Assembly (NCBI RefSeq): GCF_007992835.1
Contig: NZ_BKBA01000011.1
Span: forward strand, 124,001 to 188,000
Reading direction: 5' to 3'
Source: Knoellia locipacati
Lineage (GTDB): Bacteria; Actinomycetota; Actinomycetes; Actinomycetales; Dermatophilaceae
Length of the DNA: 64,000 nucleotides
Shown here piece after piece: positions 1-64,000 of the stretch. The notes below the pieces were generated by a model. It saw nothing but the letters and a program-made list of their open reading frames with translations. It was not told where the DNA came from and did not search any database. The translations under genes were made by a program, and so were the position numbers. Position 1 is the first letter of the stretch; each line of letters opens with the position of its first letter.

Positions 1-16
1 CCCACGCCCGCCGGCG

Positions 17-640
17 TCAGGCGGGACGGACCTCGAGGACGCGGAAGCCCTTGCTCGACGCGAGCCGGGCACACGGCATACGCAGCTCTGCCTCGATCCA
101 CCGCTGGAGGCTGTCGGAGCCGAGGTTCTTCTGCACGACGAGGTAGGCCCTTCCGCCCGGTGCCAGCCGAGGCAGCCAGAGCCGGAGCAGATCGTGCAGC
201 GCGGCCTTGCCGATGCGGATCGGGGGGTTGGACCAGATGAGGTCGTATGCCGTCCCGTCCGCGACCGCCTCCGGCGTCACCGCGCGGACGTGGCTCAGAC
301 CCAGGGCCTCGGCGTTGCGGTTGGTGAGGTCCACGCTGCGCTCGTTGACGTCGACCGCGACGACGTCGGCGTGGGTCGACAGCATCCCGAGCGTGAGCGC
401 GATCGGGCCCCATCCGCAGCCGAGGTCGAGGAACCGTCCCGAGGGTGGGGGAGCGGGGACCTCCTCGAAGAGGACCGCCGTGCCCTTGTCGAGTCCTCCG
501 GGGCTGAAGATGCCCGGGGCGACCTCGACGGTCACGCGCCGGCCGGCCAGGGTGACGTCGAGTGGGCGGCGCTCGTCCGGGGTGGCCGGGTTGGCGGTGA
601 AGTAGTGCTCGCGCGAATCCGTTCGCCCCGAGTCGGTCAT
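17..640 (-). CDS. class I SAM-dependent methyltransferase, RsmC-like
   Basis: A 207-residue SAM-dependent methyltransferase of the RsmC/MTS (small-domain) type, a group whose known members methylate guanines of 16S rRNA or other nucleic acid. The SAM-binding glycine motif FLDLGCGWG lies near residue 72, the acidic VDVNERS motif follows, and the catalytic NPP signature (IWSNPPIR) lies near residue 130. NPP motifs are typical of enzymes acting on exocyclic amino groups of bases. The ATG at 640 is chosen because the protein then begins just before the conserved region; the frame stays open far upstream only as antisense to hflX. It is divergent from hflX with about 20 bases between starts. The exact substrate cannot be told. 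Confidence 0.88.
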   Translation of the reverse strand: MTDSGRTDSREHYFTANPATPDERRPLDVTLAGRRVTVEVAPGIFSPGGLDKGTAVLFEEVPAPPPSGRFLDLGCGWGPIALTLGMLSTHADVVAVDVNERSVDLTNRNAEALGLSHVRAVTPEAVADGTAYDLIWSNPPIRIGKAALHDLLRLWLPRLAPGGRAYLVVQKNLGSDSLQRWIEAELRMPCARLASSKGFRVLEVRPA

Positions 641-661
641 AGGTGAGACCCTAGACGGAAC

Positions 662-2143
662 ATGACTGCACGACACGACTACCTTTCCGGCCAGGCCGAG
701 GCCCTCTCCGACGACGCCTTCGACGACGACGGCTTCCTGACCGAGGCCGACGGCGACGAGGCGAAGCCCTCCGCCCTCTACGACGGTGACCAGCTCGAAC
801 GCGAGGAGCGCGCTGCGCTGCGCCGTGTCGCCGGTCTCTCCACCGAGCTCGAGGACGTCACCGAGGTCGAGTACCGCCAGCTCCGTCTCGAGCGGGTCGT
901 CCTCGCGAGCGTGTGGTCCGAGGGGACCCTCGTCGACGCCGAGAACTCGCTGCGCGAGCTCGCCGCGCTCGCCGAGACCGCTGGCGCCGAGGTCCTCGAG
1001 GGCCTCATCCAGCGCCGCCAGAAGCCCGACACCGCGACCTACCTCGGCAAGGGCAAGGCGCAGGAGCTGCGCGACATCGTCGTGAGCGAGGGCGCCGACA
1101 CCGTCATCTGCGACACCGAGCTCGCACCCTCCCAGCGGCGTGCGCTCGAGGACGTCGTCAAGGTCAAGGTCATCGACCGCACCGCCCTCATCCTCGACAT
1201 CTTCGCCCAGCACGCCAAGAGCCGTGAGGGCAAGGCGCAGGTCGAGCTGGCCCAGCTCCAGTACCTCCTGCCGCGCCTGCGCGGCTGGGGTGAGTCGATG
1301 TCGCGCCAGGCCGGTGGCCAGGCGGCCGGCGGCCAGGGCATGGGCTCGCGCGGTCCGGGTGAGACCAAGATCGAGCTCGACCGCCGACGGATCAACACCC
1401 GTGTCGCCAAGCTCAAGCGCGACATCGCGGGGATGAAGACGCACCGCGACACCAAGCGTGGCAGCCGTCGCGCCAACGGCATCCCGAGCGTCGCGATCGC
1501 GGGCTACACCAACGCCGGCAAGTCCTCGATCCTCAACCGGCTCACCGGTGCCGGCGTCCTCGTGCAGAACCAGCTCTTCGCCACGCTCGACCCCACGGTG
1601 CGGCGCAGCGAGACCCCGGACGGGCGCGAGTTCACCTTCGCCGACACCGTCGGGTTCGTCCGCCAGCTGCCCCACCAGCTCGTCGAGGCGTTCCGCTCGA
1701 CCCTCGAGGAGGTGGCCGACTCCGACCTCCTGCTCCACGTCGTCGACGGCGCCCACCCCGACCCCGAGGGCCAGATCTCGGCCGTGCGCTCGGTGCTCGC
1801 CGACGTCGACGCGACCGACGTCAAGGAGATCATCGTCGTCAACAAGGCCGACATTGCCGACCCTGAGGTCGTCGACCGGCTGCTGCGCCACGAGAAGCAC
1901 GCGGTGGCCGTCTCGGCGCGCACCGGTGCCGGTCTCGACGAGCTCCGGGCGCTCATCGCCGACGAGCTCCCGAGCCCCGACATCGACATCGAGGTGCTCC
2001 TGCCCTACGGCCGTGGCGACCTCGTGAGCCGGATCCACGACGAGGGCGAGATCCTCGCGAGCGAGCACGTCGGCGAGGGCACGCGCGTCACCGCGCGGGT
2101 CAACGCCGACCTCGCCGCCGAGCTCACGGCATACCGTTCCTGA
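662..2143 (+). CDS. hflX: GTPase HflX
   Basis: Ribosome-associated GTPase HflX, which binds the 50S subunit and splits stalled or stressed ribosomes. The 493 residues hold an N-terminal HflX domain, a basic linker (residues about 225-260, rich in Gly, Arg and Lys) and a G domain: P-loop GYTNAGKSS near 280, switch DTVGF near 328 followed by the family signature RQLPHQLVEAFRSTLEE, and NKAD near 393. There is an acidic N-terminal extension (residues 14-40, many Asp/Glu), as in other actinobacterial HflX proteins. It starts 22 bases from a divergent methyltransferase and is followed closely by acetyltransferase genes on the same strand. Confidence 0.97.
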   Translation: MTARHDYLSGQAEALSDDAFDDDGFLTEADGDEAKPSALYDGDQLEREERAALRRVAGLSTELEDVTEVEYRQLRLERVVLASVWSEGTLVDAENSLRELAALAETAGAEVLEGLIQRRQKPDTATYLGKGKAQELRDIVVSEGADTVICDTELAPSQRRALEDVVKVKVIDRTALILDIFAQHAKSREGKAQVELAQLQYLLPRLRGWGESMSRQAGGQAAGGQGMGSRGPGETKIELDRRRINTRVAKLKRDIAGMKTHRDTKRGSRRANGIPSVAIAGYTNAGKSSILNRLTGAGVLVQNQLFATLDPTVRRSETPDGREFTFADTVGFVRQLPHQLVEAFRSTLEEVADSDLLLHVVDGAHPDPEGQISAVRSVLADVDATDVKEIIVVNKADIADPEVVDRLLRHEKHAVAVSARTGAGLDELRALIADELPSPDIDIEVLLPYGRGDLVSRIHDEGEILASEHVGEGTRVTARVNADLAAELTAYRS

Positions 2144-2170
2144 GTGATGGCCGACGTCGGGGTGGAAAAG

Positions 2171-2746
2171 ATGTCCCTGCGCGCCCCGACGCTGCTCACC
2201 CGTCGGCTGCGCCTGCGTCCCGTCGTCGCGGGTGACGCCGACGCGCTCTTCGACCTGCTGAGTGACGCCCACGTCCTGCGCTACTGGGACGAGCCGCCGT
2301 GGACCGACCGCGCGTCGGCGTCACGGTTCGTCGAACGCAGTGACGCGCTGGCCCGGTCGGGCAGCGGTGTCCGCCTCGTCGTCGAGCGGCTCCAGGACGG
2401 GGAGTTCCTCGGGTGGCTCAGCCTGACGGGGTGGAACCCCGACTTCCGCAGCGCCTCCCTGGGCTTCGCCTACACCGAGGCGAGCTGGGGTCACGGGCAC
2501 GCGACCGAGGCTGCGAAGGCGCTGCTGGAGTGGGGCTTCGCGACGTGGGACCTCAACCGGGTGCAGGCCGAGGCCGACACCCGCAATGTCCCGTGCGGGA
2601 GGGTCCTCGAGAAGCTCGGCTTCGTGCGGGAGGGGACGCTGCGCGAGGACTGCATCGTCGACGGGGTCGTCTCCGACTCGTGGGTCTACGGGCTGCTGCG
2701 TCGCGACGTGGAGGCCGCCCTCAGTCTTGCGAAAGGTTCGCAATAA
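2171..2746 (+). CDS. GNAT family N-acetyltransferase (RimJ/RimL-like)
   Basis: Acetyl-CoA-dependent N-acetyltransferase of the RimJ/RimL (Acetyltransf_3) type, about 191 residues. The start shows the usual TLLTRRLRLRPVVAGDADALFDL strand-helix pattern, and the acetyl-CoA binding segment is around GHATEAAKALLEWGF; the late NVPCGRVLEKLGFVREGTLR is the classic GNAT motif B. I chose the ATG at 2171 because GGTGGA lies just upstream and the conserved domain begins there. An in-frame GTG at 2144 overlapping the hflX stop and an ATG at 2147 are alternatives. The substrate (ribosomal protein, antibiotic or small amine) is unknown. Confidence 0.85.
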   Translation: MSLRAPTLLTRRLRLRPVVAGDADALFDLLSDAHVLRYWDEPPWTDRASASRFVERSDALARSGSGVRLVVERLQDGEFLGWLSLTGWNPDFRSASLGFAYTEASWGHGHATEAAKALLEWGFATWDLNRVQAEADTRNVPCGRVLEKLGFVREGTLREDCIVDGVVSDSWVYGLLRRDVEAALSLAKGSQ

Positions 2747-2755
2747 GGTGTCCGT

Positions 2756-3817
2756 ATGCCGTCCCCGAACGTCGTCGAGACCACCCGCCTGATCCTCCGG
2801 CCACCGACCGAGGCGGACCGCGACGCCTGGGTGCAGCTGCACCGCGACCCCCGGACCTACTGGCACGCCCCGCACGCGATGTCGCAGACCGACGACGACG
2901 CGGCGGCCTTCCTCGAGCGGACGCTGGCGCACTGGGACGAGCACGGCTTCGGTCTCTGGCTGGCGCTGGACAAGGTCACCCGCGAGGTCGTCGGCGTGTG
3001 CGGGCTCAAGGACGTCGAGGGTGCCTTCCTCAACCTCTACTACCGGCTCGTCTTCGTGGGGCTCGGGCACGGTCTGGGGCGCGAGATGTCGCGCGCCTCG
3101 GCCGCACACGCGCTCGAGTTCCTGCCCGCCCTCCCGGTGCGCGCGCTCGTCAAGGAGGTCAACATCCCGTCGGTGCGGACCGCTCTCGGCACCGGCTTCG
3201 AGCGGGTCGGCACCAGGGTGCTGCACGACGACCTGCCGGACGAGCCGCCGTCGACCGTGTTCGAGTCGCCCCGGGTCGAGGCGGTGACGACGTTCGACGC
3301 CGCCGCCCGCGAGCAGGTCCTCGACCTCTGGGTGCGTACCAATGACGCCGGCGGCTCGGTCGGCTTCCTCCCCGGCGCACCCCGCGACTCTGTCGACGCG
3401 GCGCTGCGGGCGCACGAGGACTCGATGGCGGCAGGCTCGACCGTCGCCGTCCTGCTCCGCTCCGCCGTCGACGCCCGGGTCCTCGGGACGTCCTTCCTCG
3501 AGCGGGGGTCGAACCCGCTGCTCGACCACACCCGCACCGTCTACCGGGTCATGACCGATCCCGACCGGCGCGGCCAGAACCTCGGCCGGCTCCTCATGGC
3601 CGCCACCCACCGCGTCGCCCGCGAAGCCGGAGTCGAGATCCTCAGCCTGGGGGTGCGCAGCGGCAGCGGGCTGTCGAGGTTCTACGGCTCGTGCGGCTAC
3701 GTGGAGGCGGGGCGTGTGCTCGGTGCCATCCGCGTCGCGCCCGGTGAGGAGCGCGACGACATCACGCTGACCCGCCGGCTCGACGACCGCACCCTCATCC
3801 CCGACCTGCGCGGCTGA
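2756..3817 (+). CDS. tandem GNAT acetyltransferase (two domains)
   Basis: A 353-residue protein made of two GNAT folds. Residues 1-160 form an Acetyltransf_3-like domain (VVETTRLILRPPTEADRDAW ... VNIPSVRTALGTGFERVG). Residues about 185-340 form a second, Acetyltransf_1-like domain with the acetyl-CoA loop DPDRRGQNLGRLLMAATH and the closing RFYGSCGYVEAG. The ATG at 2756 sits 9 bases after the previous stop with AAGGTG as ribosome-binding site, so the two acetyltransferases are probably co-transcribed and may be related by duplication. The ATG itself lies in a copy of the GTATGCCG octamer. Substrates are unknown. Confidence 0.82.
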   Translation: MPSPNVVETTRLILRPPTEADRDAWVQLHRDPRTYWHAPHAMSQTDDDAAAFLERTLAHWDEHGFGLWLALDKVTREVVGVCGLKDVEGAFLNLYYRLVFVGLGHGLGREMSRASAAHALEFLPALPVRALVKEVNIPSVRTALGTGFERVGTRVLHDDLPDEPPSTVFESPRVEAVTTFDAAAREQVLDLWVRTNDAGGSVGFLPGAPRDSVDAALRAHEDSMAAGSTVAVLLRSAVDARVLGTSFLERGSNPLLDHTRTVYRVMTDPDRRGQNLGRLLMAATHRVAREAGVEILSLGVRSGSGLSRFYGSCGYVEAGRVLGAIRVAPGEERDDITLTRRLDDRTLIPDLRG

Positions 3818-3875
3818 GGGCGCCTCCGTCGCTTTTCGTCGCGATGGGGTGCAAGGGGTCGGAATCGAGTCAGGA

Positions 3876-4220
3876 TCAGCTGGGTGGCGGCCGCTCGGCG
3901 TCGTCCGTCAGGTTGGCGATGCCGGTTGCGGTCACCAGGCACAGCCGCTGGACGTCGATGCTCGTGACGTAGTCCTCGACACGGTCGAGGAAGTATCGGG
4001 TCGTGGGCTGCGACTCGTGCTCGGCGAGGGCGTCTTCGCTGCTGTAGAGCTCGTAGAAGATGCGGACGTCGGGCTCGCCGTCGAGCGTGTGCACCGCGTA
4101 GGCCAACGTGCGGGGCTCGTTGTCGGCGATACCCGCCACGGTGTCGCGCATCAGTGCGTCGAAGGCCTCGGCCCGGCCGGGCCTGAGCGCGAACCGGACC
4201 ACCAAGCCGAACTGGGACAT
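3876..4220 (-). CDS. antibiotic-biosynthesis-monooxygenase (ABM) fold protein
   Basis: A small (114 residue) ferredoxin-like dimeric alpha+beta barrel protein of the ABM/YgiN type: VVRFALRPGRAEAFDALMRDTVAGI, then EPRTLAYAVH, then VRIFYELYSSEDALAEHESQPTTRYFLDRV. Such proteins act as cofactor-free monooxygenases, quinol monooxygenases or heme-degrading enzymes; the sequence does not decide between these. The ATG at 4220 is well supported by the strong Shine-Dalgarno GGAGGTGCGC directly upstream. The reading frame also extends upstream to 4253, without a better site. Confidence 0.8.
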   Translation of the reverse strand: MSQFGLVVRFALRPGRAEAFDALMRDTVAGIADNEPRTLAYAVHTLDGEPDVRIFYELYSSEDALAEHESQPTTRYFLDRVEDYVTSIDVQRLCLVTATGIANLTDDAERPPPS

Positions 4221-4253
4221 GCGCACCTCCTCGGTAAAAGCTGACTCTCCCAC

Positions 4254-4341
4254 GCCGTGGCACTGCGAACATGCTGAAGAGGGAGACCGCCAAGCCGGGA
4301 GCAGAGATCAGCGCTACGAGCACCCGCGCGATCCGCGGCAT
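4254..4341 (-). pseudogene. possible truncated start of a small membrane protein
   Basis: Ten bases downstream of the stop of the hypothetical gene ending at 4351 there is a good ribosome-binding site (TAAGGA, six-base spacing) and an ATG at 4341. It opens a typical membrane or signal segment (MPRIARVLVALISAPGLAV...). After about 30 residues the frame runs into the start of the ABM gene in a different phase, where the translation stops looking like protein although it stays open to 3697. I read this as the 5' remnant of a gene cut off at the edge of the accessory islet, or a tiny membrane peptide. The end coordinate only marks where it stops looking protein-like. Confidence 0.3.
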
Positions 4342-4350
4342 GAGCAGTCC

Positions 4351-4857
4351 TTAGCTGAAGAGGCGCCTCAGACGAGTATCTGTGTGTGCCACGAGCTCAG
4401 GGGTCACTGTGCCTACTCCGCCCGACGCCAACCAGTCAGCCCAAACCTCGTCCAAGGCTTCTTGAGCGGTCGCGTACGTTGGCGGTGGACGAAGCAGCCA
4501 GATTCGGCCAGCAGGGCGCGGAGGGAGACCCACATCGTGCAGTAGAGCGTTGATGTCGGCTTCCAGCTCGGCGTACTCAGCCGTGGTCCACGGCAGACGC
4601 TCGGTGCGCCCGTCGCTCCAGGCCCTCGTCATGTGTCTGACCCGAACATCGCGGACCCAACTTCGCTCCCGCGCGGGCCAGATCGCTGGGATGAAGCACC
4701 ACAACGGCGCCTCATGCGCCGGCCGGAAGCCCGAGGAACGTGCGGCTTGGACCTCCAGAACGTCCTCAACCGAATCCGAATAGACAGGCTCCCACGGCAG
4801 GCCGCTCGACCCGAAGGACCCCTCAGGATCGTCCACGCCCCAGTCAGGTTCCACCAT
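4351..4857 (-). CDS. hypothetical protein, accessory
   Basis: A 168-residue soluble protein that I do not recognise. It has many Trp and Pro residues and an acidic tone: LPWEPVYSDSVEDVLEVQ near the start, then WTTAEYAELEADINALLHDVGLPPRP in the middle. No membrane segment or catalytic motif is evident. Base composition is clearly less GC-rich than the neighbours, and codons such as TCT, AAT and CGA appear that the core genes avoid, suggesting transfer. It is divergent from the leucine-rich-repeat gene starting near 4997. The ribosome-binding site is weak (AAAGATCTC), so the ATG at 4857 is only the longest sensible start. Confidence 0.6.
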   Translation of the reverse strand: MVEPDWGVDDPEGSFGSSGLPWEPVYSDSVEDVLEVQAARSSGFRPAHEAPLWCFIPAIWPARERSWVRDVRVRHMTRAWSDGRTERLPWTTAEYAELEADINALLHDVGLPPRPAGRIWLLRPPPTYATAQEALDEVWADWLASGGVGTVTPELVAHTDTRLRRLFS

Positions 4858-4996
4858 GGCGAGATCTTTCCACGCGCAGAGGTTGCGACAGGCCCATGGG
4901 AAGGATGCTGACGCTTCGTTGCACCGGAATGCGGCAGAAGCGGATGTTCGGGCTGCTCACAGCGGATGTCGCTTGCGGCCCAGCGCCGCACAAGTC

Positions 4997-5884
4997 ATGG
5001 ATGATGCACACGTGAGTTCGGGATATGTGGTCACTGAGGACGTCGCCGGTCGAGTCGACTTCGACGTCCGAGCCGAATGGTCCCCCGTCTTGCGAGATGC
5101 CTTCATGGGAAGCGGTGCAGACGGGCTGATCGCCAACTACGCTCGCGGCTTCTCCGGAAGAGATATCAACTTCGTCCGCGATCTGCCCCTCCGCCGACTC
5201 AACATCTTGGATCGCGGGATCTCCGATCTGACGCCCATTCACGACCTCGGCGGCAGCCTTGAAGAGTTACGCGTTCAGTCAGCACCCGGCTCCCACATCG
5301 ATCTCGCACTGCTCCCTGGTTTGAAGGTCCTGTCCTGCGCGTGGGCGCAAGTATCGAGTTCGATCGACCGGGCTGAACATCTCGAGGAGCTTTTCCTCAG
5401 CCCCTACGCCGAAGCGGACCTCTTACCCCTCAAGCATCTGACCTCATTGCGAACGCTTGGGATGAAGCAAAGACCACGTGTGCGCTCGCTGGACGGCGTC
5501 GAGGCCATGCCGTGGCTAGCCCGTCTCGGAATCTATGGCGCACCTCTAGAAGACATCTCAGCCCTGCGCCGCCTAAGTTCACCCGTCCTCAGCCGACTCG
5601 ACCTTGCCTCGTGCCCTCGCTTAGCCTCACTAACGGACCTCAGCGCACTCATAGGCCTGCGAGAGCTTGACGTGAGCGAGAGCGGCAGTCTCGACAGCCT
5701 CCTCCCGATTGGCGGGCTGGCACGCCTCGAGCGGCTCTACCTGTACGGCTCGACCACCATCGCCGATGGAGATCTAACGCCTCTTCTGTCCATGACTCAC
5801 ATGCGTGACCTACGCATGATGAACCGCCGCCACTACCGCCCGACGGTCGACGGCGTACGCATGCGACTTGGTCTGAGCGAATAG
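4997..5884 (+). CDS. leucine-rich repeat protein
   Basis: About 295 residues dominated by leucine-rich repeats of about 22-25 residues: LRRLNILDRGISDLTPIHDL, LEELRVQ, LKVLSCAWAQ, LEELFLSPYAEADLLPLKHL, LRTLGMKQ, LARLGIYGAPLEDISALRRL, LSRLDLASCPRLASLTDLSAL, LRELDVSESGSLDSLLPIGGL and LERLYLYGSTTI. Such solenoids bind other proteins. There is no signal peptide or anchor, so it should be cytoplasmic. Base composition is AT-richer than the surrounding core genes, in line with recent acquisition. The ATG at 4997 is preferred; a GTG at 5012 is possible. It may belong functionally with the divergent hypothetical gene at 4351-4857. Confidence 0.72.
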   Translation: MDDAHVSSGYVVTEDVAGRVDFDVRAEWSPVLRDAFMGSGADGLIANYARGFSGRDINFVRDLPLRRLNILDRGISDLTPIHDLGGSLEELRVQSAPGSHIDLALLPGLKVLSCAWAQVSSSIDRAEHLEELFLSPYAEADLLPLKHLTSLRTLGMKQRPRVRSLDGVEAMPWLARLGIYGAPLEDISALRRLSSPVLSRLDLASCPRLASLTDLSALIGLRELDVSESGSLDSLLPIGGLARLERLYLYGSTTIADGDLTPLLSMTHMRDLRMMNRRHYRPTVDGVRMRLGLSE

Positions 5885-6118
5885 CAACACCTCCTCCTCG
5901 ACGGCAGTGCAACGCCCCCAAAGGCAGTTCAGGCCATCCGAGACACCGCCGATGCATTTACCGGAACTCGGCAGATCCGGACGTTCGCTGCCAGATGGCG
6001 CCTCTCCAGCGGCTGGCGTAGCGGACCATGCGCTGCTTTACGGCGTGGGGCGCTCGGAGCCACATATGGACCCGAGCACCCGCACCTTCGCGCAGAGGTC
6101 TCCGTGCATCCGGGTTGG

Positions 6119-8713
6119 TCAGAGCCGCCGAACAGCAGTGGCGGCGATGACGAGCTCGCCCGAGGCGTCGCTGGCGTCGAGGTCGACGACGGCCTCGATG
6201 CCCCAGTCGCGGTCGTCCGCCGGGTCGGCGAGGACCTGGCGGACGCGCCAGATGCGGTGCTCGCTCTCGTCGTCGAGGCCCGGGACGACGTCGGTGGCGG
6301 GCTCCACCTGGAGCAGCTCAGGACCGCGGGCGTCGGCATCGGTGCCGATGGTGCCGTGCTCGTCCCAGTAGGCGCCGAGTGCGACGTCCCAGGCGTCGAG
6401 GTCCATGACGCGGGTGCGACCGTCCTCGGGGACGGCGGCCGAGTCGGCCTCGAGCCGGGCGAGCGCCTCGATGTCGTCACGCTCGGCGAGCTCGACCCGT
6501 CGCCACATGGCCTGGCGCACCATCGCGCGAAAAGCCCTGTCGTTGGCCGTGATCGGGCGCGGCGGGGGTGGGGCATCGCCGTGGGCAGCGGCCGCGTTGC
6601 GCACCGACTCGGGATCGGTGAGGGCGGCCCACTCGTCGATGAGGGAGGAGTCGGTCTGGCGGATCGTCTCGCCCAGCCACTCGATGATGGTGTCGAGCTC
6701 CTCGCCGCGGTGCACCTCGGGCACGGTCTGGCGCAGCGTCCGGTAGGCGTCGGAGAGGTAGCGCAGCACGACACCCTCGGAGCGGGTGAGCCCGTAGCGG
6801 CGGATGAGGTCGCCGAAGCTCATCGCCTGCTCCCACATCTCGCGCACGATGCTCTTGGGGTCCAGGGCCTCGTCCGGCAGCCACGGGTGCGTCTGCCGGT
6901 AGGTCTCGTAGGCCGGCTCGAGCATGTCGAGGAGCGGCCGGGGCCAGGTGATCTCTTCGACGATGGCGGTGCGCTCGTCGTACTCAACACCCTCGGCCTT
7001 GAGCTCGGCGATCCGCTCGCCCCGTGCCGCCCACTGCTGGGCCCGCAGCACCGGGCGCGGCGAGTCGAGGACGGCCTCGACCACGGAGACGACGTCGAGG
7101 GCGTGGGTGGGGGAGTCGGGGTCGAGGAGGTCGAGCGCCGCGAGGGCGAAGTGTGCCAGCGGCTGGTTGAGCGCGAAGTCGGCCGGCAGGTCCACCGTGA
7201 GCTCGACGGTGCGCCCGTCGGCGGCAGGCTCGGGCAGGCGCACGACCACCCCGGAGTCGAGAAGCGACCGCCCCAGCCGGATCGCCCGTCGGGCCAGCTT
7301 GGCCTGACCGACCAGGGACTCGTGGTTGTCGCGGACGAGGCGGCTCACGGCGGCCACGGGGTCACCGGGTCGGGCGATGAGGTTGAGGATCATCGCGTTG
7401 TCGATGCGCATCTTCGACGTCAGCGGCTCGGGCTCACTCGCGACGAGCTTGTCGAAGGTCTGCTCGGTCCAGACGATCGACCCCTCGGGCGGCTTGCGGC
7501 GCTGGACCTTGCGGAGCTTCTTGGGGTCGTCGCCGGCCTTGGCGATGTTGCGCTCGTTCTCGATGACGTGCGGCGGCGCCTGGACGATGACCGAGCCACT
7601 CGTGTCGAACCCCGCGCGGCCGGCGCGGCCGGCGATCTGGTGGAACTCGCGCGACCGGAACACCCGGTCCCGCTGCCCGTCGAACTTCGCGAGCCCGGTG
7701 AACAGCACCGTCCGGATGGGGACGTTGATGCCCACGCCGAGGGTGTCCGTGCCGGCGATGACCTTGAGCAGTCCGGCCTGCGCGAGCTGCTCGACGATCC
7801 GCCGGTAGCGGGGGAGCAGCCCGGCGTGGTGCACGCCGATGCCCCGGCGCAGCAGCCCGGACAGCGTCTTGCCGAAGCCGGCGGCGAACCGCACCGGAGC
7901 CAGCCGTTCGGCGATTGCGGACTTCTCCTCCGGCGTGAGCAGCTTGAGGGTGATGAGCGAGGCGGCGTGCTCGGCAGCGAGCTGCTGGGTGGGGTGCACG
8001 ACGTAGACCGGCGCCTGGTGGGTCGTGACGATCTCCTCGACCATCTCGGCGAGCGGCGTGAGCGACCACGTGAACGACAGCGGCACGGGGCGCTCGGCGG
8101 TGGTCACGAGGGCGACGTCGCGGCCCGTGCGGCGCTCGAGGTCCTCGCTGATCGTGCTCATGTCGCCGAGCGTGGCCGACATGAGCAGGAACTGTGCCTG
8201 CGGCAGCTCGAGCAGCGGCACCTGCCAGGCCCAGCCGCGCTGGCCGTCGGCGTAGTAGTGGAACTCGTCCATGACGACGAGCCCGACGTCGGCCGACGAG
8301 CCCTCCCGCAGGGCGATGTTTGCGAGCACCTCGGCGGTGCAGCAGATGATGGGGGCGTCGGCGTTGACGGCGGCGTCGCCCGTGAGGAGGCCGACGTTCT
8401 CGGCGCCGAAGACGTCGCAGAGCGCGAAGAACTTCTCGTTGACGAGGGCCTTGATCGGCGCGGTGTAGAAGCTGACGCGGTCACCGGCGAGGGCGGCGAA
8501 GTGGGCGGCGACCCCGACGAGCGACTTGCCGGACCCGGTCGGGGTGGCCAGCACGACGTTGCGTCCCGACACCACCTCGATGACGGCCTCGTCCTGGTGG
8601 GGGTACAACGCGATCCCGGACTCCTCCGCCCAGGCCGCGAAGACGGCATACAGGGTGTCGGGATCGGTCGTGACGGACGTCAGGGCGCGCTCGGCCAGCG
8701 GGTGCGAGGTCAT
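6119..8713 (-). CDS. Ski2-like DEAD/DEAH-box RNA helicase with DUF3516-type C-terminus
   Basis: An 864-residue superfamily 2 helicase, HelY/Mtr4-like. The Walker A motif TPTGSGKS is near residue 55, the Walker B motif VMDEFHYY (DEFH instead of the usual DEVH) near 146, SATLGD near 178, and motif VI QIAGRAGRAGF near 360. The large C-terminal part (about residues 400-864) matches the actinobacterial DUF3516 type of helicase. It probably unwinds RNA during decay or ribosome assembly. The ATG at 8713 is chosen from the ribosome-binding site GGGAGGATG upstream; an in-frame extension to 8830 would overlap the divergent glucosidase gene. It ends at the right edge of the accessory islet. Confidence 0.88.
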   Translation of the reverse strand: MTSHPLAERALTSVTTDPDTLYAVFAAWAEESGIALYPHQDEAVIEVVSGRNVVLATPTGSGKSLVGVAAHFAALAGDRVSFYTAPIKALVNEKFFALCDVFGAENVGLLTGDAAVNADAPIICCTAEVLANIALREGSSADVGLVVMDEFHYYADGQRGWAWQVPLLELPQAQFLLMSATLGDMSTISEDLERRTGRDVALVTTAERPVPLSFTWSLTPLAEMVEEIVTTHQAPVYVVHPTQQLAAEHAASLITLKLLTPEEKSAIAERLAPVRFAAGFGKTLSGLLRRGIGVHHAGLLPRYRRIVEQLAQAGLLKVIAGTDTLGVGINVPIRTVLFTGLAKFDGQRDRVFRSREFHQIAGRAGRAGFDTSGSVIVQAPPHVIENERNIAKAGDDPKKLRKVQRRKPPEGSIVWTEQTFDKLVASEPEPLTSKMRIDNAMILNLIARPGDPVAAVSRLVRDNHESLVGQAKLARRAIRLGRSLLDSGVVVRLPEPAADGRTVELTVDLPADFALNQPLAHFALAALDLLDPDSPTHALDVVSVVEAVLDSPRPVLRAQQWAARGERIAELKAEGVEYDERTAIVEEITWPRPLLDMLEPAYETYRQTHPWLPDEALDPKSIVREMWEQAMSFGDLIRRYGLTRSEGVVLRYLSDAYRTLRQTVPEVHRGEELDTIIEWLGETIRQTDSSLIDEWAALTDPESVRNAAAAHGDAPPPPRPITANDRAFRAMVRQAMWRRVELAERDDIEALARLEADSAAVPEDGRTRVMDLDAWDVALGAYWDEHGTIGTDADARGPELLQVEPATDVVPGLDDESEHRIWRVRQVLADPADDRDWGIEAVVDLDASDASGELVIAATAVRRL

Positions 8714-8766
8714 TGCCGTGCATCCTCCCACCTCCTCGGACCGGACCTGCGTGCCACAGTGTGGGC

Positions 8767-11505
8767 ATGACGTCGGTCGAGCCCGAGCAACGACCACAGA
8801 CCGAGGAGCACCGGCGGCTCGAGCACTCACCGGACGACGGGGACCCGTGGCGCGCCTGGGGTCCGTACGTCTCGGGCCGGCAGTGGGGGACCGTGCGCGA
8901 GGACTACTCGGCCGACGGTGACGCGTGGTCGTTCTTCCCGTTCGACCACGCCCACGCCCGCGCCTACCGCTGGGGCGAGGACGGCATCGCCGGCCTCTGC
9001 GACCGCTACGGCTTCCTCAACCTCGCGGTCGCGATGTGGAACGGCCGCGACGACCGGCTCAAGGAGCGCTGCTTCGGGCTCACCAACGGCGAGGGCAACC
9101 ACGGCGAGGACGCCAAGGAGTACTGGTGGCACCTCGACGCCACCCCCACGCACAGCTGGGCCCAGCACCTCTACCGCTACCCGCAGGCAGCCTTCCCGTA
9201 TGCCGTGCTCCGGGAGACGAACGCGGCCCGCGGTCACGAGGATCCCGAGTTCCAGCTCGTCGACACCGGGGCCCTGGCCGAGGACCGGTTCTTCGACGTC
9301 GTCACGACCCACGCCAAGGCGGCACCCGGTGACGTCCTCGTCACGGTCGAGGCCACGAACCACGGACCCGACCCGGCGCCGCTCGACCTCGTGCCGCAGC
9401 TGTGGTTCCGCAACACCTGGGCCTGGGGCCGGGACGACCGCACACCGGTCATCGAGGTCGTCGAGGGCACGCCTCCCGGCGGTGTCGTGCTGCGGGCGAC
9501 CCACGCCCACCTCGGGGTCGTCGAGCTCCACGCCGAGGGAGCGCCCGAGGTCCTCGTCTGCGACAACGAGACGAATGTCGAGGCGGTGTTCGGGGAGGGC
9601 GAGAGCCGCAGCCCGCACCCCAAGGACGCCGTCGACCGCGCGGTCGTCCACGGTGACCGGAGCCTGCTCGCCACCGACGGACGCGGCACCAAGGTGGCCC
9701 TGCGCTACTCCTTCGCCGAGGTCGCGCCGGGGGAGACCGTCCGGGTCCGGCTGCGGCTGCTCGACGACGCCTGGGCCGACGGCGCCCGCCCGGAGGCGCC
9801 GGCGCCCGGGCCCCCAGCGGGCGGTGGTGTGTTCGGTGGCGGCTTCGACGACGTGCTCGCGACGCGTCGACGTGAGGCCGACGCGTTCTATGCCACGGTC
9901 ATCCCCGACGGCGTCGGGGATCAGGAGCGGCTCGTGGCCCGACGCGCCTTCGCCGGGCTCAACTGGGGCAAGCAGCTCTACCGCTACGACGTGCGCGAGT
10001 GGCTCGCGGGCGACCCGGCCGGACCGCCACCACCGGACTCCCGCCGGGCCCGAGAGCCGCAGGGCCGCAACACCTCGTGGACCCACCTCGCCCTCGCCGA
10101 CGTCATCTCGATGCCCGACGAGTGGGAGTACCCGTGGTTCGCCGCGTGGGACCTCGCCTTCCACACCGTCGCCATCGCCCACATGGACCCGCAGTTCGCC
10201 AAGAACCAGCTGCTGCTCATGTGCCGCGAGTGGAGCCAGAACCCCAACGGCCAGCTCCCGGCATACGAATGGCAGTTCAGCGACGTCAACCCGCCGGTCC
10301 ACGCCTGGGCGGCCTGGCACGTCTACGTGCTCGACGGCGCGCGGGACCACGGCTTCCTCGTGCGGGTCTTCACCAAGCTGCTCTTCAACTTCTCGTGGTG
10401 GCTCAACCGCAAGGACTCCGACGGGTCCAACCTCTTCGAGGGCGGCTTCCTCGGGATGGACAACATCAGCGTCTTCGACCGGTCGCGCGAGGTGCCGCAG
10501 GGGTGGCGGCTCGAGCAGTCCGACGCGACGAGCTGGATGGCGTTCACCTGCCTTCAGATGCTCCGGATCGCGCTCGAGCTGAGCCGGGTCGACCGGTCGT
10601 GGGACGGGCTGGCGACGACCTTCCTCGAGCACTTCTTCTCGATCGCCGAGGCGATGGAGACCTTCGGCACCGAGGGCGTCTCGCTCTGGGACGACGAGGA
10701 CGAGTTCTTCTACGACGTGCTCGTCGACGCCGACGACCAGGGGTCACCGGTGCGGGTGCGCTCGCTCGTCGGCCTGCTGCCCCTCATCGCCGTCGCCAAC
10801 GTCCCGGCGTGGGCGTTCGACGAGCTCGGCGACTTCACGTCGCGCCTGCAGTGGCTCCAGGACCGCCGGCCCGACCTCACCGACTCGCTGCTCCACAGCC
10901 AGGACGGTGAGGTCGTCCACAACAGCCTCACCCCGGTCGTGCGCCCCCGGCTCGAGGCGATCCTGCGACGCCTCTTCGACGAGGGGGAGTTCCTCTCACC
11001 CCACGGGATCCGGTCGCTCTCGGCGGCCTACCGCGGCGGGGCCGACATCGACGCCGGTGGCACCGCCGTGCACATCGAGTACGACCCCGGCGAGTCGACC
11101 ACCGGCATGTTCGGCGGCAACTCGAACTGGCGCGGACCCGTGTGGTTCCCGACCAACGTGCTCATCCTCGACGCGCTGCTCGTCATCGCCGAGGGCGCCG
11201 ACAGCGACGTCCGCGTCGAGTTCCCCACCGGGTCCGGGCGCGAGGTCGCGCTCGAGGAGGCGGCCATCGGTCTGCGCGACCGCCTCATCGCCCTCTTCCT
11301 GCCGGGCGAGGACGGCAGGCGCCCCGGCACCCCACGCGAGTATCCCGGCGGCGACCTGTGGGACGTCCACCCGACGTTCAGCGAGCACTTCAACGGCGAC
11401 AACGGCGTCGGCCTCGGGGCCTCGCACCAGACCGGCTGGACCGCCCTGGTCGCCCACCTCATCTGCACCCCACCCGACGCCCTGCGCGAGGAGATCGACA
11501 CATGA
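8767..11505 (+). CDS. GH63-type (MGH1-like) glucosidase
   Basis: A 912-residue intracellular glycoside hydrolase of the GH63/MGH1-like (alpha/alpha)6-barrel group, with no signal peptide. The N-terminal beta-domain shows WSFFPFDHAHARAYRWGEDG and ERCFGLTNGEGNHGED. The barrel shows PWFAAWDLAFHTVAIAHMDP near residue 458, where the Asp of WDLAFH is the expected acid, then ARDHGFL and FEGGFLGMDNISVFD. Known relatives cleave alpha-glucosides or mannosyl/glucosylglycerate, a compatible solute; the substrate here is unproven. The next gene overlaps its stop by four bases (ATGA), so it is co-expressed with a glucose-dehydrogenase-like SDR, which fits release and oxidation of glucose. Confidence 0.85.
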   Translation: MTSVEPEQRPQTEEHRRLEHSPDDGDPWRAWGPYVSGRQWGTVREDYSADGDAWSFFPFDHAHARAYRWGEDGIAGLCDRYGFLNLAVAMWNGRDDRLKERCFGLTNGEGNHGEDAKEYWWHLDATPTHSWAQHLYRYPQAAFPYAVLRETNAARGHEDPEFQLVDTGALAEDRFFDVVTTHAKAAPGDVLVTVEATNHGPDPAPLDLVPQLWFRNTWAWGRDDRTPVIEVVEGTPPGGVVLRATHAHLGVVELHAEGAPEVLVCDNETNVEAVFGEGESRSPHPKDAVDRAVVHGDRSLLATDGRGTKVALRYSFAEVAPGETVRVRLRLLDDAWADGARPEAPAPGPPAGGGVFGGGFDDVLATRRREADAFYATVIPDGVGDQERLVARRAFAGLNWGKQLYRYDVREWLAGDPAGPPPPDSRRAREPQGRNTSWTHLALADVISMPDEWEYPWFAAWDLAFHTVAIAHMDPQFAKNQLLLMCREWSQNPNGQLPAYEWQFSDVNPPVHAWAAWHVYVLDGARDHGFLVRVFTKLLFNFSWWLNRKDSDGSNLFEGGFLGMDNISVFDRSREVPQGWRLEQSDATSWMAFTCLQMLRIALELSRVDRSWDGLATTFLEHFFSIAEAMETFGTEGVSLWDDEDEFFYDVLVDADDQGSPVRVRSLVGLLPLIAVANVPAWAFDELGDFTSRLQWLQDRRPDLTDSLLHSQDGEVVHNSLTPVVRPRLEAILRRLFDEGEFLSPHGIRSLSAAYRGGADIDAGGTAVHIEYDPGESTTGMFGGNSNWRGPVWFPTNVLILDALLVIAEGADSDVRVEFPTGSGREVALEEAAIGLRDRLIALFLPGEDGRRPGTPREYPGGDLWDVHPTFSEHFNGDNGVGLGASHQTGWTALVAHLICTPPDALREEIDT

Positions 11506-12287
11506 GCACCGCCGTCCCACACCACCGCCCGCTCGAGGGCAAGGTCGTCATCGTCACCGGCGGCAACAGCGGTATCGGGGAGGGCATCGTCCGCGAGGCC
11601 GCGGCCCAGGGCGCCAAGGTCGTCATCGACTACGTGTCCGAGCCCGAGGCGGCGCAGGCGATCGTCGACGACATCGTCGGAGCCGGGGGAGCGGCCGTGG
11701 GCTGCGAGGCCGACGTCTCGAAGGTCGCCGACCTCCAGCGGCTCGTCGACACCGCCGTGAGCGAGTTCGGCCGGCTCGACGTCATGGTCAACAACGCCGG
11801 TGTCGAGCTCGGTGAGACGCTCGCGACCCTCACCGAGGAGAAGTACGACCTCCTCATGGGCGTCAACCTCAAGGGCGCGGTCTTCGGGTCGAAGCTCGCC
11901 GCCGAGCAGATGCGTCGGCAGGGTGACGGTGGCGTCATCGTCAACATCACCTCGACCCACGAGGACTGGCCGATGCCGAGCGACCTCGCCTACTGCGTCT
12001 CCAAGGGCGGCATGCGGATGCTCACCCGCACGTCGGGGGTGGAGCTGGGCCCGGACCGCATCCGCGTCGTCGGGGTCGGGCCGGGGGCCATCGACACGCC
12101 CATCAACGACGACGACACCCCCGCGGAGACCAAGGCGCTCGAGGCCGCCGTGCCGCTGGGTTACATCGGTACGCCGCAGGAGATGGGACGCGTCGTGTGC
12201 TGGGCGGCGAGCGACGCCGCGTCGTACGTCACGGCCACGACGGTCATGGCCGACGGCGGTCTCATGCAGAAGCCCGGCGCCGTCTGA
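11502..12287 (+). CDS. SDR oxidoreductase, glucose 1-dehydrogenase-like
   Basis: A 261-residue short-chain dehydrogenase/reductase. The Rossmann motif TGGNSGIG is near residue 20, NNAG near 95, and the catalytic Ser-Tyr-Lys lies in ITSTHEDWPMPSDLAYCVSK around residues 145-168. The C-terminus ASYVTATTVMADGG is the standard SDR end. The sequence resembles bacterial glucose 1-dehydrogenases (NAD(P)+). Its ATG overlaps the glucosidase stop, which makes glucose from the upstream enzyme a plausible substrate; this is inferred from context. Confidence 0.85.
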   Translation: MSTAVPHHRPLEGKVVIVTGGNSGIGEGIVREAAAQGAKVVIDYVSEPEAAQAIVDDIVGAGGAAVGCEADVSKVADLQRLVDTAVSEFGRLDVMVNNAGVELGETLATLTEEKYDLLMGVNLKGAVFGSKLAAEQMRRQGDGGVIVNITSTHEDWPMPSDLAYCVSKGGMRMLTRTSGVELGPDRIRVVGVGPGAIDTPINDDDTPAETKALEAAVPLGYIGTPQEMGRVVCWAASDAASYVTATTVMADGGLMQKPGAV

Positions 12288-12373
12288 GCGGCGGCCCGAC
12301 CTACCGGGGTGGTTCGTCACGGCCCTGTGGAGGGCCGCACCGTGGCGTCGGCGGGACGGCATAGGCTGCTGCG

Positions 12374-14650
12374 GTGCCGACCCTCGACGACCTCCTTGCA
12401 GCCGCTGTCAGCGGGGTCAAGGGCAGCGAGCGGCCCGGCCAGGTGTCGATGGCCAAGGCGGTCGCGCACGCGATCGACAACGACGAGCACCTCCTCGTCC
12501 AGGCCGGCACCGGCACCGGCAAGTCCCTCGCCTACCTCGTCCCCGCGGTCCAGCACGCCATCGACGCGGGCAAGCCCGCCGTCGTCGCCACCGCGACCCT
12601 GGCCCTCCAGGCGCAGATCGTCGACCGTGACATGCCCCGCGTCGCCGACGCGCTGACGCCCCTGCTCGGCCGCCGCCCGACCTACGCGATCGTCAAGGGG
12701 CGGCGCAACTACCTGTGCGCCCACAAGCTCGAAGGTGGTTTCCCCGACGACGAGGAGGGCCTGTTCGGCGTCGGCGACGTCGACAAGCAGGCCGGACGCC
12801 TCGGCCAGGAGGTCGTCCGACTGCGCGAGTGGGCCGACGAGACCGAGTCGGGCGACCGCGACGAGCTCGTCCCCGGTGTCTCCGAGCGCGCCTGGCGCCA
12901 GGTCTCGGTGAGCGCCCACGAGTGCCTCGGCAGCAAGTGCCCGATGGTCGCCGAGTGCTTCGTCGAGCGCTCGCGCGAGGCCGCCAAGAGCGTCGACGTC
13001 ATCGTCACCAACCACTCGTTCATGGCCATCGACGCCTTCGAGGGCAGGCAGATGCTGCCCGAGCACGACGTGCTCGTCGTCGACGAGGCCCACGAGCTCG
13101 TCGACCGCGTCACCGCGACGATCACCGACGAGGTGACGCCCGGCATGGCGCGGCTCGCGGCCAAGCGCGCCGGCCGGCAGGCCGACTCGAGCGAGACCGT
13201 CGACGACGCCGGCACCTTCCTCGAGTCCGTCCTCGACGAGATCCCCGAGGGCCGGCTCACCGGCATCCCCGACAACCTCGCGCTCGCCCTCGCCCGGCTG
13301 CGCGACACGACCCGCCAGGTGCAGACCGAGCTCAAGCCCGCACAGGGCCAGGAGGTCGACGGCTCGCGCCAGGTGGCGCGCGCGGCCATCGACGAGCTCC
13401 ACGAGAACGCCTCCCGCGTCCTCGAGGAGCGCGAGCTCGACGTCGTCTGGGTGAGCAAGGACCCGCGGCGGGGCAGCGTCCTGCGGGTCGCCCCGATGAG
13501 CGTCGCGATGCTCGTGCGCGACAAGATCTTCGAGGAGCGCACCGTCGTCCTCACCTCGGCCACGCTCGAGCTCGGCGGCACCTTCGACGCCGTCGCCGGC
13601 ACGATCGGTCTGCGCGGCGAGGGTGCGCCGAAATGGACCGGCCTCGACGTCGGCAGCCCGTTCGACTACCCCCAGCAGGGCATCGCCTACGTCGCCAAGC
13701 ACCTCCCGCCGCCGGGCCGCGACGGTGCCTCGCCCGAGACCATGGACGAGATCGAGACGCTGGTCCGCGCCGCCGGGGGGCGCACGCTCGGGCTTTTCTC
13801 GTCGATGCGTGCCGCCCGCGCCGCCACCGACGAGATGCGCGATCGCCTCAAGGACCTCGACGGCGAGGTCGCCGTGCTCTGCCAGGGCGAGGACCAGATC
13901 TCGACCCTCGTGCGGCAGTTCGCGCGCGACCCGCGCACCTGTCTCTTCGGCACCCTCAGCCTCTGGCAGGGCGTCGACGTCCCGGGCTCGAGCTGCCAGC
14001 TCGTCATCATCGACCGCATCCCGTTCCCCCGGCCCGACGACCCGCTGGCGTCCGCGCGCTCGCAGGCCATCGCCCGCATGGGTGGCAACGGCTTCATGGC
14101 CGTGTCCGCGACCCACGCGGCGCTGCGCCTCGCGCAGGGCGCCGGCCGCCTCATCCGCCGCGGTGACGACCGTGGCGTGGTCGCCTTCCTCGACTCCCGC
14201 ATGATGAGTGCCCGGTATGCCGGGTTCCTCCAGCGCTCGCTCCCGCCCTTCTGGCCGACGTCGGACCGCACCCTCGTCCTCAACGCCCTCAAGCGGCTCG
14301 ACGCCACCGCGCCCCCGCCGCTCGAGGTCGCCGACCCGGCCCTGCGCGGACTCACCGGCGCCGTCAAGGGCACGTCGATGGGCGACGCCGGGGTCAAGGG
14401 CCAGGTCGACGCGACCGACACCCGACCCGTGGCGACCGCACCACCCGTGGCCCCGTCCGCCCGCACGGCGGTGACCCAGGGACATGCGTGGACCGACGAG
14501 GAGGACGAGGAGCTGCGGGACGGGGTCGACCTCGGTCTCGACGTCGAGGAGCTGAGCGAGTCCCTCGAGCTGCCGGCCGACGTCATCGCGGCCCGGCTCG
14601 ACGGCCTGGGTCTCGAGGCCGGCGCGGGCTCCACCCTGAGCTTCGACTGA
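12374..14650 (+). CDS. dinG: DinG-family ATP-dependent DNA helicase
   Basis: A 758-residue XPD/DinG-type 5'-3' helicase that handles DNA damage, R-loops and fork obstacles. The Walker A motif AGTGTGKSLAYL is near residue 44. Four cysteines for a [4Fe-4S] cluster are visible (one in NYLCAHK near 115 and three in ECLGSKCPMVAECF near 185-197), and the DEAH box (VVDEAHELVD) is near 237. Helicase motifs QGVDVPG and GRLIRRGDDRG follow. After a Pro/Ala-rich linker, residues about 700-758 form an extra small helical, acidic domain (HAWTDEEDEELRDGVDLG...), discussed in the findings. The start is a GTG. It precedes holA. Confidence 0.93.
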   Translation: MPTLDDLLAAAVSGVKGSERPGQVSMAKAVAHAIDNDEHLLVQAGTGTGKSLAYLVPAVQHAIDAGKPAVVATATLALQAQIVDRDMPRVADALTPLLGRRPTYAIVKGRRNYLCAHKLEGGFPDDEEGLFGVGDVDKQAGRLGQEVVRLREWADETESGDRDELVPGVSERAWRQVSVSAHECLGSKCPMVAECFVERSREAAKSVDVIVTNHSFMAIDAFEGRQMLPEHDVLVVDEAHELVDRVTATITDEVTPGMARLAAKRAGRQADSSETVDDAGTFLESVLDEIPEGRLTGIPDNLALALARLRDTTRQVQTELKPAQGQEVDGSRQVARAAIDELHENASRVLEERELDVVWVSKDPRRGSVLRVAPMSVAMLVRDKIFEERTVVLTSATLELGGTFDAVAGTIGLRGEGAPKWTGLDVGSPFDYPQQGIAYVAKHLPPPGRDGASPETMDEIETLVRAAGGRTLGLFSSMRAARAATDEMRDRLKDLDGEVAVLCQGEDQISTLVRQFARDPRTCLFGTLSLWQGVDVPGSSCQLVIIDRIPFPRPDDPLASARSQAIARMGGNGFMAVSATHAALRLAQGAGRLIRRGDDRGVVAFLDSRMMSARYAGFLQRSLPPFWPTSDRTLVLNALKRLDATAPPPLEVADPALRGLTGAVKGTSMGDAGVKGQVDATDTRPVATAPPVAPSARTAVTQGHAWTDEEDEELRDGVDLGLDVEELSESLELPADVIAARLDGLGLEAGAGSTLSFD

Positions 14651-14752
14651 GACCGAGGCTCTCGCAACGTCTGTGGGGAGGGCTCTGCCAGCGACCTTCG
14701 ACGCTGACGTCGCGGGTGACGGGGCAGGGCGACGTCGGAGCCGCGTGGCAGA

Positions 14753-15748
14753 GTGACCGCCGTGAGTGATCTCGTCGAGGTGCAGCGCCGGGTGCCCCCG
14801 CTCGTCCTCATCGCCGGGCCCGAGCAGGTCCTCGCCGAGCGCGGTCTGGGCGAGGTCCTCGAGTCGGTGCGCGAGCGGACCCCGGACGTGGAGGTGATCC
14901 GGCTCCACGCCGCCACCTACGAGCCCGGCGAGCTCACCGTGCACGCCAGCCCGTCGCTCTTCGGCGGCGACAAGGCGGTCGTCGTCCACGACCTCGACGA
15001 GGCGACCGACGAGCTCCAGCAGGACCTCCTCGCCTACCTCGCTGCGCCGCCGGACGACGTCACGCTCGTCGTCGTGCACAAGGGCGGCAACCGCGGCAAG
15101 AAGGTCCTCGACACGCTCAAGAAGGCCCGGGCACGGGTCATCGACGCCCCCGCGATCAAGACCGACCGCGACAAGGCCGACTTCGCGATGAACGAGTTCC
15201 GGCGCGCCAAGCGCCGGGCGACGGGCGAGGCCGTCCAGGCACTCGTCGACGCCATCGGCAAGGACCTGCGCGAGCTCGCCTCGGCGTGCCAGCAGCTCAT
15301 CGCCGACACGACCGGCGTCATCGACGAGCAGGTCGTCCTCACCTACCACGGTGGCAAGGTCGAGGCCACGGGCTTCAAGGTCGCCGACGCCGCCGTCGCC
15401 GGTGACGCGGGGGAGGCCCTGCGGCTGCTGCGCCACGCCATCGCGGTCGGTGTCGACCCGGTCCCGATCGTCGCCGTCCTCGCCCAGCAGATCCGCCAGC
15501 TCATCAAGGTGGGCTCGGCCGGACGCGGACGCTCCGCCGACCTCGCCCGCGACCTCGGCATGGCGCCGTGGCAGGTCGACAAGGCCCGCCGCTCGCTCCA
15601 GGGGTGGACCGCGGAGGCGCTCGCCCGGTCGCTGCGCGCCGTCGCCGCCGCCGACTTCGAGGTCAAGGGCGGTGGGCGCGACCCCGTCTACGCCGTCGAG
15701 CGCGCGGTGCTCACGATCACCCGCGAGAAGGCCGAGGGCGACCGCTGA
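14753..15748 (+). CDS. holA: DNA polymerase III subunit delta
   Basis: Delta subunit of the clamp loader, which opens the sliding clamp for the replicative polymerase. About 331 residues, normal for the family: LVLIAGPEQVLAERGL at the start, VHASPSLFGGDKAVVVHDLD, DLRELASACQQLIAD, then LLRHAIAVGVDPVPIVAVLAQQIRQLIKVG and the closing YAVERAVLTIT. The start is a GTG at 14753, with a second GTG three codons later also possible. It lies between dinG and rpsT; a holA-rpsT order is widely conserved in actinobacteria. Confidence 0.95.
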   Translation: MTAVSDLVEVQRRVPPLVLIAGPEQVLAERGLGEVLESVRERTPDVEVIRLHAATYEPGELTVHASPSLFGGDKAVVVHDLDEATDELQQDLLAYLAAPPDDVTLVVVHKGGNRGKKVLDTLKKARARVIDAPAIKTDRDKADFAMNEFRRAKRRATGEAVQALVDAIGKDLRELASACQQLIADTTGVIDEQVVLTYHGGKVEATGFKVADAAVAGDAGEALRLLRHAIAVGVDPVPIVAVLAQQIRQLIKVGSAGRGRSADLARDLGMAPWQVDKARRSLQGWTAEALARSLRAVAAADFEVKGGGRDPVYAVERAVLTITREKAEGDR

Positions 15749-15789
15749 GCGGTGGGGGAGCACACGGCATACGCACGCGTTCGGGCGTT

Positions 15790-15819
15790 TTGCCAGTGCC
15801 AGCGTCCCGCTGGTAGATT
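15790..15819 (+). promoter_or_regulatory. probable rpsT promoter
   Basis: TTGCCA at 15790-15795 and TAGATT at 15814-15819 with an 18-base spacer form a good sigma-70-like promoter about 140 bases before rpsT. This leaves a roughly 130-base untranslated leader, which could carry S20 autoregulation. The placement is by consensus match only. Confidence 0.55.
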
Positions 15820-15959
15820 TGCCCCTTGCGTGCGCGCTCAGGTCGTGCGCGTACGTAGTTCCATCCAGAGTGGTTCAGCAAGGGTGTCCCCACTCCCGGT
15901 CCCGAGCCGCATCTGCCGCCCTCTAACGGCAACCACCGACCTCTCAGAAAGTTCTCTTC

Positions 15960-16220
15960 GTGGCAAACATCAAGTCCCAGCTCAAGCGCATCAAGACCAA
16001 CAAGGTCGCGACCGAGCGCAACAAGGCCGTCAAGTCCGACGTCCGCACCGCGGTCCGCAAGTTCCGCGAGGCCGCCGACGCGGGCAAGGTCGACGAGGCC
16101 AAGGACGCCCTCAAGGTGGCGTCGGCCAAGCTCGACAAGGCCGTCAGCAAGGGTGTTCTGCACCAGAACAACGCGGCCAACAAGAAGTCGGCCATGGCCA
16201 AGAAGGCCGCCGGCCTCTGA
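15960..16220 (+). CDS. rpsT: 30S ribosomal protein S20
   Basis: Ribosomal protein S20, an 86-residue helical, strongly basic protein that binds the 5' domain of 16S rRNA during 30S assembly. [20 protein letters not shown] at the start and [20 protein letters not shown] at the end are the family hallmarks. The start is GTG with AGAAAG upstream. It is transcribed from its own promoter and closed by a strong hairpin. Confidence 0.98.
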
Positions 16221-16249
16221 GCCAGCGACACCGCGGTCAGTGACCGCAC

Positions 16250-16290
16250 GCACGAGGGCCCGTCACCATCGCGGTGACGGGCCCTCGTGC
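16250..16290. terminator. hairpin terminator after rpsT, serving both strands
   Basis: A perfect 18-bp inverted repeat (16250-16267 and 16273-16290) around the loop ATCGC, with no T-run. It lies between the convergent rpsT and GH25 genes and probably terminates both. Hairpins without a U-tract are common in actinobacteria. Confidence 0.85.
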
Positions 16291-16304
16291 GTCTGCCGGC
16301 GGCG

Positions 16305-17054
16305 TCATCCCAGGGCGAGCGCCTTGAGCCGGGTGAGGTCGCCGTTGAAGGCGTTCTTGTCGAGCGGGCTGCTCGTGTACTGCCAGAAGGTGTAGTAGCT
16401 CCAGCCCGCGGGCAGCACGCCCGGAGAGGTGTTGTAGCGCGCGATCCACAGCGGGTTCGTCTGCGAGAACTGGCTCGTGTTGCCGGTGCACTGCGTCCAC
16501 CAGTCCAGGGTCGTGTAGATCACGGCGTCGCGCCCGGTGCGGGCCTTGTAGCGCGAGGTGAAGGCGGAGATCCAGCTGCGCATCCCCGCTTGCGACAGTC
16601 CGTAGCAGGTGGCGCCGTAGGGGTTGTACTCGATGTCGAGCACGCCGGGCAGGGTCTTGCCGTCGCGCGACCACCCGCCGCCGTTGTTGACGAACCAGTC
16701 GGCCTGGGCCGTCCCGGTCGAGCTCGCCGGAAGGGCGAAGTGGTAGGCGCCGCGGATCATGCCGACGTTGTAGGAGCCGTTGTACTGCTGGGCGAAGTAG
16801 GGGTTCTTGTAGGTCGTCCCCTCGGTCGCCTTGACGTAGGCGAACTTCATGCCCTGCCCCCACCAGTAGGCCCAGTCGACGTTGCCCTGGTGGGACGAGA
16901 CGTCCATGCCCGCGGTCGTCGCCACGGCCGCGGTGGCCGCCGTGGTGCGTTGCTGCACCGGCGTCGTCTTGGCGGTGGCGGTCTGGCCCGCCAGCGGGAC
17001 GAGGGCGAGGGAGGAGGCGGCGGCCACCCCGGCGAATCTGCGGATCCTGGACAT
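16305..17054 (-). CDS. secreted GH25 muramidase (lysozyme)
   Basis: A 249-residue secreted lysozyme of glycoside hydrolase family 25 that cleaves the MurNAc-GlcNAc bond of peptidoglycan. The N-terminal signal peptide ([20 protein letters not shown]...) ends near residue 27. The GH25 hallmarks are [20 protein letters not shown] with the catalytic Asp, [26 protein letters not shown] with the catalytic DxE, and [20 protein letters not shown]. The ATG at 17054 has an AGGAG site five bases upstream. The upstream 100 bases carry two G-tracts and may form leader structure, but I recognise no known riboswitch there. Confidence 0.93.
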
Positions 17055-17156
17055 GAGCACTCCTGGTGTTCGCGCTCGGGACCCCCCCGGGCGGACTTTC
17101 AGCCAAGGGCCCCCCGGGATCCGCCGCAACCGGAGGGGAGGTTTTTTGCGAAGTCT

Positions 17157-17639
17157 TTACCTCCTGCGGAACATGTTCACGAGCCGGTCGAGGGGCGATC
17201 GCCGCCTGCCCCCCGCACGGTCGGACTGGGGGTGCGGGTGGGCGGCGTGCGCGGCGACGACCTCGTCCCACCTCGCCCGGTCGAGCACCGCGCCTTCGCG
17301 TCGGATCGTCGCCGGGTCGATCCGCACGACCCGGTTGACCCGCACCTCGGAGGGGCGCCCCTGGCCGTCCCAGCCGCCGGAGCCGACGTCGACCCAGAAC
17401 CGCCCGGCGCGTGCCTCCTGCTGCGCGTCGCGGTCGTGGTCCTTGCTCGTGAGCTGCATGCCGAGCACCCAGCGACCGTCCCGACCCACGACGAGCACGG
17501 GTCGGTCCTTGCCCCGGTTCGGGTAGTCCTCGTAGGCCACGAACGCCCACACGACCTCGCCCGGATCCGGCTCGCCGTCGACCTCCGGCGCGTACTCGGG
17601 GTCGAGGGGGCCGTCGTAGTCGCCGGGATAGCTCGCCAT
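17157..17639 (-). CDS. PemK/MazF-family toxin-like protein
   Basis: A 160-residue protein with a PemK/MazF (SH3-like) core: [31 protein letters not shown], then [12 protein letters not shown] and [22 protein letters not shown]. MazF toxins are ribosome-independent mRNA interferases. It is longer than classic MazF (about 110-120 residues), with an acidic N-terminal extension (about 25 residues) and a basic tail ([16 protein letters not shown]). No antitoxin gene lies on either side, so it may be a solitary, domesticated member. It is divergent from lepA and separated from it by a hairpin made of two CGGCATAC octamers. Confidence 0.78.
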
Positions 17640-17676
17640 GGCGCCCACGCTACCCAGCGGGCGCGAGACGACAGAG

Positions 17677-17702
17677 GTATGCCGTGGCGCACCACGGCAT
17701 AC
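17677..17702. repeat. inverted pair of the CGGCATAC octamer
   Basis: GTATGCCGTGG (17677-17687), the loop CGCA, then CCACGGCATAC (17692-17702) form a perfect 11-bp stem. It sits between the divergent mazF-like gene and lepA, so it is not a terminator of either. It could be an operator or simply two opposed copies of the genome-wide octamer. Confidence 0.8.
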
Positions 17703-17813
17703 CGGCTCGGCTCGTGCGGTGACCGGCGGAGGAGGTGCGCGGTTCGGTGCGGCAGCCTCGCCGTGGGAGACTGTCCCGACTCCCGATCCGCTCTTCCCGA
17801 GGACTTGACGCCT

Positions 17814-19682
<1,869 letters not shown>

Positions 19683-19708
19683 GCGCCGCCAGCCGCCTCG
19701 CGGCTGGT

Positions 19709-19754
19709 TGCGTCCGCAGAGGTGGTCGGGTTCGCGACCAGGGTTGCGGACGCA
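19709..19754. repeat. family B nested hairpin (core TGCGTCCGCA)
   Basis: The outer stem is TGCGTCCGCA (19709-19718) with TGCGGACGCA (19745-19754). The inner stem is TGGTCG (19723-19728) with CGACCA (19735-19740). It follows lepA and can act as its terminator. A 21-base stretch (19709-19729) recurs exactly, inverted, at 26432-26452. Confidence 0.8.
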
Positions 19755-19825
19755 CGAGGGCGAGCGGCGGGTGAGGGGCGCCACGCGGCGTGGGCGGACG
19801 GCATACCGAGAAGTAACATCGCCGT

Positions 19826-20287
19826 ATGCCGGAGACCTTCGCCCTGTACCGCACGCTCACCTCCCTGCCGCTGGGCCGGAAGGCGTTCTCGTTCCTGTTC
19901 GCGCAGAAGGCGCCGTACTTCTGGACGGTCCGCCCGCAGGTGCGCGAGGTCCGCGAGCACCACGCCGAGCTCGTCATCAGGAAGCGGCGCGCGGTGCAGA
20001 ACCACATCGGCACCGTCCACGCGATCGCCGTGTGCAACGGTCTCGAGGCGGCGATGGGGCTGCTCGCCGAGGCGACGACGCCGCCCGGGCGCCGCTGGAT
20101 CCCCAAGGGCATGGAGGTCGCCTACACCGCGAAGTCGACGACCGACCTGCTCTGCACCGCCGACACCGACCCGGCGGACTGGGCCGAGCCCGGTGACGTG
20201 CCGGTGCGCGTCAAGGCGATCCGCGAGGACGGCACCGTCGTCGTCGAGGGCGTCATCACGATCTATGTGAGCGATCGGAAGAAGTAG
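19826..20287 (+). CDS. DUF4442 / hotdog-fold protein
   Basis: A 153-residue protein of the DUF4442 type, part of the hotdog-fold (thioesterase-like) superfamily. Typical segments are VREVREHHAELVIRKRRAVQNHIGTVHAIAVCNGLEAAMGLLAEA, PKGMEVAYTAKSTTDL and VTIYVSDRKK at the end. These proteins may hydrolyse acyl-CoA or acyl-carrier thioesters, but their function is largely untested. The start is in a GTATGCCG octamer (ATG at 19826), and a DUF385 reductase gene follows on the same strand. Confidence 0.8.
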   Translation: MPETFALYRTLTSLPLGRKAFSFLFAQKAPYFWTVRPQVREVREHHAELVIRKRRAVQNHIGTVHAIAVCNGLEAAMGLLAEATTPPGRRWIPKGMEVAYTAKSTTDLLCTADTDPADWAEPGDVPVRVKAIREDGTVVVEGVITIYVSDRKK

Positions 20288-20312
20288 CCCCATCCATGGT
20301 GTTGTGGGTGTC

Positions 20313-20753
20313 ATGACGATCACCGGAACGTACGTCCCGAGCCCGAGCGCCTGGGTCCGCAAGCAGGTCGAGACCATCGAGGAGACCGGGACCACCGGGT
20401 CCGTCGACATCCAGGGCAGGCCGGTCGTGCTGCTCACGATGAACGGCGTCACGGGGTCGGTGCGCAAGGTGCCGCTCATGCGAGTAGAGCACGACGGCGT
20501 GTATGCCGCCGTCGCGAGCAAGGGCGGGGCACCCGACCACCCGAAGTGGTACGCGAACCTGCTCAAGAACCCCGTCCTCGAGCTCCAGGACGGCGAGCGC
20601 TCGTGGGTCGCGCGAGCGCGCGAGATCGAGGGCGCCGAGCGCGACGAGTGGTGGGAGCGGTGCGTCGCGGCGTTCCCGAACTACGCGGAGTACCAGCGCA
20701 ACACCGAGCGGCTCATCCCCGTGTTCGTGCTCGAGCCGGTCGACGCCGACTGA
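20313..20753 (+). CDS. F420-type nitroreductase family protein (DUF385)
   Basis: About 146 residues of the deazaflavin (F420)-dependent nitroreductase family that includes mycobacterial Ddn. Landmarks are GRPVVLLTMNGVTGSVRKVPLMRVEHDGVYAAVASKGGAPDHPKWYANLLKNP and RDEWWERCVAAFPNYAEYQRNTERLIPVFVLEP. Members use reduced F420 to reduce quinones or nitro compounds. An F420 enzyme supports the actinobacterial assignment. The ATG at 20313 has GGGTG upstream; an in-frame GTG at 20304 is an alternative. Confidence 0.88.
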   Translation: MTITGTYVPSPSAWVRKQVETIEETGTTGSVDIQGRPVVLLTMNGVTGSVRKVPLMRVEHDGVYAAVASKGGAPDHPKWYANLLKNPVLELQDGERSWVARAREIEGAERDEWWERCVAAFPNYAEYQRNTERLIPVFVLEPVDAD

Positions 20754-20755
20754 CC

Positions 20756-21322
20756 TCAGGCGGGCGCGACCGTCGACTCGTCGACGTCGCCGAGCGCCAG
20801 TGGTGCGCCGGCGACGGCGGTGTCCTCAGCCGTCACGCGGTCCCGGATCGCGAGCAGGTCGCGCGGCCAGATCTCCTCGGTGGTGGCGGCCAGCTCGTCG
20901 CGGGTCCACCAGTGGTGGGCCGTCATCGTGGCGAGCTCGACCTCGGTGTGGCCGGCGGTCGACACCTCGAAGCGCTCGCACCGGACGAACCAGAACTGTT
21001 CGTCCTGGGTCGTCACCACGTCGCTGTAGCCGTGGACGACGACCCGCTCGGCGAGCGGCCCGACGAGGGCGGACTCGCTGATGGCCAGGCCTGTCTCCTC
21101 GGCGACCTCGCGCACGGCGGCCTCGAGGTCGCTCTCGCCGGGGTCCACGCCACCACCGGCCGTGATCCAGAAGACGGGGACGGGGGTGAGGCCGGGGTCG
21201 CTGTCGCGGAAGAGCAGGATGCGGTCGTCCTCGTCGACGAGCAGCACGCGCATGGCCCGGCGGCGGTTGCGCGGCCGGGTGTCCGGGTCGGGTGCGCCGA
21301 GGACCGGGAGCGCGCTCGTCAC
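20756..21322 (-). CDS. Nudix hydrolase
   Basis: A 188-residue Nudix hydrolase. The complete Nudix box GGGVDPGESDLEAAVREVAEETGL (Gx5Ex7REUxEExGU) lies in the first half, after MRVLLVDEDDRILLFR. Nudix enzymes hydrolyse nucleoside diphosphates linked to another group; the substrate is not evident. The GTG start at 21322 overlaps the TGA of the upstream phosphatase gene, so the two are translationally coupled. It converges with the DUF385 gene with only two bases between stops. Confidence 0.87.
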   Translation of the reverse strand: MTSALPVLGAPDPDTRPRNRRRAMRVLLVDEDDRILLFRDSDPGLTPVPVFWITAGGGVDPGESDLEAAVREVAEETGLAISESALVGPLAERVVVHGYSDVVTTQDEQFWFVRCERFEVSTAGHTEVELATMTAHHWWTRDELAATTEEIWPRDLLAIRDRVTAEDTAVAGAPLALGDVDESTVAPA

Positions 21323-22119
21323 GTGGTGAGCCGCTCGCGCAGGCGGTCGATGTCGGCGGTGGACCACCCCTGCTGCGTGAGCCAGCCGGTGGCGCCGCCG
21401 AACTCGCTCTGCACCGTGTCGAGGATGGTCTGCATCGTCTCGGGACGGGGCCGCTGGTCGTCGACGCTCTGCTCGCGCAGCGCCTTGCCGTAGAGGTCGC
21501 GAGGCATGAGGCGGGCGATGATCTGCTCGATCCGCTCACCGGTGAGGGCGTAGTCCTCGACGATGACGTCGTGCGGGACGCCGGCCGCGTCGAGGGCCAG
21601 TGCCACGACGGTGCCCGTGCGGTCCTTGCCGGCGGCGCAGTGGACGACCGTGGCGCCCGAGCTGCGCGACACGACGTCGAGCGCCGCCGAGATCGAGTCG
21701 GGGCGGGTGGAGAGGTAGCCGAGGTAGTGCTCGGACCAGAACGTCGCGTCGCGCACGGGGCGGGTCGAGTGCTCGGGGACGGCGAGAGCCTGCTCGGCCG
21801 TGACGGCGCGCCCGTCGCCGAAGAGCGAGTGGTGGTGGTGGGTCAGCGACTCGACGTGCCACAGCGGCCCGGGCCCCTCGGTGCTCACCTCGGTGTCGCT
21901 TCGCAGGTCGACGATGTCGCTCACACCCAGCACGTCGACGACGTGGCGGACATCGGCCGGGCTGAGGTCCTGGAGGTTGTCGGAGCGGAGCAGGCGGCGC
22001 GGCTGGACCGAACCGCCGTCACGGGTCGGCAGCCCGCCGGAGTCGCGCATGTTGACGACCCCCTCGAGCTCGACCCAGCGCTCGGTGGCGGACACGTCGG
22101 ACCTGCGGTCATCGCTCAC
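21319..22119 (-). CDS. tyrosine-protein phosphatase (PtpB-like)
   Basis: A 266-residue phosphatase with the Cys-X5-Arg loop HCAAGKDRTG near residue 163 and the N-terminal NMRDSGGLPTRDGG segment typical of the Y_phosphatase3 / MptpB group. These act on phosphotyrosine, and some on phosphoserine/threonine or phosphoinositides; AGKDRTG is the P-loop variant of that group. No signal peptide is seen, so it should be cytoplasmic. The start is GTG at 22119. It is coupled to the Nudix gene and preceded, 18 bases away, by an ornithine-cyclodeaminase-family gene. Confidence 0.87.
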   Translation of the reverse strand: MSDDRRSDVSATERWVELEGVVNMRDSGGLPTRDGGSVQPRRLLRSDNLQDLSPADVRHVVDVLGVSDIVDLRSDTEVSTEGPGPLWHVESLTHHHHSLFGDGRAVTAEQALAVPEHSTRPVRDATFWSEHYLGYLSTRPDSISAALDVVSRSSGATVVHCAAGKDRTGTVVALALDAAGVPHDVIVEDYALTGERIEQIIARLMPRDLYGKALREQSVDDQRPRPETMQTILDTVQSEFGGATGWLTQQGWSTADIDRLRERLTT

Positions 22120-22137
22120 GCCGCCATCGTAGGTCCC

Positions 22138-23076
22138 TCAGATGTCGACGACCTGCCCGGTCCGCGTCCCCTCGGCCCGGGCGGCGACGGCGCTCGCGAC
22201 GACGAGGTCGCAGATGCCGGTGCCGAGGTTCGAGACGACGAGCCGGCCCTCGGGACGCGGGGCGTGGAGCAGGTGGCCGGTCCACGCGGTCGCCGCGGGG
22301 TAGCCGTCGAGCTTGCCCCTCACCGCCCGGACGGCGGCGAACTGCACCGGGTCGTCCGAGGCGAGGACGGCGGTGTCGGCCAGCGTCGCGTCCACCGAGC
22401 TCGCGTAGTCGATGGGCAGGAGGAGGGCGTCCTCGCGCGGCCACGTCGACGGGATCGCCATGTCGGTGAGGCCGATGGAGAGGCCTGTGATGACGACGTC
22501 GGCGTTTCGCACGGCCGCCTCCCGCGACGGAGAGACGAGGACACGTATGCCGGGTGCGGCCTTCTCGGTCTCGCGCACCAGCGCGTCGATCGCCTCGCGC
22601 CGACGGGCCCAGACCGTGACCTCGGTGTGGCCGAGCGCCTCGAGGACGCGCAGGTGCGAGGCGGCCTGGACGCCCGCCCCGAGGAACGAGACCGAGGCGT
22701 CCGGGGGAGCGAGCGCCCGCACGCAGGCGCCGGTGACGGCCGCGGTCCGGACGGCGGTGAGCTCGGCAGCGGGAAGGAGGGCGGACGGCACACCGGTCGT
22801 GCCGTCGTTGACGACCATGACGCCGGTCGCGGTCGGCAGGCCGCGCACCGGATTGTCGGGCACGACGCTGATCCACTTGCAGCCCAGCAGGTTCCGCTCC
22901 GGGTAGGCCGCCGGCATGGCGTTGGCGAACATCCCGGGGGAGGTGCGCACGGTGGGTTTGGGCGGGACGTCCGCGCGGCCCTCCGCCAGGGCGGTGAGGG
23001 CGTCGGCGACGAGGCCGACCACCTCGACGAGCGGTGGGAGGCAGGCCCGGACATCGGCGTCGGTGAGGATGCGCAC
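22138..23076 (-). CDS. ornithine cyclodeaminase / mu-crystallin family protein
   Basis: A 312-residue member of the OCD/mu-crystallin family of NAD(P)-dependent enzymes. The dinucleotide-binding motif VSFLGAGVQAASHLRVLEALG is near the middle; PGMFANAMPAAYPERNLLGCKWISVVPDN and GVMVVNDGTTGVPSALLPAAELTAVRTAAVTG are family signatures. Relatives cyclise ornithine to proline, reduce ketimines or oxidise amino acids; the substrate here is not clear. The GTG at 23076 is chosen because VRILTDADVRACLPP is the usual beginning. The gene leads a three-gene operon with the phosphatase and Nudix genes. Confidence 0.85.
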   Translation of the reverse strand: MRILTDADVRACLPPLVEVVGLVADALTALAEGRADVPPKPTVRTSPGMFANAMPAAYPERNLLGCKWISVVPDNPVRGLPTATGVMVVNDGTTGVPSALLPAAELTAVRTAAVTGACVRALAPPDASVSFLGAGVQAASHLRVLEALGHTEVTVWARRREAIDALVRETEKAAPGIRVLVSPSREAAVRNADVVITGLSIGLTDMAIPSTWPREDALLLPIDYASSVDATLADTAVLASDDPVQFAAVRAVRGKLDGYPAATAWTGHLLHAPRPEGRLVVSNLGTGICDLVVASAVAARAEGTRTGQVVDI

Positions 23077-23133
23077 GGTCGCCAACCTAGCCGGGGGAGG
23101 CACGGGGGTAAGGGGAGCGCGGGGCACATAGGT

Positions 23134-23168
23134 GAGGGCCTCGGAAAGTATGAGTTTCCGAGGCCCTC
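23134..23168. terminator. hairpin in the OCD-hemW intergenic region
   Basis: A perfect 14-bp stem (23134-23147 and 23155-23168) with a 7-base loop, followed some 20 bases on by TTCTTTCTCT. It lies in the 326-base gap (23077-23402) between the divergent OCD and hemW genes. It is placed so that it would stop read-through into either gene, or act in an untranslated leader. I see no small gene in the rest of that gap, which holds only a short imperfect palindrome near 23204. Confidence 0.7.
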
Positions 23169-23402
23169 GACAGATCAAGAACCGAAGTTCTTTCTCTGAC
23201 GCTCTCACCGAGGTGAGTGCGTAAGGCATTTCTAGTCGGGCGGGTGGGGGCGCGCAAGGGTTCGGTCGGAATTGGTCGAACTTTCTCGGCCCGCGCGGCG
23301 TGTCACGCTGGACACGCCGCGCACGAAGCGCTGGTGGTGGTGCGCCGCGGTCCTCCGAGCCGCTGGACGGGGCCCGGTCGCGGGGGTGGGAGGATCTGCG
23401 TC

Positions 23403-24629
23403 ATGCCCCGACTGCCCGACGGCGACCCCGCGCCCGCCTCCGGAGAGCTCCCGTCGCAGTCGATCGCGGCCCTGGGCAGCCGGCCGTTCGGCATCTACCT
23501 GCACGTGCCGTTCTGCCGGGTGCGGTGCGGCTACTGCGACTTCAACACCTACACGCTCACCGAGCTCGGTCCCGGTGCGAGCACGTCGACCTTCGCCGAC
23601 ACGGCGCTGGCCGAGCTCGACCTGGCACGGTCGGTGCTGGGTGACGCCGTGCCTCGCGTCGACACGGTGTTCGTCGGTGGCGGGACGCCCACGATGCTGC
23701 CGGCGGCCGACCTCGTGAGGGTCGTGGACGGCATACGGGAGCGGTTCGGGCTGGCCGACGACGTCGAGGTGACGACCGAGGCCAACCCCGACTCGGTGAC
23801 CCCCGAGTCCCTGCGCGAGCTGGCCGACGGCGGGTTCACGCGCATCTCGCTCGGCATGCAGTCGGCGGCGCCGCACGTGCTCGCGACCCTGGACCGGACT
23901 CACGAGCCTGCCGGGGTGGGGCGGGCGGTCGCGGCCGCTCGCGACGCCGGGCTGGTCACGAGCGTCGACCTCATCTACGGCACGCCGGGGGAGTCGCTCG
24001 ACGACTGGCGGCGTTCGCTCGACGCGGCGGTCTCGCTTGCGCCGGAGCACATCTCGGCCTACGCGCTGGTCGTCGAGGAGGGGACGAAGCTCGCCGCGCA
24101 GGTCCGTCGTGGCGAGGTCGAGCGGCCCGACGACGACGACGAGGCGACGAAGTACGAGCTCGCCGAGGAGGTGCTGTCCGCCGCCGGGTTCGGGTGGTAC
24201 GAGGTGAGCAACTGGACCCGCACCCCGGCCGGGCGGTGCCGCCACAACGACGGCTACTGGACCGGCGCCGACTGGTGGGGCGTCGGACCCGGCGCACACA
24301 GCCACGTCGGCGGGGTGCGCTGGTGGAACGTCAAGCACCCCAGGGCGTACGCCGACAGCCTCGCCTCGGGTGCGTCTCCGGCGGCGGGGCGAGAGACCCT
24401 CACGGTCGAGCAGAGGCGCGACGAGCAGGTGCTGCTCGGCGTGCGGGTCCGCGACGGGCTGGCGGTCGACGACCTCGACGACGTCGGTCGGCGTGCCGTG
24501 GCAGGACTCGTCGCCGACGGGCTCGTCGACGGGGTGGCCGCCGTGCGCGACCGCCGGGTGATCCTCACGCTGAGGGGCCGCCTGCTCGCCGACGCCGTCG
24601 TCCGCCGCCTCCTCGGCGTCGACACCTGA
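23403..24629 (+). CDS. hemW: radical SAM heme chaperone HemW
   Basis: A 408-residue radical SAM protein of the HemW (formerly HemN-like) group, which binds heme and delivers it to target proteins. The CxxxCxxC cluster FCRVRCGYCDFNTYT lies at residues about 38-45, with the HemW-type Cys-Asp-Phe after it. FVGGGTPTMLP, EANPDSVTPE and SLGMQSAAPHVL follow, and the C-terminal HemN domain with GVGPGAHSHVGGVRWWNVKHP. The missing extra N-terminal residues of true coproporphyrinogen oxidase HemN support HemW. It is the expected neighbour downstream of lepA and upstream of hrcA in actinobacteria, although here extra genes are interleaved. Confidence 0.95.
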   Translation: MPRLPDGDPAPASGELPSQSIAALGSRPFGIYLHVPFCRVRCGYCDFNTYTLTELGPGASTSTFADTALAELDLARSVLGDAVPRVDTVFVGGGTPTMLPAADLVRVVDGIRERFGLADDVEVTTEANPDSVTPESLRELADGGFTRISLGMQSAAPHVLATLDRTHEPAGVGRAVAAARDAGLVTSVDLIYGTPGESLDDWRRSLDAAVSLAPEHISAYALVVEEGTKLAAQVRRGEVERPDDDDEATKYELAEEVLSAAGFGWYEVSNWTRTPAGRCRHNDGYWTGADWWGVGPGAHSHVGGVRWWNVKHPRAYADSLASGASPAAGRETLTVEQRRDEQVLLGVRVRDGLAVDDLDDVGRRAVAGLVADGLVDGVAAVRDRRVILTLRGRLLADAVVRRLLGVDT

Positions 24630-24635
24630 CCAGGA

Positions 24636-24710
24636 CCGTTCGCGAACCGCTTCGTGGCTCGCAAGCCTGATCGAACAGGCCCGGGAGCAACCCAGCGGAT
24701 CGCGAACCGG
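24636..24710. repeat. long imperfect inverted repeat after hemW
   Basis: 24636-24651 (CCGTTCGCGAACCGCT) pairs with 24694-24710, giving about 15 bp with one mismatch and one bulge. A small inner hairpin, GCCTG-ATCGAA-CAGGC, lies between. It is probably the hemW terminator. Its sequence does not match the two palindrome families found elsewhere in the window. Confidence 0.65.
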
Positions 24711-24757
24711 AGTTGGCCGCCCGCCCCTGCTGACCGGTCGCGCCTAGGGTGGCGCGC

Positions 24758-25528
24758 ATGACTGCTGCGACGCACACCCGACGGCTCGAGGGCCGCACCG
24801 CCATCGTCACCGGAGCGAGCCGAGGGATCGGTCTGGGCATCGCCGAACGTCTCGTCGCGGAGGGCGCCCGGGTCTGCATCACGGCCCGCAAGCAGGATGC
24901 CCTCGACACCGCCGTCGAGTCGCTCGGTGGGGCGGACGTCGCGATGGCGGTCGCGGGTCGCGCCGACGACCCGGCCCATCAGGACGAGGTGCTGGCCGCG
25001 GTGGCCGAGACTTTCGGCCCCGTCGACCTGCTCGTCAACAACACAGGGATCAACCCGGCATACGGACGGCTCGTGGACCTCGACCTCGACGCCGCCCGCA
25101 AGATCGTCGAGGTCAACTGCATCGCGGCGCTGTCGTGGATCCAGAAGGCCGTGGCGGGCGGGCTCGAGGAGCGGGGAGGCGCCATCGTCAACGTCTCGTC
25201 CGTGGCCGGTGTCCGGCCGGCGCCGGGCATCGGCTTCTACGGCGCGAGCAAGGCGATGCTCACCCACCTCACCGAGGAGCTCGCGGTCGAGCTCGGCCCG
25301 ACCGTGCGGGTCAACGCCGTCGCGCCGGCCGTGGTCAAGACGCAGTTCGCGACCGCGCTCTACGAGGGGCGCGAGGAGAAGGTCGCGGCCGGCTACCCGC
25401 TGGGGCGGCTCGGTGTGCCCGAGGACATCGCCGGGGTCGTGGCGTTCCTCCTCTCCGACGACGCGGCCTGGATGACCGGCCAGCTCGTCGTCGTCGACGG
25501 AGGGCTCCTCCTCAAGGGCGGCGTCTGA
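24758..25528 (+). CDS. SDR family oxidoreductase
   Basis: A 256-residue short-chain dehydrogenase/reductase: TGASRGIGLGIAERL near residue 17, the NNTGINPAYGR motif near 92, the catalytic Ser in NVSSVAGVRPAPG and the YxxxK in FYGASKAMLTHL. The C-terminal MTGQLVVVDGG is canonical. The ATG at 24758 has AGGGTGG upstream. It resembles 3-oxoacyl-reductase-like SDRs, but no pathway partner is adjacent, so the substrate is open. Confidence 0.87.
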   Translation: MTAATHTRRLEGRTAIVTGASRGIGLGIAERLVAEGARVCITARKQDALDTAVESLGGADVAMAVAGRADDPAHQDEVLAAVAETFGPVDLLVNNTGINPAYGRLVDLDLDAARKIVEVNCIAALSWIQKAVAGGLEERGGAIVNVSSVAGVRPAPGIGFYGASKAMLTHLTEELAVELGPTVRVNAVAPAVVKTQFATALYEGREEKVAAGYPLGRLGVPEDIAGVVAFLLSDDAAWMTGQLVVVDGGLLLKGGV

Positions 25529-25541
25529 CCCGCACCCCCCA

Positions 25542-25583
25542 CAACTGATTGCCCCACGGCGCGCGCCGTGGGGCAATCAGTTG
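25542..25583. repeat. family A perfect palindrome (core CTGATTGCCCC)
   Basis: A perfect 42-base palindrome (two 21-base arms, no loop) between the convergent SDR and DUF4870 genes. The ends read CAACTGATTGCCCC, shared with palindromes at 52959 and 56279. It probably acts as a two-way terminator. Confidence 0.85.
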
Positions 25584-25612
25584 AGGTGGCCGGAAGGTCA
25601 GGTGGGCTGCGC

Positions 25613-26254
25613 TCAGCTGACGAACCGCGGGGTCAGCGGCGGTGACCACTGCTGGCCCTCGTTGGCGCGCAGCGCGCCGATGATGTGCAGGACGAACGCG
25701 ATCGCGAGCGCGATGAAGTACGTCGCGAAGCCGACGAGCAGGAGCATGAGCGGGAAGCTGATGAGCAGCACGATGCCTGTCATGATCTGGATGTTGAGCG
25801 AGTTCGCGGCGTGCTGCCGGACGAAGTCTCCGCGGTCCTTGTACATCACGTAGATGACGAGCGACCCGACGAAGCCCAGCAGGCCGGCGCTCAGCACCAT
25901 CGCGATGAGCGGTATGACGTGGGCGAGCATGCCCCACTGGCGCTGCTGCGCGGGCTCGAGGACCTGCTGCCCGTATGCCGTGGCCTGGGCCGGGTAGCCC
26001 TGTCCCGGCTGGGGGTAGGCCGGCTGCTGGTGGCCCGGCTGCGCGTAGCCCTGGCGCGGCTGCGCGTAGGACTCGGCCGGCGGCGTGTGGACATGACCCG
26101 GCCCCGGGTTCGCGGGCTGCGACTGCGCGGGCGGGGGCGGCGGGGGAGTCGAGCCCTGCGCCGACGACGGCGCCGGGGTCGGCGGCGGGGTGGACGGGTC
26201 GGCCGTCGGGTCCTGCGGCTGTCCCTCGAGCTCCGGGTTCGGAGTGGTGGTCAT
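25613..26254 (-). CDS. DUF4870 membrane protein with proline-rich N-terminus
   Basis: A 213-residue protein. Residues 1-105 are disordered and rich in Pro, Gln, Gly and Tyr, with YAQPRQGYAQPGHQQPAYPQ-type repeats. Residues about 118-205 are the DUF4870 domain with several membrane helices (WGMLAHVIPLIAMVLSAGLLGFVGSLVIYVMYK, then HAANSLNIQIMTGIVLLISF). The motif DFVRQHAANSLN is diagnostic of the family. Function is unknown. The ATG at 26254 has a strong GGAGGA site. Its end faces the SDR gene across a perfect palindrome. Confidence 0.88.
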   Translation of the reverse strand: MTTTPNPELEGQPQDPTADPSTPPPTPAPSSAQGSTPPPPPPAQSQPANPGPGHVHTPPAESYAQPRQGYAQPGHQQPAYPQPGQGYPAQATAYGQQVLEPAQQRQWGMLAHVIPLIAMVLSAGLLGFVGSLVIYVMYKDRGDFVRQHAANSLNIQIMTGIVLLISFPLMLLLVGFATYFIALAIAFVLHIIGALRANEGQQWSPPLTPRFVS

Positions 26255-26407
26255 CGTGTCCTCCTTCAGGGGACGGGGTGCTGTCACCCAGTCAAACCCA
26301 TCGGCGCCGCGTTTGATCCCCACTTCGGGGTGCGGTCAGGGTGCGCTCAGGGGCGACCCTGCCGCGGGAGGCGGGCACACGGCATACACCGAGGTTCACG
26401 CCCCGAA

Positions 26408-26451
26408 GCGTCCGCAAGGTTGGTCGCAGAGCCGACCACCTCTGCGGACGC
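26408..26451. repeat. family B nested hairpin (core GCGTCCGCA)
   Basis: The outer stem is GCGTCCGCA (26408-26416) with TGCGGACGC (26443-26451). The inner stem is TGGTCG (26421-26426) with CGACCA (26433-26438). It follows the DUF3097 gene and matches the hairpin after lepA in inverted orientation. Confidence 0.8.
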
Positions 26452-26472
26452 AGAACGCGCGAGCGAGCCCGG

Positions 26473-27345
26473 TCAGGGGGCGGTGACGAAGTCGATGAGC
26501 TCCTCGACCCGGCCGAGCAGCGAGGGCTCGAGGTCGGCGTAGGTGCGCACGGTGCCGAGGATCTGCTTCCACGCGCGGGCGATGTCGGCCTGCTCGTCGT
26601 GGGCCCAGCCGAGGTGCGCGCAGATGCCGTGCTTCCACGACGTGCCACGCGGGATGACCGGCCACTGCGCCATCCCGAGACGCTCGGGACGTACCGACTG
26701 CCACACGTCGACATAGGGGTGGCCGACGATGAGGACGTGTGGCGCGTAGGGCTGCAGGCGCGACGCGGCCTCGACGACCCGCGTCTCCTTGGTGCCCGGC
26801 ACGAGGTGGTCGACGAGCACGCCCATGCGCTTGCCGGGTCCCGGTCGGAAGTCGCGGACGGCGGCCTCGAGGTCGTCGACCCCGTCGAGCATCTCGACGA
26901 CGACACCCTCGACGCGCAGGTCGTGGCCCCAGACCTTCTCGACGAGCTCGGCGTCGTGTCGACCCTCGACGAAGATCCGCGAGGCGCTCGCGACCTTGGC
27001 GGGCGCGTTCGCCACGGCACGCGACCCGCTCGCGGTGCGCGAGGCCGCCTGGCGGGCGACCGCGAGCTGCGCCGAGCTGGCTGCCGTCGGCCGGGTGAGC
27101 GTCACCGGGCGCCCGTCGACGTGGAAGCCCGGGCCCAGGGGGAACGCCTTGGTGCGACCACGCCGGTCCTCGAGGTGGACGACCTGGATGCCGCCGGCCT
27201 TCTCGACGCGGACCACGGCGCCGACCCAGCCGGTCTCGACGTCCTCGACGACGACGCCCACCTCGGCGGCGAGGGGGGTGGAACGGCCGCCGCGCGGCGC
27301 CTTCCAGTCCCCGGAGAGCACGTCCTGGCCGTAGCGATCAGTCAC
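26473..27345 (-). CDS. DUF3097 family protein
   Basis: A 290-residue protein of the actinobacteria-restricted DUF3097 family. Recognisable parts are [97 protein letters not shown] and [22 protein letters not shown]. The [15 protein letters not shown]...LDG and VLVDHLV segments look Toprim-like (conserved Glu, then Asp-x-Asp-like). A role in nucleic-acid metabolism is therefore possible, but this is only my reading. The GTG at 27345 is preferred, because starting further up at 27381 would overlap the hrcA promoter and CIRCE. Confidence 0.85.
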
Positions 27346-27362
27346 CTGCGCGAGGGTAGACG

Positions 27363-27394
27363 TAGAATTGGCACTCACCAAGCATGAGTGCCAG
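27363..27394 (+). promoter_or_regulatory. hrcA promoter -10 and CIRCE operator
   Basis: TTGGCACTC (27368-27376), nine bases, then GAGTGCCAG (27386-27394) matches the CIRCE element (TTAGCACTC-N9-GAGTGCTAA), the operator of the heat-shock repressor HrcA. TAGAAT at 27363-27368 is a good -10 hexamer touching the operator, so repressor binding would block transcription. This indicates autoregulation of hrcA-dnaJ. Confidence 0.93.
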
Positions 27395-27415
27395 CAACGG
27401 GAGGAGGTGTCGCAG

Positions 27416-28447
27416 ATGAGTGAGGACCGTCGGCTCGCGGTCCTGCGGGCGATCGTCCAGGACTACGTCGAGACGTCCGAACCGGTGGGCTCCAAGGCCC
27501 TCCTGGAGCGTCACTCCCTCGGCGTCTCCGCGGCGACGGTGCGCAACGACATGGCCGTCCTCGAGGAGGAGGGGCTCATCGCGGCCCCACACACGAGCGC
27601 GGGCCGCATCCCCACGGACGCCGGCTACCGGCTCTTCGTCGACCGGCTCAGCACGCTCAAGCCGCTCAGCGGTGCCGAGCGGCGGGCCATCAGCGCCCTG
27701 CTCGACGGGGCCATGGACCTCGACGACGTCGTCGACCGCACGGTGCGACTGCTCGCGTCGCTGACCCGTCAGGTCGCCGTCGTGCAGTACCCCTCGCTCA
27801 CTCGTTCGTCGGTCCGCCACATCGAGCTCGTCCCGCTCGGTGCCTCACGGCTGCTCGTCGTGCTCATCACGACGACCGGCCGCGTCGAGCAGCGCGTCCT
27901 CGAGACCGGCATGGACCTCGCCGACCCGGCCACCGAGCGGATGCTGTCCTCGCTGCGCTCCGACGTCAACGGCGCGACCGTCGGCAAGACCCTGGCCGAC
28001 GCGGCCGGTGGGCTCGGCGAGCTGCCGACGCAGGTCGACCCGGGCGCCCGCGGGCTGCTCGCAGCCATCGCCGCTGAGCTCACCGAGGTGCTCGTCGAGC
28101 AGCGCGAGGAGCGGGTCGTCATGGCCGGCACCTCCAACCTCGTGCGCGCCGGCGAGGACTTCCCCAGTTCGATCGGCCCGGTCCTCGAGGCGCTCGAGGA
28201 GCATGTGGTCCTGCTCAAGCTCCTCGGTACGGTGACGGAGCAGGGTTCGGCCGTCGCCGTCCGGATCGGTGCCGAGAACCCGTATGCCGGGTTGCACTCG
28301 ACGTCGCTCGTCACCTCGGGCTACGGCACCGGATCCGACCTCGTGGCCGGCCTCGGTGTCGTCGGCCCGACCCGCATGGACTACCCGACGACGATGGCCG
28401 CGGTGCGCGCCGTCGCGACCTACGTCAGCCGGATCCTCGCGGAATGA
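27416..28447 (+). CDS. hrcA: heat-inducible transcription repressor HrcA
   Basis: HrcA (343 residues), which represses class I heat-shock genes by binding CIRCE. The N-terminal winged helix is clear: [70 protein letters not shown]. The rest is the dimerisation/inserted domain, ending with [25 protein letters not shown]. The ATG at 27416 follows a strong GGAGG. The gene carries its own CIRCE upstream and is followed by dnaJ, the standard actinobacterial hrcA-dnaJ2 arrangement. Confidence 0.98.
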
Positions 28448-28535
28448 CCGGGTGACTCCCGGCCTTTGCACTTCCAGCCCCACTCCCAGCCCCACCCCTG
28501 AACCGAACAGCCCCCAGCGAAGGACGTCCTCCGAA

Positions 28536-29669
28536 GTGAACGACTACTACGCCGACCTCGGCGTGGCCCGTGACGCGAGCGCCGACGAGATCAAGAAGGC
28601 CTACCGCCGCGCGGCCCGCAAGCTCCACCCCGACGTGAACTCCGGCCCCGAGGCCGAGGAGCAGTTCAAGAAGGTCTCCCAGGCCTACGACGTGCTCTCC
28701 GACGCCGAGAAGAAGCGCAGCTACGACATGGGCGCCGACCCCTACTCCGGCGCCGGGGCGGCCGGCTTCGGGCAGGGCTTCTCGTTCAGCGACGTGATGG
28801 ACGCCTTCTTCGGCGCCGGTGCCGGGCAGGCCCAGGGGCGCGGCCCGCGCTCGCGTCAGGCCCGTGGCCAGGACGCGCTCGTCCGGCTCGACCTCGACCT
28901 CGTCGACGCCGTCTTCGGCGCCGAGAAGGAGCTCACCATCGACACTGCCGAGGGCTGTGGCACGTGCCACGGCGCCGGCACCCAGCCCGGCACGGGCACC
29001 CGCACCTGTGACGTCTGCCAGGGGCAGGGTCAGGTCCAGCAGGTGCAGCGCAGCTTCCTCGGCCAGGTCATGACCTCGCGTCCCTGCGTCAACTGCCAGG
29101 CGACCGGCCAGGTCATCGAGGCGCCCTGCTACGAGTGCTCGGGTGACGGTCGCGTGCGCACGCGTCGCACGCTGACCATCCGCGTCCCCGCGGGCGTCGA
29201 CACCGGCACGCGCATCCAGCTCGCGGGTGAGGGCGAGGTCGGCCCCGGCGCCGGGCCGTCCGGTGACCTCTACGTCGAGGTGGCGGTCCGTCGCGACCAG
29301 CGCTTCCAGCGTCAGGGCGACGACCTGCACGCCACGGTCGAGCTGCCGATGACGGCCGCCGCGCTCGGGGCGTCGGTGCCGTTCGAGACCTTCGACGGCG
29401 AGCAGGAGCTCGACATCCGCGCGGGGACCCAGTCCGGTGAGCAGATCCTGCTGCGCGGCCTCGGCGTGACCCACCTGCGCGGCTCGGGTCGCGGCGACAT
29501 CATCGTGCACGCGATGGTGGCGACCCCGACCAGGCTCAACCAGGAGCAGGAGGACCTCCTGCGCCGCCTCGCGACGCTGCGTGACGAGGAGAAGCCCACC
29601 GGGCGCATCGCCAACCCGACGGACGGCTCGATCTTCGGCAAGCTGCGCGACGCCTTCAAGGCCCGCTGA
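28536..29669 (+). CDS. dnaJ: molecular chaperone DnaJ (DnaJ2 type)
   Basis: Hsp70 co-chaperone of 377 residues. The J domain (residues 1-65: DYYADLGVARDASADEIKKAYRR) carries the HPD motif at about 30-32. It has a Gly/Phe-rich linker, four CxxCxGxG zinc repeats (CGTCHGAG, CDVCQGQG, CVNCQATG, CYECSGDG) and the C-terminal substrate domain. The second copy type (hrcA-linked, DnaJ2) is inferred from position. The start is GTG with AAGGA 19 bases upstream and no close site, so translation initiation may depend on coupling. Transcription is under CIRCE/HrcA control. Confidence 0.97.
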   Translation: MNDYYADLGVARDASADEIKKAYRRAARKLHPDVNSGPEAEEQFKKVSQAYDVLSDAEKKRSYDMGADPYSGAGAAGFGQGFSFSDVMDAFFGAGAGQAQGRGPRSRQARGQDALVRLDLDLVDAVFGAEKELTIDTAEGCGTCHGAGTQPGTGTRTCDVCQGQGQVQQVQRSFLGQVMTSRPCVNCQATGQVIEAPCYECSGDGRVRTRRTLTIRVPAGVDTGTRIQLAGEGEVGPGAGPSGDLYVEVAVRRDQRFQRQGDDLHATVELPMTAAALGASVPFETFDGEQELDIRAGTQSGEQILLRGLGVTHLRGSGRGDIIVHAMVATPTRLNQEQEDLLRRLATLRDEEKPTGRIANPTDGSIFGKLRDAFKAR

Positions 29670-29694
29670 CCACCATGCCCACCCGTACGACTCA

Positions 29695-29754
29695 TTGCCC
29701 GATCGGGACGTTCGCTGGCGCGGTGGCGCCCGATGCCGCGTCCCGACGGGGCAA
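29695..29754. repeat. diverged family A inverted repeat after dnaJ
   Basis: TTGCCCGATCGGGACG (29695-29710) pairs with CGTCCCGACGGGGCAA (29739-29754), 14 of 16 positions. The outer flank CGACTCATTGCCC is close to the CRACTGATTGCCC termini of the other family A palindromes. It is a likely terminator between dnaJ and rsmE. Confidence 0.65.
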
Positions 29755-29758
29755 GAAG

Positions 29759-29803
29759 TCGGGTGCCGTGGCCTCGGGTGCCGGGGCCTCGGGTGCCGGG
29801 GTC
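29759..29803 (+). repeat. three tandem 15-base repeats
   Basis: Three consecutive copies of TCGGGTGCCGKGGYC (29759-29773, 29774-29788, 29789-29803), differing at two positions. They lie in the short dnaJ-rsmE gap, ending 23 bases before the rsmE start. The unit length of 15 keeps any reading frame. Confidence 0.75.
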
Positions 29804-29826
29804 TCCGCTGCGGGGCGGACCGGGCG

Positions 29827-30570
29827 ATGAGCCTCGCGCTCTACCTCGTCACCGCCGGGAGCCTCGACGCGACCCGTGCCGGTGACCTCGTCGTCCTCGA
29901 CGGACCCGAGGGGCGCCATGCCGTGACCGTGAGGCGGACCCAGCGCGGTGAGCGCCTGCGTCTGGCCGACGGCGCCGGACGCGTCGTCACCGGCGAGGTG
30001 GAGTCGGTCGACCGGGCCGAGCTGTCGCTGCGGGTCGACGCGGTCGAGACGGCCCCCGAGCCGTCTCCGCGCTTCGTCCTCGTCCAGGCCCTCGCCAAGG
30101 GAGACCGCGACGACCAGGCCATCGAGGCGGCGACCGAGCTCGGCGTCGACGAGGTCGTGCCGTGGCAGGCCGGACGGAGCATCGTCCAGTGGCGTGGCGA
30201 GCGCGGTGACAAGGCGTGGCGCAAGTGGGACGCCGTCCTCGTCGCCGCCACCAAGCAGTCCCGCCGCTCGCGCCGTCCGCTCCTCGCCCCCGTCGTCACG
30301 ACCGCGGGTCTGGCGGCACGGATCGCGGCTGGTGGCACGGCATACGTCCTGCACGAGGACGCCGACGTGCGCCTGGCCGCGCAGGACCTGCCGGACGACG
30401 GAGAGGTCCTGCTCGTCGTCGGGCCCGAGGGCGGGATCTCGCCTGAGGAGCTCGAGGCGTTCACGGCGGCGGGCGCCCACACGGTGCGCCTCGGCGACAC
30501 CGTGCTGCGCTCGTCCAGCGCCGGCCCCGCGGCGCTCGCGGTCCTCAGCGCCGCCACGCGCTGGCGCTGA
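29827..30570 (+). CDS. rsmE: 16S rRNA (uracil1498-N3)-methyltransferase RsmE
   Basis: SPOUT-class methyltransferase (247 residues) that methylates N3 of U1498 in 16S rRNA. The N-terminal PUA-like part holds GRHAVTVRRTQRGERLRLADG. The knotted C-terminal domain has LVQALAKGDRDDQAIEAATELGVDEVVPW, the SAM knot VVGPEGGISPEELEAF, and LGDTVLRSSSAGPAALAVLS. It follows dnaJ as in many actinobacteria, separated by a repeat-containing gap of about 157 bases. It meets the GerMN-domain gene tail-to-tail with no gap. Confidence 0.95.
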   Translation: MSLALYLVTAGSLDATRAGDLVVLDGPEGRHAVTVRRTQRGERLRLADGAGRVVTGEVESVDRAELSLRVDAVETAPEPSPRFVLVQALAKGDRDDQAIEAATELGVDEVVPWQAGRSIVQWRGERGDKAWRKWDAVLVAATKQSRRSRRPLLAPVVTTAGLAARIAAGGTAYVLHEDADVRLAAQDLPDDGEVLLVVGPEGGISPEELEAFTAAGAHTVRLGDTVLRSSSAGPAALAVLSAATRWR

Positions 30571-31677
30571 TCACCGCACCACGAACCCCACGACCCGCTC
30601 GGCGAGCGGCGACCCGTCCTTGGCCGACGAGGTGAGCGCCCGGAACGTCCACGACCCCGCGTCGAGCCGACCGAGGTCCACAGTGAACGTCCCACGGCCC
30701 GGCGCGCCGATGGATGCCGTCGTGAACCCCTTGCGCACGACCCGGTCGCCCGAGCGCAGCTCCCACTCGACGTTCGCCTCGAAGGCCACCGCCTGGCCGC
30801 GCACGACCACCGCCCGGGCGACGTCGACCGAGGCCCCGGGCGTGGGGCTGTCGAGCCAGATGTCACAGAGTGCATCGGCGGGAGTGCCGGCCCTGGTGAA
30901 GGTGCGCGACGGGTCGACGAACCCGAGGAGGAGGCCGGGTGATCCGGACTGCACGGTGACGGGCAGGTCGCCGCGGCCGACGGCGGCCTGCGCGGTCCAC
31001 ACGAGCGACGAGATCGCGAGCTCGGCCGTGCGGGCGTCAGATGCTGCCCGTCCCGGCCCGGTCAGCACGATCGTGATCCGGTTGCGGTCCACCTCGAGCC
31101 GGTCGAGCGCAGTGCCCGCCCACAGCGCCGGCTGCTCCGAGGTCCGGATCGACTCGACGACCGCGAGGCCGGCCCGGTCGGACTCGGGTGCGTCGCCACC
31201 GAGGGGAGCCGTCCAGAACACCCGGACCAGCCCCGGCCGGTTGGCCGTGCCACCGTTGGTGCCGACCGTGTAGATGCCCAGGGACGTCGTGCCCCCGGCC
31301 ACCGGACCGGTCGGGCCCGTGGCCGACGGTGTCGGGTCGGGCGACGTGGAGGTGCTCGCCGACGGGGTGGACGCCGAGGTGGGGGACGGGGACGGCGAGG
31401 CGGCTTCCGACGGGGTCGAGCTCGTCGACGGCGGCCCGCCCGGCAGGGTCGCGGGGGAGTCGGGGCGCGACGCCCAGACCGTGCCGGCGACGACCGCCGC
31501 CGCCGCCGCGACGGCGAGGCCGACGAGCCACCGGCTGCGACGGGCGACGGGCGGCGGGGCGGACGCCTCGCGCAGGATCGCGTCGAGCCGTGGTGACGGA
31601 CGCACCTCGCGGGCGCGCTCGGAGAGGGCGGCACGCAGCTCGCGCTCGATCCGTGACTGCTCGTCGTAGGTCGTCAT
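30571..31677 (-). CDS. membrane-anchored GerMN/Gmad2 domain protein
   Basis: A 368-residue protein with a short cytoplasmic N-terminus (residues 1-47), one membrane helix (WLVGLAVAAAAAVVAGTVWA) and a Ser/Thr/Pro linker (about 80-120). Outside the membrane are a GerMN-like domain (SLGIYTVGTNGG ... ELAISSLVWTAQAAVGRGDLPVTVQ) and a Gmad2 immunoglobulin-like domain (IWLDSPTPGASVDVARAVVVRGQAVAFEANVEWELRSGDRVVRKGF ... FTVDLGRLDAGSWTF). Its ATG overlaps the stop of the SigE-type sigma gene, so it occupies the usual anti-sigma position. It lacks the HxxxCxxC zinc motif of known anti-sigma factors. Confidence 0.82.
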   Translation of the reverse strand: MTTYDEQSRIERELRAALSERAREVRPSPRLDAILREASAPPPVARRSRWLVGLAVAAAAAVVAGTVWASRPDSPATLPGGPPSTSSTPSEAASPSPSPTSASTPSASTSTSPDPTPSATGPTGPVAGGTTSLGIYTVGTNGGTANRPGLVRVFWTAPLGGDAPESDRAGLAVVESIRTSEQPALWAGTALDRLEVDRNRITIVLTGPGRAASDARTAELAISSLVWTAQAAVGRGDLPVTVQSGSPGLLLGFVDPSRTFTRAGTPADALCDIWLDSPTPGASVDVARAVVVRGQAVAFEANVEWELRSGDRVVRKGFTTASIGAPGRGTFTVDLGRLDAGSWTFRALTSSAKDGSPLAERVVGFVVR

Positions 31678-32216
31678 GGCCGCGCCTCCATCTCGGTTCG
31701 CAGCGCGGCCAGACCGCGGTGCGCGTGGGCCTTGACCGACCCGGGCGCGATCCCGAGGGCGTCGGCGATCTGGGCCTCGCTCAGGTCGAGGTAGTAGCGG
31801 AGCACGAGCACCTCGCGTTGTCGGGTGGGCAGCCCCTGCAGCCGCTCGAACATGTCGGCGGAGGCGACCGCGGCGACCGCCTCGTCCTCGGCGCTCGCGA
31901 CGGCGAGCCGGCGTGGCCCGGGCCGGATCGAGTCGAGGTAGCGCTGCTCCACCTTGTGGTGCCGCAGCGCGGACCGCGCACCGTTGACGACGCACTGCCG
32001 CAGGTATGCCGCACCGCTGGCTCCCGTGACCTCGTGCCACTTGCGGTGGAGCGAGACGAAGGCCTCCTGGGCGATCTCCTCGGCGAGGAGGTCGTCGTGG
32101 ACGAAGAGCCACGCGAGGCGGACCATGGGAGCCCAGTGGACGGCATACAGGCTCGACACGCCGTCATCCGCGGCGGCGCGCGCGGCAGCGTCACGTCCGA
32201 AGCCCACGGAAGTCAT
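31674..32216 (-). CDS. SigE-family RNA polymerase sigma factor
   Basis: An ECF-type sigma factor of 180 residues, SigE family (an actinobacterial group). Region 2 is SSLYAVHWAPMVRLAWLFVHDDLLAEEIAQEAFVSLHRKWHEV, and region 4 is LQGLPTRQREVLVLRYYLDLSEAQIADALGIAPGSVKAHAHRGLAALR. It would direct RNA polymerase to a small, still unknown regulon. The ATG at 32216 precedes the conserved start; the gene is coupled by ATGA overlap to a GerMN/Gmad2 membrane protein, which may modulate it. It is divergent from a HIT-protein gene. Confidence 0.9.
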   Translation of the reverse strand: MTSVGFGRDAAARAAADDGVSSLYAVHWAPMVRLAWLFVHDDLLAEEIAQEAFVSLHRKWHEVTGASGAAYLRQCVVNGARSALRHHKVEQRYLDSIRPGPRRLAVASAEDEAVAAVASADMFERLQGLPTRQREVLVLRYYLDLSEAQIADALGIAPGSVKAHAHRGLAALRTEMEARP

Positions 32217-32267
32217 TGTCACGCCCGGAAGACGCCCGAGCAGGCCGATCGGTTTACTGTCGGTGGC

Positions 32268-32627
32268 ATGAGCGCTGCCGCGACCGACCCCGACTGCCTG
32301 TTCTGCCGGATCGTCGCCGGCGAGATCCCGGCCGAGGTGGTGGCCGAGACCGACACCAGCCTCGCCTTCCGCGACGTGAGCCCGCAGGCGCCCACCCACG
32401 TCCTCGTCGTGCCGCGCCGGCACGTGGCCGACGCCGGCGAGCTGGCCGACGTCTCGCCCACCGAGCTCGCCGAAGTCACGCTCCTCGCGCGCACCGTGGC
32501 TCAGCAGGAGGGGCTGGACGGCGACTACCGGCTCGTGTTCAACACCGGACCCGGCGCCGGCCAGAGCGTCTTCCACGCGCACCTGCACCTGCTGGGTGGG
32601 CGGGCAATGAAATGGCCTCCGGGCTGA
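32268..32627 (+). CDS. HIT family protein (HinT-like)
   Basis: A 119-residue histidine-triad hydrolase: DCLFCRIVAGEIPAEVV at the start and the active site HAHLHLLGG (His-x-His-x-His) near residue 105. HinT enzymes cleave AMP-lysine and other adenosine phosphoramidates. It lies 24 bases before phoH on the same strand, a common actinobacterial neighbour pair. Confidence 0.93.
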   Translation: MSAAATDPDCLFCRIVAGEIPAEVVAETDTSLAFRDVSPQAPTHVLVVPRRHVADAGELADVSPTELAEVTLLARTVAQQEGLDGDYRLVFNTGPGAGQSVFHAHLHLLGGRAMKWPPG

Positions 32628-32651
32628 GCCGAACCGTAGACTCGGGGTGAC

Positions 32652-33778
<1,127 letters not shown>

Positions 33779-33782
<4 letters not shown>

Positions 33783-34246
33783 GCATCGACGTCCTCAACG
33801 AGACCGAGTTCGCGCTCGACGAGCTCGAGCTCGTCGCGTGCGCGCGCTACGTCATGGGTGAGATGAAGGTCCACCCGCAGGCCGACCTCTGCCTGCGCCT
33901 CGTCGACGAGGCCGCGATGGAGACCCTGCACGTGCAGTGGATGGACCTCCCCGGCCCGACCGACGTCATGAGCTTCCCGATGGACGAGCTGCGCCCGGGC
34001 CGCGACGGCGACGAGCCCGAGGAGGGCGTTCTCGGCGACATCGTGCTCTGCCCGAGCGTCGCCGAGAAGCAGGCCGCGACCGCGGGGCACGCCACCGAGG
34101 AGGAGCTGCTGCTCCTCACCACCCACGGCATCCTCCACCTCCTCGGCTACGACCACGCCGAGCCCGAGGAGGAGAAGGAGATGTTCGAGCTGCAGCGCCA
34201 GCTCCTCCTCACCTTCCTCGCGACGAGGGGCCGGAACGGTGCCTGA
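33779..34246 (+). CDS. ybeY: rRNA maturation endoribonuclease YbeY
   Basis: YbeY (155 residues), a zinc-dependent RNase needed for 16S 3'-end maturation and ribosome quality control. The metal-binding [11 protein letters not shown] motif is near residue 118. [12 protein letters not shown] and [15 protein letters not shown] are also typical. It overlaps the phoH stop and is followed by a CNNM transporter gene and era, the standard order phoH-ybeY-CNNM-era. Confidence 0.97.
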
Positions 34247-34297
34247 CCCAGCCAGTCCCGACGCCCGCGCGGTGTCGGGGACCGGGGCGGTGCGGTC

Positions 34298-35599
34298 ATG
34301 ACCCGGCTCGTCGTCCTCACCGTCGTCGGCGTCATCCTGTCCTTCCTCCTCTCGGCCGCCGAGGCTGCCCTGCACCGCATCTCGCGGGTGCGTGCTCAGG
34401 AACTGCTCGACGACGGGCGCGCCGGGTCGCAGTCGCTCGCCACGGTCGTCGGTGACAGCGCGGCATACCTGTCGGTCCTGTCGTTCGTCCGCGTCATCGC
34501 CGAGATGACCACGGCGGTCCTCGTGACGACCGCGGTCTACCGCGTCGTCGACGGGACGTGGAAGCCGCTCCTCGTCGCCATCGCGATCCTCGCGTTCGTC
34601 TCCTTCGCGCTCGTGGGCGTCTCGCCGCGCACGCTCGGCGGCCAGCACGCGTCCCGGGTGTCGCTCGTCGCGGCGCCGGTCGCCATCTGGCTGCGACGCG
34701 TGCTCGGACCCCTCGCGCGCCTCCTCGTGCTGCTCGCCAATGCGGTGACCCCCGGGCGTGGCTACCGCGACGGCCCCTTCGACAGCGAGTCCGAGCTCCG
34801 CGACCTCGTCGACCTGGCGGGGGAGTCGGCCCTCATCGAGGCCGGCGAGCGGCAGATGATCCACTCCGTCTTCGAGCTCGGCGACACCCTCGCCCGCGAG
34901 GTCATGGTGCCGCGCACCGACATGGTCACCATCGACAGCGACCGCGTGGCCCGCCAGGCGATGAACCTGTTCCTGCGCAGCGGCTACTCACGCATCCCGG
35001 TGACCGGCGAGGACTCCGACGACGTGCTCGGCCTCCTCTACTTCAAGGACGTCGTCCGGCGGGTCACTGCCGACCCGGCGAGCGCCACCACCCCCGTCGC
35101 GGACTTCATGCGGCCGATGCCGTTCATCCCCGAGTCAAAGCCGGTCGACGCGCTGCTGCGCGAGATGCAGCGCGACCAGACGCACTTCGCGCTCGTCGTC
35201 GACGAGTGGGGCGGCACCGCCGGGCTCGTGACGATCGAGGACATCATCGAGGAGATCGTCGGTGAGATCGCCGACGAGTACGACCGCGAGACGCCCGACC
35301 TCGAGGACCTCGGCGACGGACGCTGGCGGGTCGACGCGACGATGGACATCGACGACCTCGCCGACGAGCTCGGCGTCACCATCGACGAGGACGAGGTGGA
35401 CACCGTCGGTGGCCTCATCGGCAAGACGATCGGCCGCGTGCCGATCCTCGGGTCGTCCTGCGAGGTCGCGGGGCTGCGGCTTACCGCCGAGCGCATGGCC
35501 GGCCGCCGACACCGCATCGCCACCGTGATCGTCGAACGCGTCGCCACGACCCCGCACGACCTGATGGAACCAGCCGAGACCGGGAGCACCCATGACTGA
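34298..35599 (+). CDS. CNNM/CorC-HlyC family membrane protein
   Basis: A 433-residue membrane protein with an N-terminal CNNM transmembrane domain (helices around residues 1-25, 55-75 and 85-110), a CBS pair (about 195-320) and a CorC_HlyC C-terminal domain (about 340-420). Key segments are SRIPVTGEDSDDVLGLLYFKDVVRR and FALVVDEWGGTAGLVTIEDIIEEIVGEI. Members are linked to magnesium or cobalt export and sensing. The old name hemolysin is misleading. Its end overlaps era by eight bases. Confidence 0.92.
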   Translation: MTRLVVLTVVGVILSFLLSAAEAALHRISRVRAQELLDDGRAGSQSLATVVGDSAAYLSVLSFVRVIAEMTTAVLVTTAVYRVVDGTWKPLLVAIAILAFVSFALVGVSPRTLGGQHASRVSLVAAPVAIWLRRVLGPLARLLVLLANAVTPGRGYRDGPFDSESELRDLVDLAGESALIEAGERQMIHSVFELGDTLAREVMVPRTDMVTIDSDRVARQAMNLFLRSGYSRIPVTGEDSDDVLGLLYFKDVVRRVTADPASATTPVADFMRPMPFIPESKPVDALLREMQRDQTHFALVVDEWGGTAGLVTIEDIIEEIVGEIADEYDRETPDLEDLGDGRWRVDATMDIDDLADELGVTIDEDEVDTVGGLIGKTIGRVPILGSSCEVAGLRLTAERMAGRRHRIATVIVERVATTPHDLMEPAETGSTHD

Positions 35600-36545
35600 C
35601 GACGCCGCCGCCGACACCGGCGCGAGCACCGCCCAGCCGTATGCCGCAGGTTTCGCCTGCCTCATCGGACGCCCCAACGCCGGCAAGTCGACGTTGACCA
35701 ACGCCCTCGTCGGCGAGAAGGTCGCCATCACGTCGAGCAAGCCGCAGACCACCCGTCACACCATCAGGGGCATCGTCACGTCTCCGACGAGCCAGATCGT
35801 CCTCGTCGACACCCCGGGCCTGCACAAGCCCCGGACCCTGCTCGGCGAGCGGCTCAACGACCTCGTGCGCGAGACCCTGCTCGACGTCGACGTGGTGGGC
35901 TTCTGCCTGCCGTCCGACCAGCGGATCGGGCCCGGTGACCAGTTCATCGCCCGCGAGCTCGTCGAGCTCCGGCAGGCCAAGCGCACGCCGATCATCGCCC
36001 TCGCGACGAAGTCCGACAAGGTCGACCGCCAGCGGCTGGCCGAGCACCTCATCGCCATCGACCAGCTCGGCGACTGGGCCGAGATCGTGCCGTGCTCGGC
36101 GACGAGGGGCGACCAGGTCGACACCGTGGCCTCCGTCCTCGCGAAATACCTCCCAGCCTCGCCGGGGCCGCTCTATCCCGACGACGTGCTCACCGACGAG
36201 CCCGAGGCCATCATGATCGCCGAGCTCGTGCGCGAGGCGGCGCTCGAGGGCGTGCGCGACGAGCTCCCGCACTCGCTCGCCGTGGTCGTCGAGGAGATGG
36301 TGCAGCGGCCCGACCGGCCGGAGGGCAAGCCCCTCATGGACGTGCGGGTCAACGTCTTCGTCGAGCGCTCGTCGCAGAAGGCGATCATCATCGGCCGCGG
36401 CGGCTCCCGGCTGCGCGACGTCGGCGCGACCGCGCGCCAGGGCATCGAGAAGCTCCTCGGCCAGCGCGTCCACCTCGACCTCCACGTCAAGATCGCCAAG
36501 GACTGGCAGCGCGACCCCAAGCAGCTCCAGCGTCTGGGGTTCTGA
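35592..36545 (+). CDS. era: GTPase Era
   Basis: Era (317 residues), a GTPase that helps assemble the 30S subunit by binding the 3' end of 16S rRNA. P-loop GRPNAGKSTLTNAL near residue 27, DTPGLHKP near 75, TKSDKVD near 139, and a C-terminal KH domain with SQKAIIIGRGGSRLRDVGATARQGIE near 258. It overlaps the CNNM gene by eight bases, indicating translational coupling in the phoH-ybeY-CNNM-era operon. Confidence 0.97.
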   Translation: MTDDAAADTGASTAQPYAAGFACLIGRPNAGKSTLTNALVGEKVAITSSKPQTTRHTIRGIVTSPTSQIVLVDTPGLHKPRTLLGERLNDLVRETLLDVDVVGFCLPSDQRIGPGDQFIARELVELRQAKRTPIIALATKSDKVDRQRLAEHLIAIDQLGDWAEIVPCSATRGDQVDTVASVLAKYLPASPGPLYPDDVLTDEPEAIMIAELVREAALEGVRDELPHSLAVVVEEMVQRPDRPEGKPLMDVRVNVFVERSSQKAIIIGRGGSRLRDVGATARQGIEKLLGQRVHLDLHVKIAKDWQRDPKQLQRLGF

Positions 36546-36738
36546 CCCTCCTCGTCCCGTCACATCGTTGTGGCTCCGTGACCGAAGTTGCCCCTCGCGG
36601 GGGAACTCCGGCATGGTGGTGCGGTTGCCCCGAAGGGGTGTACGCGACCTGAAGCAGACGGCATACGCGCCGCAGACGAGACTGACGAGAACACGAAGGA
36701 GCGGCGTTCGCGCCGGATCACCTGTGACAACGAAACTC

Positions 36739-40503
<3,765 letters not shown>

Positions 40504-40516
40504 CGCGGGAGGGCTC

Positions 40517-41413
40517 TCAGAGGTCGGTCATCCAGTGCCGCCACGTCTGCGTCACGTGCATCCCGACGTGCTCGTAGAGGCCGAGCGCCCCGGTGCGTGA
40601 GTCGGTCGACAGCTCGCTGACGCTCGCCCCGTGCTCGCGAGCGCGGGCGAAGGCGTCGGCGAGCAGCGCGCGGGCCAGGCCCAACCCGCGCTGGTCGGCG
40701 CGCACGGCGATGGCGTCGACGTAGCCGGTCGCCCCGGCGAGGATCGTGTAGCAGACCCCGACGTCGGTGCCGTCGGCGTCCGTGACGAACCGGATCTGCC
40801 ACGGCTCGAACCCCGGTCGCAGCGGCCCCCGGGGAGCCCAGTCGTCGTAGCTCGACGGCTCGCGGTCGGGCCACTCGTTGAAGGCGTCCTCGATGAGGTG
40901 GAAGGCCGTCCGGCCGTCCTCGCCGCCACGGAACTGGCGCAGCGCGTAGCCGTGGGGGAGGGGCTGGAGCTCGATCGTGGCGTCGGGCGGGAGCTGGAGC
41001 ACCCAGGACGTCCAGCCCTCGCGGTAGCCGCGGTCCCGGAAGAACTCCTCGGCGCCGCTCCCGCCCGGGACGGTCTGGCCGACGAGCCGCGAGCCGGTCG
41101 AGCGGGCACAGTCCTCGACCCACCCGGCGAGCCACGTGCCGATGCCGCGCCCACGGTGCTCCGGGTGGACCCCTGCGTCGGCCCGGCGTCCCTTGAACAC
41201 CTCACCGGCCGCGACGAGGCGGCTGCCGTCCCAGAGCCCGATGCTCTGCGTCGCGAGGTCGAAGCTGCTGCGCGCCCAGTCGCCCTGGATGTCCTCGAGC
41301 TCGATGGCCGCCTCGCCGGCGTCGACGAGCTCGGTCGCGGCGACGAGGTCGCACACGGCCTGCGCGTCGTCGAGGGTGTGCGGTCGCGCGGTGAGTCCGT
41401 CGGGGAGGGCCAT
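40517..41413 (-). CDS. tandem GNAT acetyltransferase (MshD-like layout)
   Basis: A 298-residue protein with two GNAT domains. The first (1-150) holds DAGVHPEHRGRGIGTWLAGWVEDCARSTG, and the second (155-298) holds GYVDAIAVRADQRGLGLARALLADAFARAREHGASVSELSTDSRTGALGLYEHVGMHVT. The arrangement is like mycothiol synthase MshD, but identity is too unclear to claim that. The ATG at 41413 is chosen because the domain begins just after it. It is divergent from the HTH regulator gene. Confidence 0.82.
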   Translation of the reverse strand: MALPDGLTARPHTLDDAQAVCDLVAATELVDAGEAAIELEDIQGDWARSSFDLATQSIGLWDGSRLVAAGEVFKGRRADAGVHPEHRGRGIGTWLAGWVEDCARSTGSRLVGQTVPGGSGAEEFFRDRGYREGWTSWVLQLPPDATIELQPLPHGYALRQFRGGEDGRTAFHLIEDAFNEWPDREPSSYDDWAPRGPLRPGFEPWQIRFVTDADGTDVGVCYTILAGATGYVDAIAVRADQRGLGLARALLADAFARAREHGASVSELSTDSRTGALGLYEHVGMHVTQTWRHWMTDL

Positions 41414-41480
41414 GGGGTGAGAGTGCCCGACCGTGGGTCGGGCTGTCACCGGAATTGTGGGGTGGTCGCCGGCGCACGAC

Positions 41481-41514
41481 TGTGAGAGGGTTATTTCGAG
41501 AGAGTCCTCTCACA
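41481..41514. promoter_or_regulatory. candidate operator of the HTH-MFS pair
   Basis: TGTGAGAGG (41481-41489) and CCTCTCACA (41506-41514) form a perfect 9-bp inverted repeat 16 bases apart, between the divergent GNAT and HTH genes and 16 bases from the HTH start. It is a plausible binding site for the downstream winged-helix regulator. Confidence 0.55.
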
Positions 41515-41529
41515 TCTGAACGGAGACCC

Positions 41530-42165
41530 ATGGCCAACCCCTACGGCGACATCGAGCTCACCCCGCGGAGCATCCGCGCGCTGGCACACCCGGTGCGGCT
41601 GGCCATCCTCAGCCGGCTCCAGGGGCACGGGCCGAGCACGGCGACCGCTCTCGCGCCCCACGTCGGGGCGACGCCCTCGGTGACGAGCTGGCACCTGCGC
41701 CACCTCGCCGAGCACGGCCTCGTTCGGGATGCCGCGGTCGATGCCGACGGACGGCAGCGGTGGTGGGAGGCGGCCGCCACGGGGTTTCGGTTCACCCCGG
41801 CGGACGACGCGGCCGGGCAGGACGCGGCGAGCCTGCTGTCGCGCGTGATGTTCGACCAGGCGGCAGGGCTGCCCGAGGCCTGGGCCCGCGACACCGAGCC
41901 CCTCCTCGAGAGGCAGTGGCGCCGCTCAGCCGGACTGTCCAACACGTCCATCGTCGCGACGGCCGACGAGCTGGCCGGCATCGAGGCCGCGGTCGAGGCG
42001 CTGCTCGCGCCGTACGTCCTGCGCAAGGGGGCCGACGAGCCGACGCCGGGGGCTCGCCGGGTCCGGCTGCTCCGCTACGTCCTGCCCTCGGCCGAGGTCG
42101 AGCAGGGGGACGAGGACGCGGACGAGCGGGTCGGCGAGGCCGGTGCAGGGGGTGGGAGGGAGTGA
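41530..42165 (+). CDS. winged-helix (ArsR-like) transcriptional regulator
   Basis: A 211-residue DNA-binding protein. The N-terminal winged helix (residues 8-75) reads ELTPRSIRALAHPVRLAILSRLQGHGPSTATALAPHVGATPSVTSWHLRHLAEHGLV, typical of ArsR/HTH_20 regulators. No metal-binding Cys are present, so it probably senses a small molecule or drug. The C-terminal half (about 90-211) is acidic and has no recognised domain. The ATG at 41530 has CGGAG upstream. It is coupled to the MFS gene (GTGA overlap) and may bind the inverted repeat at 41481-41514. Confidence 0.85.
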   Translation: MANPYGDIELTPRSIRALAHPVRLAILSRLQGHGPSTATALAPHVGATPSVTSWHLRHLAEHGLVRDAAVDADGRQRWWEAAATGFRFTPADDAAGQDAASLLSRVMFDQAAGLPEAWARDTEPLLERQWRRSAGLSNTSIVATADELAGIEAAVEALLAPYVLRKGADEPTPGARRVRLLRYVLPSAEVEQGDEDADERVGEAGAGGGRE

Positions 42166-43442
42166 GCGACACCGCCGTGCGGACTCCGCTGTGGCGGGAG
42201 CGCCGCTTCGCGACCTACTGGGCCGGGCAGGGCATCTCGCAGTTCGGTGACCGGATCACCGGCCTCGCGCTGCCCTTCATCGCCGTCACCACGCTCCACG
42301 CCAGCGCCCCCACGGTCGGCCTGCTCACCGCCGCGGTGTGGGCGCCGAACATCCTGTCGCTGTTCGTCGGGTCGTGGGTGGACCACCAGCCCCGCAAGAG
42401 GAGCCTGCTCATCGTCGCCGACGTCCTGCGCGCCGTCGTCCTCCTCAGCCTGCCGGTCGCGCACTGGCTCGGCGTGGTGACGATGACCCAGCTCGTCGTC
42501 GTCGCGCTGCTCGCGGGACTCGGGCAGGTGCTCTACCAGACGGCATACCCGAGCTTCTTCGTCTCGCTGGTGCGTCGTGACCAGTTCGTCGAGGCCAACG
42601 GGCTGCTGAGCTCGACGAGGTCGCTGTCGTTCGTCGCCGGGCCCGCCGTGGCCGGTGGCCTCATCCAGGTGCTCACCGCACCCGTCGCCCTCGTGGTCGA
42701 CGCGGTGTCGTTCCTCCTCTCGGCGCTGCTCCTGCGGCGCGTCCGCGTGGAGGACCGACCCGTCGAACCGCCGGACACGAGCCTGCTCGCCCGCTCGCGC
42801 GACGGCCTGCTGCTCGTGGTCCACCACCCGTACCTGCGGGCGTCGCTGGCCTGCGTCACCACGATCAACTTCTTCAACTTCGTCGCGGCCGCCCTGCTCA
42901 TCCTCTTCGCCAGCCGCGAGCTCGGGCTGGGGGCCGGCAGCATCGGCCTCGCGCTGGGTGTCGGCGCGACGGGTGGCCTCCTCGGCGCGGTCCTCGCCGG
43001 CCGGGTCACGCGCCGGCTGGGGGTCGGCGTGACCATCGCGGTCGGCGCGGTGCTGTTCTCGGCCCCGTTCGCGGCCCTGCCGCTCGCCGACGGGCCGGTC
43101 GAGGTGCGGATGGCCGTCCTCGGACTCGTCGAGTTCGTCTCCGCCTTCGGCGTCATGCTGCTCGACGTCCCGCTCAACGCGCTGCAGACCGCCGTGACCC
43201 CGGACGCCGTGCGCAGCCGGGTGGTCGGCGCGTTCAGCACCATCAACTACGGCATCCGTCCGGTGGGCGCGGTCCTCGGCGGCTTCCTCGGGGAGTGGAT
43301 CGGGGTCGGCACGACCATGGTGGTGTCTGCGGTCGGCGGAAGCCTGGCCGTCCTGTTCCTGCTCGGGTCACCGATCCTTCGGACCCGGACCATCGAGGAG
43401 CTCGACGACAGCACCACCGAGATCGCCGGACGGCCTGCCTGA
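42162..43442 (+). CDS. MFS transporter
   Basis: A 426-residue major-facilitator exporter with 12 hydrophobic helices. Landmarks are RFATYWAGQGISQFGDRITGLALPFIAV, GSWVDHQPRKRSLLIVADVLRAVVLLSLP and RSRVVGAFSTINYGIRPVGAVLGGFLGEWIG, typical of the enterobactin/macrolide-efflux-like MFS group. The GTG start at 42162 overlaps the regulator stop, so the pair forms a self-contained regulator-efflux unit. The natural substrate is unknown. Confidence 0.9.
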   Translation: MSDTAVRTPLWRERRFATYWAGQGISQFGDRITGLALPFIAVTTLHASAPTVGLLTAAVWAPNILSLFVGSWVDHQPRKRSLLIVADVLRAVVLLSLPVAHWLGVVTMTQLVVVALLAGLGQVLYQTAYPSFFVSLVRRDQFVEANGLLSSTRSLSFVAGPAVAGGLIQVLTAPVALVVDAVSFLLSALLLRRVRVEDRPVEPPDTSLLARSRDGLLLVVHHPYLRASLACVTTINFFNFVAAALLILFASRELGLGAGSIGLALGVGATGGLLGAVLAGRVTRRLGVGVTIAVGAVLFSAPFAALPLADGPVEVRMAVLGLVEFVSAFGVMLLDVPLNALQTAVTPDAVRSRVVGAFSTINYGIRPVGAVLGGFLGEWIGVGTTMVVSAVGGSLAVLFLLGSPILRTRTIEELDDSTTEIAGRPA

Positions 43443-43485
43443 GTCGGTCGCCGGCGGGCGGGGATGGGCGCATAGGGTCGGACCC

Positions 43486-44253
43486 GTGACTCGTCGAACC
43501 GCCCTCGTCCGTCGTCCCGGTCCCCGTCTCGCCGACGGACTGGTCACCCATCTCGAGAAGACCCCGATCGACCTCGACCTCGCCATGCAGCAGTGGGATG
43601 CGTATGCCGCGTGCCTGCGGTCCGCGGGCTGGGAGACCGTCGAGGTCCCCGCGGCCGACGACTGCCCCGACGCCGTCTTCATCGAGGACGCCGTCGTCGT
43701 GGCCGGCGACGTCGCCGTGCTCACCAATCCCGGTGCGGCGCAGCGCAAGCCGGAGGTCGCCGCGGTCGAGGGTGTCGTGCGCGACCTCGGCTACCGTGTC
43801 GTGCGGATCGAGGAGCCCGGGACGCTCGACGGGGGAGACGTCCTCAAGGTCGGGGACACGGCATACGTCGGTCTGGGCGGGCGGACCAACGGCGCCGGCA
43901 TCCAGCAGCTGGCGACCCACCTCGGGTCCGTCGGGATGCGCACCCAGGCCGTCACGGTCGAGCGCGCCCTCCACCTCAAGTCGGCGGTCACGGCTCTGCC
44001 CGACGGCACGGTCATCGGCTGGGACCCGGTCGTCGACTGGCCCGGCGCCTTCCCGGCCTACGAGGGCATGCCCGAGGAGGGCGGCGCGCACGTCGTGCTG
44101 CTCGACGACGCGACCCTGCTCATGGCGGCCAGCGCGCCCCGCACGGCCGAGCTGCTGCGCGGGCGCGGGCACGAGGTCGTCACCGTCGACATCAGCGAGT
44201 TCGAGAAGCTCGAGGGCTGCGTCACCTGCCTGTCCGTGCGCTGCCGCGGCTGA
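43486..44253 (+). CDS. ddaH: dimethylarginine dimethylaminohydrolase (DDAH-like)
   Basis: A 255-residue enzyme of the guanidino-group-modifying superfamily that hydrolyses methylated arginine to citrulline. FIEDAVVVAGDVAVLTNPGAAQRKPEV near residue 65 and GTLDGGDVLKVGDTAYVGLGGRTNGAGI carry the Glu/Asp pair. The catalytic His is in VERALHLKSAVTAL near 163, and the catalytic Cys near the end is in KLEGCVTCLSVRCRG. The start is GTG. The family also contains arginine deiminase-like enzymes, so the exact substrate is inferred. A strong hairpin follows. Confidence 0.88.
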   Translation: MTRRTALVRRPGPRLADGLVTHLEKTPIDLDLAMQQWDAYAACLRSAGWETVEVPAADDCPDAVFIEDAVVVAGDVAVLTNPGAAQRKPEVAAVEGVVRDLGYRVVRIEEPGTLDGGDVLKVGDTAYVGLGGRTNGAGIQQLATHLGSVGMRTQAVTVERALHLKSAVTALPDGTVIGWDPVVDWPGAFPAYEGMPEEGGAHVVLLDDATLLMAASAPRTAELLRGRGHEVVTVDISEFEKLEGCVTCLSVRCRG

Positions 44254-44287
44254 CCACCTTCACCCCACCGTTGCCCCCCGTTGCCCC

Positions 44288-44339
44288 CGTTGCGTCTGCG
44301 GAAACGGCGGCTAGAGCAACCGTTGCCGCAGACGCAACG
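44288..44339. repeat. family B nested hairpin after ddaH
   Basis: CGTTGCGTCTGCGG (44288-44301) with CCGCAGACGCAACG (44326-44339) gives a perfect 14-bp outer stem, with an inner AACGG/CCGTT stem. It is related in sequence and layout to the hairpins at 19709 and 26408. It is a probable terminator of ddaH. Confidence 0.8.
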
Positions 44340-44406
44340 AGCGCGACGTGCCCACAGTGCGGACCGGAGGGCGACGCGCAGGTGGGCGGACGGCATACTC
44401 GATGCC

Positions 44407-44451
44407 GTGCGGTACTCGCGGCTCCTCCTTCTCTGCCGCGGCGAGGCCTGA
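44407..44451 (+). CDS. leucine leader peptide (leuA attenuator)
   Basis: A 14-codon reading frame starting with GTG encodes MRYSRLLLLCRGEA and stops at TGA 44449-44451. Four consecutive leucine codons (CTC CTC CTT CTC) sit 74-103 bases before leuA. This is the layout of a leucine attenuator, and leucine leader peptides before leuA are known in other actinobacteria. CATACT at 44394-44399 is a plausible -10, so the transcript may begin at or next to the GTG (leaderless). A 9-bp stem with one G-U pair (44438-44446 with 44461-44469) overlaps the peptide stop. Confidence 0.85.
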   Translation: MRYSRLLLLCRGEA

Positions 44452-44500
44452 ATCGGCCCTCCTCGTCGCGGAGCTCGCTGTGCCCCGGCTGAGCACATGA

Positions 44501-46270
<1,770 letters not shown>

Positions 46271-46314
46271 CCCGCCCCGAAGGGGCGCCGCGCGCCTCAC
46301 GACCGGACGGAACC

Positions 46315-46353
46315 TTCGGGGTCCGGAGGGGAACCTTCCCTCCGGACCCCGAA
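46315..46353. terminator. two-way hairpin terminator after leuA
   Basis: A perfect 16-bp stem (46315-46330 and 46338-46353) with the loop GAACCTT. It sits between the convergent leuA and the glycosidase/phosphatase gene. GAACCTTC recurs three times as a direct repeat around it. A smaller hairpin, CGCCCC-GAA-GGGGCG, precedes it at 46273-46287. Confidence 0.85.
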
Positions 46354-46395
46354 CCTTCCCTCATGGGGAGCAAAAGCTGAGGTATGCCGTCCCGC

Positions 46396-49300
46396 TCAGC
46401 CGACGGTGACCGTCGCGGTGCGGCTCACGCCGTTGACGACGACGGTGAGTGTGCCGGTCCCGGCGCGCAGCCCGGTGAGCCGGCCGGTCGCGGGGTCGTA
46501 TGCCGCCACGGCACTTCCCGGGGCCCTGCCCGATCCGACGTGGACGCCGTTCCCGGACCAGGCGGCGCTCACCGGGTAGGCGAGTGGGAACGACCTGGTG
46601 CCCTGGATGACCGTCGTCGCCACCGGTGCCGACTCGCCCACGGCCACGCTCGGTGCCGACACCGTGAGCTCGTCGACGTGCGGCCGGATCTGGACCCGGG
46701 CCCACGAGTGCGGTCCGGGGGCGGCGGGGTCTGCGCGGAAGAGCCTGGCGCCGGGGGTGCGTGGCGCCTCGGGGTCGATGCGCACCGTCGTCCATCCCGA
46801 GAACCCGCCCTCGTCCGGTGAGGTCGACGGTGCCTTGCCCGAGTTGCCGTTGACGACGTAGGGGACGGCGTCGACCCGGCCGGCTGAGAACGCGCCGACG
46901 TGGCCGCCGACGAAGAGTGCGCCCTTGCCGCTGCGGAGCCGGAAGTCGGACAGCCAGCCCTCGACGGTCTCGGCCTCGACCCGGTCGGTCATCTGCGAGC
47001 CCTTGACCGGGCTGGGGTCGCGCGGTGGGTGGTGCCACCCGACCACGACACCGTGGACGGCGTCGTTGCGCTCGGCGTCGTCGAGGGCGGAGCGCAGCAT
47101 CTGCCACTGGTCGAACCCACCTCCACGCAAGGTGCCGGTGGAGGAGTCGAGCAGGACGAACCGCGTGCCCTTGTGGACGAAGCTGTGGTGGGTCTCGCCG
47201 AAGACGGCGCTGAAGTTGCTCGTCGAGCCGGGGCCGTAGATCTCGTGGTTGCCGGGCAGGTAGTACCACCGCAGTCCCTTGGCGGTGAGCTCCTCGTCGA
47301 TGACCTTCTTGGCCAGCGCGAAGTCGGCCGGGTAGCCGGTGTCGACGAGGTCGCCGGTGATGACGACGAAGTCCGGTCGGCTGGCGACGATCTCGCGCAT
47401 GGTGCGCCGCACTGCGGGGACGAGCGACTGGTTGTCGGCCGTGAACTGCCCGTCGGACATCACGGCATACGTGAACTGCTCACCCGTCGTGCTGAGCGCC
47501 GTGTGCTGCTGGACCACCGGGTCCTGGGCCACCGGCGTGGCCGGCGCGCTCACGGGCGGCGCAGTCTTGACGGTGAGGTCGTCGAGGACGACGGCGCCGG
47601 TGTAGGAGCGCGCGGCGCCGGTCTCGATGGTGGCGACGAAGTTGAGGGTGACCGGGCCCGGGAGGGTCTGGGGCACGGGGACCTCCATGTACTTCCAGCC
47701 GGTCCACGTGACGTACGGGCCGTAGAGCGAGGCCGCCTTGCCCTGGCCGTCGCTGATGCCGAAGGACGTCCACGCACCCTTGCCGTCGCCGTGCACCCAC
47801 ACGCCGAGGGCGAGCGGCTGCCCCTGCGTGATCGTGATCGGTGTCGGGGGCCGCGCGTAGCCGACCCGGGTCGCCGTGGACTGGGTGAAGTCGTAGGTCA
47901 TCTTCAGTCCGGTGCCGCCCTCACGCCCGGGGGCCGGCTCGACCGACCCGGCGGCGCGCGCCTGGGTGAAGCGCCACGAGGCGGCCTCGTCGAACGTGCT
48001 CAGGGTGGTGCTCACGGACCCGATGGCGACCGGGACGTGCGTCACGACGCCTCGGGCGGTCGCCCTGACGACGAGGGCGCCGGTGGTGACCCCCGGCTTG
48101 GCCCGGACGGTGAAGTCGACGCCGTCGCCGGTGACGCTCACGAGCGAGTCGTCGGCGTCGAGGGTGACGTCGCCGGCCTCGAGCGGGGTCTCGAACCCGT
48201 TGGCGTCCGAGCCGACGATGCGGAACGTCGCCGGCTGCGTGGGGTCGAGGATCGAGACCTTGTCGACGCTCGGTCGCAGCCGCTGCAGCGCTCCGAGGAC
48301 GGTGAGGTCGAGGGACTCCTTGACCGCGCCGATCTGGGCGGTGACCGTCGTGGTCCCGGGTGCGCTGGGCTTGACGAGACCCGTCGGCGAGACGGTCGCG
48401 GCGTTCGTCGCCCGGTATGCCGGCGTCGTGGCGACCGGGGCGTACGTCTCGTCGTGCCCGAGGCCGGTGAGCTGCCGCGTGAGCCCAGGGAAGGCCCGGA
48501 GCAGGTCGGGGTTCTCCTCGTCGGAGGCCGTGACGAGCCGGAGGCCGCGCACCTGGCCGGACCCGGCGTCGGCGAACAGGCCGATGCCGTCGGGCACAGG
48601 GCGCAGGCCACCGTCGGAGGGCTGGTTCTCGACGTCGAGGTCGTCCTCCCCGGCCTCACGGGCGAGCATCGTCGAGGAGCCGCCGCCGTCGAGGTTGATG
48701 GCGTCGTCGGCGCCGACCTCCTTGAGGAAGGCACCGGTCTCGGCGTAGGTCATGCCGCGCGAGTCGGCCATCCGCCCGTCGACGGTGAGCAGGAACATCG
48801 TCGAGCCGTCGGCGTCGAAGCCGACCGCGGTGCGCGGGTGGATCGCCGTGTCGCCCTGCGGGACCACGGCGCCGTCCTCGAGCAGCATCGTGTTGCCCGA
48901 GATGGCCATGGCGAGGTTGTCGCCGTCGTTGCGCAGCGAGTAGTCGAGCGCAACCTTGTCGCCGACGGCCAGGCCGGCGAGGCGGTCGGCTCCGGTGCCA
49001 CGCCCCACGAGGGCGACCTGCGACGGGGCCAGCTGGCCCTCGCCCGCAGTGGTGGCGACGGACTCGACGGCGCCGTCGCGCACGATCACCTCGCGCACCT
49101 TGGTGGCGCCGCCGGTCACGCGCGAGCGGGTGTAGGCACCCCAGGCCGGGGTGAACGCGGTGACGCCGTTCGCCGGGATGGCCGACTGGTTGAGTCCGTC
49201 GAGGGTCGTGCTGGTACCGCTCCACGACACCGTGCCCTGCAGGAACATCGAGCTGATCCGACCCAGACCGTCGGCGCCGACGCCGAGGGCGCGGTTGTGA

Positions 49301-49842
49301 CCGGGGTTGGGTCCCTTGACGATGGTGCCGTCGAGCTTCTTGGCGCCGCCCTGCGGTGCGTTGGAGTTGTTGATGTCGAAGTAGTCGCCGTTGACGGCTG
49401 CAACCGTGCGCCGCGGGTCGGCGAGCTCGGTGAGCGGGCTCGCCGAGGCGACCTTGGCGGCGTTGATGTAGTCGGGCCTGACCGACCCTGCGGCGAGGTC
49501 GACCTTGAGGAGGTCACCGCGCATGAAGCCACCCGCGTCCAGCCACTCGAACGACCTCAGGGACACCGCCGGGGCCACGGGGCGGGTCACATCGCTGAGC
49601 CACAGCCGGTTCGCGGTCTGGACCGCGGTCGGCGCGAGGACCCTCGGCTCGGCGAGGTCGGAGCTGGCGGCCGGGACCCGGCCGGTCGACGGGTCGGCGC
49701 CACTGGTGACCGGGGCCGTGCCGGTGGCGTCCGGACCCCCCGGCGCGGCGTACGCGGTCGGGGCGGCGACGACGAGTGGGAGCGCGGCGAAGGCGACGAC
49801 GGCGGTGCGCCGCAGGCGTGACGAGAGCGAGGGCGGTGTCAT
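46396..49842 (-). CDS. secreted phosphodiester glycosidase plus metallophosphoesterase fusion
   Basis: A very large (1148 residue) exported protein. A signal peptide (residues about 1-35, RLRRTAVVAFAALPLVVAAPTAYA) is followed by a NAGPA-type phosphodiester glycosidase domain (about 120-410) with AAVNGDYFDINNSNAPQGG, HPRTAVGFDADGSTMFLLTVDGR and AINLDGGGSSTM. Ig-like domains and a carbohydrate-binding-like beta domain (about 490-780) come next, then a calcineurin-like metallophosphoesterase (about 800-1020) with DFVVITGDLVDTG, LPGNHEIYG, VGWHHPP and FVGGHVGAF, and a C-terminal Ig-like domain. It probably degrades cell-wall or environmental phospho-sugars to free phosphate. The ATG at 49842 is chosen; one at 49872 lacks a ribosome-binding site. 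Confidence 0.87.
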   Translation of the reverse strand: MTPPSLSSRLRRTAVVAFAALPLVVAAPTAYAAPGGPDATGTAPVTSGADPSTGRVPAASSDLAEPRVLAPTAVQTANRLWLSDVTRPVAPAVSLRSFEWLDAGGFMRGDLLKVDLAAGSVRPDYINAAKVASASPLTELADPRRTVAAVNGDYFDINNSNAPQGGAKKLDGTIVKGPNPGHNRALGVGADGLGRISSMFLQGTVSWSGTSTTLDGLNQSAIPANGVTAFTPAWGAYTRSRVTGGATKVREVIVRDGAVESVATTAGEGQLAPSQVALVGRGTGADRLAGLAVGDKVALDYSLRNDGDNLAMAISGNTMLLEDGAVVPQGDTAIHPRTAVGFDADGSTMFLLTVDGRMADSRGMTYAETGAFLKEVGADDAINLDGGGSSTMLAREAGEDDLDVENQPSDGGLRPVPDGIGLFADAGSGQVRGLRLVTASDEENPDLLRAFPGLTRQLTGLGHDETYAPVATTPAYRATNAATVSPTGLVKPSAPGTTTVTAQIGAVKESLDLTVLGALQRLRPSVDKVSILDPTQPATFRIVGSDANGFETPLEAGDVTLDADDSLVSVTGDGVDFTVRAKPGVTTGALVVRATARGVVTHVPVAIGSVSTTLSTFDEAASWRFTQARAAGSVEPAPGREGGTGLKMTYDFTQSTATRVGYARPPTPITITQGQPLALGVWVHGDGKGAWTSFGISDGQGKAASLYGPYVTWTGWKYMEVPVPQTLPGPVTLNFVATIETGAARSYTGAVVLDDLTVKTAPPVSAPATPVAQDPVVQQHTALSTTGEQFTYAVMSDGQFTADNQSLVPAVRRTMREIVASRPDFVVITGDLVDTGYPADFALAKKVIDEELTAKGLRWYYLPGNHEIYGPGSTSNFSAVFGETHHSFVHKGTRFVLLDSSTGTLRGGGFDQWQMLRSALDDAERNDAVHGVVVGWHHPPRDPSPVKGSQMTDRVEAETVEGWLSDFRLRSGKGALFVGGHVGAFSAGRVDAVPYVVNGNSGKAPSTSPDEGGFSGWTTVRIDPEAPRTPGARLFRADPAAPGPHSWARVQIRPHVDELTVSAPSVAVGESAPVATTVIQGTRSFPLAYPVSAAWSGNGVHVGSGRAPGSAVAAYDPATGRLTGLRAGTGTLTVVVNGVSRTATVTVG

Positions 49843-49964
49843 GCTCCCGATCCCACCCGACCCCGATGACATAGGAACAATGTTGCGGCCAACGTCAGGC
49901 AAACGTGACTTGTTCACATGACGAGGATGGCACGCACCCGCCTGCCGCGCTCGTCGAAGCGGAG

Positions 49965-50588
49965 TCAGCGGATCCCGCGTGGTCGGAACTGGATCGAGAT
50001 CCTCGGGCCGACCGGCTTGCTCGTCTTGGGGATGGCGTGGTCCCAGGTGCGCTGGCACGACCCACCCATGACGACGAGGTCGCCGTGTCCGAGCGAGAAG
50101 CCGATGGATGCCCCGCCACCGCGGGGTCGCAGCATGAGCGAGCGCGCCGAGCCGACCGAGAGGATGGCGACCATCGTGTCCATGTCACGGGCGCGGCCGA
50201 TGCGGTCGCCGTGCCACGCGACTGAGTCGCGGCCGTCGCGGTAGAGGCACATCCCGGCGGAGACGAAGGGCTCGCCCAGCTCACCGGCATACGTGCGGGA
50301 CAACGCTTCTCGCGCCTCGGTGAGGGTCGGGTGGGGGAGCGCCTCGCCCTCCTCGTAGAACTTGAGCAGGCGGGGGACGTCGACGACGCGTTCGTACATC
50401 TCGCGCCGCTCCGCCTTCCACGGGACCTCGTGGTGCAATGCGTCGAAAAGGAGGTCGGCGCCGGCCAGCCACGCCGGTTGGTAGTCGACCCATGCGCCGC
50501 GCGACAGGTGGGTGCGCGTGGGCGCCAGGTGTCCGAGCTCGATGGCGTCACCGGTGTCGAAGAGCGAGTGCTGCAGGACCGCGTCCAT
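49965..50588 (-). CDS. AlkB-like 2-oxoglutarate-Fe(II) dioxygenase
   Basis: A 207-residue DNA/RNA demethylase of the AlkB family. The iron site HxD...H is in SVAWHGDRIGRARD (near residue 125) and TWDHAIPK (near 183), and 2-oxoglutarate binding uses PRISIQFRPR at the end. SVGSARSLMLRPRGGG and FSLGHGDLVVMGGSCQ are family hallmarks. It repairs alkylation damage in nucleic acid. It is not next to an ada gene, so regulation is not evident. Confidence 0.92.
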   Translation of the reverse strand: MDAVLQHSLFDTGDAIELGHLAPTRTHLSRGAWVDYQPAWLAGADLLFDALHHEVPWKAERREMYERVVDVPRLLKFYEEGEALPHPTLTEAREALSRTYAGELGEPFVSAGMCLYRDGRDSVAWHGDRIGRARDMDTMVAILSVGSARSLMLRPRGGGASIGFSLGHGDLVVMGGSCQRTWDHAIPKTSKPVGPRISIQFRPRGIR

Positions 50589-50678
50589 GGGACGACCCTA
50601 TCGCAGGTCGAACACCTGTTCTAGTCCTTTCCAGTGCGTGTCGAGCGCTGCGACCCGGCCGACGGGACGGTCCGCCGG

Positions 50679-51362
50679 TCAAGCCCGTCCGTCTCGCGGA
50701 TCGTCGCCCTGCACCTCGGGAGAACCCGAGTACACCGAGCCGCCGATGGTCGACCACCCAAACCACCCGCCCTCCGGGTAGTCCGCGTCGGGCACGTGCC
50801 ACAGCACCCGTGCGCGGGTGCTCGCCTCCCGCACGGCCACCAGGTCGAGCGGCACGAATGTCTCGGGGACCTCGAGCGCCTCCCACTCGACGACCAGCTC
50901 CGCGTCTCGGTCGGGGACGGGGTGCAGCCACCACGACTGGGTCGTCCTGAGCTCGCCCCCGCCACCGCCGTTCATGACGAGGCTGGGACGCTCGGGGGAC
51001 CCGGGCTCGTCGGGGGCGACGTCAGGGGAGTGCCCGGGCTCGCCCGAGCCGAGCTTCGTGCCGTCGCCGAGCAGGATCCCGAGCCGCGGCTCCTCGGGGA
51101 GGCCGTGCACGCCCGCCGCTCTCACCGCAGCCTCCGGGTGGACCCACGCCTCGAGGCGCAGCAGCATGCCCCGGTCGAACACCTGGATCTCGGGCACCCG
51201 CACGACGACGGAGTCGCTCACGAAGACGTCTGCGTCGACCGGCACCGAGACCGGTACGACGTTCATCGGCGGCGTCCACGGGAGGTTGACGAACCCGCCC
51301 GGCTCCTCCATGTCGTCCGCAGGCGGGAGGGGCGGTTCGAAGAACGGGGCGCGAGAGCTCAT
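50679..51362 (-). CDS. hypothetical protein
   Basis: A 227-residue soluble protein I do not recognise. The N-terminus is Pro-rich (PFFEPPLPPADDMEEPGGFVNLPWTPPMNVVP). The middle has beta-like strands ending ...LRLEAWVHPEAAVRAAG, a disordered Gly/Pro/Glu stretch (about 115-140), then WWLHPVPDRDAELVVEWEALEVPETFVPLDLVAVREAS. No signal peptide or membrane segment is seen. The ATG at 51362 is the most likely start. It is divergent from recO and appears in other actinomycetes' recO neighbourhoods only as my impression, not a checked fact. Confidence 0.65.
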   Translation of the reverse strand: MSSRAPFFEPPLPPADDMEEPGGFVNLPWTPPMNVVPVSVPVDADVFVSDSVVVRVPEIQVFDRGMLLRLEAWVHPEAAVRAAGVHGLPEEPRLGILLGDGTKLGSGEPGHSPDVAPDEPGSPERPSLVMNGGGGGELRTTQSWWLHPVPDRDAELVVEWEALEVPETFVPLDLVAVREASTRARVLWHVPDADYPEGGWFGWSTIGGSVYSGSPEVQGDDPRDGRA

Positions 51363-51430
51363 GGCGACACCGTAGGGCTTCGGGCGGCACGGCATACCGG
51401 CATTGTCGGAGGCTCGGGAGACAATGGGGC

Positions 51431-52156
51431 GTGCCGCTCTACCGTGACCAGGGGATCGTGCTGCGCACCCACAAGCTGGGCGAGGCAGACCGCATCATCA
51501 CCGTGCTCACGCGCAGCCTGGGCAAGGTCCGCACCGTCGGCAAGGGCGTGCGCCGCACGAAGTCGCGCTTCGGCGCACGGCTCGAGCCGGGGATGCTCGT
51601 CGACCTCCAGTGCTACGAGGGACGCAACCTCGACACCGTGACCCAGGCCGAGACGCTCGAGTCGTGGGGCGACGTGTGCGCGCGCGACTACGACGCGTGG
51701 ACCGCGGCCAACGCCGTCCTCGAGACCTGCGACCGGCTCACCGAGGAGCGAGAGCCGGCGCTCCAGCAGTACCTCCTCGTCACCGGCGCGATGCGCTCGC
51801 TCGCGGGCAAGGAGCACGACCCCAACCTCGTCCTCGACGCCTACCTCCTGCGCGCGCTCGCGGTCGCCGGCTGGGCGCCGAGCTTCCACGACTGCGCCAA
51901 GTGCGGCGCCGAGGGTCCTCACCGCGCGTTCCACATCGTGTCCGGTGGCGCCGTCTGCTCCGTATGCCGTCCGCCCGGCTCCTCCGCCCCCGCACCGGAG
52001 ACGTTGCGCCTGCTTGCCGCGCTGCTCGCCGGTGACTGGATGATTGCCGACTCGTCCGACGTGCGGCACCGCCGTGAGGGCAGCGGCCTGACCACGGCGT
52101 TCTTGCAGTGGCACCTCGAACGCGGGGTGCGCTCGCTCCGTATGGTGGAGCGGTGA
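51431..52156 (+). CDS. recO: DNA repair protein RecO
   Basis: Recombination mediator (241 residues) that loads RecA on gaps with RecR. The N-terminal OB fold is [54 protein letters not shown] zinc finger follows near residue 154 (CAKCG ... CSVCRPP, four Cys). The start is GTG. Its stop overlaps the uppS start by four bases; recO-uppS is a conserved actinobacterial pair. Confidence 0.96.
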
Positions 52157-52941
52157 CGAGCCGCCCCTTCCCGCACCCCAGTGGAGCCCAGCCTCCGGCC
52201 GTTCCGGCGCAGCAGGTCCCCGGCCACGTGGCGATCGTCATGGACGGCAACGGGCGCTGGGCCAACCAGCGTGGACTGCCGCGCACCAAGGGCCACGAGG
52301 CCGGCGAGGGCGCGCTGCTCGACGTCGTCGCCGGTGCGATCGAGGCCGGCGTGACCCACCTGTCCGCCTACGCGTTCTCCACCGAGAACTGGCGCCGCTC
52401 GCCCGACGAGGTTCGCTTCCTCATGGGGTTCAACCGCGACGTCATCCGGCGCCGGCGCGACCAGCTCCACGACTGGGGCGTGCGGATGCGGTGGGTCGGC
52501 CGCCGGCCGCGGCTGTGGAGCTCGGTCATCAAGGAGCTCGAGATCGCCCAGGAGCTCACCCAGCACAACACCGGGCTCACCCTCTACTTCTGCGTCAACT
52601 ACGGCGGCCGGGCCGAGCTGGGCGACGCCGCGCGGGCGATGGCCGAGGACGTGGCGCGGGGTCGGCTCAAGCCGCGCAACGTCGACGAGAAGGCGCTCGC
52701 GCGCTACCTCCCCGAGCCCGACATGCCCGACGTCGACCTCTTCGTCCGCAGCTCGGGGGAGCAGCGCACGAGCAACTTCCTGCTGTGGCAGAGCGCCTAC
52801 GCCGAGATGGTCTTCCTCGACACGCTGTGGCCCGACTTCGACCGTCGCGACCTGTGGCGGGCGATCGAGATCTATGCCGACCGCGACCGTCGCTACGGCG
52901 GCGCCGTCGACGCTGCGGCCGAGACCGCCACCGACGCCTGA
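52153..52941 (+). CDS. uppS: isoprenyl (polyprenyl) diphosphate synthase
   Basis: cis-Prenyltransferase (262 residues) that makes the undecaprenyl/decaprenyl diphosphate lipid carrier for cell-wall synthesis. The substrate site [27 protein letters not shown] is near residue 30 (catalytic Asp), [12 protein letters not shown] is near 78, and the dimer/active motif [24 protein letters not shown] is near 196. The GTG start overlaps the recO stop. It converges with zur across a strong palindrome. Confidence 0.97.
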
Positions 52942-52958
52942 CGAGTCGAGTTCAACGA

Positions 52959-53033
52959 CGACTGATTGCCCCGCTGGGACACGTCGTGGAGGCCTTCGGC
53001 CGAGCGGACGTGTCCCAGCGGGGCAATCAGTCG
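52959..53033. repeat. family A palindrome, two-way terminator
   Basis: A perfect 26-bp stem (52959-52984 and 53008-53033) with a 23-base loop that holds a further GGCC-TTC-GGCC hairpin. The ends read CGACTGATTGCCCC. It lies between the convergent uppS and zur genes. Confidence 0.88.
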
Positions 53034-53040
53034 CTGCTTT

Positions 53041-53457
53041 TCAGTGTGAGGTGCAGGTGCCGAACAGCTCGATGGTGTGGGTGACGTCGCTGAACCCGTT
53101 CTGCCGTGCCACCTCTGCGGCCCAGGTCTCGACCGCCGGTCCCTCGACCTCGACGGTGCGACCGCACTCGCGGCAGACGAGGTGGTGGTGGTGGGCCTCG
53201 GTGCCGCACGAGCGGTAGACGCACTCGCCGTCGTCGGTGCGCAGGACGTCGACGTCGCCGTCCGCGGCCATGGCCTGGAGGTTGCGGTAGACCGTCGCCA
53301 GACCGACCGAGTCGCCACGTTCCTGGAGCTTGGCGTGCAGGTCCTGCGCCGAGAGGAACTCCGAGGTCGTCGACATCAGCTCGGCGAGGGCCGCCCGCTG
53401 ACGCGTCGGTCGCCGAGCCGCGCCAGCCGTGGCCTGGTCGGTGGGGTGGATGGTCAT
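53041..53457 (-). CDS. zur: Fur-family zinc uptake repressor Zur
   Basis: A 138-residue Fur-family metalloregulator. The winged helix is RPTRQRAALAELMSTTSEFLSAQDLHAKLQERGDSVGLATVYRNLQAMAADGDVDVLR. The metal/dimer region has HHHHLVCRECGRTVEVEG with a CxxC structural zinc site (a second Cys pair is not fully conserved here). Position as last gene of a zinc ABC operon, and the Zur-type box upstream of znuA, support Zur rather than Fur. It overlaps the permease gene by four bases, so it is co-transcribed with the operon it is likely to repress. Confidence 0.9.
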   Translation of the reverse strand: MTIHPTDQATAGAARRPTRQRAALAELMSTTSEFLSAQDLHAKLQERGDSVGLATVYRNLQAMAADGDVDVLRTDDGECVYRSCGTEAHHHHLVCRECGRTVEVEGPAVETWAAEVARQNGFSDVTHTIELFGTCTSH

Positions 53458-54479
53458 CGGGCGACCTCCTCGGTCTGCTGGCCTCCGGGCCCGTCGGCCC
53501 CGCTCTCGTGCGTGTGGCCGTCGTGCTCGTCGTAGTGGTCCCGGTGCGGCGCGTGCCGGTGCCCGTCGTGGAGGTAGTCCACGTGCCCGTCGTGCTCGAT
53601 CGCCGGGTGCCCGCAGGCGGGTCCGTGCTCGTGGTCGTGCCGCTCGGCGCGCTCGTGCGCTGCGCGTCGCGCCCGCGCCACCACGCCGGTGAGCACGCTC
53701 GTGACGAGGAAGGTCGCGATGGCCAGCAGCACGATCGTGCCGCCGGACGGCGTCTCGGCGTAGAACGACAGCACGACCCCGCCGACGCTCGACAGGATGC
53801 CGATGACCGAGGCGGCCAGCAGGCTGCTCCGGAAGCTGCGCGAGACGAGCTGTGCCGTCGCGTTGGGGATGATCATGAGCGCGGTGATGAGCAGCAGTCC
53901 GACGACCCGCATCGACACGACGACCGTCACGGCGGTGAGCACCGACAGCGCGATGTTGTAGCCCATGACCGGCATGCCCGCGGCTCGCGCGAACTCCTCG
54001 TCGTTGGCGACGGCGAAGAAGCGGTGGCGCAGCGCCCACGTCACGGCGACGACGACCACGGCGAGGGCGGCGAACACGGCGATGTCGGTGCGGCTCGTCG
54101 TGAGGATCGCGCCGAAGAGGTAGCCGGTGAGGTTGCCGGGTGAGGTGGCGCTCGACTTCGAGATGAGGACGACGCCGAGCGCGATGCCGCCGTAGAACAT
54201 CACGGCGAGGGCGATGTCGCCGCTCGTGCGGCCCGCGGCGCGGATGAGCTCGACACCGACCGCTGCGGCGACCGCGGCCACCAGCGCCGTGAACACCGGC
54301 ATCGAGCCGGTGAGGATCCCGATGGCGACACCGGCGAGGGCGACGTGGCCGATGCCGTCGCCGATGAGCGACATGCGCCGCTGCACGAGGAACGCGCCGA
54401 CCAGGGGTGCGGCGAGGCCGACGAGAACGGCCGCGACGAGCGCTTGGCGCATGAAGTCGAGGGAGAGCAGGTCGCTCAT
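53454..54479 (-). CDS. znuB: zinc ABC transporter permease ZnuB-like
   Basis: A 341-residue inner-membrane permease of the metal (ABC-3) family, with about nine helices: MRQALVAAVLVGLAAPLVGAFLVQRRMSLIGDGIGHVALAGVAIG near the start, then VGVELIRAAGRTSGDIALAVMFYGGIALGVVL and AAGMPVMGYNIALSVLTAVTVVVSMRVVGLLLITALMIIPNATA. The last 60 residues form a His/Asp-rich cytoplasmic tail (HDHEHGPACGH, HDGHVDYLHDGHRHAPHRDHYDEHDGHTH), unusually long for the family and fit for binding zinc. It is overlapped by znuC upstream and zur downstream. Confidence 0.93.
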   Translation of the reverse strand: MSDLLSLDFMRQALVAAVLVGLAAPLVGAFLVQRRMSLIGDGIGHVALAGVAIGILTGSMPVFTALVAAVAAAVGVELIRAAGRTSGDIALAVMFYGGIALGVVLISKSSATSPGNLTGYLFGAILTTSRTDIAVFAALAVVVVAVTWALRHRFFAVANDEEFARAAGMPVMGYNIALSVLTAVTVVVSMRVVGLLLITALMIIPNATAQLVSRSFRSSLLAASVIGILSSVGGVVLSFYAETPSGGTIVLLAIATFLVTSVLTGVVARARRAAHERAERHDHEHGPACGHPAIEHDGHVDYLHDGHRHAPHRDHYDEHDGHTHESGADGPGGQQTEEVAR

Positions 54480-55288
54480 GGCCGCACCTCCCTCGTCGGG
54501 AGGGTGTCGGTGACGATGCCGGCGAGACCGGGTGAGTGGCCCGCCTCGGTGGGGGACGGGTGGTGGTGGGCGTCGCCGGCCTCGTGGCCGCGGTGGCCGC
54601 TGGCCCACGCCGTGGGCGCCCCGTCGAAGTCGACGTGGCCCGCGTCCATGCAGACGATCCGGGTCACGACGTCGCGCAGTGCCGCCAGCTCGTGCGTGAC
54701 GATGAGCATCGACGTGCCCCGCGCGGCGAGCCCGGACAGCACCTCGGCGAGCACGGCCTGGTTGGCGGCGTCCACGCCGGCCGTCGGCTCGTCCATGACG
54801 AGGAGGTCGGGGCCGGCCGCGAGGGCCCGGGCGATGAGGACGCGTCGCTGCTGCCCGCCGCTCAGGGTGGCGACGTCCTCGCGCTCGCGGTCGCGCAGGC
54901 CGACGGCGTCGAGGGCCTCATCGACGGCTCGCGCGTCCTCGCTGCCCGACGGGCGCCAGAACGGACGCAGCGGCAGGCGGCCGACCTCGACCACCTCGCG
55001 GACGGTCGCGCGCACGGACGACGACAGCGAGTGGCGCTGGGGGACGTAGCCGATGCGCGGCTTCTCCCTGAAGCGCGCCAGCGGCGTCCCGAAGAGGACG
55101 ACCTCGCCACCGAGGTGGTCCGACAGCCCGAGCAGCCCCTTGACGAGCGTGGACTTGCCCGAGCCGTTGGGGCCGAGCAGCGCGATCACCTCGCCGGGCC
55201 CCTGCGTGAGGGTGACGCCCTCGACGACCGTCCTGTCGGCATACCCGAAGGTCGCCGAGCGGAGCGAGATGAGCGGGGTGTCGGTCAT
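54476..55288 (-). CDS. znuC: zinc ABC transporter ATP-binding protein ZnuC-like
   Basis: A 270-residue ABC ATPase. Walker A GPNGSGKSTLVKG near residue 40, signature LSGGQQRRVLIARAL near 150, Walker B LLVMDEPTAGVD near 170 and the switch His in MLIVTHELAAL. The C-terminus is His-rich (GHRGHEAGDAHHHP), as in the permease. The ATG at 55288 overlaps the znuA stop; the znuB start overlaps its own stop, so the operon is tightly packed. Confidence 0.95.
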   Translation of the reverse strand: MTDTPLISLRSATFGYADRTVVEGVTLTQGPGEVIALLGPNGSGKSTLVKGLLGLSDHLGGEVVLFGTPLARFREKPRIGYVPQRHSLSSSVRATVREVVEVGRLPLRPFWRPSGSEDARAVDEALDAVGLRDREREDVATLSGGQQRRVLIARALAAGPDLLVMDEPTAGVDAANQAVLAEVLSGLAARGTSMLIVTHELAALRDVVTRIVCMDAGHVDFDGAPTAWASGHRGHEAGDAHHHPSPTEAGHSPGLAGIVTDTLPTREVRP

Positions 55289-56232
55289 GAGCAGCCCAGA
55301 CCCTTCCGGAGCGCGGTGAGGTTGCTCCGCATGATCTCGAAGTAGTCGCTCCCGGCGGAAGCCTTGCTCAGCCCCTCGATCGGGTCGAGGACGGCCACCG
55401 TCGCACCGGACTCCTTGGCGATGGTCTCGGTGAGGTCCCGGCTCACGAGCGGCTCGGCATAGATCGTCGTCACCTTGTGCTCCCGCACGTGCTCGACGAT
55501 GTCCTTCATCGTCGCGGCGTTGGGCTCGGCGTCGGGGGACAGGCCGGAGACGCCCGACTGGTGCAGGTCGTAGCGGTCCGCGAGGTAGGCGAACGCCACG
55601 TGCCCGGTGACGAGGTCGCGGTTCGTGCAGGTCTTGAGCCCGGTCGCGAACTCGGTGTCGAGCGTGGTCAGCTCCGCGACCATGGTCTCGGCATTGGCGC
55701 GGTATGCCGTCGCGCCGGCCGGGTCGACCGCTGCCAGCTTCTTGGCGATCGCCTTCACTGCCGAGGCGTAGCGGGTCGGGTCGAGCCAGAAGTGTGGGTC
55801 CACGGCGCCCTCGTCCCCGTGCTCCTCGCCGCCGCCGTGGTCGTGCCCGTCGTCGGTGGCGGCGACCGTGAGGTCGACCTCGGTCGCGACATCGAGAGCC
55901 TTGGAGGCGTCGACCTGCGAGCCGATGGCGTCGTCCACGGCGGGCTGGAAGCCCTTCTCGTAGACGACGAGCGAGGAACGGCCGAGGTCGGCGACGTCGC
56001 GTGGGGTGAGCTCGACGTCGTGCGGCTCGGCGCCGGGCTTGGTGAGCGAGGTGACGTCCACCCGTTCCCCACCGACCCGCTCGAGCGCGTAGCCGAGCGG
56101 GTAGAACGCCGCGACGACCGGCAGCGCACCCGGCTTCGCCGAGCCCGACGACTCCGCCTCCGAGCTGCCGCCACATCCGGCGACGACGAGTGCTCCGACG
56201 AGCGGGGCGGTGACGAGGAGGGTGCGCTTCAT
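55285..56232 (-). CDS. znuA: zinc ABC transporter substrate-binding lipoprotein ZnuA-like
   Basis: A 315-residue metal-binding lipoprotein (cluster A-I). The lipobox is VVAGCGGSS with the lipidated Cys near residue 20. Mature-part metal ligands are EPHDVELTPRD (His) and, after a charged His loop DDGHDHGGGEEHGDEG (about 128-143) that marks zinc rather than manganese binders, DPHFWLDPTRY. VTGHVAFAYLADRYDL and TTIYAEPLVSRDLTETIAKESGATVAVLDPIEGL complete the fold. The ATG at 56232 lies at the end of the Zur-type operator, so the mRNA is probably leaderless; an ATG at 56241 is an alternative. Confidence 0.95.
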   Translation of the reverse strand: MKRTLLVTAPLVGALVVAGCGGSSEAESSGSAKPGALPVVAAFYPLGYALERVGGERVDVTSLTKPGAEPHDVELTPRDVADLGRSSLVVYEKGFQPAVDDAIGSQVDASKALDVATEVDLTVAATDDGHDHGGGEEHGDEGAVDPHFWLDPTRYASAVKAIAKKLAAVDPAGATAYRANAETMVAELTTLDTEFATGLKTCTNRDLVTGHVAFAYLADRYDLHQSGVSGLSPDAEPNAATMKDIVEHVREHKVTTIYAEPLVSRDLTETIAKESGATVAVLDPIEGLSKASAGSDYFEIMRSNLTALRKGLGCS

Positions 56233-56268
56233 GACAACCATTCTCAACTCACATGAGAATGGTTGTCA
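56232..56268 (-). promoter_or_regulatory. Zur operator of the zinc operon
   Basis: A perfect 15-bp inverted repeat, TGACAACCATTCTCA (56232-56246) and TGAGAATGGTTGTCA (56254-56268), with a 7-base spacer. Each arm is itself an imperfect 7-1-7 Fur/Zur-type box (TGANAAY-N-RTTNTCA), so two repressor dimers could bind. It covers the promoter completely. Confidence 0.88.
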
Positions 56269-56269
56269 A
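56240..56269 (-). promoter_or_regulatory. znuA promoter, probably leaderless
   Basis: On the minus strand, TTGACA (56269-56264) and GAGAAT (56245-56240) are 18 bases apart, with transcription expected to begin near 56233, next to the ATG at 56232. Both hexamers lie inside the Zur box. Confidence 0.7.
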
Positions 56270-56278
56270 CAAGGAGCT

Positions 56279-56340
56279 CATCTGATTGCCCATGGACGAG
56301 GCGTCGCTGCGCTCCGCCCCCGTCCAGGGGCAATCAGATG
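56279..56340. repeat. family A inverted repeat (core CTGATTGCCC)
   Basis: CATCTGATTGCCCATGGACG (56279-56298) pairs with 56321-56340 with one mismatch over 20 bp. It lies between the zinc-operon promoter and the DUF6703-type gene's end. It is probably a terminator for the latter. Confidence 0.8.
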
Positions 56341-56346
56341 GGCGGC

Positions 56347-56406
56347 GACGCCGCGCGGTGGGGCAATCAGATGAGCCGGGACGCCGCGCGGTGGGGCCAT
56401 CAGGTG
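56347..56406. repeat. tandem copies of the family A right arm
   Basis: Two direct repeats of GACGCCGCGCGGTGGGGC followed by MATCAGRTG (about 56347-56373 and 56380-56406) carry the GGGGCAATCAG end of family A twice more, without left arms. They look like partial copies next to the complete palindrome at 56279. Confidence 0.7.
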
Positions 56407-56413
56407 TGGAGCG

Positions 56414-56695
56414 TCAGCGGGGGACGGCCTGGGTGACGGTGATGGCGAGCGCGATCGCCACGACGGCGATCCGCATGAGGCGCTCGGGCGTGGTGAGCCG
56501 CGGCCAGCCGAGGACGAGCAGCCAGGTGAGGAAGAGCGTCACGACGGCGAGCAGCACCCAGCCCCATCCGGGGATGAAGGCTCCCGCGACCATGAGGGCC
56601 AGGACCGCGAGGAACGGCACGGCGCGGGGGAGCGAGGCGATCGTCCGCAGGGCCGGCGCGCTCGCGTTCTCGAGGGATTCGCGAAGGGGTGACAC
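56414..56695 (-). CDS. small membrane protein (DUF6703-like)
   Basis: About 93 residues with an amphipathic N-terminus ([26 protein letters not shown]) and three hydrophobic segments ([37 protein letters not shown], and [17 protein letters not shown]). This layout matches the actinobacterial DUF6703 type that usually precedes glyS; its role is unknown. The GTG at 56695 is preferred because the family starts near SPLRE; an ATG at 56725 inside a CGGCATAC octamer is an alternative. It is divergent from glyS. Confidence 0.75.
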
Positions 56696-56817
56696 GAGCG
56701 TGCAGCCTACGGGAGCGGACGGCATACCCGATCGGCCCCTCGTCAGCGGCAGCGCAACCGCCGGGGTCGGTCAAACCGGTGCAAGGAGGTGTCCGTGCGG
56801 CCAGTAACCTTGCGCGC

Positions 56818-58233
<1,416 letters not shown>

Positions 58234-58264
58234 TGCGCACCCCGCGCCGGGCGCGCACGAGCTC

Positions 58265-59548
58265 GTGACCGGCGCGGCGCGCACGGACGTCACGCGGGAG
58301 TCCGCGCCGGGCGGCCACTCGCGACGCCACGCGGGGCTGCTCCTCACGCTCGTCCTCGCCGGCATGGCGATGCTCGGCCCGTTCTCGATCGACACGCCGT
58401 TCCCCGCCTTTGCGCAGATGCGCGGCGAGTTCGGGGTCGGCGTCGACGAGATGCAGCTCGTCGTGAGCGCCTACATGCTCGCGTTCGCGGTGATGACGCC
58501 CTTCCACGGGCCGCTGTCCGACGCCGTCGGCCGCAAGCCGGTCGTCATCGGTGCGCTCGCGGCCTACACGCTCGCGAGCATCGGGTGCGCCCTGTCGCCC
58601 AGCCTGCCGGTGCTGCTCGTCTTCCGTGTCCTGCAGGGCATCTCGGCCGGCGGCTCGACGATCATCGGGCGCACGATCATCCGCGACCTCTTCGACGGGG
58701 CAGAGGCGCAGCGGGTCATGAGCCGCGTCATGATGATCTTCGGGTTGGCGCCCGCGGTGGCACCGATCATCGGTGGGCTGCTGCTCGGTCTCGGGCCGTG
58801 GCCGACGATCTTCTGGTTCGTCGGGGCGTTCGCCCTCGTCCTCGCCGTCGTCGTGCTGCTGGTCGTCCCCGAGACCCACCCGCGCGAGCGCCGTCGCCCG
58901 CTGCGGCTCGGCCCGATGCTGCGCGACCTCGCGCACGTCGCGCGTGACGGCCGGTTCGAGCGCATGGGCTGGGCGATCACCCTCGTCTTCGCGGGGCAGT
59001 TCATCTACATCGGCGGTGCGGCGATCTTCGTCGTCGACCTGCTCGGCAAGGGCGAGGGCGACTTCTGGCAGTTCTTCGTGCCGATGATCAGCGGGGTCGT
59101 CGTCGGGTCCTGGGTGAGCGGACGTGCGGCGGGCCGGGTGGACCCGCGACGGCTCATCACCTGGGCCTTCGCCGTGTCGGCCGTCGCAGCCGTGGTCAAC
59201 GTCGCGCTCGCCGCGATCTTCGGGCCCTCCCTGCCGTGGGCCGTCGTCGGGCCGAGCCTCATCGCGATCGGCACGGGCACGGCGTTCCCCACGATCCAGG
59301 TCGCGCTGCTCGACCTCTTCCCCGCCGTCCGGGGAGCGGCGGCGTCGGTCGCCGGGGTCATGCCGCTGGCGACCAACGCGCTCGTCGCGGCCGCCCTCAC
59401 CCCGCTCGTCACCGGGTCGGTGACGACCCTCGCCGTGGCGAGCCTCGTCCTCGTGCTCCTCGGTGTCCTCATGTGGGTCTGGCACCTCGTCGTCGACCCG
59501 GCCCACGGTCGCGCGGAGCAGCCGGACCCCACGCCCGTCGCGACCTGA
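58265..59548 (+). CDS. MFS multidrug transporter, Bcr/CflA type
   Basis: A 427-residue 12-helix exporter of the Bcr/CflA drug-resistance family: MLGPFSIDTPFPAFAQMRGEF near residue 37, QLVVSAYMLAFAVMTPFHGPLSDAVGRKPVVIGALAAY (motif A) and RVLQGISAGGSTIIGRTIIRDLF (motif B region). Known members export bicyclomycin, florfenicol or sulfonamides; the substrate here is unknown. The start is GTG. It lies 31 bases after glyS on the same strand and may be co-transcribed. Confidence 0.92.
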   Translation: MTGAARTDVTRESAPGGHSRRHAGLLLTLVLAGMAMLGPFSIDTPFPAFAQMRGEFGVGVDEMQLVVSAYMLAFAVMTPFHGPLSDAVGRKPVVIGALAAYTLASIGCALSPSLPVLLVFRVLQGISAGGSTIIGRTIIRDLFDGAEAQRVMSRVMMIFGLAPAVAPIIGGLLLGLGPWPTIFWFVGAFALVLAVVVLLVVPETHPRERRRPLRLGPMLRDLAHVARDGRFERMGWAITLVFAGQFIYIGGAAIFVVDLLGKGEGDFWQFFVPMISGVVVGSWVSGRAAGRVDPRRLITWAFAVSAVAAVVNVALAAIFGPSLPWAVVGPSLIAIGTGTAFPTIQVALLDLFPAVRGAAASVAGVMPLATNALVAAALTPLVTGSVTTLAVASLVLVLLGVLMWVWHLVVDPAHGRAEQPDPTPVAT

Positions 59549-59585
59549 CTCGGAGACGCCCCACCAGGCCGTTATCGTCGGCGTC

Positions 59586-60500
59586 ATGGGCGAGAGCACG
59601 CAGGACGGTGCCGACGGCGCCGTCGCCGACGCCGCCGGTCGTCTGTATGCCGTCCCGCTCGCGGACTTCGTCGCGTCGCGCAAGGCGCTCGCGGCCGAGG
59701 TCAGGGCAGCGGCGGGCGCGCCCGCCGCCAAGGCCGTCCTCGCCCTGCGCAAGCCGACGCTCACGGCGTGGGCGATGAACCTCGTCCCCCGAGGTGACGC
59801 GAGCGCGCTCGCCGAGCTCGTCGGCCTGGGCGCCCGGATGCGGGCCGCCCAGTCGCGGCTCGACGCCGCCCTGCTCACGTCGGTGAGGGGCGAGCGTGAC
59901 GCGGCGCTCACGGCATACGTCGCCTCGGTCGTGACCGCCGCGGAAGGTGAGGGAGGGGCGCTGTCGGTGGCCGCGCGCGACGAGGTGAGGGCCTCGGCGA
60001 TCGCCGCGCTCGCCGACGAGACCGCGGCGCAGGCGCTCGCGTCCGGTCAGCTGACCCGGGCACTGAGCTACAGCGGGTTCGGCGAGGTCGACCTCTCCGG
60101 CGCCGTGGGGGTGACGAGCTCGGGATCGATCATGTCGGTGCTCCGGGGTGGCGGGCAGGGTGTGGTGGACGGGGGAGACGAGGGAGACGAGGTCGCGGCC
60201 GGCTCCGCCGAGTCGCAGGACGACGACGGCTCCGACGACGACGAGCTCACCCCCGAGGAGCTGGCCCGCGCCGTCGCGGAGGCCAAGGCGGCCAAGGCGC
60301 AGGCGAAGGCCCTGGCGCGGGAGCGTCGCAGGGCCGAGGACGAGCTCGAGTCGGCACAGGCGGAGATGGCGCAGGCCCAGTCGGCCCTCGACGCCGCCGA
60401 GCAGGAGGCGCGCACGGCTCGACGGGCTGTCGTCGACGCCCAGTCACGCCTCGACGCGGCCCGTTCCGCGGTCGCCGCGCTGCCGGTGCAGGGCAGCTGA
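59586..60500 (+). CDS. hypothetical protein with C-terminal coiled coil
   Basis: A 304-residue, Ala-rich protein. Residues 18-190 form a helical domain: LYAVPLADFVASRKALAAEVRAAAGAPAAKAVLALRKPTLTAWAMNL, then SGQLTRALSYSGFGEVDLSGAVG. A disordered acidic linker (about 195-225) follows, then a long coiled coil (about 228-304: AKALARERRRAEDELESAQAEMAQAQSALDAAEQEARTARRAV). The first domain recurs in actinobacterial proteins whose function is not known to me. No signal peptide. It precedes the CNNM regulatory leader. Confidence 0.75.
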   Translation: MGESTQDGADGAVADAAGRLYAVPLADFVASRKALAAEVRAAAGAPAAKAVLALRKPTLTAWAMNLVPRGDASALAELVGLGARMRAAQSRLDAALLTSVRGERDAALTAYVASVVTAAEGEGGALSVAARDEVRASAIAALADETAAQALASGQLTRALSYSGFGEVDLSGAVGVTSSGSIMSVLRGGGQGVVDGGDEGDEVAAGSAESQDDDGSDDDELTPEELARAVAEAKAAKAQAKALARERRRAEDELESAQAEMAQAQSALDAAEQEARTARRAVVDAQSRLDAARSAVAALPVQGS

Positions 60501-60505
60501 GACTC

Positions 60506-60602
60506 ACAGGTTCCGTCCAGCGATCTCCGTAGGATGTGGCGCATGGATCGCCCCCGAAGTCCCATCCGGAACCTGTCTGAGCGCCCCGCCAGGAGGTTCC
60601 GG
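60506..60602 (+). promoter_or_regulatory. candidate switch in the leader of the CNNM gene
   Basis: CCGGAACCT (60566-60574) can pair either with AGGTTCCG upstream (60508-60515, in an ACAGGTTCCG/CGGAACCTGT inverted repeat 60506-60515 and 60567-60576) or with AGGTTCCGG at 60594-60602. The second partner overlaps the AGGAGG ribosome-binding site and the first base of the GTG start. TAGGAT at 60530-60535 is a good -10; if used, the transcript begins at the uORF ATG and only the second pairing is possible. Confidence 0.5.
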
Positions 60603-60605
60603 TGA
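60543..60605 (+). CDS. candidate regulatory uORF before a CNNM gene
   Basis: A 20-codon frame (MDRPRSPIRNLSERPARRFR) whose TGA overlaps the GTG start of the CNNM gene (GTGA at 60602-60605). It has an AGGA site eight bases before its ATG. It is rich in Arg and Pro (seven Arg, three Pro). Ribosomes translating it would open the hairpin hiding the CNNM ribosome-binding site, so it could couple the two. Proline-rich leader peptides control magnesium genes in enterobacteria (mgtL); whether this one senses anything is inference. Confidence 0.5.
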   Translation: MDRPRSPIRNLSERPARRFR

Positions 60606-61951
60606 ACCAGGACACCGCACTCGCCTTCGGGCTCGTGCTCGTCTTCGTCCTCGTCGGTGGCATCTTCGCCGCGACCGAGCTCGCGCTGGTCTCGTTGCGG
60701 GACACCCAGCTCGGGGCGATGGAGCGCAGCAGTGGCCGCGGGGCGAAGGTCGCCCGGCTCGCGCGCGACCCCAACACCTTCCTCGCCGCCGTCCAGATCG
60801 GTGTCACCGTCGCGGGCTTCCTCTCCGCGGCCTACGGCGCGACGACGATCGCGCCCGACGTGGCCCCGCTCCTCGAGCGGCTGGGAGTGCCCGAGGGGGC
60901 GGCAGGGACGCTGGCCCTCATCCTCATGACCCTCGTCATCGCCTACCTGTCGCTCGTCTTCGGCGAGCTCGTGCCCAAGCGGCTCGCCCTCCAGCGGGCG
61001 GCGCCGATCGCGCTCGCCGTGGCGCCGCCGCTGTCGCGCTTCGCGACGCTCATGAAGCCGGTCATCTGGCTCCTGTCGCGCTCGACCAACGCGGTCGTGC
61101 GGCTGCTCGGTGCCAACCCCGAGGCCGCCGGCGACGAGATGAGCGAGGAGGAGCTGCGTCACCTCGTCGGCCACCACAAGGACCTTGAGGCCGACGAGCG
61201 GCAGATCCTCAAGGACGTCTTCGCCGCCACCGACCGCAACCTCAAGGAGGTCATGCGCCCCCGCGGCGAGGTCGACTTCCTCGACTCCTCCTCGACCCTG
61301 GCCGAGGCCCGTGAGGTCATCAGCAGGACGCCGCACTCGCGCTTCCCGGTGACCCGCCGCCACTCGGTCGACGACGTCGTGGGGTTCGTCCACGTGCGCG
61401 ACATCCTCTCGGCCGACGCCGGTGCCGGCGCGGGCGGTGACGGCACGGGTGCGGCCGCCACGATCGAGCCGCTGGTCCGCGAGATCACCGTGATGCCGAG
61501 CAGCGGCCGCGTGCTCTCGGCCCTGACCCGGATGCGCGAGGGCGTGCACATGGCGCTCGTCGTCGACGAGTACGGCGGCACCGACGGCATCGTCACGCTC
61601 GAGGACATCGTCGAGGAGCTCGTCGGTGACATCCGCGACGAGTACGACCCCGCCGAGGAGGCGTCGACGGGTGAGGAGCCCGGCGAGGGCGAGCTGCCGC
61701 TGGACGCCACCACCGAGATCGACGGCGGCACCCACCTCTCCGACTACGCCGAGCTCACCGGCACCGAGGTCGCCGTCGAGCGCTACTCCACCGTCGCCGG
61801 GCTCGTGCTCGAGCACCTCCAGGACATCCCGGTGGTCGGGGACAGCGTGGTCGTCGACGGTCGCCGGCTCACGGTCCTCGAGATGGATGGGCGCCGGGTG
61901 GCGCGGGTGCGGGTCAGCGGCGCGGCCGACACGGTCCCTCGCGACGCCTGA
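60602..61951 (+). CDS. CNNM/CorC-HlyC family membrane protein (second copy)
   Basis: A 449-residue paralogue of the protein at 34298, with an N-terminal CNNM membrane domain (helices at about 3-25, 60-80, 95-125 and near 140), two CBS motifs (about 220-350) and a CorC_HlyC domain (about 365-440). Segments: TEEELRHLVGHHK-like EEELRHLVGHHKDLEADERQ, SRFPVTRRHSVDDVVGFVHVRDI and MALVVDEYGGTDGIVTLEDIVEELVGDI. DEYGG is the family's CBS signature. The GTG at 60602 is fixed by AGGAGG at 60591. A uORF and alternative hairpins precede it, unlike the copy near era. Confidence 0.93.
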   Translation: MNQDTALAFGLVLVFVLVGGIFAATELALVSLRDTQLGAMERSSGRGAKVARLARDPNTFLAAVQIGVTVAGFLSAAYGATTIAPDVAPLLERLGVPEGAAGTLALILMTLVIAYLSLVFGELVPKRLALQRAAPIALAVAPPLSRFATLMKPVIWLLSRSTNAVVRLLGANPEAAGDEMSEEELRHLVGHHKDLEADERQILKDVFAATDRNLKEVMRPRGEVDFLDSSSTLAEAREVISRTPHSRFPVTRRHSVDDVVGFVHVRDILSADAGAGAGGDGTGAAATIEPLVREITVMPSSGRVLSALTRMREGVHMALVVDEYGGTDGIVTLEDIVEELVGDIRDEYDPAEEASTGEEPGEGELPLDATTEIDGGTHLSDYAELTGTEVAVERYSTVAGLVLEHLQDIPVVGDSVVVDGRRLTVLEMDGRRVARVRVSGAADTVPRDA

Positions 61952-62038
61952 CGCACTCCTCGGGCGGGGGAATGTGCGCGAGCCTGCCGTCGTTCAGGTA
62001 GGTGAATCGTCAACTAGTTAGCAGAAGGAGTGGGCCAG

Positions 62039-63136
62039 ATGGAGTTCGGCATCTTCACCGTCGGGGACGTCACCATGGACCCGACCACCGGCGAGGCGCC
62101 CTCGGAGAACGAGCGCATCAAGGCCACCATCGCCATCGCGAGGAAGGCGGAGGAGGTCGGGCTCGACGTCTTCGCCACCGGTGAGCACCACAACCCTCCG
62201 TTCGCTGCTCCGGCCAACCCGCCGGTGCTGCTCGCGGCCATCGCCGCGCAGACCGAGCGCCTCGTCCTGTCGACGTCGACGACGCTCATCACGACGAACG
62301 ACCCGGTGCGCATCGCCGAGGACTACGCCTACCTGCAGCACCTCTCGGACGGCCGCATGGACCTCATGATGGGCCGAGGCAACACCGGCCCGGTCTACCC
62401 GTGGTTCGGCAAGGACATCCGCGACGGGCTCGACCTCGCCGTCGAGAACTACGCCCTCCTGCACCGCCTGTGGCGCGAGGAGGCCGTGAGCTGGCAGGGC
62501 AAGTTCCGGACCCCGCTCCAGGGCTTCACGTCCACGCCCCGCCCGCTCGACGGCATACCGCCGTTCGTCTGGCACGGCTCGATCCGCAGCCCCGAGATCG
62601 CCGAGCAGGCCGCGTTCTACGGCGACGGGTTCTTCCACAACAACATCTTCTGGCCGCTCTCGCACACCAAGCAGATGGTCAACCTCTACCGTCGCCGCTA
62701 CCAGCACCACGGCCACGGCAAGCACGACCAGGCCATCGTCGGCCTGGGTGGCCAGGTCTTCATGCGCAGGAACAGCCAGGACGCCGTGCGTGAGTTCCGT
62801 CCCTACTTCGACAACGCCCCCGTCTACGGTCACGGCCCGTCGATGGAGGACTTCACCCTCGAGACACCGCTCACCGTCGGTTCGCCGCAGCAGGTCATCG
62901 AGCGCTACGGCGCCATGGCCGACCACGTCGGCGACTACCAGCGCCAGCTGTTCCTCATGGACCACGCCGGCCTGCCGCTCAAGACCGTCCTCGAGCAGCT
63001 CGACATCCTCGGTGGCGAGGTCGTGCCCGAGCTGCGCAGGATCGCTGACGCCCGTCGTCCCGCCCACGTGCCCGCCACGGCACCCCGTCACGCCGAGCGC
63101 CTCGCCGCGCTCGACGGCACCCCGGTGGAGGTCTGA
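62039..63136 (+). CDS. LLM class flavin-dependent monooxygenase, CE1758-type
   Basis: A 365-residue luciferase-like (TIM barrel) flavin monooxygenase. MEFGIFTVGDVTMDPTTGEAPSENERIKATIAIARKAEEVGLDVFATGEHHNPPF at the start and GRMDLMMGRGNTGPVYPWFGKDIRDGLDLAVENYALLHRLWRE are typical of the CE1758 subfamily, which is paired with a dedicated FMN reductase. The ATG at 62039 has AAGGAG at ideal spacing. The reductase gene follows one base after its stop codon. The substrate is unknown. AACTAGTT, an 8-base palindrome, lies upstream in the leader near 62012. Confidence 0.9.
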   Translation: MEFGIFTVGDVTMDPTTGEAPSENERIKATIAIARKAEEVGLDVFATGEHHNPPFAAPANPPVLLAAIAAQTERLVLSTSTTLITTNDPVRIAEDYAYLQHLSDGRMDLMMGRGNTGPVYPWFGKDIRDGLDLAVENYALLHRLWREEAVSWQGKFRTPLQGFTSTPRPLDGIPPFVWHGSIRSPEIAEQAAFYGDGFFHNNIFWPLSHTKQMVNLYRRRYQHHGHGKHDQAIVGLGGQVFMRRNSQDAVREFRPYFDNAPVYGHGPSMEDFTLETPLTVGSPQQVIERYGAMADHVGDYQRQLFLMDHAGLPLKTVLEQLDILGGEVVPELRRIADARRPAHVPATAPRHAERLAALDGTPVEV

Positions 63137-63137
63137 C

Positions 63138-63797
63138 ATGACCCGTCGCATCGTCGCGGTCACCGCAGGCCTGTCCGAGCCCAGCTCGACCCGTCTGCTC
63201 ACCGACCGCCTCACCGAGGCCGTCGACCGGCACGTCACCGCCCACGGTGAGGACGCGGCCATCGAGGTCGTCGAGCTGCGCCCGCTAGCGAAGCTCATCG
63301 CCGAGCAGATGCTCACGCGCTTCCCCAGCGGCGAGCTCACCGCGGCGATCGAGAAGGTCCTGTCCGCCGACGCGCTCGTCGTGGTGACGCCGGTCTTCTC
63401 GGGGTCCTACAGCGGGCTGTTCAAGTCCTTCTTCGACAACCTGGACGTGGGCGCCCTGGACGGCAAGCCGGTCCTGATCGCCGCCACGGGCGGGTCCTCC
63501 CGGCACTCGCTCATGCTCGACCACGCGATGCGTCCGCTGTTCTCCTACCTCCATGCCTCGGTCGTCCCGACCGGTGTCATGGCGGCGACCGACGACTTCG
63601 GCACGACCGGGCTGGACCGCAGGGTCGACCGGGCCGCCGCCGAGCTCGTCGCGGCGCTGCTCGGCGCCGCCGCGGGAGCCTCCGCGGGGCGGTCGGGGTT
63701 CCTGCCCGCCGAGGGTGAGCAGCGCGAGGCCGGATTCACCGACCGCTTCGACGACGTGCCGGACTTCACCGAGCTGCTCCGCCGCGCCTCGTCCTGA
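63138..63797 (+). CDS. FMN reductase, CE1759-type partner
   Basis: A 219-residue NADPH-dependent FMN reductase of the CE1759 subfamily, flavodoxin-like: MTRRIVAVTAGLSEPSSTRLLTDRL, VVELRPLAKLIAEQML, LVVVTPVFSGSYSGLFKSFFDNLDVGALDGKPVLIAATGGSSRHSLMLDHAMRPLFSYL. It supplies reduced FMN to the adjacent monooxygenase. The ATG at 63138 is one base from the preceding stop, so the two are translationally coupled. Confidence 0.9.
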   Translation: MTRRIVAVTAGLSEPSSTRLLTDRLTEAVDRHVTAHGEDAAIEVVELRPLAKLIAEQMLTRFPSGELTAAIEKVLSADALVVVTPVFSGSYSGLFKSFFDNLDVGALDGKPVLIAATGGSSRHSLMLDHAMRPLFSYLHASVVPTGVMAATDDFGTTGLDRRVDRAAAELVAALLGAAAGASAGRSGFLPAEGEQREAGFTDRFDDVPDFTELLRRASS

Positions 63798-64000
63798 GGT
63801 CCGGACACGCCAGCAACCACCCTCTCGATGGGTGGTCAGCGGGTGAAGGCTGCTACCGTTGCCACGTTGCCTTTCAGACCACGTCCTGCGTGGCCGACAT
63901 GACCGACTCGCCCTGCGAACAGTTCGCGGTGTGACCGGGTCGGGAATCGGCGGCAATGAGGACTCCACACGGGAGTTCTCGCAACACACAGAAGAGGCAA
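63798..64000 (+). promoter_or_regulatory. gene-free right edge, probable promoter and leader
   Basis: No coding region is supported in the last 203 bases. TACCGT at 63854-63859 after a TGC could be an extended -10, which would leave a leader of more than 130 bases running off the window towards a plus-strand gene outside. A tiny 11-codon frame (MTDSPCEQFAV) begins at 63899; I cannot tell whether it is used. Confidence 0.35.

Follow-up and report, generated by a model that had tools for sequence, protein, structure and literature searches.

The window, the whole analysed stretch of 64 kb from a Knoellia, a high-GC soil actinobacterium, holds 47 exact copies of the octamer CGGCATAC, 25 on the plus strand and 22 on the minus strand; 35 of them lie inside predicted genes by our own gene calls, some of which are doubtful (Table 1). 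This exact match scan reproduces the number and strand split of the original prediction, made from the letters of this stretch, which had called the octamer strongly over-represented. The order-3 Markov expectation is 2.1 copies, and 100 dinucleotide shuffles gave a mean of 0.70 (largest 4), in line with that claim. The preceding base is A in 31 of the 47 copies, the preference described earlier. GCATAC/GTATGC hexamers number 49, and just two fall outside the octamer, as predicted, at 32666 and 32947; the positions first given for them were each one base off. CGGCATAC has GTATGCCG as its reverse complement, so the word is asymmetric rather than palindromic. The ATA and GTA codon sites named in the prediction were right (Table 1); another ATA codon would arise from the copy at 32141, where the gene call is doubtful. 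The window contained no Rfam match at gathering thresholds and no tRNA by ARAGORN.

Table 1 Copies of CGGCATAC in the 64-kb window. All are exact matches; intergenic status follows our own gene calls and conservation is given against eight Knoellia relatives.
Feature	Position	Strand	Remarks
CGGCATAC copy	74..81	+	exact match; intergenic
CGGCATAC copy	245..252	-	exact match
CGGCATAC copy	2127..2134	+	exact match
CGGCATAC copy	2754..2761	-	exact match; intergenic
CGGCATAC copy	8644..8651	+	exact match
CGGCATAC copy	9198..9205	-	exact match
CGGCATAC copy	10259..10266	+	exact match
CGGCATAC copy	14215..14222	-	exact match
CGGCATAC copy	15765..15772	+	exact match; intergenic
CGGCATAC copy	17677..17684	-	hairpin left arm (partner 17695..17702)
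CGGCATAC copy	17695..17702	+	hairpin right arm (partner 17677..17684)
CGGCATAC copy	19799..19806	+	hairpin left arm (partner 19824..19831); intergenic
CGGCATAC copy	19824..19831	-	hairpin right arm (partner 19799..19806); intergenic
CGGCATAC copy	20501..20508	-	exact match
CGGCATAC copy	22545..22552	-	yields ATA codon
CGGCATAC copy	23729..23736	+	yields ATA codon
CGGCATAC copy	25056..25063	+	exact match
CGGCATAC copy	25973..25980	-	exact match
CGGCATAC copy	26380..26387	+	exact match; intergenic
CGGCATAC copy	28282..28289	-	exact in 6/8 Knoellia relatives
CGGCATAC copy	30338..30345	+	exact in 7/8 Knoellia relatives
CGGCATAC copy	32004..32011	-	exact in 7/7 aligned relatives
CGGCATAC copy	32141..32148	+	exact in 7/7 aligned relatives
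CGGCATAC copy	34461..34468	+	exact in 4/8 Knoellia relatives
CGGCATAC copy	35639..35646	-	exact in 3/8 Knoellia relatives
CGGCATAC copy	36659..36666	+	intergenic; exact in 2/5 aligned relatives
CGGCATAC copy	38376..38383	-	exact in 4/8 Knoellia relatives
CGGCATAC copy	39163..39170	-	exact in 8/8 Knoellia relatives
CGGCATAC copy	39232..39239	-	exact in 7/8 Knoellia relatives
CGGCATAC copy	39875..39882	+	intergenic; exact in 0/1 aligned relative
CGGCATAC copy	42541..42548	+	exact in 3/3 aligned relatives
CGGCATAC copy	43602..43609	-	exact in 7/8 Knoellia relatives
CGGCATAC copy	43859..43866	+	exact in 7/8 Knoellia relatives
CGGCATAC copy	44391..44398	+	intergenic; exact in 6/6 aligned relatives
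CGGCATAC copy	46382..46389	-	exact match; intergenic
CGGCATAC copy	46498..46505	-	exact match
CGGCATAC copy	47463..47470	+	exact match
CGGCATAC copy	48415..48422	-	exact match
CGGCATAC copy	50285..50292	+	exact match
CGGCATAC copy	51390..51397	+	exact match; intergenic
CGGCATAC copy	51962..51969	-	yields GTA codon
CGGCATAC copy	55237..55244	+	exact match
CGGCATAC copy	55702..55709	-	exact match
CGGCATAC copy	56720..56727	+	exact match; intergenic
CGGCATAC copy	59645..59652	-	exact match
CGGCATAC copy	59911..59918	+	exact match
CGGCATAC copy	62551..62558	+	yields ATA codon

The excess is genome-wide and limited to the exact word

Across the whole Knoellia genome CGGCATAC occurs 2535 times (1269 plus, 1266 minus) and the reversed word 99 times (50 and 49). 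Within 284 kb of this genome, 192 exact copies were found against 0.99 expected (order-3 Markov model, copies masked), with a density of 0.50–0.85 per kb in each of 12 stretches. The strands are balanced over these stretches (chi-square 1.9 on 12 df), with no replication-strand bias. The 24 one-mismatch words total 172 against 119 expected, a 1.44-fold excess (permuted words 1.03, sd 0.26); a similar collapse from the exact word to one mismatch, 82–92 fold, is given for known uptake words in the accessible part of PMC1939737.

Genes of the window (50 of the 55 predicted) carry 32 copies, compared with 1.8 after within-gene synonymous shuffles (largest 6 of 300), and 268 predicted genes (255 kb) carry 140, compared with 10.9 (largest 19 of 100). 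Codon use therefore does not explain the excess. In these 268 genes the word contains 59 of 113 TAT, 13 of 19 ATA, 50 of 503 GCA and 4 of 44 GTA codons. The original prediction was open to challenge on two counts, an excess confined to the window and one no greater than codon-shuffled genes would give. Neither challenge succeeded, and the over-representation of the octamer is confirmed as real and genome-wide.

A frequent word could in principle also stem from mutation bias or codon use, from contaminating adapter sequence or from a mobile repeat dispersed in the genome, and CGGCATAC does lie within the Illumina P7 adapter as it appears in published abstracts. The synonymous shuffles, flanks that carry little information past the preceding base (own-genome stretches) and counts exceeding 1000 in dozens of distinct assemblies speak against this group; already disfavoured, it is given a negligible probability. 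Adapter contamination was rejected on a direct comparison, the best copy in 11 stretches checked matching the 24-base adapter at 18 of 24 positions.

Placement and spacing of the copies

In the same Knoellia sequence, gaps of up to 1 kb hold 45 copies in 22.8 kb (2.0 per kb) and genes 0.55 per kb (140 copies in 254.7 kb), so the word is richer between genes. All eight close pairs are inverted, and 17 of 23 copies in tandem gaps fall in the half that follows the stop codon of the upstream gene, as might be expected of a transcription signal such as a terminator or regulator site. Nevertheless, 140 of the 192 copies lie inside predicted genes, only 16 of 192 occur in close pairs and divergent gaps match tandem ones in density (2.15 vs 2.00 per kb), which makes such a role highly unlikely. 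No T-tract was evident at the CGGCATAC hairpins. Elsewhere, 5 of 6 close pairs were inverted in four further genomes or MAGs, and none of 5 at ten loci from other Knoellia.

Copies are evenly spaced in this genome, with a CV of 0.73 against 0.915 (sd 0.061; 0/500 randomisations), and likewise in Knoellia relatives (9/1000), G151 (1/1000) and MAG065 (21/1000); even spacing was absent in four other groups. Four phage-type stretches of word-bearing genomes (50 kb, some being small contigs of incomplete genomes) contain 2 copies where about 14 are predicted from host density, and a non-phage control stretch of G119 is likewise poor, with 1 copy against about 2.9 expected. The low count in phage-type DNA may also favour a likeness to uptake words. 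One prophage stretch, searched against a phage database, returned no match.

Conservation and family range

Of 102 aligned places in eight Knoellia relatives, 79 have the copy intact, compared with 13210 of 35223 for GC-matched octamers. Word sites are thus kept between Knoellia species. Over larger distances sites are not kept: in an alignment of G034 to G036, 10 of 43 sites of a related word, CGGCATCC, are shared, 23 percent vs 19 percent for any octamer.

If the word were bound, in either orientation, by a protein that organises the chromosome or acts in recombination, this would fit the whole-genome spread, the even spacing in Knoellia, the few copies in phage-type DNA and the kept sites. 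Chi and FtsK-orienting words, however, are strand-biased along the replichore, whereas each of the 12 own-genome stretches is strand-balanced for CGGCATAC, and the loss and dialect change seen between sister species would be odd for a housekeeping function. We regard this explanation as improbable.

Hand counts place 107 of 186 family genomes at or above 0.12 copies per kb and 0 of 372 genomes outside the family, so that, among the genomes searched, the word is restricted to a single family. The host family in this set comprises NCBI Intrasporangiaceae and neighbours, which we take to be GTDB Dermatophilaceae. A helicase tree (L058 treated as the same genome as G035) forces at least seven changes of word state, perhaps too many, because the word-bearing labels of L080 and L087 rest on two copies in short loci.

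Relatives carry dialects of the word

The original prediction dealt with a single octamer, and the existence of dialects goes beyond it. CGGCATCC is dominant in five genomes of three genera (G017, G018, G034, G035 and G178; 3619–4480 copies), which sit on two separate branches of the tree, and CGCATAC in four genomes of one genus (G025–G028; 1368–2328 copies). G036 and G037 hold both CGGCATAC and CGGCATCC. Unaided rankings recover the same words, with CGGCATCC the top 8-mer in G034/35, G178 and g9 and CGCATAC the top 7-mer in G025, G026 and G028. Four of the five CGGCATCC genomes retain a remnant excess of CGGCATAC, at 5–10 times the reversed word, and close pairs of CGGCATCC are inverted in 8 of 11 cases in G034/35. 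No site showed an in-place switch of dialect in six pairs from genus g15, and each of four g15 comparisons with CGGCATAC genomes gave a single such site. The dialects share a core and follow phylogeny, as is described for the DUS of Neisseriaceae and the USS of Pasteurellaceae (PMC3630211, PMC12616744, in the parts available).

Word replacement of this kind would also fit HIP1-like methylation, in which an orphan DNA methyltransferase and linked repair make and keep the word and dialects follow the enzyme. According to the available text of PMC4390886, some cyanobacteria have little or almost no HIP1, and in some of these alternates take its place, each with a matching methyltransferase. The likeness to HIP1 suggested in the original prediction holds in that both words are short, very frequent and missing or exchanged for another in certain genomes. 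It is weaker in that HIP1 and its alternates are palindromic and methyltransferase-tied in that source, while CGGCATAC and its dialects are asymmetric. Methylation is the main rival, and we consider it unlikely.

Competence and pilus genes

The comEC family occurs in 180 of the 186 genomes of the host family, and TIGR03819, the Tad ATPase family, scores above cut-off in 168; we use the latter figure because a looser match (E <= 0.001; 184 of 186) also hits 13 of 14 control genomes. The presence of comEC is weak evidence, since comEC, like the Tad genes, is equally common in word-free relatives and also matches 10 of the 14 controls. The type IV pilus family PilM_2 matched 7 of the 186 family genomes and none of 9 Knoellia. 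None of these three families separates word-bearing from word-free genomes. Compared by eye, neither Tad gene order nor the Flp/TadE/TadF sequences showed a visible difference between the two groups, and no receptor was found; at some of these loci, searching by regular expression recovered just one pilin, or no Flp. In the actinobacterium Micrococcus luteus, which has comEA, comEC and tad clusters, a Flp pilus together with comEA and comEC carries transformation (PMC6370729, PMC4322843, accessible parts). No uptake word is known to have been reported for that system, and the main text of PMC8467076 contains none of six uptake-word terms.

A putative self-DNA uptake signal

We propose, with a probability of roughly 0.6, that CGGCATAC is a putative signal for the uptake of self-DNA by naturally transforming members of the Knoellia family. 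The original prediction had likened the octamer to DNA-uptake words, and its exactness, lack of strand bias, intergenic enrichment, kept Knoellia sites and, above all, dialects support that likeness. In the proposed mechanism, the cell surface would preferentially capture free DNA bearing the word, most probably through a minor pilin of a Tad/Flp pilus; this DNA would be drawn in via ComEA/ComEC and then recombined. Because word-bearing fragments would be taken up more often, copies would be restored and added genome-wide wherever change is tolerated, in gaps and, within genes, mostly as Ala-Tyr or Tyr-Ala despite the rare codons. A change of receptor would change the favoured word, so that copies of the former word erode and those of the new one accumulate, which would produce the CGGCATAC, CGGCATCC and CGCATAC dialects; where specificity or competence is lost, the word would decay to background. 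We infer the selective uptake, the pilus as its reader and the drive behind accumulation from these genomic patterns.

The known systems offer a close parallel. DUS are likewise present in thousands of copies with permissive and intergenic placement, and USS show the same genome pattern, with two dialects; DUS also form inverted pairs in some genomes, as far as the available text of PMC3630211 and PMC12616744 goes. Both are unrelated words. In contrast to the DUS bearers, Knoellia is a monoderm actinobacterium with no ComP-like receptor identified and PilM_2 as scarce as given above, and for USS the candidate receptor, PpdA/ComN, belongs to the type IV minor pilins (PMC12616744, in part). Neisseriaceae and Pasteurellaceae are the only families known to have DNA uptake sequences according to the accessible portion of this 2025 paper; with it and with the open-access literature, among the matches listed, the earlier statement that uptake words are not known for actinobacteria agrees.

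We see about an even chance that this is a third system of sequence-specific self-DNA uptake, evolved independently and the first in a Gram-positive (monoderm) lineage. It would be read by a pilus of the Tad/Flp instead of the type IVa kind and would have at least three dialects, with CGGCATCC appearing twice separately and two genomes carrying both words. If true, a third origin in unrelated bacteria with another envelope and pilus would test why uptake words evolve. Word-free, switched and mixed relatives would be ready contrasts for finding the receptor, and the word, added to DNA, might ease laboratory transformation of many environmental actinobacteria.

In 14 rankable stretches (of 18) from other families, no word was judged to be of this kind. 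Strong unexplained words of their own were seen in G204, G192 and G188, which belong to other families.

Abundance and form of the octamer

A recount reproduced, position by position, the 47 copies of CGGCATAC originally counted in the window (25 on the forward and 22 on the reverse strand), against an order-3 Markov expectation of 2.1 and a mean of 0.70 in dinucleotide-shuffled windows (maximum 4 in 100 sets). The excess proved to be genome-wide: across 3,587,375 bases in 19 contigs, CGGCATAC occurs 1269 times on the forward and 1266 times on the reverse strand, compared with 50 and 49 for the reversed word. In 284 kb of K. locipacati sequence, comprising the window and 11 further stretches, 192 copies were observed against 0.99 expected with copies masked, and density was 0.50–0.85 per kb in each stretch. 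The claim that the octamer forces rare codons also held: in 268 predicted genes, 59 of 113 TAT and 13 of 19 ATA codons lie inside the word. Within-gene synonymous shuffling of this set (255 kb, weak-scoring calls removed) yielded 10.9 copies (maximum 19 in 100), compared with the 140 present. Genes were predicted with our own script, which may have miscalled a few (one example is tabulated). The Illumina P7 adapter contains CGGCATAC, as seen in published abstracts; an adapter origin was rejected, as the flanks of the genomic copies differ from the adapter (best match 18/24, 11 stretches checked). The excess is not the product of chance, codon use or artefact.

The core of the word is exact. 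Its 24 one-mismatch forms together number 172 against 119 expected in K. locipacati sequence (1.44-fold; permuted words, mean 1.03, standard deviation 0.26), the clearest being CGGCATAG (11 versus 1.3 expected). The preceding base, predicted to be usually A, is A in 60% and T in 2% of K. locipacati copies, and A plus G make up at least 62% in all other groups counted. The strands are balanced (chi-square 1.9, 12 df), which disfavours a Chi or segregation word.

Taxonomic range and dialects

Carriers were defined by at least 0.12 CGGCATAC per kb, a hand count of a genome table in which values skip from 0.14 to 0.10 per kb. By this rule, 107 of 186 genomes and 30 of 53 genera of the family carry the word; outside it, no genome exceeded ~0.08 per kb among 228 in the order sample and 144 more in the phylum sample. 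Named genomes were scanned with the helicase adjoining the tad locus, giving loci of ~22 kb, some shorter. The word is carried by Humibacillus, Intrasporangium calvum, a Tetrasphaera MAG, Ornithinimicrobium cerasi (at lower density) and the record ‘Janibacter sp. HTCC2649’, which clusters with Knoellia. Loci of ~22 kb or less from Phycicoccus species, Janibacter melonis, J. corallicola and Arsenicicoccus piscis contained none.

Ranking of words in relatives’ stretches brought up an altered word, CGGCATCC, in genera g9 and g15. Counted over the 186 genomes, CGGCATCC reaches 1805–2258 per strand in five (G017, G018, G034, G035 and G178), where CGGCATAC falls to 14–185 per strand, in four of the five 5–10 times the reversed word. 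Genomes G036 and G037 hold both words (CGGCATCC 983–1116 and CGGCATAC 566–623 per strand). In the Phycicoccus-like genus g46, two genomes reach 548–674 CGGCATCC per strand; counts in all remaining family genomes are 111–629, with reversed-word controls of 38–274. A further dialect, CGCATAC, occurs 665–1175 times per strand in all four genomes of genus g13 (controls 74–133) and heads the word ranking there (75 versus 7.7 expected, 129 kb). Its excess is weaker, about threefold, in G119 and G129 of genus g41 (~400 per strand, control ~125). These two genomes also show a modest CGGCATAC excess, and their dialect is perhaps mixed or changing.

In a tree built from helicase, TadA and CpaE, CGGCATCC is found at two separate points. 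One is genus g15 (98.4/99), whose sister is the word-free Phycicoccus; the other groups G017 and G178 (94.2/97) and lies beside CGGCATAC-bearing G045, G172 and Humibacillus. Support labels are given as they were printed once the tree had been re-rooted. The direction of word change on the tree is one that we infer. Across six pairs within g15, no aligned site carried CGGCATAC on one side and CGGCATCC on the other, and each of four comparisons of g15 with CGGCATAC genomes gave a single exchanged site. As few sites were exchanged in place, the dialect switch took place mostly by loss of old sites and gain of new ones.

Placement and conservation of sites

Intergenic DNA is richer in CGGCATAC (45 copies in 22.8 kb, 2.0 per kb) than genes are (0.55 per kb). 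Of the 23 copies in tandem gaps, 17 fall in the half adjoining the upstream stop. Close pairs are inverted in 8 of 8 cases in K. locipacati (six intergenic by the script’s gene calls) and in 5 of 6 in four other genomes or MAGs, while all five in ten loci of other Knoellia are direct. Copies are spaced more evenly than expected at random in K. locipacati (matched by 0/500 random sets), other Knoellia (9/1000), genome G151 (1/1000) and MAG065 (21/1000); no such evenness was seen in genome G099 (348/1000), the Humibacillus group (406/1000) or two CGGCATCC groups (785/1000 and 136/1000).

A 20-kb K. locipacati region with 17 copies was aligned to eight Knoellia relatives (82–86% identity), setting unaligned places aside. 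Of the 102 places that aligned, 79 retained CGGCATAC unaltered; the corresponding figures were 13210/35223 for octamers of equal GC and 39103/125744 for all octamers. Retention fades with species distance: in g15, CGGCATCC sites are common to G034 and G035 (93% identity) at 26/29 and to G036 and G037 (95%) at 23/28, but to G034 and G036 (79%; octamer identity 19%) at only 10/43.

Competence genes, foreign DNA and known systems

The ComEC family was found in 180 of the 186 family genomes, but 10 of 14 control genomes have it too. Among the family genomes, TIGR03819 (Tad ATPase) exceeded its cut-off in 168 and PilM_2 was matched in seven, none of them Knoellia. A ComEA-like gene, named by eye, adjoins comEC in K. 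locipacati. Across the 186 genomes, ComEC, Tad and PilM_2 genes are equally common in word-free relatives and do not separate the word-bearing ones; pilins compared by eye between word-bearing and word-free loci showed no difference.

Matches to PF04860, the one phage portal family searched, were rare, occurring in 9 of 186 genomes. In word-bearing genomes, four PF04860 stretches, 50 kb in all as fetched, contained 2 copies, versus ~14 predicted from host densities. Since a non-phage control stretch of G119 was likewise poor (1 versus ~2.9 expected), word scarcity in phage-type DNA is supportive and not decisive.

Set against the portions available of PMC3630211, PMC1939737 and PMC12616744, CGGCATAC resembles the Neisseriaceae DUS and Pasteurellaceae USS in being an exact, strand-balanced word with permissive placement and conserved sites, in its restriction to one family, and in its gains, losses and dialects. 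Its genome pattern thus suggests a candidate that may work like a DUS. HIP1 is similar in frequency and word replacement but, unlike CGGCATAC, is palindromic; it is also linked to methyltransferases (PMC4390886, in the portion available). Among the papers listed by searches of an open-access library, none reports such a word in actinobacteria; adapter sequences mask text matches to CGGCATAC.

Other repeats and words

Stretches of ~80 bases similar to the window’s hairpin element occur in many places in at least eight of nine Knoellia genomes; the other K. locipacati stretches lack it. GGCAATCA, partly as ACTGATTGCC, has eight window copies (0.18 expected), several in gaps flanking a Fur-family-like gene (by eye) and metal transporter genes; these are perhaps candidate regulator sites.

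Coordinates of individual features in the window
Feature	Position	Remark
Predicted gene	17238-19682	call possibly wrong
GGCAATCA/ACTGATTGCC site	25544-25581	
Hairpin element	46300-46383	long, near-perfect; self-complementary part 46306-46362
GGCAATCA/ACTGATTGCC site	52041-52048	
GGCAATCA/ACTGATTGCC site	52961-53031	
GGCAATCA/ACTGATTGCC site	56283-56369	

In 20 kb of locus L141, from G204 in a different family of the order, GGCATCCG occurs 16 times (2.6 expected) and AGGAGTTC nine times (0.6 expected); these may represent one more word, beyond the family of the window. Strongly over-represented short words elsewhere, possibly local repeats, are AAGCCCTT (L131, G192), ATTTGGGTG (L127, G188), CATAGGAG (L023, G038) and CCCCTTCG (L144, G092).
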